Assembly: GCA_963969365.1 (NCBI GenBank)
Contig: OZ017748.1
Coordinates: 1,054,001 to 1,118,000 of the forward strand
Direction: 5' to 3'
DNA: 64,000 bases
Origin: Asterochloris sp. CNOR1
Taxonomy: Eukaryota > Chlorophyta > Trebouxiophyceae > Trebouxiales > Trebouxiaceae
Each line of letters begins with the position of its first letter. The first letter of the stretch is position 1. The translations under genes were made by a program, and so were the position numbers. Positions 1 through 64,000 of the stretch are shown here, in pieces. The notes beneath the pieces are model-generated. The model did not search any database. It was given only the letters and a program-made list of their open reading frames with translations, and was not told the DNA's origin.

Positions 1-1741
1 GGCCAACATGCAGGAAGGTGTGCAGGCGCTTCCTGGCCATCTGGCTGGCCTGCGCCTGCAGCTGTGGCCACCGCTGGATGCAGCGCCGCACTTGAGTGGC
101 CTCCGGCCAGTGGGAGTACTGGGTCAGCCCCAACACCTGCATCAGGGGGGGTGGGAGGCTTGTGATGCACAGTGGAGGAAAGACTTGATGCGGGAATCCT
201 GCAGCAGCAAAGCTTGTTGATGGAGAACTGCGTCGGCCCTGGCCCCTGCAGGAAGGAGCAAGGGTGGTGTCGCTGGGCAGCTGTGGGCCAAACTCCGCAA
301 GCCACAGCACCTGCATAAGACCAGAATGGCTGCTGCTGAGATCCTTCAGCAACAGAGTGCGCCTGTGCAGGAGAGCAGCGGCCTTGGCAGCCAAGAAGGC
401 CGTCAAGAAGACAAACCAGCCCTGCATCTACACGCTCCATGCAACATTGTTAGGAATCTTGATCAGGCCATGTTGAAAGGCAGTCAGAAGCATTGGCAGT
501 GCTGAGGTCCTGCCAGCACGCACCTGGAAAACTTGCCCGTCATGCAGCAGGTCCAGAGCCTCTGGCCTCTCAATGAAATCTGATAGGGGCATGAGCACCT
601 CGTTGTCATAAGGGTTGACCTCGCCAGGCTTGAAGTCGGCAACACCTGCAACAGTCAGCATCTGTCGTTCCACTCTGGCAGGTCAAGTGTTTCAGGAATG
701 CATGGCATTTGAGGTGGCTCCGCATCTCACAACAATGCAGCATCACTCAGCAATATGCCAACAGCACAGCCTTTGCAGGTACCACCAGGAACGCAGAGCA
801 TCACACATAAGGCAGCAGAGGCTGTAAGGCCTGCTACGCCTCACCTGCTGCATGCTCTGCAGCTGCGTTTGCATACTGCACAGCAGACAAGAAGGAGGGC
901 ACTCAAATGACTTGTCAAGGGTGACCCACTGATGATGCAAGAACCTCAACAGACTACATGAGGGCCTCTCCACAAGAGGTAACAGGGGAAATCACATAGA
1001 TGTTGCTAGGCACCAAGGGGACGGCACCACAGCCCAAGTTGTCAGGTTGTACTGCAGACTGCAGCAAACTGCTCACTCGCTGCCTGAAGTCCCTCTCCAG
1101 GAAAGGTACGAGCTGGGACCAGGGCCAGACATTGCGTGTGTCCACTTTCTGGGGGTCGGGGGTGGGAGCTGCCAATGTCCTGAGGTGTCGAGAGGCCACC
1201 TCTGCTGCAAACTCGTAGGCACTCAGGATGCGCTGAACAGGATCTCGGAGCTGCGTAATGACAGCAAAGCTGGGGGGCAGGTGCTGAATGACGCTGAAGT
1301 CATCGTGGCTGGACAGCAGGCCGCAGTGGGGCTGGCTGTTATTAAGACGGAGGGTGTCGTAGCTCTTGGCGCACCGCCTGTATGGCAGGGCCTCTTAGCA
1401 GGTGCTGGTTGACGCAGGCATGGGGCATTGTGTGTCCAGGCAGTAGGGCCTTGCTGGCAGTTCACTGTTTGCATACAGGTGCGATACAGGGGCTATGTGT
1501 ACCTCGAGGGGGGATGAGCCTGTTTTAGGAAGCAGGTGCCAAATGTTCTGCCTGCTGTTCGTGGGATGTGTAGGAAGTACAGCAGCTTCTTGGGATCCTG
1601 TTCAAGGGGTTGCTGTGATCGCAGAGTCACGAAATCTTGCCATGCAGCTTGACAACTGTCCTCGCCCAGATCCAAAAGCTCCTGTGCCCAAAGCACGTTG
1701 ACGACAGCGAAGGCCAGGCAGATGCTAAGGGAGGCCTTCAT
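1..1741 (-). CDS. TPST: Plant-type tyrosylprotein sulfotransferase, C-terminus beyond window
   Basis: Transfers sulfate from PAPS to tyrosines of secreted peptides in the Golgi lumen (family knowledge). The protein begins at 1741 with a signal peptide (MKASLSICLAFAVVNVLWAQ). The PAPS-binding loop HIPRTAGRTF is followed by exon 1377-1077, carrying SYDTLRLN, SHDDFSV, LRDPVQRILSAYEF and WPWSQLVPFLERDF. A 31-base microexon at 875-845 and exon 645-524 (NPYDNEVLMPLSDFIERP, GQVFQV) follow, then exon 136-1 with VRRCIQRW and MARKRLHTFLHVG. These blocks match plant TPST in order, and the phases join (phase 0, then phase 1 through the microexon, then phase 0). The expected C-terminal membrane anchor lies left of the window. 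The start is the first Met of the signal peptide. It shares its strand with the SNF4 gene 180 bp upstream. Not the animal TPST type, whose motifs differ. Confidence 0.9.
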
Positions 1742-1922
1742 GAATTGGCTGATTCAACAAAAATTAACCTGCAGGACTCTAGTGTCCTCGTTGACTATTC
1801 CAGCTCCTTCGGGTGTGAAAGTGTTTCACATGTGAACAGCGACGGGTGTGAGCCAATGCTCATGGTCTGGCAATACAGGCTGGGCGCCCACCATGCTGGT
1901 AAGCAGCATGCAAAAATGGCAT

Positions 1923-4900
1923 TCAACAGAGGTAAGCAGCCAGGTCAGACAGGCTGATGATACCCTCAACATGTCGCGTCTTGGGCTCCACCACATACAG
2001 ACGCCGTACTGAAGAGCTACAGAGGCGCTCCAAGACAGCCCTGCAGGACCATGGCAGCACGGCTTGACATTGGGGTCCGTCAAATGAACGGACTGAGCGC
2101 TGGCAGGTGCAGCAAATCAAGACATGTACACACCGGAGACTGTCCCGCGCTGTGCACCAGTGAAGGCGTGGAGGTCCTGACTGGTGGTCAGAAGGGCTGC
2201 CCTGTAACAGTGGCAGTAACACTGCTCAGCAGCTGCACACCATCACATCTGGGCTGCATGCATCCTTCTTGCAGGCTTGTCCCAGGAAATGCAGCAGTCA
2301 ACAGACAGCCTGAGGGACTCTCAGGGCAATGTGAGGAAAAAATATGATGTCAGCGCCGACTCTGGGCCTCACCTGGCCCGGCTGCAAGTGGGTGGCCTCT
2401 ATCAGCTGGAGCGCCTGACCCACCACAACATCCTCATATTGCAGCCTACAGCAGAGAGCAGCCTGATTAACACAGGCACGTCGAGTGTTGATTACTAGAG
2501 GCCTTCGAGTAGGTCTGGGTGCCACTGTCAGCCACTTGCAGGGAGTTCAATGCCCTTGCGGCATCTGGGCATGCAAGCCTGCGGCTGATGAGACAAGGCG
2601 TGATTGAGGGAGCATTATGCAGCCCATGGAAATGTGTTGTCTGCAAGCTCACCTGTTGTAGCTGTTGCCCTTGCAGAGCGTGGTGATGTCTGAGCGGGCA
2701 TATACATTGACTAGAGCCCCAGTCTGCATAACACACATGCCGCTCAAACTCTGTAACAGTGTGACAGGAATTGAGGACAGCTGACTGTGGGCTGCACGTC
2801 ACTCAAGCAGGCTAAGGAGTGTTTAGCAGACAGTGCTGGCCTTCAAATTGCTGCAAGCAGCATGCTAGCCGCACATGGCCACAGCAAGACCCTTGAAGTT
2901 GACAACCACTGGGGCTTGCTGCCGAAGAACTACAAGTCATCGTAAAGTGATGACCGTTGCACAAGCACCGCATAATAGGGCAAACACCTGCACCGTGCAC
3001 CCAACAGCTGGAGCAAGCCTCCCCGCCACTGAGCTGAAGACGACAACCCTTGTCGACCCTTGATCAGGTGCCTAAAGTAGGAGCCTCACCTCATCCAACA
3101 CTGGCAAGGAGCTGCACCCTGACTCCAGCAGGAGGCGCAGGGCAGTTGTCAGCGGGGTGCGCAGGGTGACGGTGTGAAGGCGGCGCACACGCCGCCTGTC
3201 CCTCCGCTCCTCCCCCTGCACCACAAAGGATGAATGTAGTTGACACCCCCGGCACGCCAGGAACATGCAGTTGGTATGCTCTGCATAAAAGGAACATGTT
3301 TGCAGTTGAGATCCCCTGCAGAAGCAGACATTGGCTATACGACATGGCGCCTGTCCCTCATTGTGATGCAGTTGAGCACAATGTGTAGACTGCAGGGTCT
3401 ACCTTGGCTTGCCACAAAGGGAACGGTCAAGCAGCAGCAGCCTCAGGCAGCAGCCAAAGAGGACCACGGCACCATCAGCTGCTGGCAGAGTCCTACATGC
3501 AGGCAGAACACAGCCAGCAGGCCAGATCACCCTTCGTCAAAAGCTGCCCTGTTTGGGCAGCCAGCAGCCACCTATGGCTGGAGCTGCTGGTGGGCATGGT
3601 GGGGCACCTTCAGCATAGGCTCACACTACTAGCCACACCCACACACAGTGCAAGCAGGGAGCTAGCCCTGGCAAGCAGCATACCCTGCTCAGCCTGCAGG
3701 CGCACACCGCACACCTCACCTCAGGCTGGTGCCCTGGCTGCACCTGCTCGTGGGCATAGCGGGAGTCCTCAGCCCAGGTGCCCACTGGCAGGGATCCCAC
3801 AGCCACGCTGAGTAGTGGCAGAGAGGACAGGCTGGCCCGGAAGTGGCGCATCAGACAGCCTAAGACACCGCTGACAGTGGCAATGTGCAGCATGGTGCAG
3901 ACCTCGCCCTGACCTACAGAGACACAGCAGCAAGGTACATGGAGAGCTGGAGGCCTGACTGAGGCATGCAACATGCTGCAGCTGAGAAATGCACGGTTCA
4001 TTGTCTCAGCGTTGAGCGTGTCATACAGGCAGCCCACGAGCAAGCTCGACCTCGCGCTGCAAAGTGCTTGCTGCAGCACATGTTTGCACTGCATGCATTC
4101 TTGTGGAAGCAATACAGCGCGTGCGCAGGCCGCCACGTGGAGCTCTGTGATGAATCAAAACAGCAAGGAGATGCCTTCATTTGCTGTGCAATGCATGAAA
4201 GCTGACAGGGCAGGGCACCTGTGTTCTCTGTGGTCAGCACGGGCGCCATGGAGACCTCTGAAACGCACAGGCGCTCCACAAAGGCATGAAGGTCCTCTTG
4301 CGGCTGCACAGCGACCAGCTGCTTGAAGGGGCGCCCGTCAGCCTCAGCGACCTGGCGCAACCCTGCAGGCAGCACCAGCAGAGTTGATATTGCAGGGATG
4401 AGTCCGGTGGCACAACAAGCTTGAGCGAGGGGCCGACAGCCTCAGCCAGCCCGCAGGCCCCGCACACTAAAGGCACCTGTGATCACAGTCAAGGGCACGT
4501 GTCTGAATCAATCAGCCTCAGCCACCTGGTGCAGCCCTGCAGGCTGCACAGCAGGTTGTATGGACATCAATCTCCAAAAGTGACAGTGGTTGTAGAGCAG
4601 TGCAGATCGGGCACCCTCAGCCACCTGTTGTGCGGCAGCACAGAGGGGCTTCCCATGACTGTGACGGCCAATCAAACACGTTCTTCCCATTCTTGAGCCT
4701 GGCTAGATCACAATCTGCAGCCTGCTGGTCCCTGTCAGCATCAGACTCCCAACACTCAGCTGACCACTAGCCCCTGGCCAAAGTGGTCATCTGACATGGC
4801 AGGTGGCCGGAGTGCGGCTTCACACCGCTTCATTCATGCCCCACCTCGAAGGGTGTGCTGGTCCATCTCCGCCTCCGACATCGCACTGGCTCCCGAGCTG

Positions 4901-7785
4901 ACGCTATTGCGTAGTTGCACCAGGATGTGGATGAAGTCGCTTGCGCTGATCATGCCCGCCACGGTCGCTGAGGCTGCGTCCCACAGCGGGGCTGAGGGCA
5001 CATTCTGCAGGGCAGCAGGGACTGACGTCAGCCCAAGCACAAACAAGCACTGATGGCCCCCCACAGCAGCCAAGGCTGGGTCCCACAGCGGGGCTGAGGG
5101 CACGCTCTGTAGTTCGCAGCAGCCGCCACTGGCCCAGACACTCGCCAAGGCAGATAGCCGCGGCCAGCAGCGTGACAGGCGGCACATTGTACAGTGCTGC
5201 ACATATGCAGATCAGCCCCACCAGCAGAGCTAGTTGCTGATCTTCCCCACAATAGCCACGGCTGCATCTCCCAAAGGGTAAGGGCACAATCTACAGTGCA
5301 GCAGACTCAATGCCTCACGAGCATCGCTGCCCAAGGGCTTTCAGCAATTCTGGTTCAAAGCTGCGGTCTCCAGCTCGAGAGTTGCAACCGAGTGATGCAT
5401 GCGTCATGTACATGCTGGCTCGGGGCAAGGCAGGACTCAGCCAAAAGCTTTGAAGAGCATCCAGCACAAGCTGCAGTGCAGGGGACCACTTGCTGCTGGC
5501 TGTGTGCATGCTACCTTGCACACCAGAGCAGGGACCTTGCCGCATGGTATTTGTGCGCTGCTGTGCTGCATGCCAGTCCGCACAGCTGCGGGCCAAGAAC
5601 TGAAAAGCCCACCTGCTCATGTAGTGCATGGAAGGCCTGGCGGACAGGCAACTCCAGATCTAACAGCACCACCTTGCCACTCTCTGGTATAAGCTCATAC
5701 GCGGTGTGGGTCAGCAGAAATTCCTTTATTTTGCTGCAGAGCACATGCAGCAGCTGTCAGATGGGCATGCTCATTAAGCTTATGAGGTAAAAGCCGGCTG
5801 CCGGCAGCTGACACTTGGCATCGAAATGCTGCAGGACATGCCCTCCTGCCCAGATGTGGACTGCTGGCCTGCACGCAAGCTGCCTTTGTAGCCCCGAAGC
5901 AGAGTACAAGGTGCTGGGGTCACAGCGGGAGATCAAGGTGCTTAGCTGTGCCTGCTAGGCTGCACAAGCGCTGCCATACGAGGCTAGCCGTACCTGCGCG
6001 TGAACTGTGGCTCGTCTGGGTGCATGCCAGATGGCAAAGACGAGGGCGCACTCATGCTGTCATCTGACATGGCGCTGACCTCCACTCCTTGCATGTCTAC
6101 GTCACTGTGAGACGGGCTAGGCTGCAGCACAGGAAGGCACCAGGTCAATGGTAGGCTCAATGGTCGGTGTGGAGCCCAGCGGCTCTGCTGCTTAGACTCG
6201 GCGCACAGGGTCAGTGCTTGGCTCATCAGGCACACAGCCCAAAGATCTGAAGCCTAGCGCCTGCGCCTGCACAGGACAGCATGAACAATTCTAGGGCGGA
6301 GGTGCAGCTGCTGCTGTAATACTCTTTGCTGCAGCATCTACAAGCACCAAAACAAGAGACCGCTCAGTGATTCTAGGCTCTTCCCTGCTTGCGTTGCTGC
6401 TTGGCTGGCCCTGCTGGTTGCCCTCCGAGCAGCGACTGCCATGATGCTGATGCTGCCTGTAGACCAGTCAGTCCCTGTCCCTTGACCTGCCAGCAGGGTT
6501 GCACTGCAAGCCAGCTTCGTGGCTCCGCTGAGGCTCAGGCACCCCCAACAGAGTGCCCTTTCTTCGTGGGGGACATCAACTGATCCAGATACATGTAGCA
6601 TGCTGTCATGGCATGCTCAGAAATCTGGCCACCAAAGAGAGCCACTTCACCTGGGAAAGTGACTGCTCAAGGGAGCCGCGATGCTGCTGCTGCTGCTGCC
6701 CCTGCGCAACGCCACCATGCTGTGCTGAGGAGGACTGCCGCTGCAGCTGGGAGGGAGGAGGGGGGAGCGGCCTCTGGGCCTGGCCCAGCGCCTGTTGTGG
6801 GGGCTGCCCTCTGGCAGGCAGGGTGGGCGGCGGTGGCCCCTGTGGCCCTTGCGAGGGGTGGGCCAGGCCTGCACGTGTCTGGGGATGGGCCTGCTGCTGG
6901 GAGTGCTGAGGCAGCACCTGGCTGCGGGACTGCTGCTGGGCCTGCTGCGGCAGCTGCCCGCCGCTGATGACAGACACCCTGCAGGCAGAGTCAAGGAGGC
7001 TTGACAAGTAGGCATTAGAGTGTGGGATGCGGTGGAGTACCTTTGCCTGGACTGCTGCAGCTGTGGGGGCCATGCCTGCTGTGTACATTGCATTGTGCAC
7101 CGGCCACTGGACGTGTGGTGTTGAGCTGTTTTGCAGGCAGGATCGGCATGTGGCCCACCCGGGGTTCTGCGGCTGCGCCTCTGGTCGCCGCACAAACAGC
7201 CAGTTGTTGACATTGCCCAATGGGTCGGGCATGAAGGGCTGCGTCTCATCGTGGCGCCACTCCCCATCGACAATGAACTTATACTGGTGGTACCTGCACC
7301 CGGCAGGATGCTGCAGAGTCACACCAGGCAGGGAGGAGCTAAGTGCAGTGCACAAAGACTATCGCAGGCCTTGCAAGTATGTGCAGAGCAGCATGGCTTG
7401 GGTTGCCGGCACAGTGCAGGTAGCATTGCGACAATGGGCGCTGCTTGGGGGAGGCAAGCTCACCCTGGCGGGAGGTGCACAACAACTTGGAACACTGTAG
7501 GTCTGCTGTCCACAGGAGTCATCGGCACTGTCTCCACCCATCTGGTGAAAGAGCCGCAGAGATGGACCTGCAGCAGGTGAGGGGCCATCACATGATGATC
7601 TAAAAGCTATGGCCCCCATGCAAGCCCACATGTTGCAGCACTGCCTGTACTCCTTTCACGTGTCTCAAGCAGATGCACTGCAGTCCTGGGTGCAACAAGT
7701 GACACAGGTCATGCAGTCTGCCTGAGCTCACCACTTGGCCCCCAAATTGCCAGGTGAATCTAGTGGGCACAAAGAAAGAAGCCAT
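1923..7785 (-). CDS. SNF4: SNF4 / KIN-beta-gamma subunit of SnRK1 (CBM48 + four CBS)
   Basis: Regulatory subunit of the SnRK1/AMPK energy-sensing kinase; the beta-gamma fusion is plant and green-algal (family knowledge). Start at 7785, [18 protein letters not shown]. The CBM48 glycogen-binding module continues in exon ~7580-7476 ([16 protein letters not shown]) and exon ~7290 down ([20 protein letters not shown]). A Q/P-rich linker (~7000-6660) and an acidic Ser-rich exon (~6130-6000) follow. CBS1 starts at ~5745 ([17 protein letters not shown]); an exon at ~5005-4850 carries [10 protein letters not shown] and [11 protein letters not shown]. Then come [16 protein letters not shown] (~4350), [18 protein letters not shown]-like text (~3890), [20 protein letters not shown] (~3150), [18 protein letters not shown] (~2700), [19 protein letters not shown] (~2440) and the last exon [20 protein letters not shown], stop at 1923. 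Order and content match plant SNF4 throughout. Introns before the CBS exons carry decayed exon copies. Confidence 0.93.
4498..4650 (-). repeat. Two exon echoes upstream of a CBS exon of SNF4
   Basis: The real exon starts after tgctgcctgcag near 4368 and reads [13 protein letters not shown]. At 4498-4567 the intron holds a diverged copy with its own acceptor (gtgcagcctgcag) reading GLHQVAEAD before losing similarity. A shorter third copy at ~4604-4645 keeps only the VAE core and its upstream context (VAEGARS). Order of conservation: real exon, near copy, far copy. Confidence 0.75.
5050..5305 (-). repeat. Two exon echoes upstream of the SNF4 PSAPLWD exon
   Basis: The real exon (start ~5008) reads [20 protein letters not shown]. 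Copy one (~5112-5050) reads [17 protein letters not shown] after an acceptor-like ctacag. Copy two (~5303-5240) aligns at base level (attgtgcccttaccc, then gggaagatcagcaa) but its reading frame is lost. All three keep acceptor-like AG dinucleotides at the same relative place. Confidence 0.8.
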
Positions 7786-8016
7786 GGAGTCATCCAGCCC
7801 CCATGAGCTCTTTTCCGGGACTACAGGAGCACTTTATGTATGGCTCTACTCGAGTGTCAGAGATCAGGAAACGTCTGGGCCAGGGCGGTTCGTATACAAG
7901 GGCAGGTCAAGGCTCTCTCTTTGACCTGTTGATTTGACCTACAGGACCTATGCAGCCTGCTCATTTACTTGAGATGTTACCACTTTTGGAATGCACTCAG
8001 GTCAGGTCAGGTCAGG
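7786..8016. other. Short intergenic region, SNF4 promoter side
   Basis: 231 bp between the SNF4 start and the stop of the next minus-strand gene. It must hold the SNF4 5'UTR and promoter and the 3'UTR of the upstream gene. No TATA box or other named site stands out. Its right end merges into the pentanucleotide repeat. Confidence 0.5.
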
Positions 8017-8026
8017 TCAGGTCAGG
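7997..8026. repeat. Pentanucleotide microsatellite (AGGTC)n
   Basis: About six direct copies of the 5-base unit aggtc/tcagg. On the minus strand the unit reads cctga, so every copy offers a TGA in one frame. The stop codon of the adjoining minus-strand gene (8019-8017) is inside the array. Confidence 0.9.
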
Positions 8027-8835
8027 CTGACGCCAGTGGCTCCCGGATGCGCAGCAGTGGGGGTAATGCTCATCTGCTCAGACTGGGGGACCTTTGGCTT
8101 GCTCTCTGATCTTGCTTGCTTGCGCTCTGCCTGCAGGCAAGGCAGCTCATGCTCAATGCCAACATGTCCATGCCAGCCCTCCTGACAGGGCGTGCAGCAA
8201 GCAGGCCAGCAAGCTGGAGGCCATTGCCTGCAGTCCTGTCCAAGTCTTCAGCAGGCACAGGCAGCCTACCCTGTAGGCCTGGTAGCGTTGGGCCAGCGAG
8301 AGCTTATTTCTCTCCTCGCTGGTGCCACCAATTGTCCCACTGAAGCACATGCGCCCCCCAGCTACTTTATCACCGTGCTCTGCTGGCAGCCCAGTCTTCT
8401 GCAGCTTGCTCTTCTTGGCTGCCTCGTTTTCCCTTGCCTGCGGGGACATCTCAGGAGGGTCAGCACCGCTCCTTGTACATATGCAGGGGAGACAACCTGC
8501 TAGCTGTCATGATAGATCCACTGAGGAAGCCTCACCCGCTTTTTCTGCTGGTGTTTCTCCCTCAGCTCGACGATGACATTGCTGATGGACCGCACAATCC
8601 CAGACCCTCCCTGCTTGTCCTTCCCGCCTGCTGCATGTGCTGACGCTGCCTTTGACTCCCCTGGAGCTGCAAGGTGCGCCCCTGTGGCTGCCACTGCTGC
8701 ATGCTTGGCTGCAGCGCTCTCTGGGACGGTGGCAGTGATGGCCACTTGACTGGAAGCCTCTGCGAGCTTCTGAGCGTCGATGCTGGTGCTTCTGACCGGC
8801 GGAGGGGCACTGACTGGACCAGCCACATCAGCCAT
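8017..8835 (-). CDS. Small basic/Ala-rich protein of unknown function
   Basis: Not recognised. Three exons join cleanly in phase 0. Exon 1 from the Met at 8835 is Ala-rich and ends REKHQQKKR before a GTGAGG donor. Exon 2 (after ccccgcag, ~8436-8276) is charged and then reads MCFSGTIGGTSEERNKLSL and AQRYQAYR. Exon 3 (after gcctgcag, ~8132) is basic and Ser/Pro-rich and ends at a TGA in the aggtc repeat. Total about 190 residues. The middle exon looks conserved rather than low-complexity and would be the best search query. No signal peptide or membrane segment is seen. It shares a 221 bp upstream region with the m-AAA protease on the other strand. Confidence 0.65.
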
Positions 8836-9056
8836 GTCTCTGCTTCGGACAACAACGGGTCCTGGCAGTTTGTTGTTCCTTATTCTTAGATTTGTGTTAT
8901 TTTCCTTATTAGTGCAAATCGCTACTGAAATTGGGAGACGTGGCTTTAAACAGCAGCAACCTTAGATCCACAGGAAGGTCTGCACTGGTCTAAAGTACCC
9001 GGAGCCGCTCCTGCATTTTGACACCTCACTGGTGACCAGAACTCACTGGTTACGGG
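8836..9056. promoter_or_regulatory. Divergent promoter region between unknown gene and FtsH
   Basis: 221 bp between two divergent start codons. The stretch 8870-8950 is A/T-richer than its surroundings (tgttattttccttattag and ggctttaaacagcag). No specific factor site can be named. Confidence 0.5.
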
Positions 9057-12000
9057 ATGCTTGGCCAGCAAGCTCGCAGGCTTGCCAAGCGCAAGGCTAT
9101 CCAGGATGCAGCTGAGGCCTGGATGGAGCGTCTGGTGTCAGGAAGCAGGACCAGTGTGTCAGGAAGCTCAGGTATGTTGGTACAGCTTGTGCTGTCTGCT
9201 GCATGCTGCCAGCTGGAGTGCTGCCGCAGGCACAAAAGTGCCACAGCATGAGTACTGACCCACACATGCACTTGCAGCTGAAGTCAGCAGCGACTTGGCT
9301 GCGAGGCTCCTTGCCAGGCAGTATCATGCTGCAGTGCGAGCTGGCAGACAGCAGGGCCAGGCAGTGGCTAGGAACACTGGCAAGGATGTAGAGGGCTCTG
9401 CCCTAGTAAATTCAGTGCGGCGAAGGTTCTGCAGCGAGCCTCCACGGAAAGGTGAGCTGATGGTGCTTGTGTGTTCATGTTGTGGTTGCCTGCATTGAGG
9501 TCTGCAAACCTGCTGACGGCTGCCTGCCCCTGACGTGTAGGCTTTGAGCGTTTTTACCCGAAGAGCAAGCAGCGCCGTGCTGAGGGTGGCAGCAAGGCTA
9601 ATGGCAACAAAGGTAGGCCGACATCAAAGCAGGAGCCTGAATCTGCGTTATGTGGTACAGTCACGCTGTGGCATGCTTTCCACCCAGGCAGCATTTGTTG
9701 GAGTGCTGGCCCTCCACCAGGGCCAGGCATCATCTTGCATGTCCTGCAGCAGGGCTTGCTGTGGCCTGCTGAGGGTTTTGCATGACAGTGAGTGGCAGCC
9801 GACCCTGGAGAGGTCCACACAGAGCCTGCATGCCCGTCTTGAACAGAGAAAGATGGCCACAAAGCTCACCTTGCAAGGCCTGCTACACAGGACAGCTTTG
9901 GCGCAGGACGCCTTATTCTGCATGCTCCGCCTGCAGAGATGGCAAAAGACAGGCTCATCAGCAGCACAGCCTGTTGCAGGAACCTCATACAGCATGACCC
10001 ACTTGCAGGGAGCCCAGGCTGACCCTGTACACCCTGCGGCGGATCCATACAGACACTGGCCATTAGAGATGTGCTGTCTACCCTACAACAGGACCTGGGC
10101 CATGCAGTACTGAAATGTGCCTTGAGGCAGCAGCTGCTACTGCCCTCCCACCCAGCATTCAGGGTGCGTTGATGGACACCTCAGAGGAGTGAGGCAACTG
10201 GCCTGGCAGTCAGTCTGGCTCAGGGCTGATCCTTGCGTGCCCTGCCTGCAGAGACCGGCAAGCAGGGTGTGCTCAAGAACATTCAGGACAGCTTGAAGAC
10301 CCCTTGCAGTCCTGGCTGGCAGTCACTGTTCCGCTGGCTCATTGCGAACCCTGCATACCCTGCCTGCAGAGACCGGCAAGGCGGGGGAGCCCAAGAACAT
10401 CCAGGATACCCTGAAAACTTCCAAGGAATCTGTGCGCCAGGCAGTCCTGCTGGCAGTCACTGTTGCGCTGGCCTATGCCATGAGCAACATCAGCCGCCCT
10501 GACGCCCAGGAGATCAGCTTTCAGCACTTCAAGACGCAGTTGCTGTCCAAGGATGTTGTGGACAAGATCGAGATTGCCAATAAGCACACTGCCAAGGTGA
10601 GGGCTGGGTCTAAGGCCTGTGCCGGCAGACTCATACAGGTTGAGTGAGCACACTGCCAAAGGTCAGGGTTGACATCCAGGCCTCGCACTTGTCAAGCTGA
10701 ATTCGGACAGAGGCAGGACGAAGGGGGAAGGAGTTGTGTGCCTGTGCACAGCCATCAGCAGCTGCATTGGGGCAGCTGATGAGAGTGTCTGCTCAGGTGT
10801 TGTCATGGCTTGTCTCACCTGTGCAGGTTTATGTGCGCATGGGAGGCCCTGCAGGGCACAGTGCTGGCAGCAGCCGAGCAGCGAGCTCTGACTCAGGCGA
10901 GTTGGGCGGGCTACCTACACCTGCCAGGTGATCGCCTGCTGCCACTGCTCATTGCTGTGCTAGCTGGCTGCCACTTGCCCTTATGCAGTGCAGTGCTAAG
11001 ATGCAGCCCCTGCCATGGCAGCAATGGGTTGCACATCAGAGACGCTTTGCCCTGCTGCGTGAGTGCCAAGCATATGTCTGGTCTCCTGCCAGCAATCCTG
11101 GTCTGCATCTCCTCATACATGGCGCTGTGTGTCGCTCCCTCCCGCTGACTGCAGTGTGGACCCTGCGGATGCCAATTGCCTTGCACCACACACTCAGCGC
11201 CTTCAACCTGACCATCCGCCCCTGCTGCGCTGCAGTCTGTCTGCCACTGGTGCTTTAGGCCCCAGGCAGTACATCACCTCCTGATTCGAGAAATGGCTTG
11301 CTATTGACACATCTGAGGGTGACAAACAATGCTGTTCATCCCCAATTCTGCAGCGCTGCTCTTGCCAGCCACTCTGTGTTAACCTTGACGCGGCGCCTGA
11401 AAGTCTTGAGTCTGCACTGCAGGCAGCATCAATGTCCCACCCAGCGACACTCACCTGCCTCACAAGCTGTGGCCCACCATTTGCCCTGCTGTGCTGTGGC
11501 CCCATGCAGCACCATCCCTTGCCCTGTTGCCTAAATGTCACCCTTGACCCTGCTGCCGTGCAGCGCCGGCTTTGCTGGCGCCGATGACCATGCCCCATAC
11601 TATTGGACTGGTCCAGTCACCTCAGTCTGACCATCTGCCCCGCGTGCCCACCACCGCAGGCCTCATTACTGCTTGCGGCCCCAGGCAGCGCATCCCCTGC
11701 CTCAGCTGTATGGTATCAGATCCCTTGGCATCACTATACAGCTTTGTGCTGCAGATCGGGCTCCGCAAGTGCTGGTGGCCCCAGCCAGTACAAATACTAC
11801 TTCAACATCGGCAGCGTGGACAGCTTTGAACGCCAGCTAGAGGAGGCGCAGGAAACCCTGGGGTGGAACCCTGACGAGTTCATCCCCATCACCTACACCA
11901 GCCAAGTCAGCTGGTCCTCAGAGCTGCTGAGGCTGGCGCCTACCATCCTCCTGATTGCGGGCTACGTATGGTTCACCCGACGCAGCATGGGAGGAGGCAT

Positions 12001-15000
12001 GGGGGGCATGGGAGGGGGCAGTCGCAGCCTGTTCAATGTGGGCAAGGCCCACATTGCAGTCATCGACAAAAATGCCAAGAACAAAACCATGTTCAAGGTG
12101 GGCAGAGGAGGCTCGTCATTGAGACCATGGGTCTGCCTTAAATTGAGTGCAGGGAAGGCGCAGTAGAGCTTGGCCTGCTAAGCATGCAAGGTCCTGCTCT
12201 CGCTTGCCTGCATCCGCTTGAGGCAGCGCCGTCTGTATATCGCTTGTAATGTTGCACCCTGACTGCTGACAACAGGACTGTGCCAGTCTGCAGCACTAAG
12301 GGTAGCCTGCTCCTGTGCCAATGCAGCCCTTTGCACCCTGCAAGCTGCGCCTGTTTTAGTTGCAGCAGCCAAGGCACCGTGCTGCTATGCTACCACAGCC
12401 CTGTTTGTGCATCCAACATTCTGCACTGTGCTGCTCTGCAGGATGTGGCGGGCTGTGATGAGGCCAAGACAGAGGTCATGGAGTTTGTCAACTTCCTGAA
12501 GGTTAGCTCGACTGGATGAGTCAAGGTGGTTGAATATGGAATTCCAGAGATGATGCCTGTGCAGAGGATTTAGTGCCTTTGGCAGGCAGGGTGAGGCTGG
12601 GCAGAACACCAATGCTGCTGATCACTTCTGCTCAAGACACCTGCAGGGAACACGCACAGCAGCAGTGATGCGAGTCAAAGCCATTTTCAGCACCGTTCGT
12701 GCCTGACGATACCAGACAGCCACTAGCAGTGCCTATCAGCTTCTCATTCTCATCAGCGCAAGCAGCCTATAACAGCAGGGAGCCAATGCATGCTTTTGCC
12801 CTGCAGGTCCCTGGCAAGTACAAGGAGCTGGGTGCCAAGATCCCCAAGGGCGCCCTTTTGGTGGGCCCTCCAGGCACGGGCAAGACGCTGCTGGCAAAAG
12901 CCACTGCTGGGGAGGCCAACGTCCCCTTCCTGAGCATCTCTGGCTCTGACTTCATGGAGATGTTTGTGGGGGTGGGGCCGGCACGGGTTCGCGATCTCTT
13001 CTCACAGGCTCGGGCTCAGAGTCCCTCCATCATCTTCATAGGTGGGCCTGGGCAGCGGCAGGGCTACATAAGGCTGGGGCTGGACCGTGGGCAACACTGA
13101 ATGTGGCGAACTGAAGATGCAACCAGCGCAGTCATGTAGTCAAGGACGCCATCACGCTGGCTTTGATATCTGGGACACTTGCAATGCAGCCCTGTTTGGT
13201 GGGTGCACTCAGCACCCAATGACAAGGACGCAGCTTTCCACAATATGATGTCAATGGCGTTGGCGGCGCAGCTTCGCCAGTAGCAAACCTCGCGGCTGGT
13301 GCTAACGTCACCCTTTCGCTTGTAGATGAGATTGATGCCATTGGCCGAGCACGTGGCAGAGGTGGCTTTGCCGGCGGCAATGATGAGCGTGAGAACACGC
13401 TCAACCAGCTGCTGGTGGAGATGGATGGCTTCCAGACAACTGCTGGCGTGGTGGTGTTGGCAGCCACCAATAGGCCAGACATTCTCGATAAGGCGCTGCT
13501 CAGGCCTGGCAGGTGGGGATGCAGCAGCTTGCTGTGTCTGATTCAGGCACTTTGGCCCAGTGCATAGGTATTGCTTGCTCGGCTGACCTGGCCTGACATC
13601 AGCTCTGCTCCCTGGCTGGACTTATGCTGAAGGTTGTGCTGGCAATCACCAACAAGCCAGACATCCTTGATAGGCACTCATTCAGCCTGAAAGGGGGTTT
13701 ACAGCAGCTTGCCGTTGCTGCCTATCTCAGCAAGATTAGCTTGTGCCGCTTGGTGTCCATGTCTGGCAGATGGGGCCTCAGCCTGCCGTGTCGGTCTTGC
13801 TATGCTGTGTTTTAGTTGGCCTGGCAGGCGGCTGTGTAGCATGCTGCACCTATTTTGGTTTGCTTTGCTACTTTTGGCTGGCTTTCTGTCACCATGCATA
13901 TGACAGCACAACAGCATGCTTGTAGTTGCTATCTGGCATTGTGTCTGCGCCGCTTGAATCTAGAGCACACTGATGAGCCTGTGATCTGGCCCCTGCAGAT
14001 TTGACAGGCAGATCAGCATCGACCGCCCCGACGTGACAGGGCGTGAACACATGTTCCGCATACACCTGGCCAAGCTGAAGCTGGATAAGCCGCTGGAGTA
14101 CTACTCAGAGAGGATGGCAGCCCTGACGCCTGGGTTTGCAGGTGATGAGAGTGGCACTGTCAGGTTCTCAGTCCAGTTTGTTGTATTGCCATAGCCACTG
14201 GACTCCCTCACTCATGGTCCCAGCGCATGCCTGGTGTTGCGCTTGGATGTGCAGGGGATGCCACCAGTCAGGCAGCTGCCCTTGTTGCTTGTGGCTGCTC
14301 TGAAGTGAGCTGCTTTCAGTGCCCTGAAACTGTGTTGACTGCAAGAAGCACAGCCAAAGTCAACAAATCTCATGGACTCTGCCTTGTGCAGGTGCTGATG
14401 TTGCCAATGTGGCCAATGAGGCTGCCCTCATAGCAGCCCGGCGAGGCGCTGACGCAGTCTCCATGGTGGACTTTGATGCGGCCTCAGATCGCGTTATTGG
14501 TGGGCTGGAGAAGAAGAACAAGGTGCAGTTAGCTACCCGTCAGCTATTGTGGCTCTCAAATGTGTCAAACAGTCTGCAGCTTGCCTGCCCAGCTGAGTTC
14601 GACTGTGGCAAAGGCCAGCTTTGGTGATGTTGGCTGCAAATGCTGTCTGCATGAAAGGTGCTCAGCAAGGATCGAGCGTGACATCACAGCCTGCCGTCGT
14701 TGCCAAGCCTTGCATGCTCTGCAGATTGCAGCTTGCCCTGTGCTCCACAGGTCAACAGCTGAGCAAGGTCTTTGTTGTAAAACAGTTTCCCCTGCTGACC
14801 TCATGGCAGGGCTGCACTCTCAGCTCTAACTTGTGCTTTTTAGGTGATTAGCGGGACCTTGTCCAGGGAGGGGTGGACTGCAATTGCCCTCAGGCCTCGG
14901 CTGCAGCATCAATGTATACCTCCGTGCCCTGCAGGTCAGCAACGAAGTGGAGCGCAGAACAGTGATTCACCTTGGGGTCCTTCCTTCTGTGTGCTACAGG

Positions 15001-17312
15001 TCGTCACAGTGGCAGCCCGGCATTTGTGACCCACCCTGTTGCTGCAAATATGGCTTTGGCTAGTGACATTTCTCTGGGCAAGGCATCACTTTGCGTCCTG
15101 TGCTGTTCAGGTCATTAGCAAGGTTGAGCGCAAGACTGTGGCCTATCATGAGGCTGGCCATGCAGTTGCGGCCTGGTTCCTGGAGCACGCTGAGCCCCTG
15201 CTCAAAGTCAGCATTGTGCCCCGTGGCAGCGCAGCGCTGGGCTTTGCCCAGTACCTGCCCAATGAGAACCTGCTGATGACCGTGCAGCAGATGTCAGACA
15301 TGATGTGCATGGCCCTGGGCGGGCGCGCCGCAGAGCAGGTCCTGCTGGGGAAGATTTCCACGGGTGGGCATGGGGTCAGCTGTTCCTCTTGGCGTGGCTG
15401 CCTGAGCAGGTGCTGCCAGGAGATGTCAACAGCACAGCAGGGGCTGACCCTCAGGATTGCTGTTGTGATGCTGTGCATTGCCCTGAGGCAGATGAATGGG
15501 CCCTTGCTCTCTAGTGCAAGTACTGGCCCTGTACCTTGTGTGCTGTGTCTACAAGTGGCAGCTTGTGGGGCAGCAGCTGGAATGCGGAATGATTCCGGGC
15601 TGGATGCACCGATATCTTGTGGCCTATGTGCACAAGTCAGGGACTTGCTATTGGCAGAGCAGCCTATTCAGCTTACGGCTGCAACCCATTTCCCCCAGGG
15701 CCAAGCTGTTGTGTGAAGGGATTGCATTAGCGCTTGCAGGGGCTCAGAATGACCTGGAGCGCATTACCAAGATGGCCTACAGCCAAGTGGCTATCTATGG
15801 CATGAACGAAAAGGTGAAGGTCATCTATGAGCAGCTGCAGAAGCATGAGGCACCTGACAGTGCTTTCCATAGAACGTTGCGAGGTCGACCCTGCCTCTCT
15901 GTCTGCCAATGCACCCTTCAGGGCCTCCGGGGTGCATCAACACCAGAAGCCGCCAGCTTGAGTTCACTAACTGCCTGCCTCTCACAGGTTGTCTACAGCG
16001 TCCTACATAGGCTGAGTGTTGGATTGGACATTCCACCTGCATGGGGTGACGTCAGCCGACAGTCCGCGTGCACTCCAGGCCATGTGCAAGTTGTAAAACT
16101 TGATGTGGCCTGCCTGCAGGTGGGCCTGGTGTCCTACCCCAGCGAGGAGGGCAGCTTCAACAAGCCCTTCAGCAATGACACAGCTAAGATGATTGATGTG
16201 GAGGTGCGCAAGATGGTGCAGAGCGCGTACGATCGCACAATCTCCCTTTTGACCGAGAAGAAGGCGCTGGTGACCAAGCTGGCAGAGACCCTCTTACACA
16301 AGGAGGTAAGGTCACATCGATGGGGCTCAGCACCCCACAGGCAGCATTGCTGGCCAAGGCAGGATGCATGTTGTCGTTGGCTGGCTTCACGGCTTGTGAA
16401 GCAATGGGGTGCCCTGTTTTGCTAGCGTCTGAAGCCCCAGCCTGCAGCAGCAGCTGTTGACAACCGTGAAGGGCTCCATCTACACCACCCCTTTCATGGC
16501 AGCGGGCAGCCTGCATCTACATCTGGTACTCGTGTTTTGTCTGAGCTGGTGGAGCATGTCCACTGACAACCCCTGATTCCCCCTCCTGCAGGATGTCCAT
16601 GCCTCAAACTACCACACATGTCTGCTGCCTCGTTTCCTGCAGGCGATTACAAGATGAGCCCTTGATCACCCTCAGCCTGTTGTTTTGCACCAGCTGCTGA
16701 CTCATGGTCCCCATTCCCCCTGCAGGTGGTCAATGCTGAGGACTTGGAGGAGATCCTGGGCAAGCGCCCCTGGACCTCTGCAGAGCTGCGCAACATCGAC
16801 AAGTACCGTGACGGCTTTGGTGGTGTGGCCGACCGGATGGACGATGCGCCTCAGGCACCCCCAGGTCAGCAGTGTCAGAGGAATGAGCACAGGCAGCATG
16901 GGAGTCAAATGCCCTGCAGAAGGTCATGTGCATCAAACAAACGGGCCTTGTACAAAACAGCCAAAGTTCCTGACGTCACGACTTTGGTTGCTGAATTTGT
17001 CACACGGTGGTATACCTGACCTCCAGCAGGCAATCTGTCAGGCAACCGGTGCCATTGTGGCACTCATGGGCATGCCTGAAATGCTTGCCTGGTTTGGATG
17101 CAGGCACTCCTGGTGGCAGTGGAGAGGGCCCTGCAGGTCCCTTAATTGATGGGCCTGACGCTCCCCGAGGGGCGCCTGAGGCCAGCATGGGCCCTGGGGG
17201 CGTGCACAAGCCCGGTGTAAGCAAGGGCAGCAGCGGCGTGGGTGGTGGTGGCAAGGCGGGGCCTGCTGGTGTCCACAAGCCAGGCACGGCTGGCGGCGTT
17301 GTTGCCATCTGA
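9057..17312 (+). CDS. FTSH3: Mitochondrial m-AAA protease (AFG3/FtsH3-10 type)
   Basis: ATP-dependent zinc protease of the inner mitochondrial membrane (family knowledge). Basic N-terminus from 9057 ([16 protein letters not shown]). [13 protein letters not shown] is the m-AAA signature. The exon at 10367 gives [20 protein letters not shown]1 ([13 protein letters not shown]) and [20 protein letters not shown]. The exon at ~11757 has [20 protein letters not shown] and TM2 ([13 protein letters not shown]). Walker A GPPGTGKT is at ~12875; Walker [14 protein letters not shown] is split across introns near 13040 and 13326; SRH is [17 protein letters not shown] (~13465). Zinc site HEAGH is at ~15150. 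[16 protein letters not shown] is at ~16727. The Gly/Pro-rich tail contains GVHKPG twice; stop at 17312. The Walker and zinc residues I checked are present. Several introns hold decayed exon copies. Confidence 0.94.
10243..10350 (+). repeat. Exon echo of the FtsH TM1 exon
   Basis: Copy of the following exon (10361 onward), offset 118 bp. Both begin cctgcctgcagagaccggcaag. The echo reads [17 protein letters not shown] and later repeats gcagtcctg, ctggcagtcactgtt and cgctggc, but it lacks ~20 bases at the start of TM1 and has shifted frame. It keeps an acceptor identical to that of the real exon. Confidence 0.88.
13625..13715 (+). repeat. Exon echo of the FtsH SRH exon, downstream side
   Basis: Lies about 180 bp after the end of the real exon (13445-13512). 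It repeats gtgctggcaatcaccaac and agccagacatccttgatagg against the real [11 protein letters not shown], and both are followed by a shared cagcagcttgc. It reads [11 protein letters not shown], so the unit included donor-side intron sequence. The real arginine finger has no counterpart. Confidence 0.82.
14843..14975 (+). repeat. Two short exon echoes before the FtsH peptidase exon
   Basis: The real exon (15112) opens [19 protein letters not shown]. At 14935, after ccctgcag, the intron reads [14 protein letters not shown]. At ~14844, after tttttag, a shorter and weaker match reads [10 protein letters not shown]. Both sit behind usable AG acceptors. Confidence 0.65.
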
Positions 17313-17505
17313 GCACAGGGCCTCTTTTGTGACAGCAGTGCAGATGTGCATAAGATTTTTTTATCTTGAACACCGCACATGATGTGAATGAGCCTGACCT
17401 TTTGAATGAATTCTCATGAGTTGGCAGATTTATCATCTGTCCTTGTCAGCAAATCTCCTGTACCTTTAGAAGCCTACAGCCTTTGTAAGAGTCCAGGGTG
17501 AAGCC
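17313..17505 (+). other. FtsH 3'UTR merging into SufS-like 5'UTR
   Basis: 193 bp between two genes on the same strand. A TGTAA at 17484-17488 fits the green-algal poly(A) signal for FtsH, but it is only 18 bp before the next ATG at 17506. Either the transcripts overlap or the downstream start is misplaced. Confidence 0.5.
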
Positions 17506-20500
17506 ATGCCTACGTTGCTGCCTGAGGAGATCAAGAACCACTTCCCCTGCCTGCTGAGAGAGGAGAATGGTGAGCTGCTGCATGAGACGCGCCTGATCTT
17601 GCCATGCAAGCATTGCACCTGTGGTCAGCCCGATCTTATCGTGCATGCGTTGCAATCAGGCACCAACACTCTGCAGGATACCCTTTGGTCTACCTGGATA
17701 CAGCTGCCACTGCGCAGAGGCAAGGCCTGATCAGTGCCCTGCCTGCACCATGGGCAGCGGCAGGGCCTCTGCTATGCTGTAGGGGTCACCATCTGCCTTA
17801 CCTTTTCCAAAATTGCATGCGGCGTGGCCCCTGCAGGCCGAAGGACGTTTTGGAGGCGCTGAGCAACTTCTGGTACACCCTCAACTCGCATGCCCCCAGT
17901 TGAGACTGCTCCCTGTCAGCAATCCTTGTCATGAACCCTGTCTTCAGGAAGCAGAGCTCATCCCACAGCTGCATCCTCCATCTGCTGCCTCTGCACGCCC
18001 TCAATCTTCCACCATGCACACAGCGTGCTCAGCAGCTGCATATTCAGGGGTGACGTGTGCACGCAGGTCAGCAAGCGCCATCTCTCCTTGCAGCCTGTGG
18101 ACAGTCTACAGGCTCCAAGGAGCCATGGTCTTTGCTGATCTGCCTGCACACAGTACACATGCTGCAAGGAGCGATAGTCTTTGCTGATCTGCATGCACAC
18201 ATGCTCCCACACATCACACAGCATTGACAGAGGCTCACAAGTGCCTGCGCAAGACCACCTGCATGAGGCATGCACTCTCTCTGTGCCTGCACCACCAAGA
18301 CAGGAAAGCGCTCGCGTTCAATGCTGCCTGCGGGGGGCGTGCACTCCTTGAGCGCTGGCGTTCAATGCTGCCTGCAGGGGGCGTGCACTCCTTGAGCGCC
18401 CGCGCCACCAAGGAGTACAGCGAAGCAAGGGAGACTGTGGCCAGGTTTGTGAAGGCTCGGGGGGCAGATGAGATCATCTTCACCCGGTGAGGACCCTGTT
18501 GAGCCACCCCTGCTTGTCTGTTGTCAGCGCATGCAGCTGGCTGGCATGCAGCTGCCTCTGCTCTGCTCAGGCGGCCAGCCCGCTGATGCATGCTGCCAGC
18601 TGCACCTGGCCGCAGCAGGCGAGCTTGCCACATGTTCAATTCCCGGGGGATGCTGCTGGAGGTCGCCTGTGGCATTTTGACCCAGACGGGCATGGCAGAC
18701 CCATTCGATGTCTGCTGACAGGAATGCAACTGAGGGGTTGAACCTGGTGGCCAACACCTGGGGCAGGGCCAACCTGAAGCCTGGAGATGAGGCAAGCCTG
18801 CAGACCTCCACGCAAGTTGCGTTGTGTATACACTGCTTGTGTGGCAGCCATGCAGTGAACCTCCCTTGCCGCCCGCATGGCAGCAGTTGTACTTAGGCAT
18901 CTGAGCCCTGCAAACAGTGGTTGCGCGCCATCGTCTGAGTGCAATGGCAGTGCGTACAAGTCATGGTGAGCGGAACCTGCCAGCACCTTGCCCTGCAGCT
19001 CAAGCGCCGGTGCAGAGCAAGCCTGTTACCGTTACTGCAGTACCTGCTCTGCCCTGCTGCACATGTGGCTGTATGCCACACTGCTTCCACAGCTCCTGCA
19101 GGTCATCATGAGTGTGGCACAGCACCCCCTGCCCTGTCATCTTTGCATCAAACACCCACACACTTGAGCTGGTACTGAGTCCAGCAGTGCTTACAGATCA
19201 TCATGAGTGTGGCAGACCACCACTCTGCCCTTCTGCCCTGGCGGCGGGTGGCCTCTGAGAAGGGGGCAGTTATCAAATACGTGCAGCTGACCCCGGAGCA
19301 GGAGCCCAACATGGAGCACTTCAAGTCCCTGCTGAGCAGCAAGACCGCTGCGGTCTGCATGGTTCACCTCAGCAACGTGCTGGGGTTCAGGCTGGACGCT
19401 GCCGCTGTGGCCAGGGAGGCTCACAAGGTGTCGTCTCCTGCTTGCTGCGTGCCACATGACTTGTGGGCAGGGCGGCTGTTATGCAAGGGGGAGTGTTGTA
19501 GGCTCTAAAAGTAGACATGGTCGTTGTGGCCTGCCAGGCACACAAGGTGAGTCCATGCATGTGCACTCAGGGCGTGAGCAGGGAGCAGCACTGCCACCAA
19601 TGGTGGCGTCTGCAACAAGGGGCTTGGCAAGGTGGGTGCAGCAGCTGAGAATGGCACAGACAGTTCTGTTTGCTGCAGGCTGCATGCGCAGTGGCTGGGC
19701 CGCTCGCTGTGGAGCGTGTCTCAAGCTTCAAGCTGTGACAAGCAGCTGTGGCCTGAGAAGCATGTGCACTTGCCTGCTCCATGCTGGAAGCCACCACCCA
19801 GAGGTGTGCCCGTAGGGTGCTGGGTTGCTTTTTAGGCTGCCAACACAAGAAGGTTCCATTGCTTGTGGCAATCGATGACGTGTGCACATCTGCTGCTGCT
19901 GTCAGCTGCTGGGTTCCACTCAGGCTTCCAAGAGGTCTAGATCAGCACTTGGGGAATGAGGTGCTTGTCTCCTCCCATGCCTGCATGCCACAAGCGTGCC
20001 TGCAAGCAGCCTATGTCTTGCAGCATGCATGTATCAACACATGCCTTCAGACAAAGGTGTGGGCATCACTCACGATATTCTGTGCTAATGTGTGTAGGTG
20101 GGGGCGGTGGTGTGCCTGGACAGCTGCCAGGCTGTGCCCCACATGCCGGTAGACGTGCAGGGCATGGGGCTGGACTTCATGTGCGTCTCAGGCCACAAGA
20201 TGTGCGCCCCCACAGGGATTGGCTTCGTCTGGGGCCGCCGCGAGCTGCTTGCCAAGATGCCGCCTCATTTGGTGGGCGGCGAGATGAGCAGGCAGGTTTC
20301 CTGGCTGCTGTGCCTGCTGAGTATGCTGTGCTTGTGAGGAAACACATGCTGGCAAGTTTCCAGGCTGCTGTACGCATTGTGCAGCCTCTGTTTGGGAGCA
20401 CTCCAGCTCCCAAATGCCTTTGGTCGCTGAGTTCCGCAGCTGGCCTGCGTCCAGAGACAGCGAGTGATGGTGGCACAGCATTTGGAAGTGACCTGAACAG

Positions 20501-23000
20501 GTTTGCCATGTTCCGCAGTTGCTTTGTGGTGCTGCTTTGCACTTGGCCAAGCATGTGTGCCAGACCTTGCACCACTGCGTCACATTGCCGCACTGCTTGC
20601 CAGTATACTCAGCACTTGGCCCAGCATGTGAGCCAGACCTTGCACCATTGCGTCACATAGCCGCACTGCTTGCCAGTATACCCATCAAGCCAGCTGCATG
20701 CCATCACAGGCTGGTACGGCTCAGCACAGAGGCAGCTGCACTCGTGTGCTGCAGGCGCATGACTTGCAAGGGTGAAGGGGTTGCGCCAGCGCTGTTGTGC
20801 CTTGCACACACACTGATGCTGGTGCGACCTGAACCCCCCTGGTGCGAGTGTGTCATACAGATCAGGTGGCGACGCCATGCCCTGCAGGCGTGAGTGTCCA
20901 GGTGGTGCTGAGCTGCAGCGGAGCAGCTGTGTGCTGCAGTCACAAAAACCCCATGGTGGGTTGCACTCGATCAGTGCTGAACAGCACTGTCATGAGCCCT
21001 GCATGCAGGCAGGTCACAGCCCAATATGCCAACACGCTGTGGTCCACCAGGCATGTCACTGAAACTGATCCAGCCCTGCAGGCATGTCACCTTCAATGAC
21101 AGGGAGTGGGAGGACCCCCCGCTGAGGTTTGAGGCAGGGACAGCCCCCATGGGCGAGGCAGTGGCTCTGGCCGCAGCCTGCGTCTACCTGAGCGGCATCG
21201 GCATGACAGACATCGCCGACCACAGCGCTGAGCAGGCAGCCTATGCGTACAGAGAGGTCAGTGCTGCTGTGCACTGGGGAGTGACTGCAGAAGCACGCTT
21301 AGCACATTTGTTTGGGAGGTAAGGACACGTGGACTGGAGAGGCCACAGCGCTGAGCGGGCAGCATAGTTGTATGCAGAGGCTGTACTGGAACTGTTGCTG
21401 TTGCGCTGCACTTGGCGCACATGGTTGGCTGGGGCACACAGCAAAAGTGCAAAGCATAGTGCCTGACGCCTCTCCTGCAGCTATCAAAGATGCCGGGAGT
21501 GCATGTGTATGGCCCGCCGCCCACCACAGAGTACAGGCACACGGCTTTGGTGTGCTACAATGTGGATGGTGCTCACGCAATGGACGTGTGTCACTTCCTG
21601 GATCTGCATGGTGAGCTGAGCTGTGTGCACATCAGAGCCCTCACACATGCACTGCCTCCCTGCTAGGCTGTGTGTCCATCAATCCCCTGCCATGCCCGCT
21701 GCTGTGTTCTGCTTTGTCAGCTGTTGTACACAGAGCACTTCTATGCAGTGCTGTCTATGCGTTGCTGGACCACATGACAAACTTAACCTGCGTAGTCCCT
21801 CCTGGACCAGCATGGAGATGCTTGACCTCATTCTCTTCAGCCATCCACGTCTTAGAACAGGTGCTGCCCTAGCCCACATGGCACAGCAAGGTGCAGCTGC
21901 GTGAGCTGCTGGAACACTGTCCCACAGCAGGCGCTGCGCTTTGTCTGCTGCTGCGCAGGCTACCAGGAGGAACCGGCCTGTGCAGCCAAGACGGTCTGTC
22001 ACCTCTGATGGCACAAGCTCGTGCAGGACTTATCAGACAGGTTGCAGCTGCTGCTGTGCAGGCATTGCTGGGCAGGCACTGCTGTCTCCCTGCAGGCGAT
22101 GCCAAAGAGGTGGCAGCTGCTGCTCTGCAAGCAGCACTGTCAAGGCCGGGCATCACAACCTCCAGCCACTTGCAAGGAGGTGCTGCTGGGGTCAGGGGGA
22201 CTCGCTGTGCACGCTAGATATCAAACAAGACCGCGGCTAGTGCTGTGCAGGCATTGCTGTCAGGGCAGGGCATCATAATGTCCAGCCCCTTCACGAGGAG
22301 GTGCTGCACATGCCAGAGGGGCTCAGTGTGCGTGCCAGCTTCTACATGTACAACACCCGAAAGGTGAGGTCTAGACTGAACTCCATAGGATGCTCGTCCC
22401 ATTTTCAGTGGCCCCTCAACGTGTCTGCCATAGGCACAGAGTTTGCTGCAGTCACTTGCTTTGGAGCTTCCATGTATTGTGCAGTGAGGTCTGAGCTGAC
22501 ATTCCTCCCTGTTGCTCCTCGCTGCACCCCACAAAGCCCACCCTCACACTTATTTGAGAGCGTGCTCTGTGTTGTGCACTGCCTCAGCACAAAGAAGTGG
22601 CTCCCAGCAGGAGTCCAGTCTGTGCTCTGCAAGAGAGATCTGAGACGCGGCGCACGCTGCAGGATGTGGACTGCTTCCTGGAGGTGAGTGCCCCAGCAGG
22701 AGCGTCTGGCAGAGTTCTTCATGTATGCATCAAGCTAGCTTGTGCTTGCCTGCCTTTCCATGTCTCCCTGCTGGTCTCCACTGCATGCACCACAAGTGAC
22801 AGCCTTTTGATGCACCACGCTGTCTACAGCTCCCCCCAAGGCACCATGCACTGCTTTGCAACTGACCGCTCATCATCTCCCGCCTCTCACAGGTCATGGG
22901 CAAGTTTGTGGCTGAGGTGCAGCAGGGACATCGCTCAGATCAGGTGCTGAGGGACGAGCTCCGCAGCAGAGCTGTGAGGGAAGATCTGTACAACCTGTAG
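17506..23000 (+). CDS. SUFS: SufS-like class V aminotransferase lacking the catalytic Cys
   Basis: Group II cysteine desulfurase/selenocysteine lyase family; the plastid member supplies sulfur for Fe-S assembly (family knowledge). Start 17506 (MPTLLPEEIKNHFPCLLREE), then YPLVYLDTAATAQR (~17680), PKDVLEALSNFWYTL (~17838), VHSLSARATKEYSEARETV (~18377), NATEGLNLVANTWGRANL (~18720), VADHHSALLPWRR (~19205), HLSNVLGF, and DSCQAVPHMPVDVQGMGLDF followed by the PLP lysine in SGHKMCAPTGIGF (~20190). Exon 22251 onward reads IAVRAGHHNVQPLHEEV. The family has HHC there, so the active-site Cys is Asn. MYNTRK joins a 21-base microexon (22663-22683, DVDCFLE); the last exon ends EDLYNL, stop 23000. No clear transit peptide is seen. 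One junction, after WYTLNSH near 17890, lacks an obvious GT donor. Aminotransferase fold is certain; desulfurase activity is doubtful. Confidence 0.88.
18255..18357 (+). repeat. Two echoes before the SufS VHSLSARATKEY exon
   Basis: The real exon starts at ~18376. Immediately upstream is a near-perfect ~51 bp tandem copy (ttcaatgctgcctgc, then gggggcgtgcactccttgagcgc at 18317-18355). Before that is an older copy (ggcatgcactctctctg, then caccaccaag at ~18264-18300). Three successive acceptors result. Confidence 0.85.
19098..19135 (+). repeat. Echo of the SufS VADHHSALLPW exon start
   Basis: ctgcaggtcatcatgagtgtggcac at 19095-19119 repeats the real exon start at 19196 (atcatcatgagtgtggcag). After about 20 bases similarity falls to scattered matches such as cccctgccctg versus cttctgccctg. 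Confidence 0.7.
20535..20690 (+). repeat. 76-bp intronic tandem repeat in the SufS-like gene
   Basis: Two copies, about 90% identical, both containing gccagaccttgcacca, tgcgtcacat and gccgcactgcttgccagtat, beginning at ~20539 and ~20615. Neither matches an exon of the gene. This is recent, non-coding tandem duplication. Confidence 0.9.
22050..22245 (+). repeat. Two echoes of the SufS active-site exon
   Basis: The real exon begins at 22251 after gctgtgcag (gcattgctgtcagggcaggg). Copy one at 22056 repeats gtgcaggcattgctg and then diverges. Copy two at ~22132-22190 reads VKAGHHNLQPL against the real VRAGHHNVQPL and shares gcaaggaggtgctg with the real gaggaggtgctg. Copy two also has Asn at the catalytic-Cys position. 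Confidence 0.85.
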
Positions 23001-23310
23001 AGAGGACTGGGGCATGTGCTTTGCTATGCCACCAGACCTTCCAACTTGACGACCCCAGAACCTCATGACTGCACTGTGCCAACTGCTGGACAATGTGCAT
23101 CTTGGTTTGCGCTTGCATATTGATGCAGCTGGAGCCCCTGTCGGTGCCTCAGGCAAACCTGGTGCCTCAATTGATACCCGACAAGCCCCGCATCCCTAGT
23201 GGCCACACAAAATGGATTGCTGCCATGTTACATGTTTGAGAGCCAACACAAGGAGAACTTCGCTGGTGGTCTGTGGGGAGACACAAAGCCCAGGGTGCTT
23301 GGTGAGCTGC
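23001..23310. other. Convergent 3' region between SufS-like gene and RPL23
   Basis: 310 bp between two stops facing each other. It holds the TGTAA of RPL23 on the minus strand. No poly(A) signal for the plus-strand gene and no coding exon was found. Confidence 0.55.
23228..23232 (-). promoter_or_regulatory. TGTAA polyadenylation signal of RPL23
   Basis: TGTAA on the minus strand, about 80 bases past the RPL23 stop. This is the poly(A) signal typical of chlorophyte green algae and agrees with the taxonomic reading of the window. Confidence 0.6.
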
Positions 23311-24730
23311 TCAAACAATGGAGTTGGCTGCTGAGGCGATGCGAGGCCACAGGTCCGCGCACTCCTTGGCCACAGGTCCAGTGATGGCAGAGCCTGCAGG
23401 GGCAGCACGGGTGACCCTCAGCTCAGCCCTCCAGAAACTGTATATGCATGCCTGTGATGTGCGCATCAGGGCACTTCACAGAAAAATGCAACCACGGAGT
23501 CCTTGCCGCAGACCAGCCCCTTGCTGTGCGCTTGACCCCGTACAACGCTGATCAACTCCTGGTGCTTCTGCAGTGCTGCCTGTTCACCCCTCAGCTCCAC
23601 TTTAGGGTCCACCGTTCACATAGCTAGAGACGCAGTGCTCCGCTAACGAGCTGCCCATGCCCTGCTGCCAGGCTGCCCGCTCACCCTTCATCTCTCCCTT
23701 GGGGTTCACAATGACGCCTGCGTTGTCCTCAAAGTAAATGAAGGTGCCGTCCTTTCTCCTCCAGGGCTTCCTCTGCCGGATGATCACTGCCTGCAGCACT
23801 GCAGGCAGCAAAGGCAAGGCTGGTCAGCATGATGTCCTGGCAGCCTGAACAGGCTGCCCGGCATGGGAGGGTGCTGCACACACCACAGCATAGGCTGCCA
23901 GTGTCCTGCACATACCACAGGCGGATGCAAGAGCAGCTTGTGAGGAAGCTGCCTGTGGCAGCGGTGAGTTGACAGGGCTGGTGGCACCCAGAGGCCTGTC
24001 CGTCACCAGTGTATGACCACACAGTATGGCCTGCCTGCGTGCAATCCCAGCCTTCTTTCCTGTTTATATTCAGACCAGACCATCTCCTTAGTCTGCCCAA
24101 AGAAGCTCACCCTTCTTCCTCAGGTCAGGCTTTCCCTTCTTGACGGTGGCCATGACCATGTCCCCGGGGGCACCAGCTGGCAGCCTGTTGAGGCGAGCCC
24201 CAAAGCCGACCACTGAGATGATGTACAGGTTTTTGGCACCTGCAGGCAGTTTTAGGAAGGAGGAGCTTGAGATGCCCAGCCTGTGAGCAGCATGTGATGC
24301 TGAGGTAAGAAAAAGGGTTACAGGCAAGTGGGCAAACTGCTGCTGCAGGCAGTTGCCCCTCGGCTGTGCAGCAGACAGCACGGGTGATAGGCAACACGGT
24401 GCCATAAGGCTGGGCAGGGGAAGAGCCAGCCTTATGAAGGGTGTAAGGTGCAGGTTGAAGGTGAGATAGCACTAGGGCTGCAGCTGGGTGCATGCTGCTG
24501 TGGTGGCTGCCTGTTGCAGCTAGGCGGGCAGATGAGCAAGCTTGCTGCTGACAGAGCAAGCTTGCTGCTGACATGGCTAGCGCCAGTCCTCCCCTCGCTG
24601 CCAGTACAGGTGTGCTGATGGGCTGCGCACCTGAGTTGTCTGCACAATTCATCACTGCAGCCACTGGCAGACCCAGGGACATCCTGAACTTGTTGCCACT
24701 GGCACCACCACGTCCACGCTTGGACGCCAT
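23311..24730 (-). CDS. RPL23: 60S ribosomal protein L23 (uL14)
   Basis: Component of the large cytosolic ribosomal subunit at the subunit interface (family knowledge). Four coding exons: 24730-~24623 [15 protein letters not shown]...NCADNSGAQ; ~24240-24116 [35 protein letters not shown]; ~23795-23685 [36 protein letters not shown]; ~23395-23311 [20 protein letters not shown], ending NSIV and stop. Together these give about 140 residues, the normal length. An acceptor-like cttgcag sits 7 bases before the ATG, so an intron in the 5'UTR is likely. Start-to-start it faces OXA1 across 300 bp. In a typical uL14 the second exon reads ISVKGIKGRLNRL; here [13 protein letters not shown] is a mild divergence. 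No defect is seen. Confidence 0.95.
24533..24574 (-). repeat. 21-bp tandem duplication in RPL23 intron 1
   Basis: gagcaagcttgctgctgaca occurs twice in a row inside the first coding intron, each copy carrying a HindIII-type palindrome (aagctt). No exon similarity. Confidence 0.85.
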
Positions 24731-25028
24731 CTTGACCTGCAAGCAGCAGGCAAAGAGCACTATTTTGCTGCTGACTGCAGCAGATGCCAGCTGGGCAGGC
24801 TGGATTTGCATGTTGAGGTACTCAAGCTCTGCACGAGCCAGGGACTGCCAAATGAGACAGGCCAAAGCCGCAGATCTGGGTTCCAGGCAGACGACAATGC
24901 AAGCAGCTCACCTGCCCCTCTCGAAGCGGCGCTGAATGGGTGGCTAAATGCAGCCGACTTTAAGACCCTTGCAGACCCTTGCAGAGTTAGGTTACCGTCA
25001 ATTCAGAGGGCAGGCCAGAAGCCTCACC
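24731..25028. promoter_or_regulatory. Divergent upstream region of RPL23 and OXA1
   Basis: 298 bp separating the two ATGs. It contains the probable RPL23 5'UTR intron (acceptor cttgcag at ~24737 on the minus strand) and an in-frame upstream ATG for OXA1 at 24948. No core promoter motif can be named. Confidence 0.5.
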
Positions 25029-27599
25029 ATGGCTGCCTCCCTGATGACTCGTACAAACAGGCAAATGGTGGCTAAGCTGATCTCCAGCACCTCATCAGGC
25101 CTGCCAGTGGCAGGTGCAATGGAGCACCAGGCCAGATCCATCTGTGGAGCGGGTGCCTGGGCAGCAGGCAGCATGCTGGATAACGGCAGGAGCCACGATC
25201 ATAGCTCACAGGGGCAGAGCGCGCAGGGGCAGCATCAGGCACATAGCCATCAGCTGCACCTGAGTCGTGGCTTCGCAGCTTCCAGTGGCCAGGATGAGGA
25301 TCTGACACACCTCTCTGAGGGTGCACTTGGGGACAGCAGCGGCATGGGAGTGGCAGACGGCCTACAGAGCGGCATCACAGCGGACACCATTGCAGCAGCT
25401 CTGGCTTCTGGAGAGGACGATGCCTGGGTCATGGCACAGGAGGGGACCTGGTTCCCCAATCGTGGCATGCAGATGGTGCTGCGTTTCGCCCAAGAGCAAA
25501 CCGGCCTGCCATGGTAGATATTTGTCAAGTCACCTGGCTGATGGCTGATTGTGGGACTGTTGAGAAAGAGGCAGCCGCCTGCCCTCCTGTCTTCAGATGA
25601 TGCACATCAAAGCTGTATTGACAGCAAACAATTCAGACTTGTGCCTCAACTGCTCAGCCTTGTGCCTGCTAGCTGCTGTGAATTTGTGCGTCCCTGACTG
25701 CTTATCAATGGCATGCCCCACGTCCAGCCTGCCAGCTGGACTGCCCACTGATGCCAATCTCAGGGCTGAGTCTGTCTCAGCCCTCAGCTGCTGAGCCCCT
25801 GCTCGTGCAGGTGGGAGACTATTGCATGTTGCACCCTTCTGTTCAGAGCCTGCACCCTGCCAGCCAACATCATGTCCATAAAGAACACGTACAAGATGTC
25901 GGTGAGTGCCCAGCCGCTGTGTCATCCTCTTCTTCTTTGGGATGAGCTGACCCTGTGATCATGGCAGCTGCACTTCCTGTCAGCAAATTGTCTCACTGTG
26001 GCTCACTGGTGGGATGAGCTGGCAGTGCGTTTCAGGCCAGCTGCGCCAGCTCTGTCCTCCAGCCTGCTGCTTGCTGGTTGAGCTGCAGCTGTGACTCGCT
26101 GTGCTCCTTTGACTTGCTGATGGGATGAACTCTGTCCTGCATTTAGCCGCAGCTCCTGCTCGCTTGCGCTGAGCCGCCACTGTTGTGTGGAAGGTGCAGG
26201 ACACTGGTGGACACCTCACTTCTGCAAGCACCTGCAGGCCGCACGTCCAGAGATAGAGAAGCTTGCCAATTGGCACAAGGCAGAAGCCCTTGTGAGTCAA
26301 GCTCCTATGGGCTGCATTCGACGTGCTGAGCGTGTTTGAGGCTTGCCTGCCGAACACCAAGGCGCTGACAATCGGGACTGTCCCTGCAGAAAGGGAACAG
26401 CAGTGCTCTCCCTCAGTACCAGGCAGCCCTGGCGGCTGTCTGGGAGAAGCATGGGTGCCACCCACTCAAGAGCGTGGCGCCCATGCTGGTTCAGGCTCCC
26501 ATCTTCATTGGGTTCTTCTCTTCTCTGACCAGTCTTGCTCAGGCAAAGGTGAGGCAGAAGCAGTGCTGCCAAGTCTCTGTCACGCTTCAAGCATGGATGT
26601 ATTACGTGCTTGTCCCTGACCAGGCTGGCTGAGGCAGGGCTGGCGCAGCAGTCCCAGGGTGCCCTGCAGCATTGTTGGAAGGAGTCCTTGTGGTCTGTGC
26701 GTGAGACTGAGTTGTGCTGCACTCTCACTGGCTTCTTTGCTTCTCTGACCAGCCTGGCTAAGGCATAGACGCAGCACAAGCTTTGCCAACCCAGTAGTTG
26801 AGCAGCCTTTATCTGAGGGACCAGCATGCTCATGCTGCGCAGCATCTGCAGTCCGCCACTCTCGTGGCGCCAGAGCTGAACCAGCCAAAAGTTTGCTGCT
26901 GCAGATCCCATCCATGACACATGGGGGCCTGTTCTGGTTCACAGACCTTACGGCTGCTGACCCCTCCTACGCCCTGCCCATCATCACATTCAGCATGTTT
27001 TTGCTGGCCATTGAGCTGGGCTCAGCTGACGGTATGCAAGGGCAGTCCCCCAAAGCCATCAAGACTTTCAAGAACGTCATGCGAGGCGTCGTGCTCATTG
27101 CTATACCATTTTCCACCCACCTCTCAGCTGTGAGTGCTCTATCTGCAAAGGTGCACTGTCAGCTGCAAGACCTGTGTCTGCTGCACCTTTGAGCCATGTG
27201 GCTGCAGAGATCTTGCCTATGGCAGCCTGCTTCCTAGGTTCTATTGCATATCAACGCTGGCCCAAGGCTTAACTCAGCAAGCAGGCACTGTCTGCTGCAG
27301 GGCGTGTTCACTTACATGTTCTTCAGCAACGTCTGGACACTAATACAAGGGCAAGGTGAGGTGCTGTAAGCTTGTTGGGCCCTCAATGTAGGGCTCCTGA
27401 ATGGAGGGTAAGACTTATGGAGTTGACTGCAGTCATGAAGTTGGCGGCAGTGAAGAAGCTATTCAAACTGCCTCTCACACAGCCTGCCCCAGGCTCAAAC
27501 CCAACTGTATTAGCAGCCAAGCCGGTGACATTCGCACAGAATCCTCAGCCCAAACACCAGCAGAGAGGCAGGAAACAGAATAAGACCAGGAGCCTATAG
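25029..27599 (+). CDS. OXA1: Mitochondrial OXA1 membrane insertase
   Basis: YidC/Oxa1/Alb3-family insertase that places proteins into the inner mitochondrial membrane (family knowledge). ATG 25029 opens a Ser/Thr/Arg-rich presequence (MAASLMTRTNRQMVAKL); an in-frame ATG at 24948 would extend it. Exon 1 ends MVLRFAQEQTGLPW near 25516. A short exon at ~25843 reads ANIMSIKNTYKM. AARPEIEKLANWHKAEAL is at ~26233. The exon at 26388 contains HPLKSVAPMLVQAPIFIGFF, a family hallmark. The exon ~26907-27130 reads GLFWFTDLTAADPSYALPI, then a membrane segment and GVVLIAIPF. GVFTYMFFSNVWTLIQ is at ~27301. The last exon is basic (VMKLAAVKKLFKLP) and stops at 27599, like the matrix tail that touches ribosomes. 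The mitochondrial type is preferred over plastid ALB3 because of the basic tail and the ADPSYALPI context. Confidence 0.9.
26600..26770 (+). repeat. Two donor-side exon echoes in OXA1
   Basis: The real exon ends tctctgaccagtcttgctca then ggcaaag/gtgagg at ~26552. Downstream in the intron the same edge recurs at ~26608 (gtccctgaccaggctggctg then aggcaggg) and at ~26730 (tctctgaccagcctggctaa then ggcatag). Here the exon's 3' end, not its acceptor side, was copied. Confidence 0.78.
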
Positions 27600-27708
27600 C
27601 GCCCCTGGTGCACCGCACTTTGACATCATGTGTTCCATTCGTTTCATGTCATTTCATGGTGACTTTTTTTGAACCTGCAACCAGGAAGTGGTGCTCTTCA
27701 GTGACTTC

Positions 27709-30700
27709 TCAGACCTTATAGAAGCAAATGTGCGGACACCTTACCAATCTCATGAGTGCTGCTCGGATGTTATGGCTGACTGCTGGCGACTCTTGTAGAT
27801 GCTGACAGATAGCTTGTGCAAGCTCCAGGCAAGGTGGAGGCTGCCTGAGAGACTGGTGGTTCAAGAGGGAGTCGAAGATGTGGTTCCACAGTTTGGTGGC
27901 CCAGTACCGCTTGAGACTGCGCTTAAGCCTATACTTCACAGCGCCTGCAGACAGGGCACGCATCAGCAGGGCTGGATCTGGCCACGCATGAGCAAAAGTG
28001 GAAATAACCCCTTGGGGTGGGCAGCTGAGGTACTCGTGGGCTTCCCCACAGCCATGCATCACTTTAGCAGCGGGCAGCACAGCACACTGAGACAGGCACT
28101 GAGAGCGGAACTGCACCAGCGGCGTCAGTAGCCTTCTCCACAGCCATGTAGTCTCCAAAGAGCAAGCAATGTGCCACAGCTGCAATGCCATACGCATCCA
28201 CTCCATATAGCCACTCGCGCTGCTCCTGCATCTCGATGCACCTAAATGCCTCTGTGTGGCTGTCCCCCTGTAGGCAGGGGACTAGGGGTTTGTGGCTGAA
28301 AGCATAAGTGCCAAAGTGTATGCGTGCAACAAAGTGGGTAGCAGACTTGGGCACTTGGACATAGGCTTTTGCTTGGTCAGATACCAGCAGGAGCCTGTGC
28401 AATGCTCTGGAACAAGTCAGCCATCGCATGTCACATGTGCTGGCTTGCAGCTCAATCACATTGCTCACCCAGCCTAGTTCTGGCACCAGAGGCAGTAGGA
28501 CAACCCATGACAGGGCTTTATGCAGCCTGTGCACTCACAGCTGCATTCTGACAGGCCTCACTTTGAAGACGGTTCCAGGTGTCAGCAAGCTGAGGTCCAT
28601 GGACCGCCCAAAATCAATGACGGCCAGGCCAAAGTGCTGCCAGGCATCCTTGCTGCCAGCCTGCCACTGCTGGAGGTCTGCAGCGGTTCCCAGGCGCAGC
28701 AGCAGGTTGTCAGGCTTCAGGTCTGCATGCAGCACCTCTGCGCTGTGCATGCAGTGCACCAGGCGCAACATCTCGGCAGTGAGGAAGAGGGCGAGCGGCT
28801 CCTCTAATGCCTGCAGCAGTCAGGGGTAGTGGTCTCACTGGGCGTCTGTGTATTTCAGGTGTTGTGCTGCTTTCTGTTTTGTTTGCCGATTGTGTCAGCT
28901 GTTTCGCAGGAAAGGAGGGCGAGGGCTGTAGTGCTGCTGCTTTTGACTGCTGTGCTCTGCGTCAAAGGCATTCAAATCATGCAGCTGCTGCTGCTCTGAG
29001 CTCTTCAAAAGCTGTCAGCGACAGCAGGGTGCACGTAGGTCGGCGTTTTGGTTGATGCGAGTGTCGTCTTATCTGAACCCCATCAGACAGCTGTGTATTG
29101 CATCAGATACAATCAGGTTGTCCAGCTGCTGCTGCTCTGAGCTGTTGAAGGGCCCATGCTGACTGTCAACGGCAGCAGGGTGCACGCAGGTCGGCACTTG
29201 CTTGATGCTGGTGACGCTCTGCCTGCACAACCCACCCTCCCCTGGGTCAGGTGAGCATTCAGGAGGTCCTGCAGGCTGCCGTGCGCGCCCAGCGGCATAA
29301 GCAGAGCTGCAGCCCCGCCCTCCAGCATCAGCAGCTGCTGGGGGCAGCTAAAGCCTGCACGCAGCTCCTCTGGCAGCCTCCCTTGGAGCACACGGCTCAT
29401 GTAGAACTCCCACGCGCTGCCAGGGTCCTGCACCTTCAGTGCCAGGGTCTCACCTGCGCTCTCTGCCACCTGCGCAGGGATGGGGATGAATGATTGGGTG
29501 CTCCTTTAGTCGCTCTGATGCAGTTTGCTGGGTGCTGCTCTGCACATTTCTCACCACAGGCTCACCACAGGGACAAGCTGTACCTGAGCTCCCCCGGGCT
29601 GCAGAAGCTGCAGCTGGCTTGTCCTGTTTTATACAGTATAACAAAAGAAGGAGCCACTTTGTACAACACGTTCCCTCAAAGATTTGGCAGATATGCCCTC
29701 CAGCATGCACTGCTTTGCAGTCAGCAGCTACTCCTCCAGCTGCAGGTGGACGGTGTAGCCGGCAATGAAGGTGCACCTCCCCACAAGGAGAAGACAGGCA
29801 GCAAAGGAGGTGGCCATCTTCTGCAGCAAGTCACCTTGAAGACTTGGGCAAATGTGCCCTCTCCAATGTACTGCAGAGCAGTCATCTGTTGCTCTCCCAG
29901 CTGCAGCTGACATGTGTGGCCAGCCCGCCGCCGCACTCCCGCCAGCGCCCTGAGCACAGCATGGCTCTGCTGTGCTCCAATGATACACACACCAGTCCAC
30001 TGCAGCCAGAGGACAGTGCACTGCTGGTGCGGCAACCCCACACCAGCAACTGCTGGCTATGCTGTGCTCATGCTCAGCCCGCATGATGTTCTCTGAGAAA
30101 CCAGTCTCACGCAGGGCTTGCTTGCAGCAGTTGTGGGCATGCCACAAGCGTGAAGGCCTGGCTCGGGCTACGCTGCAATGACTATTGAAGTACACCTCCT
30201 CAGGAGCAGGTTCCAGCTGTCGCAGGAGCTGCGCCTGCACCCGCTCATCAAAAGGATTGAGCACTGCCCTCTCCTCCGCTTCCTTTGCTGCAAATGGAGT
30301 CAGCATGCCCATGGCAGCATCAAGGTCGTCCACCTGCAGAACAGTGGCACTGTGTGTCACCCATTGGCAGACTGGAGAGGTCAGCACTTCAAGCAACTTG
30401 CAGCGGGTGGTCTCAGGACATACAAGATGGGCAGGCCAGGGGCGGTACCGAGGCCCTTTTGAGAGTGCGTGGAATAGCTTGCCTGGGAGGCCTTCTGCCG
30501 TATCGGCGTCCCGAGCACTGCTGGTGTGGCAGCCTGCAGTCCGCACTGATCGAATCAAGAGCCTGCTGCATGATGCACAGCGTCAAGCAGCAAAGCATGT
30601 GCAGCATGCAGGAGCCCAGATTGTTGATGAGGGAGAAAGTGCCAGGCTTGACACACCTGTGCCATCTGCTGCTCTGCTGCTGGGTCAGAGCACACTGTGA

Positions 30701-33700
30701 TACCGCGTCGTGCAGCAGGCTTGCCCTCAATAGACTGCAGGGCTGATGCTTGGACAGTGAAGTCGCTCATGTCCCTGCTGGACGCCCTGCAGGGCGCCAC
30801 CAGCAAGCCATGCACATTCAGCAACCTCAGAGGTCCTCAGTGGTTGCTTCAGAATTATGGTGGCGGCAGCAGGGCAGTCAGCTCTGGCCTCCGCCATCAG
30901 CCCAGCAAGCTGCAGAGAGGTAGTACTCTTGTGCCAGGTAGGCAGCTGCTTTCCAGCACCCATTCCGATGCTTCAGATCAGAAGCGATGGGTCCTGTGCA
31001 GTCAAGCGTTACCTGCGAGCCAGGCCTGAGGAAGGGTCCATGTTCTCGGAATCCTCTTGGTACAAACCCTCATCTGCCTCAGGCTGGGCACAACAGGCCA
31101 GTCCTGCCCGGCCTGGCTGCTGCTCGTCAGCACCCTTGCAGCCTGCTGCGTCAGCGCGACTGTCTGACCTGCAGCCTGCCAGTGCATGGTGCTGCCTGCT
31201 GGGTGGCTGAGCCAGGAACTGAGTGTCTTCATAGATGCCAAATCCATTAGCTGCAGGCGATGCTGGCCTGGCAGCAGCTGTTGCTGCCTGGGGCTGCTCC
31301 AGAAAGCCAGTGTCCTCATACAGATCCAGCCCGCCAGCTGCGGGTGCCTTCTGGCAGCTGGATCCTGCCTGTGGAAGGGCCGCATGGGCAAGCCTATGGC
31401 CCCCCAGCCCCTGCGCGAGCCCTGCTGCCTGCTGCACAGACTGCTCATGCTGTGGCCTGGGCACGAACTGTGTGTCCTCATAGATGCCCAGGCCGCCAGC
31501 ATCCTCTGCTGACGGCTCTGCATCTTTGCAGGGCTCAGGGAGGAACTGGGTGTCCTCATACATGTCTAGAGCATCCTCACCCTGGCTGGCTGCAGGGACA
31601 CCAGGTGGGCACTGCTGCTGCCCCTGCATGAGCAGGTCGGTATCTTCGTGCACCTCCACCTGGGCTGCCTGCCTCTCAGCTGGCATCAGCGCCTGAAGGG
31701 CGTTGGGAGGCGCCTTCCCGGCCAGCTGCAGGGACAGGTCCTGAGCAAAGCTGCTCCTGGCGGCCTGCCTGGGCGCAGCTCGGCTGCCCAGCCCAAAGCG
31801 GCTGCGTTGCCTCTGAGCGCCAGCCACGGCCTGCTGCATGGCAAGCTTCTTGGCGGCAGCCCTCTGCCGCCTGCCAGCCTCGTGGGGCAGGTCTGACTGA
31901 AACATCGAGTTGAGGGCCTCGTACGCTGCCTGGGTGGACAGAGTGAGGTCGGCTGGCTGCTGCTGGTCCCGGTCAGCCTGCTGCGCTGCGGCAGCACCTT
32001 CCTCTGGCCGCCTGCACAGCTCCTGATCTGGCACCAGAGCTGCTGACGCCCCTGCCTCTGGTCGCCTGCGTTCCTGGTCTGGTGACTGTGCAGCCGCAAG
32101 TTCTGCCCCCATGGCAGGCAGCAGCACTGGCCGTGAATCTGGGCTGGTGCGGCCTGGCGACCCAGCATCGTGATGGCAACCAGTGGGCACGCCGTCAAAG
32201 TTGCCGCCAAACATGGCGTTGATGCAGGCAAAGGCGTCCTGTGTTGCCAGGGTTGCGTCCCCTGCCTCCAGCTCAGCCAGGCGGCTGCCCAGACCTGCTG
32301 GCTCTGCAGGTTTGAGCGACAGAGGCACAGAGTTGAGGCAGCAAGTGAGAATCTGCAGTGTGCGACCAACAGAAGCAAGCTGCAGAAAGTCATGCTGCAT
32401 TGTGCAGCCTTGCCTGGCCCATCTGCCTGTCTGTGCTCCTGAGCAGGCTGCTGCTGCGGGCTGCGTTCAGACGAGTCCTGCTGATGCTGTTGCAGGGTCT
32501 GCATGGCGACTGGTCCCTGCTCCTGCTGCTGGTGAATCAAGCGACCAGCAGCTGCCCCTGCATCTGCTGGGCCGTTGTGCAGCAGGGACCCATCTTGGCC
32601 CTGAGCTCCATCAGCCTTGCCTTCTTGAGGCCAGGGAGAGCTGTGCACTGCAGGGGCTGAGTCCCTGATGGGCAGCTGGACAGGGCGCAGAGACGGGCTG
32701 ACAGAAGGGGCACAGTTGCGGGCTGGCAGCTTGACAGCACAGGCTGGCGTCAGCATGGGGTCACCAGACTTTGATACAGCCTGCAGCGGGGCACTGCAGC
32801 AGATCAGACATGTGTGCAACATCAGCAGGCGCTTTTGCACGGGGCATATTGCCTGACTGCTGCTGTCCTACTACTGGTCGACTGCACAATGAAGGTGAGC
32901 GACCCTGGCCTACCTGGAGCCTCTCCCTGCTTTGCAACCATGTTCTGCCCCTGACCTCCTCAAAGCTTTGCTCCTGCCCACTGTCATCCACCAGCAGTGC
33001 AGCATTGTAGGCCTGCTCATCTGCCAGTCCCTCTGCCTTAGGTGCCAGAGCATCATGTGATGACTTGGTGCAGCTCTGCTGCATCCCAGGCGTGTTCTGC
33101 AGGTCCGCAGCAAGCAGAGCTCACCCCAGATGCCCTGATGTTGCCTTGCATATAAGTCACTGCCCCACCCCACAGACTTACAGAGGGGGAGGCACACAAC
33201 AAGAAGGATACCTGTTGCACACAGGAATGCTGGCACAGCAGAGTGCAATCATTAATGAGTGGTTGCCTTGTGGAATCTCAAGGGGTCCCTCAGCAGCCCC
33301 TCCTCCAGGCCGGTGATGCCACCGCCCTGCTCCAAGCGCTGGCGCAGAGTCCCCTTCAGTCAGGCGAGGAGACAGATTGAAACAAACTCCACTAGAGCCC
33401 CAGGTGCTGCTGACCAGGACATCTCTAGGCACTTGTAGAGAGGCCTGCAGCAAGGTACTGATGGAGAGCCTGATCACAGTAGGCACAGCTGAGCAGGACT
33501 TGCTGCACACTAATGCAGGGTGACATGCAGTCAAATCAAGGGTTCAGAGTGGCCTGCTATAGCCAGGCAGCCTCAGGCAAAGCTGATGGCAAAAGCAATG
33601 GGGGCTGAGTCAGGCTTGTGAAGGTGCTGGATGGTGACCAGGCCACAGGAGCTGATGCACTTGCACCAGCTGACACAACAGATGCGCTGAGATTCACACG

Positions 33701-35713
33701 CCACAGAACAGCCATTTGCAGGGAAAGTGCGGTGCACTTGCCATGGGCAGTGGGGTAGCGTGCTGGGGGGATGGCTGTGCCTGGAGTTCATCATCGACAG
33801 GAATGCACAAGTCAGCAGCGGGCGCCTGCTTCAGGGCCGCCTTCTGCTTCAGGCGCTGCCCACCCCACAGAGAAGCCGTCTGCACATTCTCCTTCCTGCG
33901 GGCGCACACACATGTCTGAGGGGCAGAGGTCCATATGTGCACCAAGCAGGTCACCAGGATCTAGACACAGATCATGACAAGTGCTGGACACAGGTCAGGG
34001 CGCAGGCGTCAGATCAGGGCCCACCTGGTCTGCTCAAACAAGTCAAGGCAATTCCAGCCGCCCACCGAGCTGGGGCCCGGACCAGCAGCATCTGGCTGCA
34101 GGTTCTCATCAACAAACACCTCCAGAGTCCCTGCAGGACGAGGCACACATGCTGTTGGGGCTCAGTAGTGTAGGGGAACATGGGTCCTCCACAAACACTG
34201 TGCATGATGCACGAGTGAGCAGGGATGCAGCCGTCGAGACAAGCATCAGCACTTGCAAGTGCTGGGCAGTACTATACTGGAGGGACCATCGATGGACAGC
34301 CCGACCATCAGAGGGGGCACCAACTTGCCTGCATTCTCCTTGTCTAGGCCTGCCTCCGCCTTGCGCTTGCTGGCCCTAGGAAAGCCCCCAAGGCGCACAC
34401 TGGCGCTGACTGGCCCCCCTGCAGCGACACCAGCCGTCCCCTGCAGGCCTTCGCGCGCCTCTGGGCAGCCAAAGCGGTGCTTGGTGCTGCGCAGCATGGC
34501 CAGTGCAGCCCGCTGCGGCTCCAGCTCCAGCTCAGGGTGCTGCTGTACCTTGCGCTGCACACGGCGGGCCTGCAGTGCACAAGTTCAAGCCTCCTGCGGA
34601 ATCTTCTGCCAGCACTATGGCGGCCCTGCACTTTAGCGTGACACACAAGCTGCTACACACAGCAGCAGCACAGACAGGGTGCAGCATGCTCTACAGCAAT
34701 CAGAGCCCACCATTCTGTGCTGAAAGTCCTGATGCTTGGCCCTCAGCTTGTCCACCGGGTGGGCCATCCTGCAGCAGCAGCATGAACGGCTCAGCCATGA
34801 GCCCTGATGAGGCTTTGCTGCCCAGCCAAAATGCATGCCGCACCTCTCAAGGCCTGCCTCAAAGACAGCCTCTGCCTTAGCAAAGCTGCCACGCAGCTCC
34901 AGGTAGGTGGCGAAGGCCATGTAGTACAGTGCAAATTCTTGCCCGATATCGTGCTCCTGCATCACAAACTGCCTGTCAGGCCTGCTGAAGACATAGAGTT
35001 GAAGGGGTCTGCAGAAACTCAGCAAGACAGCACCCACCTTGAGGTAGGCGAACACATCCCTTGGTTCTGAAAGGCAATCGGCCTGCGAGACATCAGAATA
35101 ATCAAGGTACCGAAGTGGGGATGATAGCTGCTAGTTCAAAGGCTTGCGTGCTGAAAGGCATTGGGCTTGCAGGGCATGAGCATGCCCAGCATTCAATATG
35201 TTGCTGCCATCTAGCTGGCAGCTTGCTCACATACTGGATCCAGACACGCAGGTAGCGCAGGTCTGTGCGGTACTTGGCAATGCCCTGCAGCTCCCTGGTG
35301 CAGCGCTCCAGGATAGGAAGCAGCTCTGCCTGGTGGCCTCCTGATTTATATGTGTCCTGAGTCCACTTGATGAGTCTGCACAAGAATTCAAAGCATCCAG
35401 GTGTTGGCATGCCAAGCTGCTGAACAACAAAAGCCTGGCTCACCTCAGCCATAGCTCAAGGGGATCGTCTCCTTTGTACTCCTCTATCTGTGTCAGCAGC
35501 TGCCTGCATTCAGGTGGACTTCTCATACAAGGCAGCAGACTTATGGCTGACACAGCATGCCAGACCACTATTTGAGACTGGCACCCACCGCCTATGCTCC
35601 TCGGCACTGCGTTTGGCCTGAGGGGTGGACTCCATGCCCTGCAGCACCCGTGGATCCCGGCCACCTTTCAAAGGCTGGAAGTTTTCTTTGGCATTCTCCC
35701 AGTCCTGCTCCAT
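27709..35713 (-). CDS. BUB1: MAD3/BUBR1-BUB1 spindle checkpoint kinase, undivided form
   Basis: Spindle assembly checkpoint protein that restrains CDC20-APC/C and binds BUB3 at kinetochores (family knowledge). N-terminus at 35713: MEQDWENAKENFQPLKGGR, the first KEN box. A TPR region follows (IEEYKGDDPLELWLR, YRTDLRYLRVWIQY, YYMAFATYLELRGSFAKAEA). A second KEN box is at 34341 (LDKENAGK), then LEVFVDEN (~34125) and a third KEN at 33894 with LCIPVDDEL. A GLEBS-like SGQEQSFEEVRG is at ~32970. TLATQDAFACINAMF and TLSTQAAYEALNSMF follow, then five ABBA-like motifs (31660-31220) and NPFDERVQAQLLRQLEP (~30260). Kinase: IGEGTFAQVF (~29855), LALKV lysine, HADLKPDNLLL, DFGRSMDLSLL (~28600), GVDAYGIAAVAHCLLFGDY; stop 27709. 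The catalytic motifs are intact. Exon limits in 32900-34200 are uncertain. Confidence 0.9.
28985..29215 (-). repeat. Intronic duplication in the BUB1 kinase region
   Basis: gctgctgctctgagct, cagcagggtgcacg and aggtcggc occur in the same order at ~28985-29060 and ~29127-29215, about 150 bp apart. Both copies lie in the intron between the kinase N-lobe exon and the catalytic-loop exon. Confidence 0.75.
29630..29760 (-). repeat. Decayed copy of the BUB1 glycine-loop exon
   Basis: The real exon (~29925-29835) reads QLQLGEQQMTALQYIGEGTF. Downstream in transcript sense, ~29755-29640 reads HLQLEE, a stop, then LLTAKQCMLEGISAKS, aligned base for base at cagctgcag, gagg and gagggc. A non-functional exon copy located after the real exon. 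Confidence 0.75.
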
Positions 35714-35956
35714 GCCGGATTGATCTGAGCAGCGGATCTAGCACAAGGACGGCTGCCGGGCAACAATAACTCACGCCATAGAGTAACACCTGAGGGTTTG
35801 CCAGTCAATGTGTTCCGAGTTTAAAACCTCAGTGAGTGCTCATCAAGTACCTGGCAGAGTGACGTCCACATAGACTGCAAGAGGGAGAGTTGAGCCACAC
35901 CTAAAGCTAAGCGTTCATTGGCGTGCATTCAGGTACCCAAAAGCTCACGTCACGCC

Positions 35957-41084
<5,128 letters not shown>

Positions 41085-42168
41085 ACGTTGTTCACGGGCC
41101 GATGTACAGGTTCAGAAATACACTGATCGCTCTTCATTCTCGGCACCACAATCCCATGGCCGTGGCTGGACAGATCAAAATCTGAGCCAACATGTGCAGG
41201 CCTGCACCAGGTGCAATGGCTCAGTTGTGTGGGCAGGCACAGCTTCAGAACCTGCTTACAAAGTCGAGTACATCAAGACAGTAGTTGATGTGTAGATCGT
41301 GAAGCTGCTTGCCTGTCTCCCTGCCGTACAGGTGGTGGTGCTCTGGCTCAGATGACTGCCAGGCAAAGTGCAACCTGAGAGGACATTGTGTGTAAGCTGG
41401 GCGGGCCTGCCGTGTCCCAGCTGTGGGCAGAAATGCAGGCAGGCTGTATCATAGGGTGTCACTGACTACCAAGGTCAAAGCCACAGAAAGGCCAGGAGTG
41501 ATCACCAGCCTGAAGGTGCCTGCAGTGTGCGCATATGTAGTGTCAGCCTGACCCAACATTTCCAGCCGCCAGGCGCTGGCAAATGCGGCATCCTGCCCTA
41601 CAGCAGCTCTCTGGGCAAGCAGGCAGGAGCCCTGGATGAGGTGGGGCTCTCTGCCTACCCTGCAGGTGTCGTGATGTCGCTCTGTAGGGGCTTGTGTAGC
41701 TCATACAATCTGAGTCAGCACATCAAGTAACCTGTTGCAGCTGGCAACCTGCATCCCCAGGCACATGCACTGCTGAAATTGGCAACATTCAGGGGCTTAC
41801 AGGGGTGAAGTGCACACTGCACAGGTCACTCTTGATCAAATGTAATGAAGTGGTGCCTGGCCAGTTGTGGGAGACTTGACTGCTGGCGAAGGAACAAAAT
41901 GCAGGTCAGGAGGGTGGAATTGACCACTGTTTCTTATGGTTGCGCTCACTCCCTCGAGAAAGTCACTGCCTTGCAATAAATCTGCCACCGCTTGTGTCAG
42001 TCTGTGCGCTCCACAGATTTGCTCTTGTACAGTTCTGAGTGGTGGTGATGAGATTCAAAGCCTCCACCCTGGCCGCCTTCCTTGACATGCTGCACAGATT
42101 ACGATAACACGATCAGCGAACAGGAGCAGCCAATGTCAGGCACCCAGCAGCAAGCACAAGAGTGCTGA
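41085..42168. other. 1.1 kb without a recognisable gene
   Basis: Lies upstream of CDPK and downstream of the next minus-strand gene. It contains only short open frames on both strands with no family similarity I can see. It probably holds the CDPK promoter, a 5'UTR possibly with an intron, and the 3'UTR of the neighbour. Confidence 0.5.
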
Positions 42169-43150
42169 CTAAAGGAGGTTGATGGGAACACGATGGTGCA
42201 GCTGAGTGGCCAGATTGATAGTGTTCAGCACCCGTGGCGAGCGGCAGCAAATGAGTAAGGCACCGCTGTTGAGCCGAGGTGGTGCAGAGTACCGCTGCAA
42301 CAGGGAGAGCTGACAGGGAGAGGCTACACTGACCATGCCACGCAATACCAATTGTTTGTCCAGCACTCCTACTTGGTCAATGTCCTTCTGCACAGCATCC
42401 CCTTGCGGACTGACGCTCGTCTCCTCATAGGTGCCAGGGTGAGGCTCTGAGCCATCTGAGCCACCCTGCAGGCCTGCCCCAAACCCTGCAGAATGCAAGG
42501 CAGCATATGGGGCATTCAGCCTCCTACAGGGCAGCATGTCATGCCTGAAGTCCTGCTGCTGGCACAAACCTTTGCCAAATCCTTGATTGAAGCCCTCTCC
42601 CTTAGCCTGCACAGAAATTGAGCTCAGCTTGATGTTGGCTTGAGTTTGGAATGGCCCCCCCACAGGCAGGCAGGCAGCCCACCTGCAAGCCTTGCATGTG
42701 AACAGAGCTGCCGCTCTCACTGCTGCTGCCGCTCTCATTGCTGGAGAACCCAGTGGAGTTATCCCCCGTGCTAGTGTCCTGGCCACTGCCATCCATGCCT
42801 GACCCAGACATGTTTTGCTCCTGGCCTGCAAGCGGCATGTCTCGGAATCGGCCAGGCAGCTCTCAGGGAACGGCCACTGACTGGTGCAGCAGCTAGAGTA
42901 GGTGTCCGGGATCCACAGGCCCAGCGCTAGACTGAAGCTGCCGCCCACCTCCCGGAGCCAGCCCAAGATTTTGCTGAACGTAATTGAGAATGCCTGCCAT
43001 CTGAAGGCGCCTGAATTGCGGGAAAAAGGGTCTGCCTTGGCCTGCAGGCAGATCGATTAGGTCTGAACATTCATGCAAGCCAGCAGCAGGCAGAGGCCCT
43101 CCAGTCAGCTCCTTCTCATGCACCCAGCCTTGCATGGTCGATTCAGCCAA
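42169..43150 (-). CDS. Unknown Ser/Gly/Gln-rich protein
   Basis: Not recognised. Exon 1 from the Met at 43150 (MAESTMQGWVHEKELTGGPL) runs to a GTGGGC donor near 42950 and contains RRLQMAGILNYVQQNLGLAP. Exon 2 (~42840-42690) is Ser/Gly-rich (NMSGSGMDGSGQDTSTGD, SGSSSESGSS). Exon 3 (~42607-42570) reads GEGFNQGFGKG. Exon 4 (~42502 on) reads FGAGLQGGSDGSEPHPGTYE, then QKDIDQVGVLDKQLVLRG, and ends PINLL, stop 42169. No signal peptide, membrane segment or known domain is seen. Low-complexity middle with more ordered ends suggests an adaptor or regulatory protein, but this is a guess. The frame stays open across several apparent splice joins, which supports a real gene. Confidence 0.55.
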
Positions 43151-43278
43151 TTTAACTCGTTATACCTGCAATTTGTGCTAGTTTTGCTGATACCATGAGT
43201 CAAGCGTTGCCTCTGATCACTGTTCATGCTGCGCCTAGTGTTGAGGCATGAGTGCCATGCCCGTGTCTGCCAGTCTAG

Positions 43279-44353
43279 TTACCCTGATACTGCTGGTGTA
43301 GGGTTGCAGCTGCACATGCCGCAAGTCAGCCTGCAGTAGCCGCCAGCTGTGAGCCAGCCTGCAGCCATGAGACAGACTTCAGGCACTTGCTGCCTGTTCT
43401 TCACATTCACGTCACAAGCCTGACCTGCCTTGCACTTTCCAAATCCGCTCTGCTCCAAACAGGTCAGAGATCCAGGCGGGTGGACATCAGTGCAGCTTGC
43501 ACAGCCAGAGGATACGACAGGTGCAGCAACTGCAGCCGGTAGCGGCGCCACTGCAGGAGCTGACTTAGGGGCACCCGAGGTGCAGGAGCACTGCTTCTGC
43601 AGGTTGGCAGCTGCTTGCTGCACATCCTGAACCATGACACCTGGCTGCCTGCAGCAGCAGGTACAAGGTGAGCCATGCTGAGCTCCATGCGTGATGGGCA
43701 GCAGCGTAAGCTCAGCTCTCACTCAGCCACTTGCTGGAAGACTGCCCCTGTCTCGGCAGCGTAGCGTTGGTTTGCAACACTGTCATCAAAGAGAATGAGG
43801 CACTGCCCAGGTGTGTTGTAGAAGGCGGCGATGGCCTCAAGCTCTCTGCCCTTGTCACCAGTGTCACTTTGGAAGGCTGGGGACGCAGAAAAGGCTGACG
43901 TGAAGTCCTGTGGGCTGACCAGCGTTGAGAGGTACCTGAAGGCACAGAGGGAGCCTTCTGCGATTGGGGCGTGCAATGACAGAATTTCAGATCCAGCCTT
44001 CCCCAAGAGACTCACTGCTCCACCTGGGCAGGCATGGAGCTTGCTGTGGCAATGGCAAGGCTGTAGCCTGCACTCTGGCAGGCATTGACAGCAGCTGTGC
44101 CTCCCGGTGCCGGTCTGCCATTTCCCAGACTCAGTGTGTTGTCGAAGTCAAAGGCGCAGACGCAGCGGCCTGCACTGCACGCAAGAAATGGCAAGCAAGA
44201 GCTGACGTGTTGATCATGTTTGTGGCTGCAGCCAAGCTGGGGAGCCTGGGTGTTCCTTGGGTGGATTTAGCTTTGCTTGCCTGAAGCTGTGCCTGTGGCG
44301 CTAAGGCTGAGCTTCAGCAGGACTGCTAGGACAAGCAGAGTTCTGCCCTTCAT
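43279..44353 (-). CDS. Secreted HAD-fold phosphatase-like protein with Cys-rich tail
   Basis: Begins at 44353 with a signal peptide (MKGRTLLVLAVLLKLSLSA). The first intron appears to use a GC donor (tcag/gcaagc) and joins SG to RCVCAFDFDNTLSLGNGRP, the HAD motif I with DxD. Motif II-like text is IATASS. The next exon (~44015-43722) reads FLGKAGSEILSLHAPI, then GQCLILFDDSVANQRYAAET with an acidic DD at motif IV. The last exon carries DVQQAAANLQKQC, an Ala/Pro linker and a Cys-rich module of pattern C..C....PP...TC..QSGFGKC...GYCRLTCGMCSC. Such modules recur in secreted proteins of green algae (family memory, not checked). Stop 43279. Likely periplasmic or cell-wall phosphatase-like; the substrate is unknown. 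Confidence 0.72.
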
Positions 44354-44801
44354 GCTTGAGGTGTTCAGTACTGGTACACTAGTGGTGGTGGTTATGTTTC
44401 AACAAAATGTTGTTGAGGTGTCAGATGCATTTCTGGGACTGCACAAGCACAGTTTGTACGTGTGCTGTTGACTGGCAGAGCCACTGCTCTTCATGGAATG
44501 CTTCAGGAATGCTCAAGGTAGCATTCGACCTCACAGGCACTCAAGTATCACAACAATCATCACATGCCCAGGCACAACGCGTGAGGATTCTGCCTTCAAG
44601 ACCAAGCATGCACTGATCCGCACAGCTCTTCTTACCATTTGACAACACAATGTCCTGGCATGAACGGCCAAGCTGCCACAATAGTCACTACTGGTACACG
44701 GTGTGATGGTTGCAGCGTGCCGCTGCCAAGCAGATCTCAGCACATTACTGGCAATCATAATCGTAGCACTAGTGCTTCACTAGAATCTTGCCACCAGAGC
44801 T
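44354..44801. other. Region upstream of the HAD gene, no gene seen
   Basis: 448 bp holding only the promoter side of the HAD gene and the 3' side of a weak minus-strand candidate. A plus-strand open frame starts at 44639 but has no splice context or recognisable protein, and I read it as the shadow of the minus-strand exon. Confidence 0.45.
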
Positions 44802-45503
44802 TTAGCCCAATGCGTTTGGGGCTCCCTCCAGTTCCAGCTGCGAAAACAAATTCCCCAGGCGGTACGTGCGCCAGTGTTTCCACCAGGGACATCCCTGCTG
44901 CCTCAGCTTCTGCAGCACAGCCAGTTCAATCCCCTTCTGCTGCCGACATGCAAGAGGCCTCGCCCCAGGGGGCTACTTCCTTGCAGCTCAGCCAGCCATT
45001 CTTTGCTGGCGGCCTTGTCACAACACTCTTGCTCAAACTCAGTACCCTGCCGCAATAGCCTTTTGAGAAGTGATATGCACTCTTCATTGTGGCAGCTGGC
45101 ATGCCTGAGCACCTGTGCATGTAAGTCTGACAGGTGAGGCTGCAAGGACACAGTCAGGCACCAGTGGCTGCCCTGTGGGCGGCAGGCAGGCAGCTGCCAG
45201 CTGGGTATGTCTGTCTTTGGGTTCCTTTGCCTGTGCAGCTGCTACAAGTGCAAAGGCTTGTTTACATTGCCAAGGCAGCTAATTGCTCTTGTGTCGTGTC
45301 CCTTTTGTAAGGGCTGATTTGCAGTCTCTGTCATGGCAGGACATGAACTCACATCAGCCAATCAGGCCGACATGCTGCTCATGCCGTCAGGCCACGGGCC
45401 TCCTGCTGTCCCTGGACGTGCTCATCAGCACAGTCTCCTCCCTTCGCAGAGTCAGACAGCAGTTGAGATCCGCTTCAAGCAGACTCTCTGGCCTGTCACT
45501 CAT
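44802..45503 (-). CDS. Candidate small alpha-helical protein, unknown
   Basis: Low-certainty model. A possible first exon starts at 45503 (MSDRPESLLEADLNCCLTLR). A second exon around 45150-44990 reads VLRHASCHNEECISLLKRLL, then EFEQECCDKAASKEWLAELQ. A further open stretch ends QKLRQQGCPWWKHWRTYRLG ... NALG at 44802. The last two lie in different frames; the only GT/AG pair between them would make an intron under 45 bases, so the join is doubtful. Amphipathic, charged helices make a real protein plausible. No family recognised. Confidence 0.35.
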
Positions 45504-45929
45504 GCTGTGGCTTGAAAGCTGATGGCTCACGAAGCATGTTGATGGTTGTGCTAATTGCGCCTAAAATGCCTGCCTTCTCTGTCCATGAGTGACCACAGAG
45601 CAGGAGCAGGGCGGACATTGGCTTGACAGCCATCGACCTGGATGATGATGAATGAGAGGAGCAATAAGAAGAAGCCGTTGCCCGCAGCTGTCACCACGGC
45701 TATGCCCGATGTGCCACCATGAACACGGCCCTGGCATTGGAGCCCAGCTGCTCTGAGATCTGTTAGTTGTCATCACACAACATGCCCATGGAAGTAGGCT
45801 CAGAAACCTGATGCAAGGCAAAAAGCAGGCTACACTTGATGCTGGGCGCAAGCGAGTAAGGTCTCATCACCTGGCTGCCATCTACTGCTACCAAGGGACG
45901 CTCAACCATCAAATCTACCATGCCTGCAG
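45504..45929. other. Region before the first placed golgin exon
   Basis: 426 bp that should contain the golgin first coding exon and promoter, since the exon at 45930 begins behind an acceptor with no in-frame ATG. I could not find a convincing initiator exon here. A minus-strand open frame at 45851-45561 looks like a shadow. Confidence 0.4.
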
Positions 45930-48900
45930 CTGGAGGCATTCAGGCGCAAGAAGGAGGTAGGCTCATCCAGGACTCAGACTCCTGCCAACTCAGCACCAGC
46001 CTCAGCTACCTCTGCCGTCCACGACACAGCAGCCTCAGTGCCGCTGCAAATTGCGGGGCAGGGCAGCTCGCTGACAGATGCAGGGCCAACATCGCCTCCG
46101 CGCCCTGCCTTACATCCGCAACAGCAGGGCAGCGCACAGGCCCCAGGCAGCGAGAGCAGCCCAGACCGTGCGGGGCACTCCCATGCTAATGGGGGCGTGA
46201 CGGGCAAGAACCATGCACAGGCAGATAGCGCCACCTGGTTTGACAATCCAGTGAGTGCGGCAGTCCGGAGCTCGCCCATGCAGCATCTGCCGCCAGTCAG
46301 TGCTGGCCAGGCTGGTGGTGCTGGGGAGCAGGAGGGTTGGGATGTGTCGCAACAAGGCTGGGATGAGTTGGACCTTAGCCTTCAGGGAGTGGAGCGCCAG
46401 TCAGGTAAGCCAGCACCCGTACAGCAAGGCTCCCCTGTGGGTGTTGCAGCTTTCTGTGTCTGCAAAGCCTTCAGCCTCATAGATGCTGTCAAGGTGCTGC
46501 CAGCCTTCCGGTGTGTCCCAATCACCTGCAGCACTGCCCTGCGCATGACCAGCAGCCATCAGAATTGGGGCATTTTTCCCAGCACAGCTACCCTGGTCCC
46601 TGCTGCAGGGCCAGATGAGCACCAGCAGGCTACAGGGCAGGTAGCCGACAGGGCTGCTGGCAGGGGCACCCCGCAGAGCGCAGCTGGCAGCAGCCGCACT
46701 CCACTGGCTAGCCCTGGGCACTCCACTGCCCGCCCCGCCAGGCCGGAGCAGCAGGCTGCATCCAGCATCACAGAGCGCTGGCAGGACGCGGGGCCAGACA
46801 ATGCTGCTCAGCCTGACCAGGCAATGGCTGGCACTACAGCTGAGGCAAAGCTTGCGGAGTTGCAGCTGCAGCTGGCTGCTGCAAAGCATGCGCAGGCTGA
46901 GCTGCAGGACCAGGTGGGCAGTGGCGGCAGCAACCCGCAGGGTCCTACCCATAGGGCGGCTGCATCCCTGGCACCAGTGCTCGGGAAGCCCTGCAAACAG
47001 GGCTTCGAGCACTGTGGTTCTCATGCCACACAGCTCGTGATGTTACCTGCCGGCGGTGTCTGCTGCATTGCCACTCAGAGAACCCGTTGCGCCACTTGCA
47101 TCAAGGTATTGTGACAGCCGTGCACCTCCCGGCCCCTCAACAGCCTTGTTGCAATGAAATCCCAAGGCTGAACAGCCAATCAGGCTGGGTCCAACTGCAG
47201 CGCCCCATTGGAGCGCATGCAGCGTTCAGGCAGCGTGCAGACCCCGGGATGCCCTGCTGCAGGTAGAGTACCAAGCTGAGCAGCTCATGGAGGCTCAGAG
47301 TGCCACCACGGACAGGGACGCCGAGTTTGAGCAGCTCGAGGGCGCCCTAAGCTCTGAACGGGCAGCTGTGACTCAGCTGAAGGAGCGCCTGCAGAAGGCG
47401 CGGGCTGTCGAGGAGCAGCTGCAGATGCAGGTGCTTGCTGCCCTGCACTTGCACCGCGCTTCAGTGTGGCTGTTGCACATACAGTGGCCAAGAAATAGAG
47501 ACATACCATTTGTCAGTGATGCATCTCCCTGCCTGTGGGGCTGCCTGCATTAGTGGCTGGAGCGTCTTTCACATGAGGCTGAGTGTCAGTCCCTAACACA
47601 GCGTACCCAGCTGTCGGCAACACCAACATGGGTGCATGCAGGTGCAGGCCCACCGAGAGCAGTTTGAACTGCGCTTGGAGGAGAAGGATGCGCAGCTCAA
47701 GGAGTCCCTCAGGCAAGCAGCTGAGGTAGGCTGTGAGGCAGGGCAGGCTATGAGCCAGCCTGCCAGGAACACCAGTCTTGTGAGCCCAGCAATGCAGCTA
47801 GGGTGCAGTCATTGAGAACCAGGCATGCCTTGGCTTGCTGTGATGCTCGGCATTCCTGCAGCGGGGAAGTGCCTGTCTTGGCACATCTTGTCTTCCTTGG
47901 CGTCTTGCAACCTGGGCTTGTATGATGGCAGCACAAGGCAGCAAGCTGACCCTGGGCGCTCTGCTATGGTCGTAGGTGAATGAAGCGTATATTGCCGACC
48001 TCAGTGCGCAGCAGGAGGAGACAGAGACAGAGTTGCAGGCTGTCCGTGAGGAGCTAAAGCAGGCTCAGGCAGAGGCTGCCGAGGCATTGGCCAAGGTGCA
48101 GGCCAAGAGTGAGCAAGCCCATCGAGCATCCGTGCAGGTGAGGCTGCTGCTGGCAACTGCTGGCTTGCTGGCCCTGCAGACGACAGGCAACCAGTTGAAG
48201 ACATCCCAGTGTGATAGACGCGTGACAAATCTCTGGGAGTGTTCTCATGAGTTATCCTCTCGATGCACACTAGAGCATTAGGTGGCCCTAGTTGTTTGCC
48301 AGTAGGAATTTCTGCTGGTTGGTCGTGCTGCATTGTCCCTCCCTCACGGCAATGGCTGCAGTGCACCTCACACACAGCATGCATGCAGGTGGCTGCCTTG
48401 TCTCAGGAGCTGGAGAATGTCCAGGATGCTGCAGAGCAGAAGGAGGCTGAGCTCCAGAAGTCACTGGACCAGGCCCAGACTGAGGTGAGGCCCCAGGTCT
48501 TGTGCAAATTCAAGCCAGGTGCAAAGAAATGTGCTCTGCTTAAAATCACATGTTGAGCCACGCCACAACCCACTGCATGCTGCTGCTGCAATGCTGCCAT
48601 GTGCACTCCTGTATATGGTCATGCCAGCATGCACATATTGGCTCACAGGACCCATGCTGCCGTCAGGGCTTCACTGCATTGGCAACATGGGTATCTACAT
48701 GCAGCCAGTAATGAGCACTACACGGTGACCGCCACATGTGCAGATGGATCTCGCATGCCTGTGCAGGCAGACGCGACGCAAGTCTCAAGCCGCGGGGCTG
48801 CCCTGCGGCACTGCTTGGCTGTGCAGGCAGCGCCGAGTAGGTTGGCATCGTAGCACAGGTCTCTCCTAGTTTGCAGAGTTAGCTCTCCCGGCAGGGGACG

Positions 48901-51900
48901 CCACGCAGGAGCTGTACACTTGGCTCATGCTCCAGCGGCTGGCAGCTCATTGTTGCCTCTGCAGACAGGTAGTGCCAGGTGCAGCTGCACCGCTCACTAA
49001 ATTGCAGGCAAGCGATGCTTAGCAGAACAAAGATCACCACCAGCCTTCAGCGACTGTCCATGTTTGTCTGTGCAGGCAGGCGATGCATGGAAGGAGCTAC
49101 AGGAGGCTCAGAGAGCCTTTGCCCGGCAGCAGGGGGAGGCCCATGCCAAGCTGGAGGCTCAGGCTGTGGAGCTGCGCACCGCGCTGGAGGCAGCCAGGGC
49201 AGCGGCCCAGGGCAGCAGCCAGCAGCAGGCCTGGGAGGAGCTGCGCGAGCAGACCGAGCAGGAGGGGCGCCAACTGCAGGAGCAGCTGCAGGACCTGGAG
49301 GCCCAGGTCGGTCAGGCCACACTGCCTGCTGACCCAGTGTGCAGTGTTCCTTCGGTGCGAAGCTGCGTGGCAGCGCAAGCAGCTGCAGAAAATGAAAGCA
49401 TAGGGCAGTGAGCTCCAGGTGCTTGCTGAGTCCGTGTGCAATAAGTGGCAGCGCTGGACTGTGCTGGGCCAAGCCGCAATTGCAGCACCTGCAGGACACA
49501 ATGCCCAGGGCCTGTGTGCAGGGACACTAGTGCACTTTGGGGCGAGGGGGGCACTTAGCCACCTGTGTGCGCTTGTGAAGCTCAACTTGGGTTATTGCGC
49601 AGTTCCAGTGTCAGGTTGTGATGCAGCTGTGATCAACTCTGCAGTGGCAGCGACCTGCAGAGCGCATGGAGCTGCACTGGCAACTGCAGGACCTTGGAAC
49701 CCTCAGGTCTGCCAGCCACAATCACCAGTGGGGATGTGTGCAGCAGCTTCCACAGTCTACTGGAGTCATTAGGCCAGCTGCAGGAGCAGCTCCAGGACCG
49801 TGCCTGACAGCCAGACAGTGCTCAGACGGATTGAATCAACTTTTGATGCAGATTGGTGACTTGGAGAGCAGCAATGCTGAGCTGGAGGACAGCAACACCC
49901 GCCTGGAGGGGACTGCTGCTGCAGCACAGCAGAGGATTCAGGAGCTGGAGCAGCAGCTGCAGGAGGCCCGTGCCAAGGTGGGACTGTGTGACCCGAGTGA
50001 AAGTGCAGCTTGAATTGGCAGCACAGGAAGTGGGCTACGGGCACCGCTTTCTGCAGTTCAGTGTGATGTCAGATGATGTGTGCAAACTCCCGCCTCCAGC
50101 TGGATCATTGTACCAAGCTCAAGGCAGAGGCAACACGCCAATTGAAAGTGTTGTTCCATCATCATGGTGCCAGGCGCGGCACGCTTTGCTGCACAGCGCA
50201 CACTGCATATGCATCAGGTTGCTACATGGCCAACACCAGACATTAATCGTTTGAGCTGTGGCTATGACCCTTCTTTTCCGCTTGTTGCCTGACACCACAC
50301 GCATTGTGAGCTTTGGTTGTTGAGCTGGGATCCATTCCAGCATTGTGTGCCGCCCCCTGTATATGTCCCTGGTCCCATGCTGTTTGAGCACAAGGGCTTC
50401 AACCAGCTTGCGTGTGGCAAACTGAATGTGAGGCACACCCAGGCCCGGTGCATGAAACCTCCAGAAACTGTTTCATGCACACTCTCCTGGACATATGCAC
50501 TTCCTGCCCCAGCCTCTTTTAAGTGGGATCTCAGCGGCAGTGGTGCGCAGTGCTTGTAGCCACACTGCAGCGTTAAGAGGCTGCTGTGCCGTCTGCTGCC
50601 TTCATATGAGTTGTGCCCCCAAAAGGCAGTGCAGCCGCTGCCTGCGCAGCCAAGGTGCTGCTTCTTGCTGGTGTCTGCTTCTGTGTCCTCTCGCAGGCCA
50701 GCAACTCTGCAGCAGGCAGAAATGTACCTCGACACTGTTGATCAGGCTGTGTGCCTGGCCAGCTGGAGCGGCAGCAGTCTTGTTGACAAAACTGACTTGC
50801 TAGCCTGTTCGCGTCCAGGCTGCAGACTCAGAGTGTCTGCATGGCCTCGGAGGAAGCTGTCTGTCTGTGCAGGCCACTGATGCGGCTGCTGAGCAGCGCC
50901 TGCGGGACCAGGTGGAGCAGCTGCAGGAGCAGCTGGAGGCTCTGCAGACCCACATCGCTGAGCTGAAGCAGCAGCATGCAGAGCAGCTGGCGGCTGCACA
51001 CAGCCAGGTGGCTGATGGAGAGGCAGCCGCCAGAGCGCAGCAGCTGGAGGACAGGCTGCAGCAGGCTGAGGAGCAGGCCAAGAAAGATGCAGGGGCCAAG
51101 GACAGGCAGATCCAGCAGCTGCTGGAGGCTCAGCAGCGGATTCTGGAGGAACACGCAGAGCTGCAGCAGCTGAGGGATGAGGGCATGTCCAGGGTGCAGG
51201 CTTTGGAGGTGAGAGCACTGGAGAAAAGGGGGAGCACAGTCACCGATGAGCTGCTGTGGAGGTCAAGAGGTAGCTGCTTGAGCATGGCAGGCACTAGGCA
51301 GGGCGCGGTGTAGGGTTGCAGCATTTGCGGAACGATGGCCTGTTGTTGGTGTTGAAGCTGGATGCAAGCAAGCAGGGAATGCATGCTGCTGTAATGCTGG
51401 TGCTTTCAGAGAATGGACTGTTGGCACATGAAGATTGGCTGGCGTGAATCCTTGGCAGGCCTAGGGCTTAAGTGGAAGGCTCTCAGCCATGGGCTGCCAC
51501 GGCTGTGTGCCAATGCCTCAAAGCTCTGCAAGCGCCGCAAAGCGCACTTGCATGCTATTGACATCTAGCAAAACCCAGAGAACTTGCACATGAGGAGGGG
51601 GGGGTGGGGGGGGGGGGGGGGGGGGGGGGCACTGCTTTACGCGTCTGACCAATATTGAGTTCATGCACACCCACACTGGAACAGGCCCGGCAGGAGATTC
51701 GAGTTTGTGAAGCACTTCGTGTGCCATGCCTGCCTGGCTAGACTCTCTCCTTGACTGCCTTGTCACACAGGGCCAGCTAGTGGAGGCCCAGGAGCAGCTC
51801 CAGGGCCAACAGGCTGTCAGCCAAATGAAGCAGCAGTTGCAGGAGTACGAGCAGTGGTTTGCACACTATCAGGCAAGCGCTGAGTGACTTATGTGAATGC

Positions 51901-54900
51901 TCTGCTGCAGACTCTGTGTTCACAGCAAGTTTGGTCCTCAACCCTGAGGTAGCTTCAGGGCTTCCAGCTGTTCCACTGGCAGCTGAATACCTTGTCATGA
52001 AGCTGCTGAGATATGTGGGCTTTCCCTTTGTTGTAGCCAAGTTCGATGATGTACTGGATATCAGACTGCGAGTTGAGCCAGCAGCAGGCTGTGAGCCACA
52101 GAGTGCCGCTGCAGGAGACCACAGCAGCTGCTGAGGCAGAGCGGGATGATGCTCAGGCACAGCTGCAGAAGGCACAGAAGCAGATGCAGGAGCTTCATGG
52201 CAGGGCTGAGGGCGGCAGTGCTGCCCTGCAACAAGTGACACAGCTGCAGGAGCAGGTGGGAGGCCCCCTGCTGACTGCTCAGCTGGCTCTCTGGCTGCTG
52301 CAAACATTAGCTTGATCTGCCTGCTGCCTGCATCTGTGAGAGAGCAGGCGGCAGTGGCCGCCTGCATGATCTGCAGCAGAGAAGACCTCCAGTGCAGCAG
52401 ATACAACACGTGGGGCACTAAAGCGTCTGCGCTGCTTGAGTACACAAGAAAAGCTCCTTGGGAGCACAGTGGACTGCCTGTCTCATCCAGTGTAAGTAGG
52501 AAGGTGTCTATGCTGCCGGGGGCAGGTGGAGCACTGCAACATCACATCATGCAACGTCCCACACAGAGCAGCAATTAGTGCAAATGCCCTGCACAGACAG
52601 GTTCTGTGCTGCCCGGCACAGGTGAAGCATTATGAGAGCACAGTGGAGCGCCTCTCTGGAGAGCTGGGCGCCCGTGTAACAAAGCAGGAGCAGCTGCAGG
52701 GCGAGGCTAACGCGCTGCGCAGGCAGCTGGAGGAGGCTCAAAAGGAGCTGGCTGAGGCGGAGGAGAAGGTCTACAGCTCCATCGGAGACTACAAAGTGAG
52801 TGACAGCTGGCCAACACAGCAGGACGCTCTGCAGCGAGTACATCGTATGGCGGGAACTGGCCACGGCCAGGGTATACACTTCACAGCTGGATGGGTACCA
52901 CAAGGTAACCCAGTGCTGGATCTTGGAATAGCAAGGACCATCAGGCTGGGTGCTCTGCTGCCTCAGCGCTAGGCAAGCCGCTGCCAGCATGCATTGTGCT
53001 TTCATAGTAGTCCTGGGCTGCTGACTGCAACCCGCTGGCATCTGCCTGCAGTTTGCTCACACAACTCCTGCAGCAGCAGCTGCACCAGGCTTGGGAAGTC
53101 TCCTGCTCGGCACGCGTCATTGCCTGACTGGCCGTTGAGCAATCCACCACAGCCCTGTAGGTACAATTTGGAGGAGGTCATAGACAGCCTGCTGGTGCAG
53201 CTGCAGCCGGCCAGGGTGCCTTGTGCCTGCCATGGCCTGGAGTCGTCCAATTTGTTGGCGTGCCTGCAGGAGCACATAGACGCCTTGGAGGAGCAGCTTC
53301 AGCAGGCGCGAGATGACCTGGCTGCTGCTGCTGCGCAGCAGGCAGCGTCCCAACAGGAGCGGGATGCCCTCCAACAGGCCCTGGATGGCAGGGTCTCAGA
53401 GCACCAGCAGCAGGCTGATGAGCTCTCAAGCAGGGCCCAACATGCAGAGGAAGCACAGGCTGCGGCGGAATCCCGCATGAAGGTAAGGACCGCCATCAGC
53501 TGCTTCCGTGGCCTTTTGTGTGGTACAGTTTGCCATTAGATCGACAAATCTCTACCCTGCGTAGCCATCCTGCAGGGTCTGGCTCTGCAGCTGCTCTGCC
53601 GAAGCCCATGCCCCTGCCTCTGTGGACCTGCTGCTTTTGAGACTGTCTCCTAAAGATGAGGGCCTTTGGCACCCTTTGCACACCAGCCTCTCACATGCGC
53701 GCCTGGGGTCTGCAGGAGCAGGAGGCGATGGCTCTGCAGCTGCAAGGGCAGCTGCAAGAGGCCAGCGTGGCCAGTCAAGCGCTGCAGCGGCAGCTGGAAG
53801 AGGAGCAGGAGGGCAGGGCACGCCTGCTCGAGGAGACTGCATATGCACAGGAGTCTGCTGCCAGTGTGGAGGCCTCGTTGCGGGCAGAGCTGGAGGCTGC
53901 ACAGGCAAGGCAGATCAACCTGTTGCTGGATCACACCCCAGGGAGCGCTGGCTGCTGCCCATACTGCCTCTTTCTGTTGTCAAGTGGGGGTGGCGGCTGC
54001 ACGCCTCGCCTCTGCACAGGAGTCTGTGACCAGTGTGGAGACTCCCTGCGAGAAGGGATTGGACCCAGCGTAGGCAAGTAGGGGCCCTCAGCCCTGCTAG
54101 ATGCAGTAGTTAGTGGCAGCGCTGGGGTCACCATAGCCAGACCACTGGCTCAGCCAAGTGGTTGCACCACGCCATGATATGCATTGCAGGGGCTGCAAAG
54201 GGTGCCAGGGGCTTTACACTGCAAGCGCAATTGGGCCAGCACAGCCCTGTGCATGACACAGCCCTGCAGGCACAAAGCCTCTGGCGGCAGCAGCCCCTCG
54301 CCCGAGGCACAGCAGTACTGTGGGTGCAGTCCCCCCGCTGCCTGGCCTGCACCTGCCTCATGGATGTGGTGTGCACCGCACGTTTGGCACCTGCAGGCAG
54401 AGGTGGCGGCAGCATGCCCCTCACCAGGCGCCCCACAGGACTGCAGGCGCTGCTCCCCTGCTGACTTGTAAATGTCTGTATGGGGTGCCCATCTGCTGCG
54501 CGAGTGCCCATTTGATGGTGTCGCAGGCCCAGACAGCGGCAGCAGCCCCCTCGCCAGGAGCCGTGCAGGAAGCTGAATCCCTGCAGCAGCTGCTATCCGA
54601 TGTCCAGCAGCAGCTCCAGCAGGCACAGGTTGAGCGGGAGTCCTTGAGCGAAAGGGCCCAGGCGTCGGACATAGACAGGCGGCAGCTGCAGGCTGCACTG
54701 GACGACACCCGCGAGCAGGCCAGGAAGGATGTTGAGGAGCTCACACAGGTGTGTCAGGAGGGGCCTTGCCTGCTGCTGCATGTAGTCAGCGTTGCCTTGC
54801 ACCACTGCACAAAGCTGTGTGTGTGTGCCTCCAGGCCAGACGTGGCCAAAAAGCCACAACTTCAGGCACAGTGATGCGGCAGGCACAGCACCATTCCATG

Positions 54901-57501
54901 GCCGAGCTGAAGCACTGGATCCCTCTGAGCAGCAATGCTGTGCTGTGACGTGCTGCAGCCCAGACTTCGCTGCCTGGCAACACCTGGTGCGCCGGCCATT
55001 ACCAACCTCTGTCAAGCAGTGCTCCCAACAAGTTGTGATGTACTGCAGGCACGGGATGGCTACCTGGCTGAGCTGGAGGAGTTGATCCCTACCATGGAGG
55101 CCCTGGTGGCTGAGAAGATTTCCCTGGAGGAGCAGGCTGAGCAGATGAAGGCTCAGCTGCACGACCTGCAGGAGGCGGGGCATGAGGTGTGCTTGGGGTG
55201 TTGAAGATCTGTCAGGCAACTGTTGCCAGAGTCTTAGTGAGCAGGGCAGGCAGATAGATGCACATGGCTCCTGTGCAATCTGCAGGGAGGCAGGGGCACA
55301 ACGTGTACAATGCAGTCACACTTTAGCCTTGCATGCCCAACTTTCCCCTCTTTGGCAGATGCAGGACGGGCTCCCTCAGTAGGTGGTGCACCTGCGGGGA
55401 TGCCCCAGGCCTTGCTCCTCTCAGCACCGCCTGTCAGAGTCCATAATCAGAGAGCAGGCAGCTGCTTCGCTGCTGTGCAGGGTCAGGTGCAGGACTTGCA
55501 CAACCAGCTGCAGCGAGCCCGGCAGGAGCAGGGCAGCTGGCAGCAGCAGCTGGGTGAGGCTGAGCAGCGAGCTGGGCAGCTGCAGGAGCAGGTCAAGCAG
55601 CTGCAAGAGCGGCTGCAGGAGGCGCGGAAAGAGGCTGCGGAGTCAAAGTCGCAGGCTGGTCGCCTTCAGGACCAGGTGGGCTGTTGTGCTATCCTGGGTC
55701 TGGCTTGGCTGGGACCCTGAGACATTGGTGGCTTGCATTTGCAAATCATCAAGCATTGCTTTGGGTCAGGCCAGATGGGATAGCCAGATGTAGGCTGAAG
55801 ATCCACGGCTGAGGCCCAGATGCGCTGCACAAACATGAATTGGGATGAAAGACAGACACACGAAGCCTCGATGTCGTCACCAAAGTTTGACCTCTGGTTT
55901 GCTGTCCCATGCTGCGGTGTGCTGTGCCAAGCTGCTGCGCAGCTGAGCTGTGGTCAATGGTGGGCTGCTGTCCATCCTATGCAAGGTCAGCACTCCTGCT
56001 CTTCTGAACCCTGCAGGTGGGGGCTCTCGAGTCGGAGTCCCGGTCTGCACGAGAGGGTGCCCAGGCTGCACACAGCCAGGTGGCTGCCGCCAGCAGCTCT
56101 GCCCTGCAGCAGCAAGCTGAGCTGCAGGCTCTGCGTCAGCAAATGAAGGGCGCAGAGGCCAGCAGTAAGGCCCAGGCTGCCAAGCTGAAGGAAGAGCAGG
56201 CCAGGGTAGCGGCTGCTGAGCAGCAGGTGAATGGGTTTGGGGGTATCTCACAGGAATCAGCTTCTGCAGGTCGCGGCGTCATCAGTTGTGCGCACTGTGG
56301 GCAGCCATGCTTGCCTCCAGGGCACCAGGCTGCTGTCTACAATAAGACTCAATGTTTGCCAGGGCACCATTGGCAACATGCAGCACCAGCACAACTCTCT
56401 GTTGGTGATGGCAATGCATCTCTGTCTGACCCAAAGCGTGCCTTGCGCATGTCCATCTGTGCAGCAAATGATTGGCTGCCAGTTTGATATGGGCCAGGCC
56501 TCTGGCTGAAACCAGCTTTCATGCGCTGCGCAGGCTGAGGTTGCCCAGCAGCAGGTCGGTGAGCTGCAGTCTCAGTTGGCGCAGGCCCAAATGCAGGGGC
56601 AGGACGCCGTCGAGATGGCTGCCACTCTGGAGCAGTGGCAGGCAGCTTATGCTGAGCTGCAGCAGCAATGGGAGGCCACCCAACAGAGCTATGCAGAGTT
56701 GCGCAGCCAGCACAGCGCAGCAGAGCAGCAGCTCATGCTTCTGCAGGAGCAGTATGCCCACCTGCAGCAGCAGGGGCCTGCCTCAGAGAAGGTGGCAGCA
56801 GGTGGGTGCTGTCTTGACTTGTTGCAGCTTGTGATGGCCAGGAAGTGAGCAGGGCAGCGTGCCTGCTTCTTGCTGTTGTGGTGTGCCTGCAACAAGTCAG
56901 AGAGGAGGTGAGACATGGCAAGTGCTTGTTCTGCAGGCCCCTGCGCTGATGTCTGGTCTCTGAGGTTGCCTGCTTTTGCTTGTTGTCTTGCCGCCCAGTT
57001 CCTGTTGATCCCAGCAGGCCAAGGTGCAGGCATGCTTCTGCAGGGACACCCTCTGCCCAGCTGCACGACCTGCAGCAGCAGCTGTCTGACAGGAATCAAC
57101 GCCTGGCAGGCGCCCAGGCAGAGGTGGCCACCCTCAGAACCCAGCTGGGTGGCGAGCAGCAGCGCATCCACGACCTGGAGGTGGCTCTGCAGCAGCATGT
57201 GCGGGAGCGTCGGGCCTCGGGACAGCCCGCTGACCTGGTCAGGACCTTGACAAATAAAAAGAACGAGGATGATGCTTATGATGTGGAGGCAGCCGTCCTC
57301 ACAGGGGGCGGCTCGGGAGGGTTCCAGCCCCTGGCTGGCATGTTCAGGGGTGCCCCCATGCCGCTGAGCCTCAAGCCATTTGTGGCTGCTGCCCACCAGA
57401 CAGACAGGCTGTCAGTCATGCTGGACCGCCGTCCTGCAGCCAGGGCAGGAGTGTTGATGTATGTTGTGCTATTGCACATGTGCATTGCCATCCTGCTCTG
57501 A
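45930..57501 (+). CDS. GC1: Golgin-84/GC1-type tail-anchored coiled-coil protein, enlarged
   Basis: Golgi tether held by a C-terminal membrane anchor (family knowledge). The first placed exon (45930) reads LEAFRRKKEVGSSRTQ, then a Ser/Pro/Gln-rich segment with WFDNP and GWDVSQQGWDELDL. From ~46830 about 18 exons encode heptad coiled coil, e.g. EYQAEQLMEAQ (47264), EAYIADLSAQQEETETEL (47979), LRDQVEQLQEQLEALQTHI (50897), HYESTVERLSGELGARVTK (52624), ALEEQLQQARDDLAAAAA (53284), EELIPTMEALVAEKISLEEQ (55072) and LHDLQQQLSDRNQRLAGAQ (57061). The tail has DAYDVEAAV, FQPLAGMF, then DRLSVMLDRRPAARAGVLMY with VVLLHMCIAILL, stop 57501, matching the golgin-84/GC1 end (RRYP.AR...Y...LH). My rough sum is ~1,400 residues, about twice plant GC1. 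The initiator exon is not placed. Confidence 0.85.
48885..49045 (+). repeat. Echoes before a golgin exon (AGDAWKELQEAQ)
   Basis: The real exon starts at ~49077 (gcaggcaggcgatgcatgga). Earlier versions of the same edge occur at ~49004 (gcaggcaagcgatgcttagc) and ~48889 (cggcaggggacgccacgcag then gagctgtac). The second keeps a GDATQELY-like reading. Each has an AG acceptor. Confidence 0.7.
51597..51629. repeat. Poly(G) tract (8 G, T, 24 G) in a golgin intron
   Basis: Eight G, one T, then 24 G at 51606-51629. The only long homopolymer in the window. In the transcribed strand this is G-rich RNA that could form a quadruplex. Its length in the assembly may be inaccurate. Confidence 0.95.
54005..54062 (+). 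repeat. Downstream echo of a golgin exon end
   Basis: The real exon at ~53842 has atgcacaggagtctgctgcc followed by agtgtggaggcctcgttgcg. At ~54014 the intron repeats tgcacaggagtctgtgacc and agtgtggagactccctgcg. The frame is not kept. Confidence 0.8.
54270..54442 (+). repeat. Two echoes before the golgin AQTAAAAPSPGAVQEAE exon
   Basis: The real exon (~54530) has cggcagcagccccctcgcca and ggagccgtgcag. Copies: ~54284 (cggcagcagcccctcgcccg then aggcacagcag) and ~54404 (cggcagcatgcccctcacca then ggcgccccacaggactgcag). Three successive variants of one exon edge spaced ~120 bp. Confidence 0.8.
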
Positions 57502-57851
57502 GCTGCCAACTTTGAAAGATACCCCTCTGGAACTGAGTGCTGAGTGAACAAATCAGGTGCATCTCTGTGGACCAAGCTGTTGCCATCAAATCAGTCATGA
57601 GTCATCATCCATGCTTGAACTCGAGCAAAACATCTAATGGCGCAGGGCATTTGTTGTCAGCTCAATGACTTGTGACATGTCAGCAGGATTCATGGCTATC
57701 AGGCCGATTCATTGTTTGTGAGGCTGCTGTCAAGTTTGCTGCTGTGCACCCAGATGATGCCTGCTCACAACTCATCATGCTGGCTGTGTTCATGCTGGTC
57801 AGTTTGGTTGAGTGTCTTGCCCTCCACTTCTGCAGCTGTGTAGGCTGCCTG
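57502..57851. other. Convergent 3' region of golgin and the Q-rich gene
   Basis: 350 bp between two stops that face each other. A/T-richer than flanking exons. No exon, RNA gene or clear TGTAA signal was seen. Confidence 0.5.
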
Positions 57852-60720
57852 CTACAAGACTGCATCCTGCAGCTGAGCAGGTGATGCAGGGGCTGCTGCT
57901 GGTGCCGATGGTGCGCCCTGGCGTGAGGTGTGGGGTGCTGCTTGCTGGTCGAGCGATGGGGCTTTGCTTTGCTCCTGTCCTGCCTGATGGTGGGCAGGCG
58001 ACAGGTCTGAAGAGGGGTCTGCTGGGTCTGGAGGTGCCATTTGAGGCTCATCTGCTGCATCAGTGGAGGGCACAACAGCCGCAGCGGGGGCTGCCGCCTG
58101 CATGTCAGGCTGGCGCTCAGACTCCTGCATGCATCAATGTTGAGCAGGTCATCAGCAGCCTGCCTCCAGTTTGCGCCACTCACATTTTAGCAGGGCGCTC
58201 CCATGCCGTGAAGCTGCATCTGCAGGCCCAGTCTTTCACAACACAACCAGTGAAATCATCATGGCTATGTGACTGCGCCGTCCAGCACAGCTGTTTAGTA
58301 CTGCCTTCATTAGACCGTCCTCACCGGTGTGTCAGCGGGCACCACCTCAGGCCCATCACCAGGTGTAGAGACCTGGGGCTGAGCATGACCAGCAGCACTG
58401 TGTTGCGGATCGCCACGGCCATTGAAATCGTGCGCTGGCGGGGGCGCTCTATTGCCACCCAGCTGTGCCTCGTTCACGCCCACCGACAGGTGGCTCTGCT
58501 TTGGAACTGGCGCAGCTGTGCCCTGCAGCTGCGCGTCATTCATCCCTGTCTGCAGTTGACCCTGGGGGCTGTCCAACTGCTTGGGCCGTCGGCTGCCTTG
58601 CAGCTGAGCGTCATTGAATCCCGTCTGCAGAAATACACTTGCCTGTGTGAAACGGTGGCATGAGCCTGGACTGTGCTTGCTCACTGGGACTGGTCATGCA
58701 TGCATCACAGACCAGCGAGCAGCTCACAGACCCACACAACTGACCCCCTCAGGACACACCTGCAGGTGACCGCCTGCAGGCTGCGGCTGATGGCCCGGCT
58801 GGGGTTCAGCCTTTCTCCTGCCCTGCTGCTGCTCCTCCACGCCGCCAGGCTGGCTGAGGCCCCTTGGAGGCTCCATATGCGGCACTGCAGCAGGGTCTAG
58901 CTTCTGCAAGTGCTGCTGCTCCACTGGCACTGGCTTGGCCTGCCCAGGGGCCTGCTGCGGCTCTCCCTGGCTGAGCAGCGCCTGCAGGCGGCACAGTCCT
59001 GTTGATTCTGAGTCATGGACGATTACTCTGACTGGATGCCATTGCCTGCCAGCAAACCTACAGGATGTTCCCATGGAGTGCTGCTGCAGAAAGCTGGGGG
59101 CAACATAATGCCAGGACATGCTGCCTGCATGCTGGCAGGCAGCAGGGGTGCATAAGCTGGAAAGTACTGCTGCACCATGGGCAACGGAGTCATGCCTGGC
59201 TGGCAGAGTGCTTCTCACGCAGTCTGGGTAGGCCACTGCACCTGTTGGCGCCGCAGCTCCTCACTCTGCTGCTGCAGGTGCGCCAGGTAGGCAGCCTGCA
59301 AGGCAATGGCAGCTGAAGCGGTTGATCCCACCCTGAGTGCCGTGTACATAGCCATGCAGCCTACCGAGCAGTGGCAGCCTAAGCTTCTGGGCCCAATCTG
59401 AGCTTCCTAACCAAACTGCAAAGTATGGTTGACACCATCCCAGCCCTTTCCTAGTTGCCTGGACGATCTTCACAAATGCTCAGCAAAGATGTGTAATGAA
59501 TGCAGCACACCACAGAATGCCTTTTGCTTTTTGGTGATAGTGACTCTCTGTTGCTGCAGACTCAATTGCAGGGGATTTGCCTGTTCTGAGTGTTACGCGG
59601 CCCATGCTGGGACTTGCTGTCAAAGTCACCCAGAACTTTGCAGCCTGGAAAGAGTGACGTGTCTCAAATTGATCAGCCCCTCCCAGGTGGAAGCATACCC
59701 TGGCGGCGCCAAGCGACAGGTCCGTGACAGAGAGCAGCCTTACACATGGGGCACGCAGCCAGCGTTACATGTGCAGCAACGTACTCCTGCTGTGTTCTGA
59801 TGGGTTACGCACCAGGACACAGCAGCCTGCTGGCCCGGTGGCCCCAGTGAAGAAGAGCAAACCACAGACATCCCTGACTCCAAGGGGTGCTGTCTCACAA
59901 GTACCTGGCGTGCATTCTCTTCCTGTTGCCGCTGCTTGGCCTCTGCAGCCTGCAGCTCCCGCAGCCTGGCAGCCTCGGCTTGCTCAATACGCTGCTGCTC
60001 TGCTGCAGCGGCAGCCTTCTGGGCCCCTGGGTCGGGCATGAAGCCTGGACCCTGCTGCACAGTGACGGGCTCGCCCATTGGTGCAGCAGCAGGCTGCTGA
60101 GGGCCTGCATGACAGAAGCGAGAGCTCCCTGTGAAAGGTTAGAATTGTTCAATGACTGGGTACAACGACCACTATACACAGCTATGCCTGCAAGTCAGAT
60201 CTTGAAAAGGTGGAGAGAGAGTGTCTCATCATGAGTGTTCCACCGACCGTGCGCAGCCAGTGCAGGCCGCATGCCACAAGCAGCCATGGCAGTGCCGCTT
60301 GATGTCATCAGGGAGGTACGATGACAGGTTCTGCTGCCCACCCAGTGGTAGCTGCCGCTGCGCTTGCCCCAGTCAAGTGATCAAAACAGACATAGAGAGT
60401 GCCCCAGAAAGAGGGTCATGCCTGCAGACTTTGCAGCTGCTGGCGCAAGCTGCATGCCGCTTCCAACCACAGAATGGCTGTGAAGTGTCGACAGCCGAGA
60501 GGCACATGCCAGAGGTCAGAGTCGTCAGGTGGCAACTGACGAGACTTTGTTGCTGTGTGTGGCATTGGCAGATAGTCTGCTGCCACATAACGGAGCTTGC
60601 CTGGCGGCGGCTGCAGCTGGTCCACAGTGGGCTCCTGCAGGTAGGGCTGGGATGGCAGTCGCTGCTGGCCAGCCTGATGGGACCAGGGCACCAGCCGTGA
60701 AATGCCTTTTTTCACAGATC
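57852..60720 (-). CDS. Gln/Ala/Pro-rich protein with NDAQLQG repeats; own gene or SEC20 tail
   Basis: Not recognised. Exons in transcript order: ~60715-60560 (PSQPYLQEPTVDQLQPPPGK and AADYLPMP); a possible exon ~60340-60270 (NLSSYLPDDIKRH); ~60100-59908 (GPGFMPDPGAQKAAAAAEQQ, then EQAEAARLRELQAAEAKQRQ, short coiled coil); ~59310-59255 (AAYLAHLQQQSEELRRQQ); ~58990-58770 (LQALLSQGEPQQAPGQAKPV); ~58655-58330, with three repeats TGFNDAQLQG, TGMNDAQLQG and VGVNEAQLGG spaced ~23 residues; and ~58130-57852, Pro/Ala-rich, ending AQLQDAVL and stop. The donors and acceptors are sound from 60100 down. Upstream, the chain could begin on its own or be spliced from SEC20 (a donor at 61078 and exon ~60928-60860 reading QELPPFRAVTTDDGWGQPLM allow it). 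Confidence 0.5.
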
Positions 60721-61073
60721 TGCATAAGGGTGGGCACCCTGACTAGGCAGTCAAGCTGCGGCACAAGCTTGTGCAGCACAATCTGCAGATGTAGAATTTA
60801 GGCAAGTGCAGGCACAGCGGTGATGCAGGCCACTTGGCAAAGACATGAGTGGCTGGCCCCAGCCATCGTCAGTGGTGACCGCTCTGAAAGGAGGCAGCTC
60901 CTGACTGCAGACATCTCTGCAGTGCAGGCCGTGGGGCCTGCAGCCCCACAGCACTGACATCAGGCATGCAGCCAGCAACTTTTCATGTCGCCCACAGACC
61001 CCTCTGAGAGCAAAGCTGCGCACAGGTGCAGGCAGGCTCTGGAGCGTCCCTCTGCATGCAAGCAGCCTCAGCC
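60721..61073 (-). other. Linking region between SEC20 and the Q-rich exons
   Basis: Contains a possible exon at ~60928-60860 (SQELPPFRAVTTDDGWGQPL, then MSLP before a GTGGCC donor). Reading CCC AG from SEC20 into this exon keeps phase, which is why a longer SEC20 cannot be excluded. Otherwise no coding signal. Confidence 0.4.
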
Positions 61074-63640
61074 CTACCTGGGAACAAAGTACAGGCTGCG
61101 CTTCTGCACCACATATGCAACCACCAGCATGAACACTGCAAGGCCGCCCCACAGGGTGAGGCGGTCCCAGTTGGCGTGGCGCTGCATTGTGGTGAGCAGG
61201 CGCTTGCCTGTGCCCAGGGTCCCCGCCTGGCCCCTGCAGTGGGGCAGGGCAGTGCTACTCGGGGCAGGCACCAAAGCAGTCATGTACTCCAGGCTTGGGC
61301 ACCACCCAGGTTGGCCCAGGGGTGCTTGCCTGACGCAACAAAAGCTGGCAGCAGAGTGCAACAGAGAGATGCCGAGATGTGCCACTTGGAGGGGCAGCAA
61401 GACGTGCTGATCTGGCTCAGGCTTATGCGTCGCAAACCCCATGAGAACTGGCCAAGCAGCCACAACCCACATGCAGCAGCAATAGCTTACAAGATGCACA
61501 ACAACGTCTTTCCAGCTGACTCGGGCTTTTGAGAAGGGTATAGCTGGTGGCAATTTGCTGCTGCCTTATTTGGCCCATTTGGAGGTTGCCAACAGAAGGT
61601 GCTGGCAGCATGCATGACCAGGTCGTTGCACACATCCAGGCTCATGTGATAATCAGTTATCACCAGGAATATGTAAAAAAAGTATCAGTTGCCACACCAT
61701 CCAATGATTATGGTATGACCTGTTCCCCACCTGTACTCATCCTTCATCTTGCCCAGCTGGGTGTGGGAGGCTTCCATCACCGCCAGGGCAGCACTGGTGT
61801 TCTGCACCTCCTGCAGTGGGCACCAAGCACTGCTTGGGCACTGGCCAAGCAAAAGGGTGTCGCAATGTGTGAGCTGAAGTGCAGAGCTATGCAATGCTGA
61901 GGAAAGTCTGCAGAGCAATGTCAAAACTTGCCTCGAGCTTGGCATGTCAACAAGCAGTAGACAACATCTTTATGCTGTTGAGATCTCCTGCTGGAGAGGA
62001 GCAGAGAAGCATAGAAGGGATATACTGAAGTATCTGTGGTGACTGTGGGTGGCAGCAAGCCAGCAACACATCCCTACCAGGGCCCGGTGCACTTGGCTGC
62101 CTGGCATCTCTACACCACAGCCGTGAGGTTGCAGATTGCTTCAGGCTGCCAGTGGGCTGTTTGGCCTTGTTCAAGACCATCAGGCTCAGCCTGCAGCTGG
62201 AGCTGGGCTCCCCTGCAACATCTGCCCAGCAGCAGTCAGCCCCAGGAGCACACCTGAGCCATGAGCATGCGAGTCCGCTTCAGGCTGTCAGTGGCCCCCT
62301 TGGCCTCGCCGACAATGTCTGCCTCAGTCTGCAGCTTGCGCTGGGCTGCACCGGCATCGGAGCCGCTCAGCAGCTCGCGTCGCTCATCGCGGTGGGCCTT
62401 CTCCTGCTTGCGCTGCAGCTGCAGCAGGGCCTGATCAAAGCCCTGGCGCAGAGTCTCATAATGGCGCTTGTGCGTGGCCAGCTTGCGTGCCAGGCGCTCG
62501 GTGTCCTCGTCCCTGCACGCCAGCAGCTCAGGTCAGACCAACCACTTCCCTGTGCACCTGGCAGGGGCCCTGCTGAGCTGAGGTGCGCCCTGACTCCCTG
62601 CCTGGAACGCCCTTGTCCCGTCTCTGTAGCCCATGTTGCAGGACCAGTGCATGTCATAACCCTGATGATGGTGCTTGAGCATGGCCAGCTTGTGCAGCTG
62701 GCACTCAGTGTAACTTCTGCCTGAACGCAAGACCGAAACTCAGCGGCTCAGGTTGGCTGAGTGCAAGAGGGGTGTGTGGCGGGTGCGCCATGTCCTCATC
62801 TCTGCAGCACATGGAAGTTTGCTGGCTGTGAGTGGCTCTGGTGCCAGCCGGGCATGTTCCCCCAACCCTGCACATGACTGCACATGTGAGTTGTCCAGCC
62901 GCAATTGGCTTTGATGCCAGCGACTGGCACGCTGTTGCCTCAGGCCTGCAGGCAGGTGTCTAACACATGAGATCCCTTCTCAATCCAGGACCAGTGCCGT
63001 TGACTTGTCATCAAGGGCCAGGCGCTCGGTGCTGACTTCCCTGTAGGCCAACAAAGCGTTTAGCCCAGAACATGGCGAGGCGTGGACCCCCTGCGGCGTA
63101 GCAGCTCTGGGTCCGCTTTGCAGCAGGCAAGTCAGGGGCTGAGCTGAGGAGCCATAGCTCTCCAGACAGGCATCCTGTGTCCCTGTCCTTCCAGGAGAGC
63201 AGCTGCAAGCTTGCCCTGGAAGCCTGCCTTGGCGCAGCTTGTGACAATGTGTGCCTTGCACAGGATGATGTGAGGCCCCACAGCACATGGAAGTGGCAGT
63301 CCTCAGGAGCAGCAAGGCATTGTGACTTTGGATCAATACATAGCGCATGATTGTGCAGCACAGAAGGGTGCCCCAGCACTCGTGAAGTAGCCTGGCAACA
63401 TCACCCCACTCACGTGTCCTGCTCATCTGCAAAACACTCCAGATCATACAGGGTTGCCCGCAGCCCTGCGCATGTCTCCCTGAAGGTGATGTCCAGCTCC
63501 CGCGCCTGTTCATGCTTAGCAGCAGGCAAGTTTGACAGCTTTCTGGTGATCCCTGCTGCCTGCTCCTGTTGCTGGGACAGGGTGGCATCCAGGTCCTGCT
63601 CCTCCTGGGCATTGCTGCTGGACAACTTGCCAAGCTGCAT
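61074..63640 (-). CDS. SEC20: SEC20-type SNARE (retrograde Golgi-ER traffic)
   Basis: Q-SNARE of the ER membrane that receives COPI vesicles (family knowledge). Exon 1 from the Met at 63640 reads MQLGKLSSSNAQEEQDLDAT, then LYDLECFADEQD. The exon ~62516-62259 reads EDTERLARKLATHKRHYETL, RQGFDQALLQLQRKQEKAH, RRELLSGSDAGAAQRKLQTE and GATDSLKRTRMLMAQ. The exon ~61820-61735 reads NTSAALAVMEASHTQLGKMK. The last exon (~61240 down) reads GKRLLTTMQRHANWDRLTLW and a membrane helix GGLAVFMLVVAYVVQ, KRSLYFVPR, stop 61074. This matches plant SEC20 in order. No HDEL-like retrieval signal follows. Splicing at a GTAGGG donor overlapping the stop could instead run on into downstream Q-rich exons. Confidence 0.82.
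63000..63058 (-). repeat. Exon echo (or alternative exon) in SEC20
   Basis: After ggcctacag the intron reads EVSTERLALDDKSTALV, a diverged copy of the next exon's start DEDTERLARKLATHK (~62516). Both keep caccgagcgcctgg just after the acceptor. The copy lacks a good GT donor at its end, so it is more likely an echo than an exon. Confidence 0.7.
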
Positions 63641-63821
63641 GCTGGCGGAAAAAGCCTGATGTCAGATAAGAAGTATACGCGTCAGTGGCAAAGGCGTCAG
63701 TAAGGCTGCATTAGGTCAGCCTGGCTGTGGCGGGGAATTCTACCTTGCTCCGCCTGACGCAGCGCTTTCTCGATCTGACACCTGGTCAGCTCTGCTAATA
63801 ATCTGCTACAGATCTGCTGTT
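63641..63821. promoter_or_regulatory. Divergent promoter region of SEC20 and the right-edge gene
   Basis: 181 bp between two divergent start codons. Contains A/T-richer text (gctaataatctgctac) near the plus-strand start. No named site. Confidence 0.45.
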
Positions 63822-64000
63822 ATGGCACCTGCCCAGCCAATGATCAATCAAATCATTCGGCAGCCTCTGGAGACAATACACAGCATCCTGCAGCACCAGC
63901 AGGAGGGGAGCACAGGCGCCAATGTGTCCAGGGCATTCAAGGACTTGCTGATGAGCCCGGGTGCCTGGGACCAGGTGGGACCCATCTGCCAGCTTCCTCT
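63822..64000 (+). CDS. First exon of an unknown gene, runs off window
   Basis: The ATG at 63822 opens MAPAQPMINQIIRQPLETIH, continues SILQHQQEGSTGANVSRAFK and DLLMSPGAWDQ, and meets a GTGGGA donor near 63975. Helical and polar, without signal peptide. Not recognised. The divergent position relative to SEC20 and the clean donor favour a true exon. Confidence 0.5.
   Translation, partial: MAPAQPMINQIIRQPLETIHSILQHQQEGSTGANVSRAFKDLLMSPGAWDQVGPICQLP

Follow-up and report, generated by a model that had tools for sequence, protein, structure and literature searches.

Exon-edge copies in the window

The window, i.e., the whole 64-kb stretch of Asterochloris DNA analyzed here, encompasses an SNF4-like AMPK gene and genes for FtsH, a SufS-like protein, ribosomal protein L14/L23, OXA1, BUB1, CDPK, a golgin, and SEC20. 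A preliminary description of this DNA claimed that introns of eight of these genes (SNF4, FtsH, SufS-like, OXA1, BUB1, CDPK, golgin, and SEC20) contain diverged copies of adjacent exon borders, and at least one cluster of an exonic and an intronic copy was found in each of the eight. Pfam supported seven of the eight genes for the parts that were submitted, golgin not being among these. The graded divergence that had been described was also recovered, with 93% identity in the 18307/18351 pair, its near-zero extreme, and 66% in the 4973/5157 pair, which extends to 5304 and covers position 5240. The window contained 27 independent clusters, of which 18 combined exon and intron, 4 had both copies in introns, and 5 had both copies in exons. 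Small in-frame exon repeats exist as well, as in SEC20 (58519-58630). The features are listed below with the source of each copy and the identity between the two.

3575..3627, - strand: donor-side exon-edge copy, intronic, SNF4-like AMPK gene; source 3735-3786, 74%; skipped in P0122
4512..4554, - strand: acceptor and exon-edge copy, intronic, SNF4-like gene; source 4338-4381, 89%; skipped in P0121 and P0122
5056..5304, - strand: one to two acceptor and exon-edge copies, intronic, SNF4-like gene; source 4954-5070/4973-5122, 66-68%; skipped in P0121 and P0122
10215..10300, + strand: acceptor and exon-edge copy, FtsH gene; source 10334-10418, 80%
13632..13720, + strand: donor-side exon-edge copy, intronic, FtsH gene; source 13450-13540, 74%
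18307..18360, + strand: acceptor and exon-edge copy, intronic, SufS-like gene; source 18351-18404, 93%, head to tail
19080..19135, + strand: acceptor and exon-edge copy, intronic, SufS-like gene; source 19174-19231, 79%
21343..21380, + strand: donor-side exon-edge copy, intronic, SufS-like gene; source 21220-21257, 79%
22022..22217, + strand: serial copies 5' of exon 22251-22363, SufS-like gene; source 22233-22338, 66-73%; classed as both exonic
23565..23612, - strand: donor-side exon-edge copy, intronic, ribosomal protein L14/L23 gene; source 23662-23709, 73%
26725..26786, + strand: donor-side exon-edge copy, intronic, OXA1-like gene; source 26505-26566, 76%
29642..29763, - strand: donor-side exon-edge copy, intronic, BUB1-like gene; source 29802-29924, 68%
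31168..31239, - strand: weak copy in a Q/E-rich region, BUB1-like gene; source 31421-31488, 74%
40207..40246, - strand: acceptor and exon-edge copy, intronic, CDPK gene; source 39787-39826, 92%, 420 bp off, not head to tail; skipped in JGI P0001
49378..49440, + strand: donor-side exon-edge copy, intronic, golgin-like gene; source 49281-49343, 68%
54008..54078, + strand: donor-side exon-edge copy, intronic, golgin-like gene; source 53839-53909, 74%
54282..54440, + strand: acceptor and exon-edge copy, intronic, golgin-like gene; source 54404-54570, 63%
62112..62233, - strand: donor-side exon-edge copy, intronic, SEC20 gene; source 62250-62374, 71%
62662..62731, - strand: acceptor and exon-edge copy, intronic, SEC20 gene; source 62455-62523, 73%
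20539..20687, + strand: intron-only head-to-tail duplication (comparison class); 73-bp unit, 92%
18093..18201, + strand: intron-only head-to-tail duplication (comparison class); 49-bp unit, 83%
28945..29216, - strand: intron-only duplication (comparison class); 141-bp offset, 72%
11203..11698, + strand: intron-only weak pair (comparison class); 419-bp offset, 65%

In the independent spliced proteins, namely the 607-aa P0121 (contig of 2072 bp) and P0122 and P0001 from JGI, the source exons are used and the copies left out; these proteins cover two genes, SNF4-like (P0121, P0122) and CDPK (P0001). Ab initio gene finders may call copies as exons, and two likely cases are a 15-nt exon called by the gene model inside 10215..10300 (FtsH) and the exon 22096-22179 called inside 22022..22217 (SufS-like), both probably wrong calls; the latter region is classed as both exonic because of this call.

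Local direct duplications and their adjacency to exons

The window was analyzed together with 280 kb from three other contigs (C1, 200 kb; C5, 40 kb; C9, 40 kb), giving a sample of 344 kb in which C9 served as the held-out contig. Self-alignment of the window yielded 23 off-diagonal matches, all direct, of which 20 were spaced 44-420 bp and the other three lay 0.96-6.3 kb apart inside the golgin gene; a looser setting yielded 30 matches, including a single inverted one, 1-10 kb apart. At a score of at least 22, the window, C1, and C5 displayed 111 direct versus 1 inverted matches at offsets below 250 bp; for offsets of 250-500 bp the counts were 13 and 3, giving 124 versus 4 below 500 bp, and 14 direct matches lay at 0.5-3 kb. 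The held-out contig displayed 17 direct versus 1 inverted at less than 500 bp. Of the 58 self-matches in C1, 18 were of other than the local direct kind. Overall, 103 local direct duplication clusters (<500 bp) were detected in the 344 kb, inverted ones being nearly absent, and the direct orientation and local spacing expected of small local tandem duplication were both found. The clusters include 57 that combine exon and intron, 21 intron-only, 11 intergenic, and 14 both-exonic ones; clean young head-to-tail examples that are intron-only or intergenic occur at 20539 in the window and at 178213 and 82355 in C1.

Rotation of the annotation predicted 32.6 clusters pairing a copy in an exon, or on an exon border, with one in the neighboring intron, versus the 57 of 103 observed. 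Moreover, the exon copy lay within 3 bp of a junction, on either side, in 50 of the 57 pairs versus 61% in rotations, none of 2000 reaching as high. The preliminary description had also set a test of its own, comparing exons with adjacent and with non-adjacent introns. Exons matched the adjacent trimmed intron at SW of at least 18 in 61 of 1016 comparisons, versus 0/1016 for length-matched introns of other genes and 1/1016 for the reverse-complemented adjacent intron. Without C9 there were 55/905 adjacent matches, versus 2/891 for non-adjacent introns of the same gene, 1/905 for other-gene, 1/905 for reverse-complemented, and 0/905 for shuffled introns. Copies of exon edges in adjacent introns are therefore confirmed as a real pattern, systematic within this sample. 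They are present in 59 of the 553 introns in the sampled stretches, about one in ten, including 43 of 221 introns of at least 300 bp (trimmed) versus 16 of 332 shorter ones, a comparison in which longer introns also offer more space for copies. The assertion that most copies repeat the acceptor did not hold, as 33 lay on the donor side versus 24 on the acceptor side (10 versus 8 in the window alone). Both-exonic clusters numbered 14 versus 17.3 expected, without clear depletion, and some of these are probably misannotated copies.

Decay, spacing, and border behavior of the copies

The intronic copies decay like non-coding DNA, in a way that looks neutral. Mismatch rates by codon position were 0.219, 0.205, and 0.247 in 51 exon-intron pairs, and 25 of the 26 indels in exon parts of these pairs were frameshifting; these nearly even mismatches and the frameshifts argue against a coding role. 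Exon-to-copy transitions were threefold more frequent at CpG (0.252) than at other C/G positions (0.083), and 13 insertions and 14 deletions were counted. In line with the decoy splice sites described earlier, the acceptor AG was kept in 16 of 21 assessable copies and the donor dinucleotide in 15 of 26, another ten pairs being unassessable. Local identity predicts 12.6 and 11.8 kept sites, respectively, so that retention appears roughly neutral and selection keeping the decoys is not indicated.

Most copies appear to be old. The median identity of the 57 exon-intron pairs was 76.6% versus 79-90% in simulation runs, and 5 of 51 pairs were at least 90% identical versus 20-27% predicted by constant-rate runs with time decay and 23-51% by other constant-rate runs. 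The suggestion that the process is continuing thus stands insofar as pairs of 90-97% identity exist; such pairs are fewer in genes than a constant rate predicts. Within 22 pairs the intron parts were 1.19 times as diverged as the exon parts, versus 1.36-1.42 in simulations. The ratio of exon-intron to intron-only clusters was 57:21, or 2.7, versus 0.62-0.99 simulated from present-day introns at a constant rate, a 2.7- to 4.4-fold excess of border pairs. Weighting ages toward the past gave 1.2-1.8, and halving ancestral introns gave 2.1-4.2; the latter predicts an intergenic to intron-only ratio of 1.5-1.8 versus 0.52 observed, and present introns gave 0.46-0.63 versus 0.52-0.56 observed.

A gap of at least 15 bp separates the copies in 42 of the 57 exon-intron pairs, and 6 of the 8 pairs of at least 85% identity are spaced, versus 29% predicted by a head-to-tail model. 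The head-to-tail arrangement is clean in several young pairs, and in the four single head-to-tail pairs of at least 90% identity the overlap at the border amounts to 3-8 bp. For the part left unaligned, the predicted partner matched no better (9.07) than an exon-side control (8.81; permuted, 7.63).

Of the exon-edge copies with SW of at least 16, only 18 of the 38 on the donor side reached to within 3 nt of the border, as did 18 of the 36 on the acceptor side, versus simulated shares of 76-77% (constant rate), 62-65% (old), and 41-45% (very old). For the 18 acceptor-side copies, the 15-nt continuation better fitted the unspliced intron in 15 cases and the spliced neighbor in none, with 3 ties, and identity to the intron past the first 6 nt was 0.481 versus 0.275 for random sequence. 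These copies run on into intron sequence, and the template on that side was therefore DNA or unspliced. Past the first 6 nt, the 18 donor-side copies were no more similar to the intron (0.253) than random sequence was (0.257), and similarity to the next exon was not clear either (0.272; random, 0.245). By our count, 9 of these copies retain the exact donor dinucleotide. Simulated border-crossing duplications predict a donor-side identity of 0.645 (constant rate), 0.488 (old), or 0.355 (very old, large indels). If copying is linked to the border, donor-side copies would stop at the exon end or a few nt beyond it, at a distance from their source, contrary to what head-to-tail duplication leads one to expect; this donor-side puzzle poses a sharp question.

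Origin of the copies and relation to known systems

What was directly observed, i.e., local direct duplications, their adjacency to exons, non-coding decay of the intronic copies, acceptor-side continuation into the intron, and copy skipping in two independently supported genes, probably reflects ordinary small local duplications that are tolerated when the outer splice site stays in use and that subsequently decay. The genome of this alga, Asterochloris glomerata or a strain very close to it, would have gained many local direct duplications ranging from tens of bp to a few hundred, such as arise through slippage or, as presumed here, when staggered breaks are repaired in an error-prone way, and these would have landed in exons, introns, and intergenic DNA. 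Duplications inside exons would mostly have been purged by selection. With a duplication straddling an exon border, the outer splice site would still be used and the mRNA would remain unchanged, and the spare exon edge would then sit in the intron, decay neutrally, and in most cases be old by now. An exon-intron pair remains recognizable for longer than an intron-only pair because its exon copy is conserved. The interpretation of the preliminary description is partly supported.

Some details, namely the border excess, the spaced young pairs, and the donor-side loss of homology, do not fit simple duplication. They would fit a process for which exon-intron borders are favored sites of local copying, possibly coupled to transcription or splicing, and by which exon-edge copies are preferentially deposited in introns, partly spaced rather than head to tail. 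Template switching that begins or stops at the exon border would be one example, R-loop breaks close to splice sites another. If true, such copying would make introns longer and give rise to ladders of weak decoy splice sites genome-wide. Exon-intron clusters exceed both rotations and the constant-rate model, donor-side similarity vanishes just past the exon end, and some young copies begin at most a few bp from the border, spaced from their source (C5 32008; 39787 in the window). However, intron-only and intergenic duplications occur too, in roughly the proportion that opportunity predicts, the excess is explained in part by old ages and differential decay, around half of the exon-edge copies stop more than 3 nt short of the border, and acceptor-side copies extend into the intron, which makes this process rather unlikely. 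Writing of exon ends into introns by RNA- or cDNA-templated repair would explain why exon-end-to-intron alignments mostly break off no more than a few bp from the border and why donor-side intron similarity is lost, and in our reading some of seven matches crossing a spliced junction by at least 8 nt fit the spliced form at least equally. These seven were preselected by alignment to spliced sequence, however, and either are short or agree with the unspliced form. The unspliced donor continuation is matched by the strongest of them (score 30) and by one of the two with a score of 25. Moreover, in an unselected test of 36 copies the sequence past the border was no more like the next exon (0.241) than random sequence was (0.252), which bears out neither a spliced exon-exon junction in the copies nor the splicing-linked cause proposed earlier in its form of a spliced mRNA template. 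Together with acceptor-side entry into the intron and the donor dinucleotides kept, this makes such repair improbable.

Under the Rogers model, introns are born when an exonic AGGT segment is duplicated in tandem; relics of such births would likewise leave exon-like sequence in introns, and small in-frame exon repeats are at hand. The model requires the donor flank of an intron to resemble its acceptor flank, yet mean anchored identity was 0.387 versus 0.384 permuted in 511 introns, none of which reached 0.60 (0.1 expected), and most exon-intron pairs have a single junction in range. Recent introns do not fit the model and ancient ones lie beyond detection, and as a source of the copies it is very improbable. 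Alternative or mutually exclusive exons under selection might be suspected from the acceptor-like AG and high similarity of some copies (10215, 40207); the absence of coding constraint in the 51 pairs and the skipping of copies by independent proteins in the two genes checked render them highly unlikely. The strict acceptor consensus word CTGCAG|G recurs in exons and copies, as chance likeness of low-complexity GC-rich sequence would produce, but controls were near zero and the held-out contig reproduced the pattern; misassembly would hardly yield divergence that is graded and accompanied by frameshifts and CpG decay, and an artefact of either kind is extremely unlikely.

Should roughly one intron in ten retain a copy of the neighboring exon edge, the conserved exon would be a near-ancestor of neutral sequence, providing a direct mutation spectrum and a relative clock for a lichen alga. 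Besides showing one route of intron growth, the copies would then constitute many natural tests of how the spliceosome chooses when a site is present in an older and a newer version.

CST/Pol alpha, NHEJ, and Pol theta are candidate repair routes for small local tandem duplication. Small tandem duplications reportedly arise from error-prone break repair, as Vaughn and Bennetzen (2014), Schiml (2016), and Messer and Arndt (2007) are said to have described. Tandem duplications from error-prone break repair (PMC8355091) are, like the Asterochloris copies, short, direct, and local, and the 3-8-bp border overlaps of the four head-to-tail pairs are a further likeness, whereas most Asterochloris pairs are old, many are spaced, and breakpoints are unreadable in decayed pairs. 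Introners, dispersed families of repeat-derived intron sequence (PMC9860276), share the repeat origin of intron sequence, but Asterochloris exons match adjacent introns and not those of other genes, relatedness to which was absent at SW of at least 18 in the sampled 344 kb (0/1016). Intron gain by duplication of exonic AGGT after Rogers and Hellsten (described in PMC4974935) shares tandem duplication and splicing with an unchanged protein; in Asterochloris the anchored-flank test was negative. In Lipomyces, [D] stwintrons, i.e., nested introns, are attributed to donor duplications of 4-7 nt, and these in turn to break repair (PMC7138796); the small exon-intron border duplication is shared, whereas the Asterochloris copies span tens of bp including exon sequence. 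Finally, in potato RdRp a tandem duplication crossing an intron-exon boundary gave a new intron and an inserted exon (PMC4974935), and its unit, intron end plus start of the next exon, is also that of the Asterochloris acceptor-side copies. No new intron with an extra exon was seen in the SNF4-like and CDPK genes, whose proteins skip the copies; in contrast to potato, Asterochloris keeps the outer site in use in these two genes checked, and the pattern extends over 59 of 553 introns rather than one gene.

Exon-edge copies in adjacent introns

Decayed copies of exon edges in introns, claimed in the preliminary description for at least eight genes of the window (including SNF4, FtsH, SufS-like and SEC20), were confirmed as systematic and general within the sample. 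Of 103 independent clusters of local similarity, 57 paired an exon or junction with the adjacent intron, compared to 32.6 expected by rotation of the annotation. Besides the 64-kb window (G000:C3:1054001-1118000), the sample comprised 280 kb from three other contigs (C1, 200 kb; C5, 40 kb; C9, 40 kb) of this genome, the assembly of which measures 56.4 Mb in 21 contigs.

Gene models were obtained with a self-trained hidden Markov gene finder written for this analysis, which predicted 56 genes, 571 exons and a median intron of 254 bp in the window, C1 and C5, with CTGCAG/G as acceptor and CAG/GTGAG as donor consensus. The acceptor in these introns is unusually strict before AG (T 91%, G 94%, C 96%), and approximately 9% of the predicted donors are non-GT, GC being permitted by the gene model. 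All eight window proteins submitted matched the expected Pfam family (AMPK1_CBM/CBS, FtsH domains, aminotransferase V, ribosomal L14, 60KD_IMP, Mad3_BUB1_I, kinase/EF-hand, and Sec20). The predicted calcium-dependent kinase-type protein (CDPK), compared after hand removal of one residue from a doubtful 3-nt exon, agreed with JGI model Astpho2/2436 at 487 of the 502 positions aligned and differed from it by a single 14-residue gap and one flanking residue. The SNF4-like prediction was matched at 100% identity across 99% of its length by the independent protein P0121, derived from a 2072-bp contig (source 'lgn') that is presumably an assembled transcript. Judged by these two proteins, the organism would be Asterochloris glomerata itself or a strain extremely close to it. 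The 56 Mb and the 9 introns in each gene reported for A. glomerata are in keeping with this, and the same paper counts 10,025 genes (Armaleo 2019, PMC6652019).

Direct matches with a score of at least 22 in the window, C1 and C5 numbered 111 at less than 250 bp, 13 at 250-500 bp, and 6 at 1-2 kb, versus 1 and 3 inverted matches in the two shorter ranges. The 90 independent clusters of this part (with medians of approximately 121 bp for the offset, 66 bp for the alignment, and 78% for identity) were supplemented with 13 from the held-out C9. Apart from the exon+intron class, 21 clusters lay within introns only, 11 were intergenic, and in 14 both copies were exonic, the last being a class into which true exon+intron pairs would be shifted where the finder took copies for exons, as all models other than those of two genes are ab initio only. 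Expected numbers were 30.1, 23.0, and 17.3, respectively, and none of the 2000 rotations, which keep the annotation intact locally without preserving base composition, equalled the 57 exon+intron clusters. The exon copy touched a junction, on either side, in 50 of these 57 pairs, compared to 61% in rotations. Decayed exon-edge copies can mislead gene prediction, and the ab initio exons 22096-22179 and 10252-10266 of the window, which lie inside such copies, are probably false. For the former, a protein search with the SufS-like gene under a strict E-value limit gave no candidate.

Alignment of exons with their adjacent, trimmed introns, the comparison proposed in the preliminary description, reached a score of at least 18 in 61 of 1016 cases, versus 0 of 1016 for introns of other genes and 1 of 1016 for reverse-complemented introns; before C9 was added, 55 of 905 adjacent comparisons reached this score, versus 2 of 891 with non-adjacent introns of the same gene and 0 of 905 with shuffled introns. 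These controls, together with the near absence of inverted matches, led to the rejection of chance similarity and low complexity, and the restriction of matches to adjacent rather than other-gene introns in the sample argues against introners. Exon-edge copies were present in 59 of 553 introns and in 33 of 64 genes, and were found in 43 of 221 introns of at least 300 bp versus 16 of 332 shorter ones. Using published gene and intron counts (PMC6652019), approximately 10% of some 90,000 introns genome-wide would carry a copy. The acceptor bias claimed originally does not hold, since 33 copies repeat the donor side and 24 the acceptor side.

Repeats were also seen outside introns. Unannotated (intergenic) repeats with offsets of approximately 68-75 bp occur in C1:500001-700000 at 68725-69186. 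In the SEC20 gene (window 58519-58630) exon sequence repeats in frame at a 75-bp offset with CTGCAG in each repeat, that of the first being the predicted acceptor.

Decay of the intronic copies

In the 51 exon+intron pairs assessed, the first, second, and third codon positions were mismatched at rates of 0.219, 0.205, and 0.247, and 25 of 26 indels in the exon parts shift the frame. By these sequence criteria the intronic copies look dead, and the same two observations led to the rejection of alternative exons. In the SNF4-like gene, P0121 covers all modelled exons apart from one of 6 nt and the 3' end; some are absent from P0122, a second independent protein. Neither protein includes the copies at 4512-4554 and 5056-5304, and that at 3575-3627 is skipped by P0122. 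With the exon taken as ancestor of the intronic copy, transitions amounted to 0.252 per CpG site versus 0.083 per other C/G site, and 14 deletions were accompanied by 13 insertions. CpG is depleted over 304 kb (observed/expected 0.47 in exons, 0.32 in introns). This depletion, combined with the approximately threefold CpG transitions in the copies, suggests cytosine methylation.

The decoy splice sites described earlier are indeed present in the copies, but selection for or against them is not apparent: the acceptor dinucleotide was kept in 16 of 21 copies versus 12.6 expected from the surroundings and the donor dinucleotide in 15 of 26 versus 11.8, counts that leave out ten further pairs that could not be assessed, and neither departs clearly from expectation.

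Template and simulated duplication

Continuation past the border was assessed over 15 nt in the copies that reach it, 18 on either side. Past the first 6 nt, acceptor-side copies were 0.481 identical to the unspliced intron versus 0.275 at random, and the intron was the better fit in 15 copies, the spliced exon in 0, with 3 ties, as expected for an unspliced template. Donor-side copies were unlike the intron (0.253 versus 0.257 at random) and not clearly similar to the next exon (0.272 versus 0.245), and the exact donor dinucleotide was retained in 9 of 18. Simulated border-crossing duplication gave donor-side values of 0.645 at constant rate, 0.488 for old copies, and 0.355 for very old copies with large indels; the donor-side ends are thus sharper than border-crossing duplication predicts. 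In the 18 donor-side copies of the 344 kb (for example C1 105530, C1 136622, and window 26769), similarity reaches the exon end and stops within a few nucleotides, unlike on the acceptor side. In a less fair comparison, around 579 junctions, seven matches crossed the spliced junction by at least 8 nt. The best of these, with a score of 30, fits unspliced donor continuation, as does one of the two with a score of 25; the others are short, some fitting the spliced form equally well. The acceptor-side fit to the unspliced intron and the lack of clear next-exon likeness on the donor side argue against a spliced-RNA template, and an RNA-templated origin is considered very improbable.

Uniform duplication with neutral decay was simulated in exploratory runs with hand-chosen parameters. 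With present introns, the intergenic to intron-only ratio was 0.46-0.63 (observed 0.52-0.56). The exon+intron to intron-only ratio at constant rate was 0.62-0.99, and the observed value of 2.7 is 2.7- to 4.4-fold higher. Ages weighted towards the past raised it to 1.2-1.8 and brought the share of pairs of at least 90% identity closer to that observed, and halved ancestral introns gave 2.1-4.2 but spoiled the intergenic ratio. Median identity of exon+intron pairs was 76.6%, compared to 79-90% in simulated runs. Copies born diverged through error-prone copying were not adopted as an explanation, as simulation yielded an exon+intron to intron-only ratio of 0.57, a p3/p12 of 1.00 (observed 1.17), and intron parts 0.97 times as diverged as exon parts (observed 1.19). 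Six of eight young exon+intron pairs are spaced, versus 29% predicted by head-to-tail duplication, an example being the CDPK copy at 40207-40246, which is 92% identical and 420 bp away. The geometry of spaced pairs did not discriminate, since the unaligned part was matched no better by its predicted partner than by the exon-side control (9.07 versus 8.81; permuted 7.63).

Origin of the copies

The simplest account, which we consider probable, is small local direct duplication filtered by splicing. Duplications of the kind produced by break repair in other organisms (PMC8355091) would arise locally, and a duplicate straddling a border would not alter the mRNA as long as splicing retains the outer site. 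Confidence in this account is lowered, and that in the border-linked and RNA-templated rivals raised, because the donor side lacks intron similarity past 6 nt. A copying process linked to exon borders, to which the excess of exon-border pairs over simulation and the sharp donor-side ends both point, appears unlikely overall. Templated insertion, rearrangement at a later time, or a step tied to exon borders may nevertheless account for part of the process. Among 511 introns, the donor flank resembled the acceptor flank of its own intron no more than under permutation, so these are not recently born Rogers-type introns. At 170096-170283 of C1:500001-700000 an exon end is duplicated and the model acceptor is the internal CTGCAG of the second copy, which is possibly an incipient intron or a wrongly predicted exon.

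The cause is probably of an ordinary kind, if unusually visible. Among the papers listed under a limited set of search wordings, none described exon-edge copies in introns on a genome-wide scale, and the word 'tandem' does not occur in the main text of the A. glomerata genome paper (PMC6652019). A boundary-crossing duplication has been published for one potato gene, and there it made a new intron (PMC4974935).
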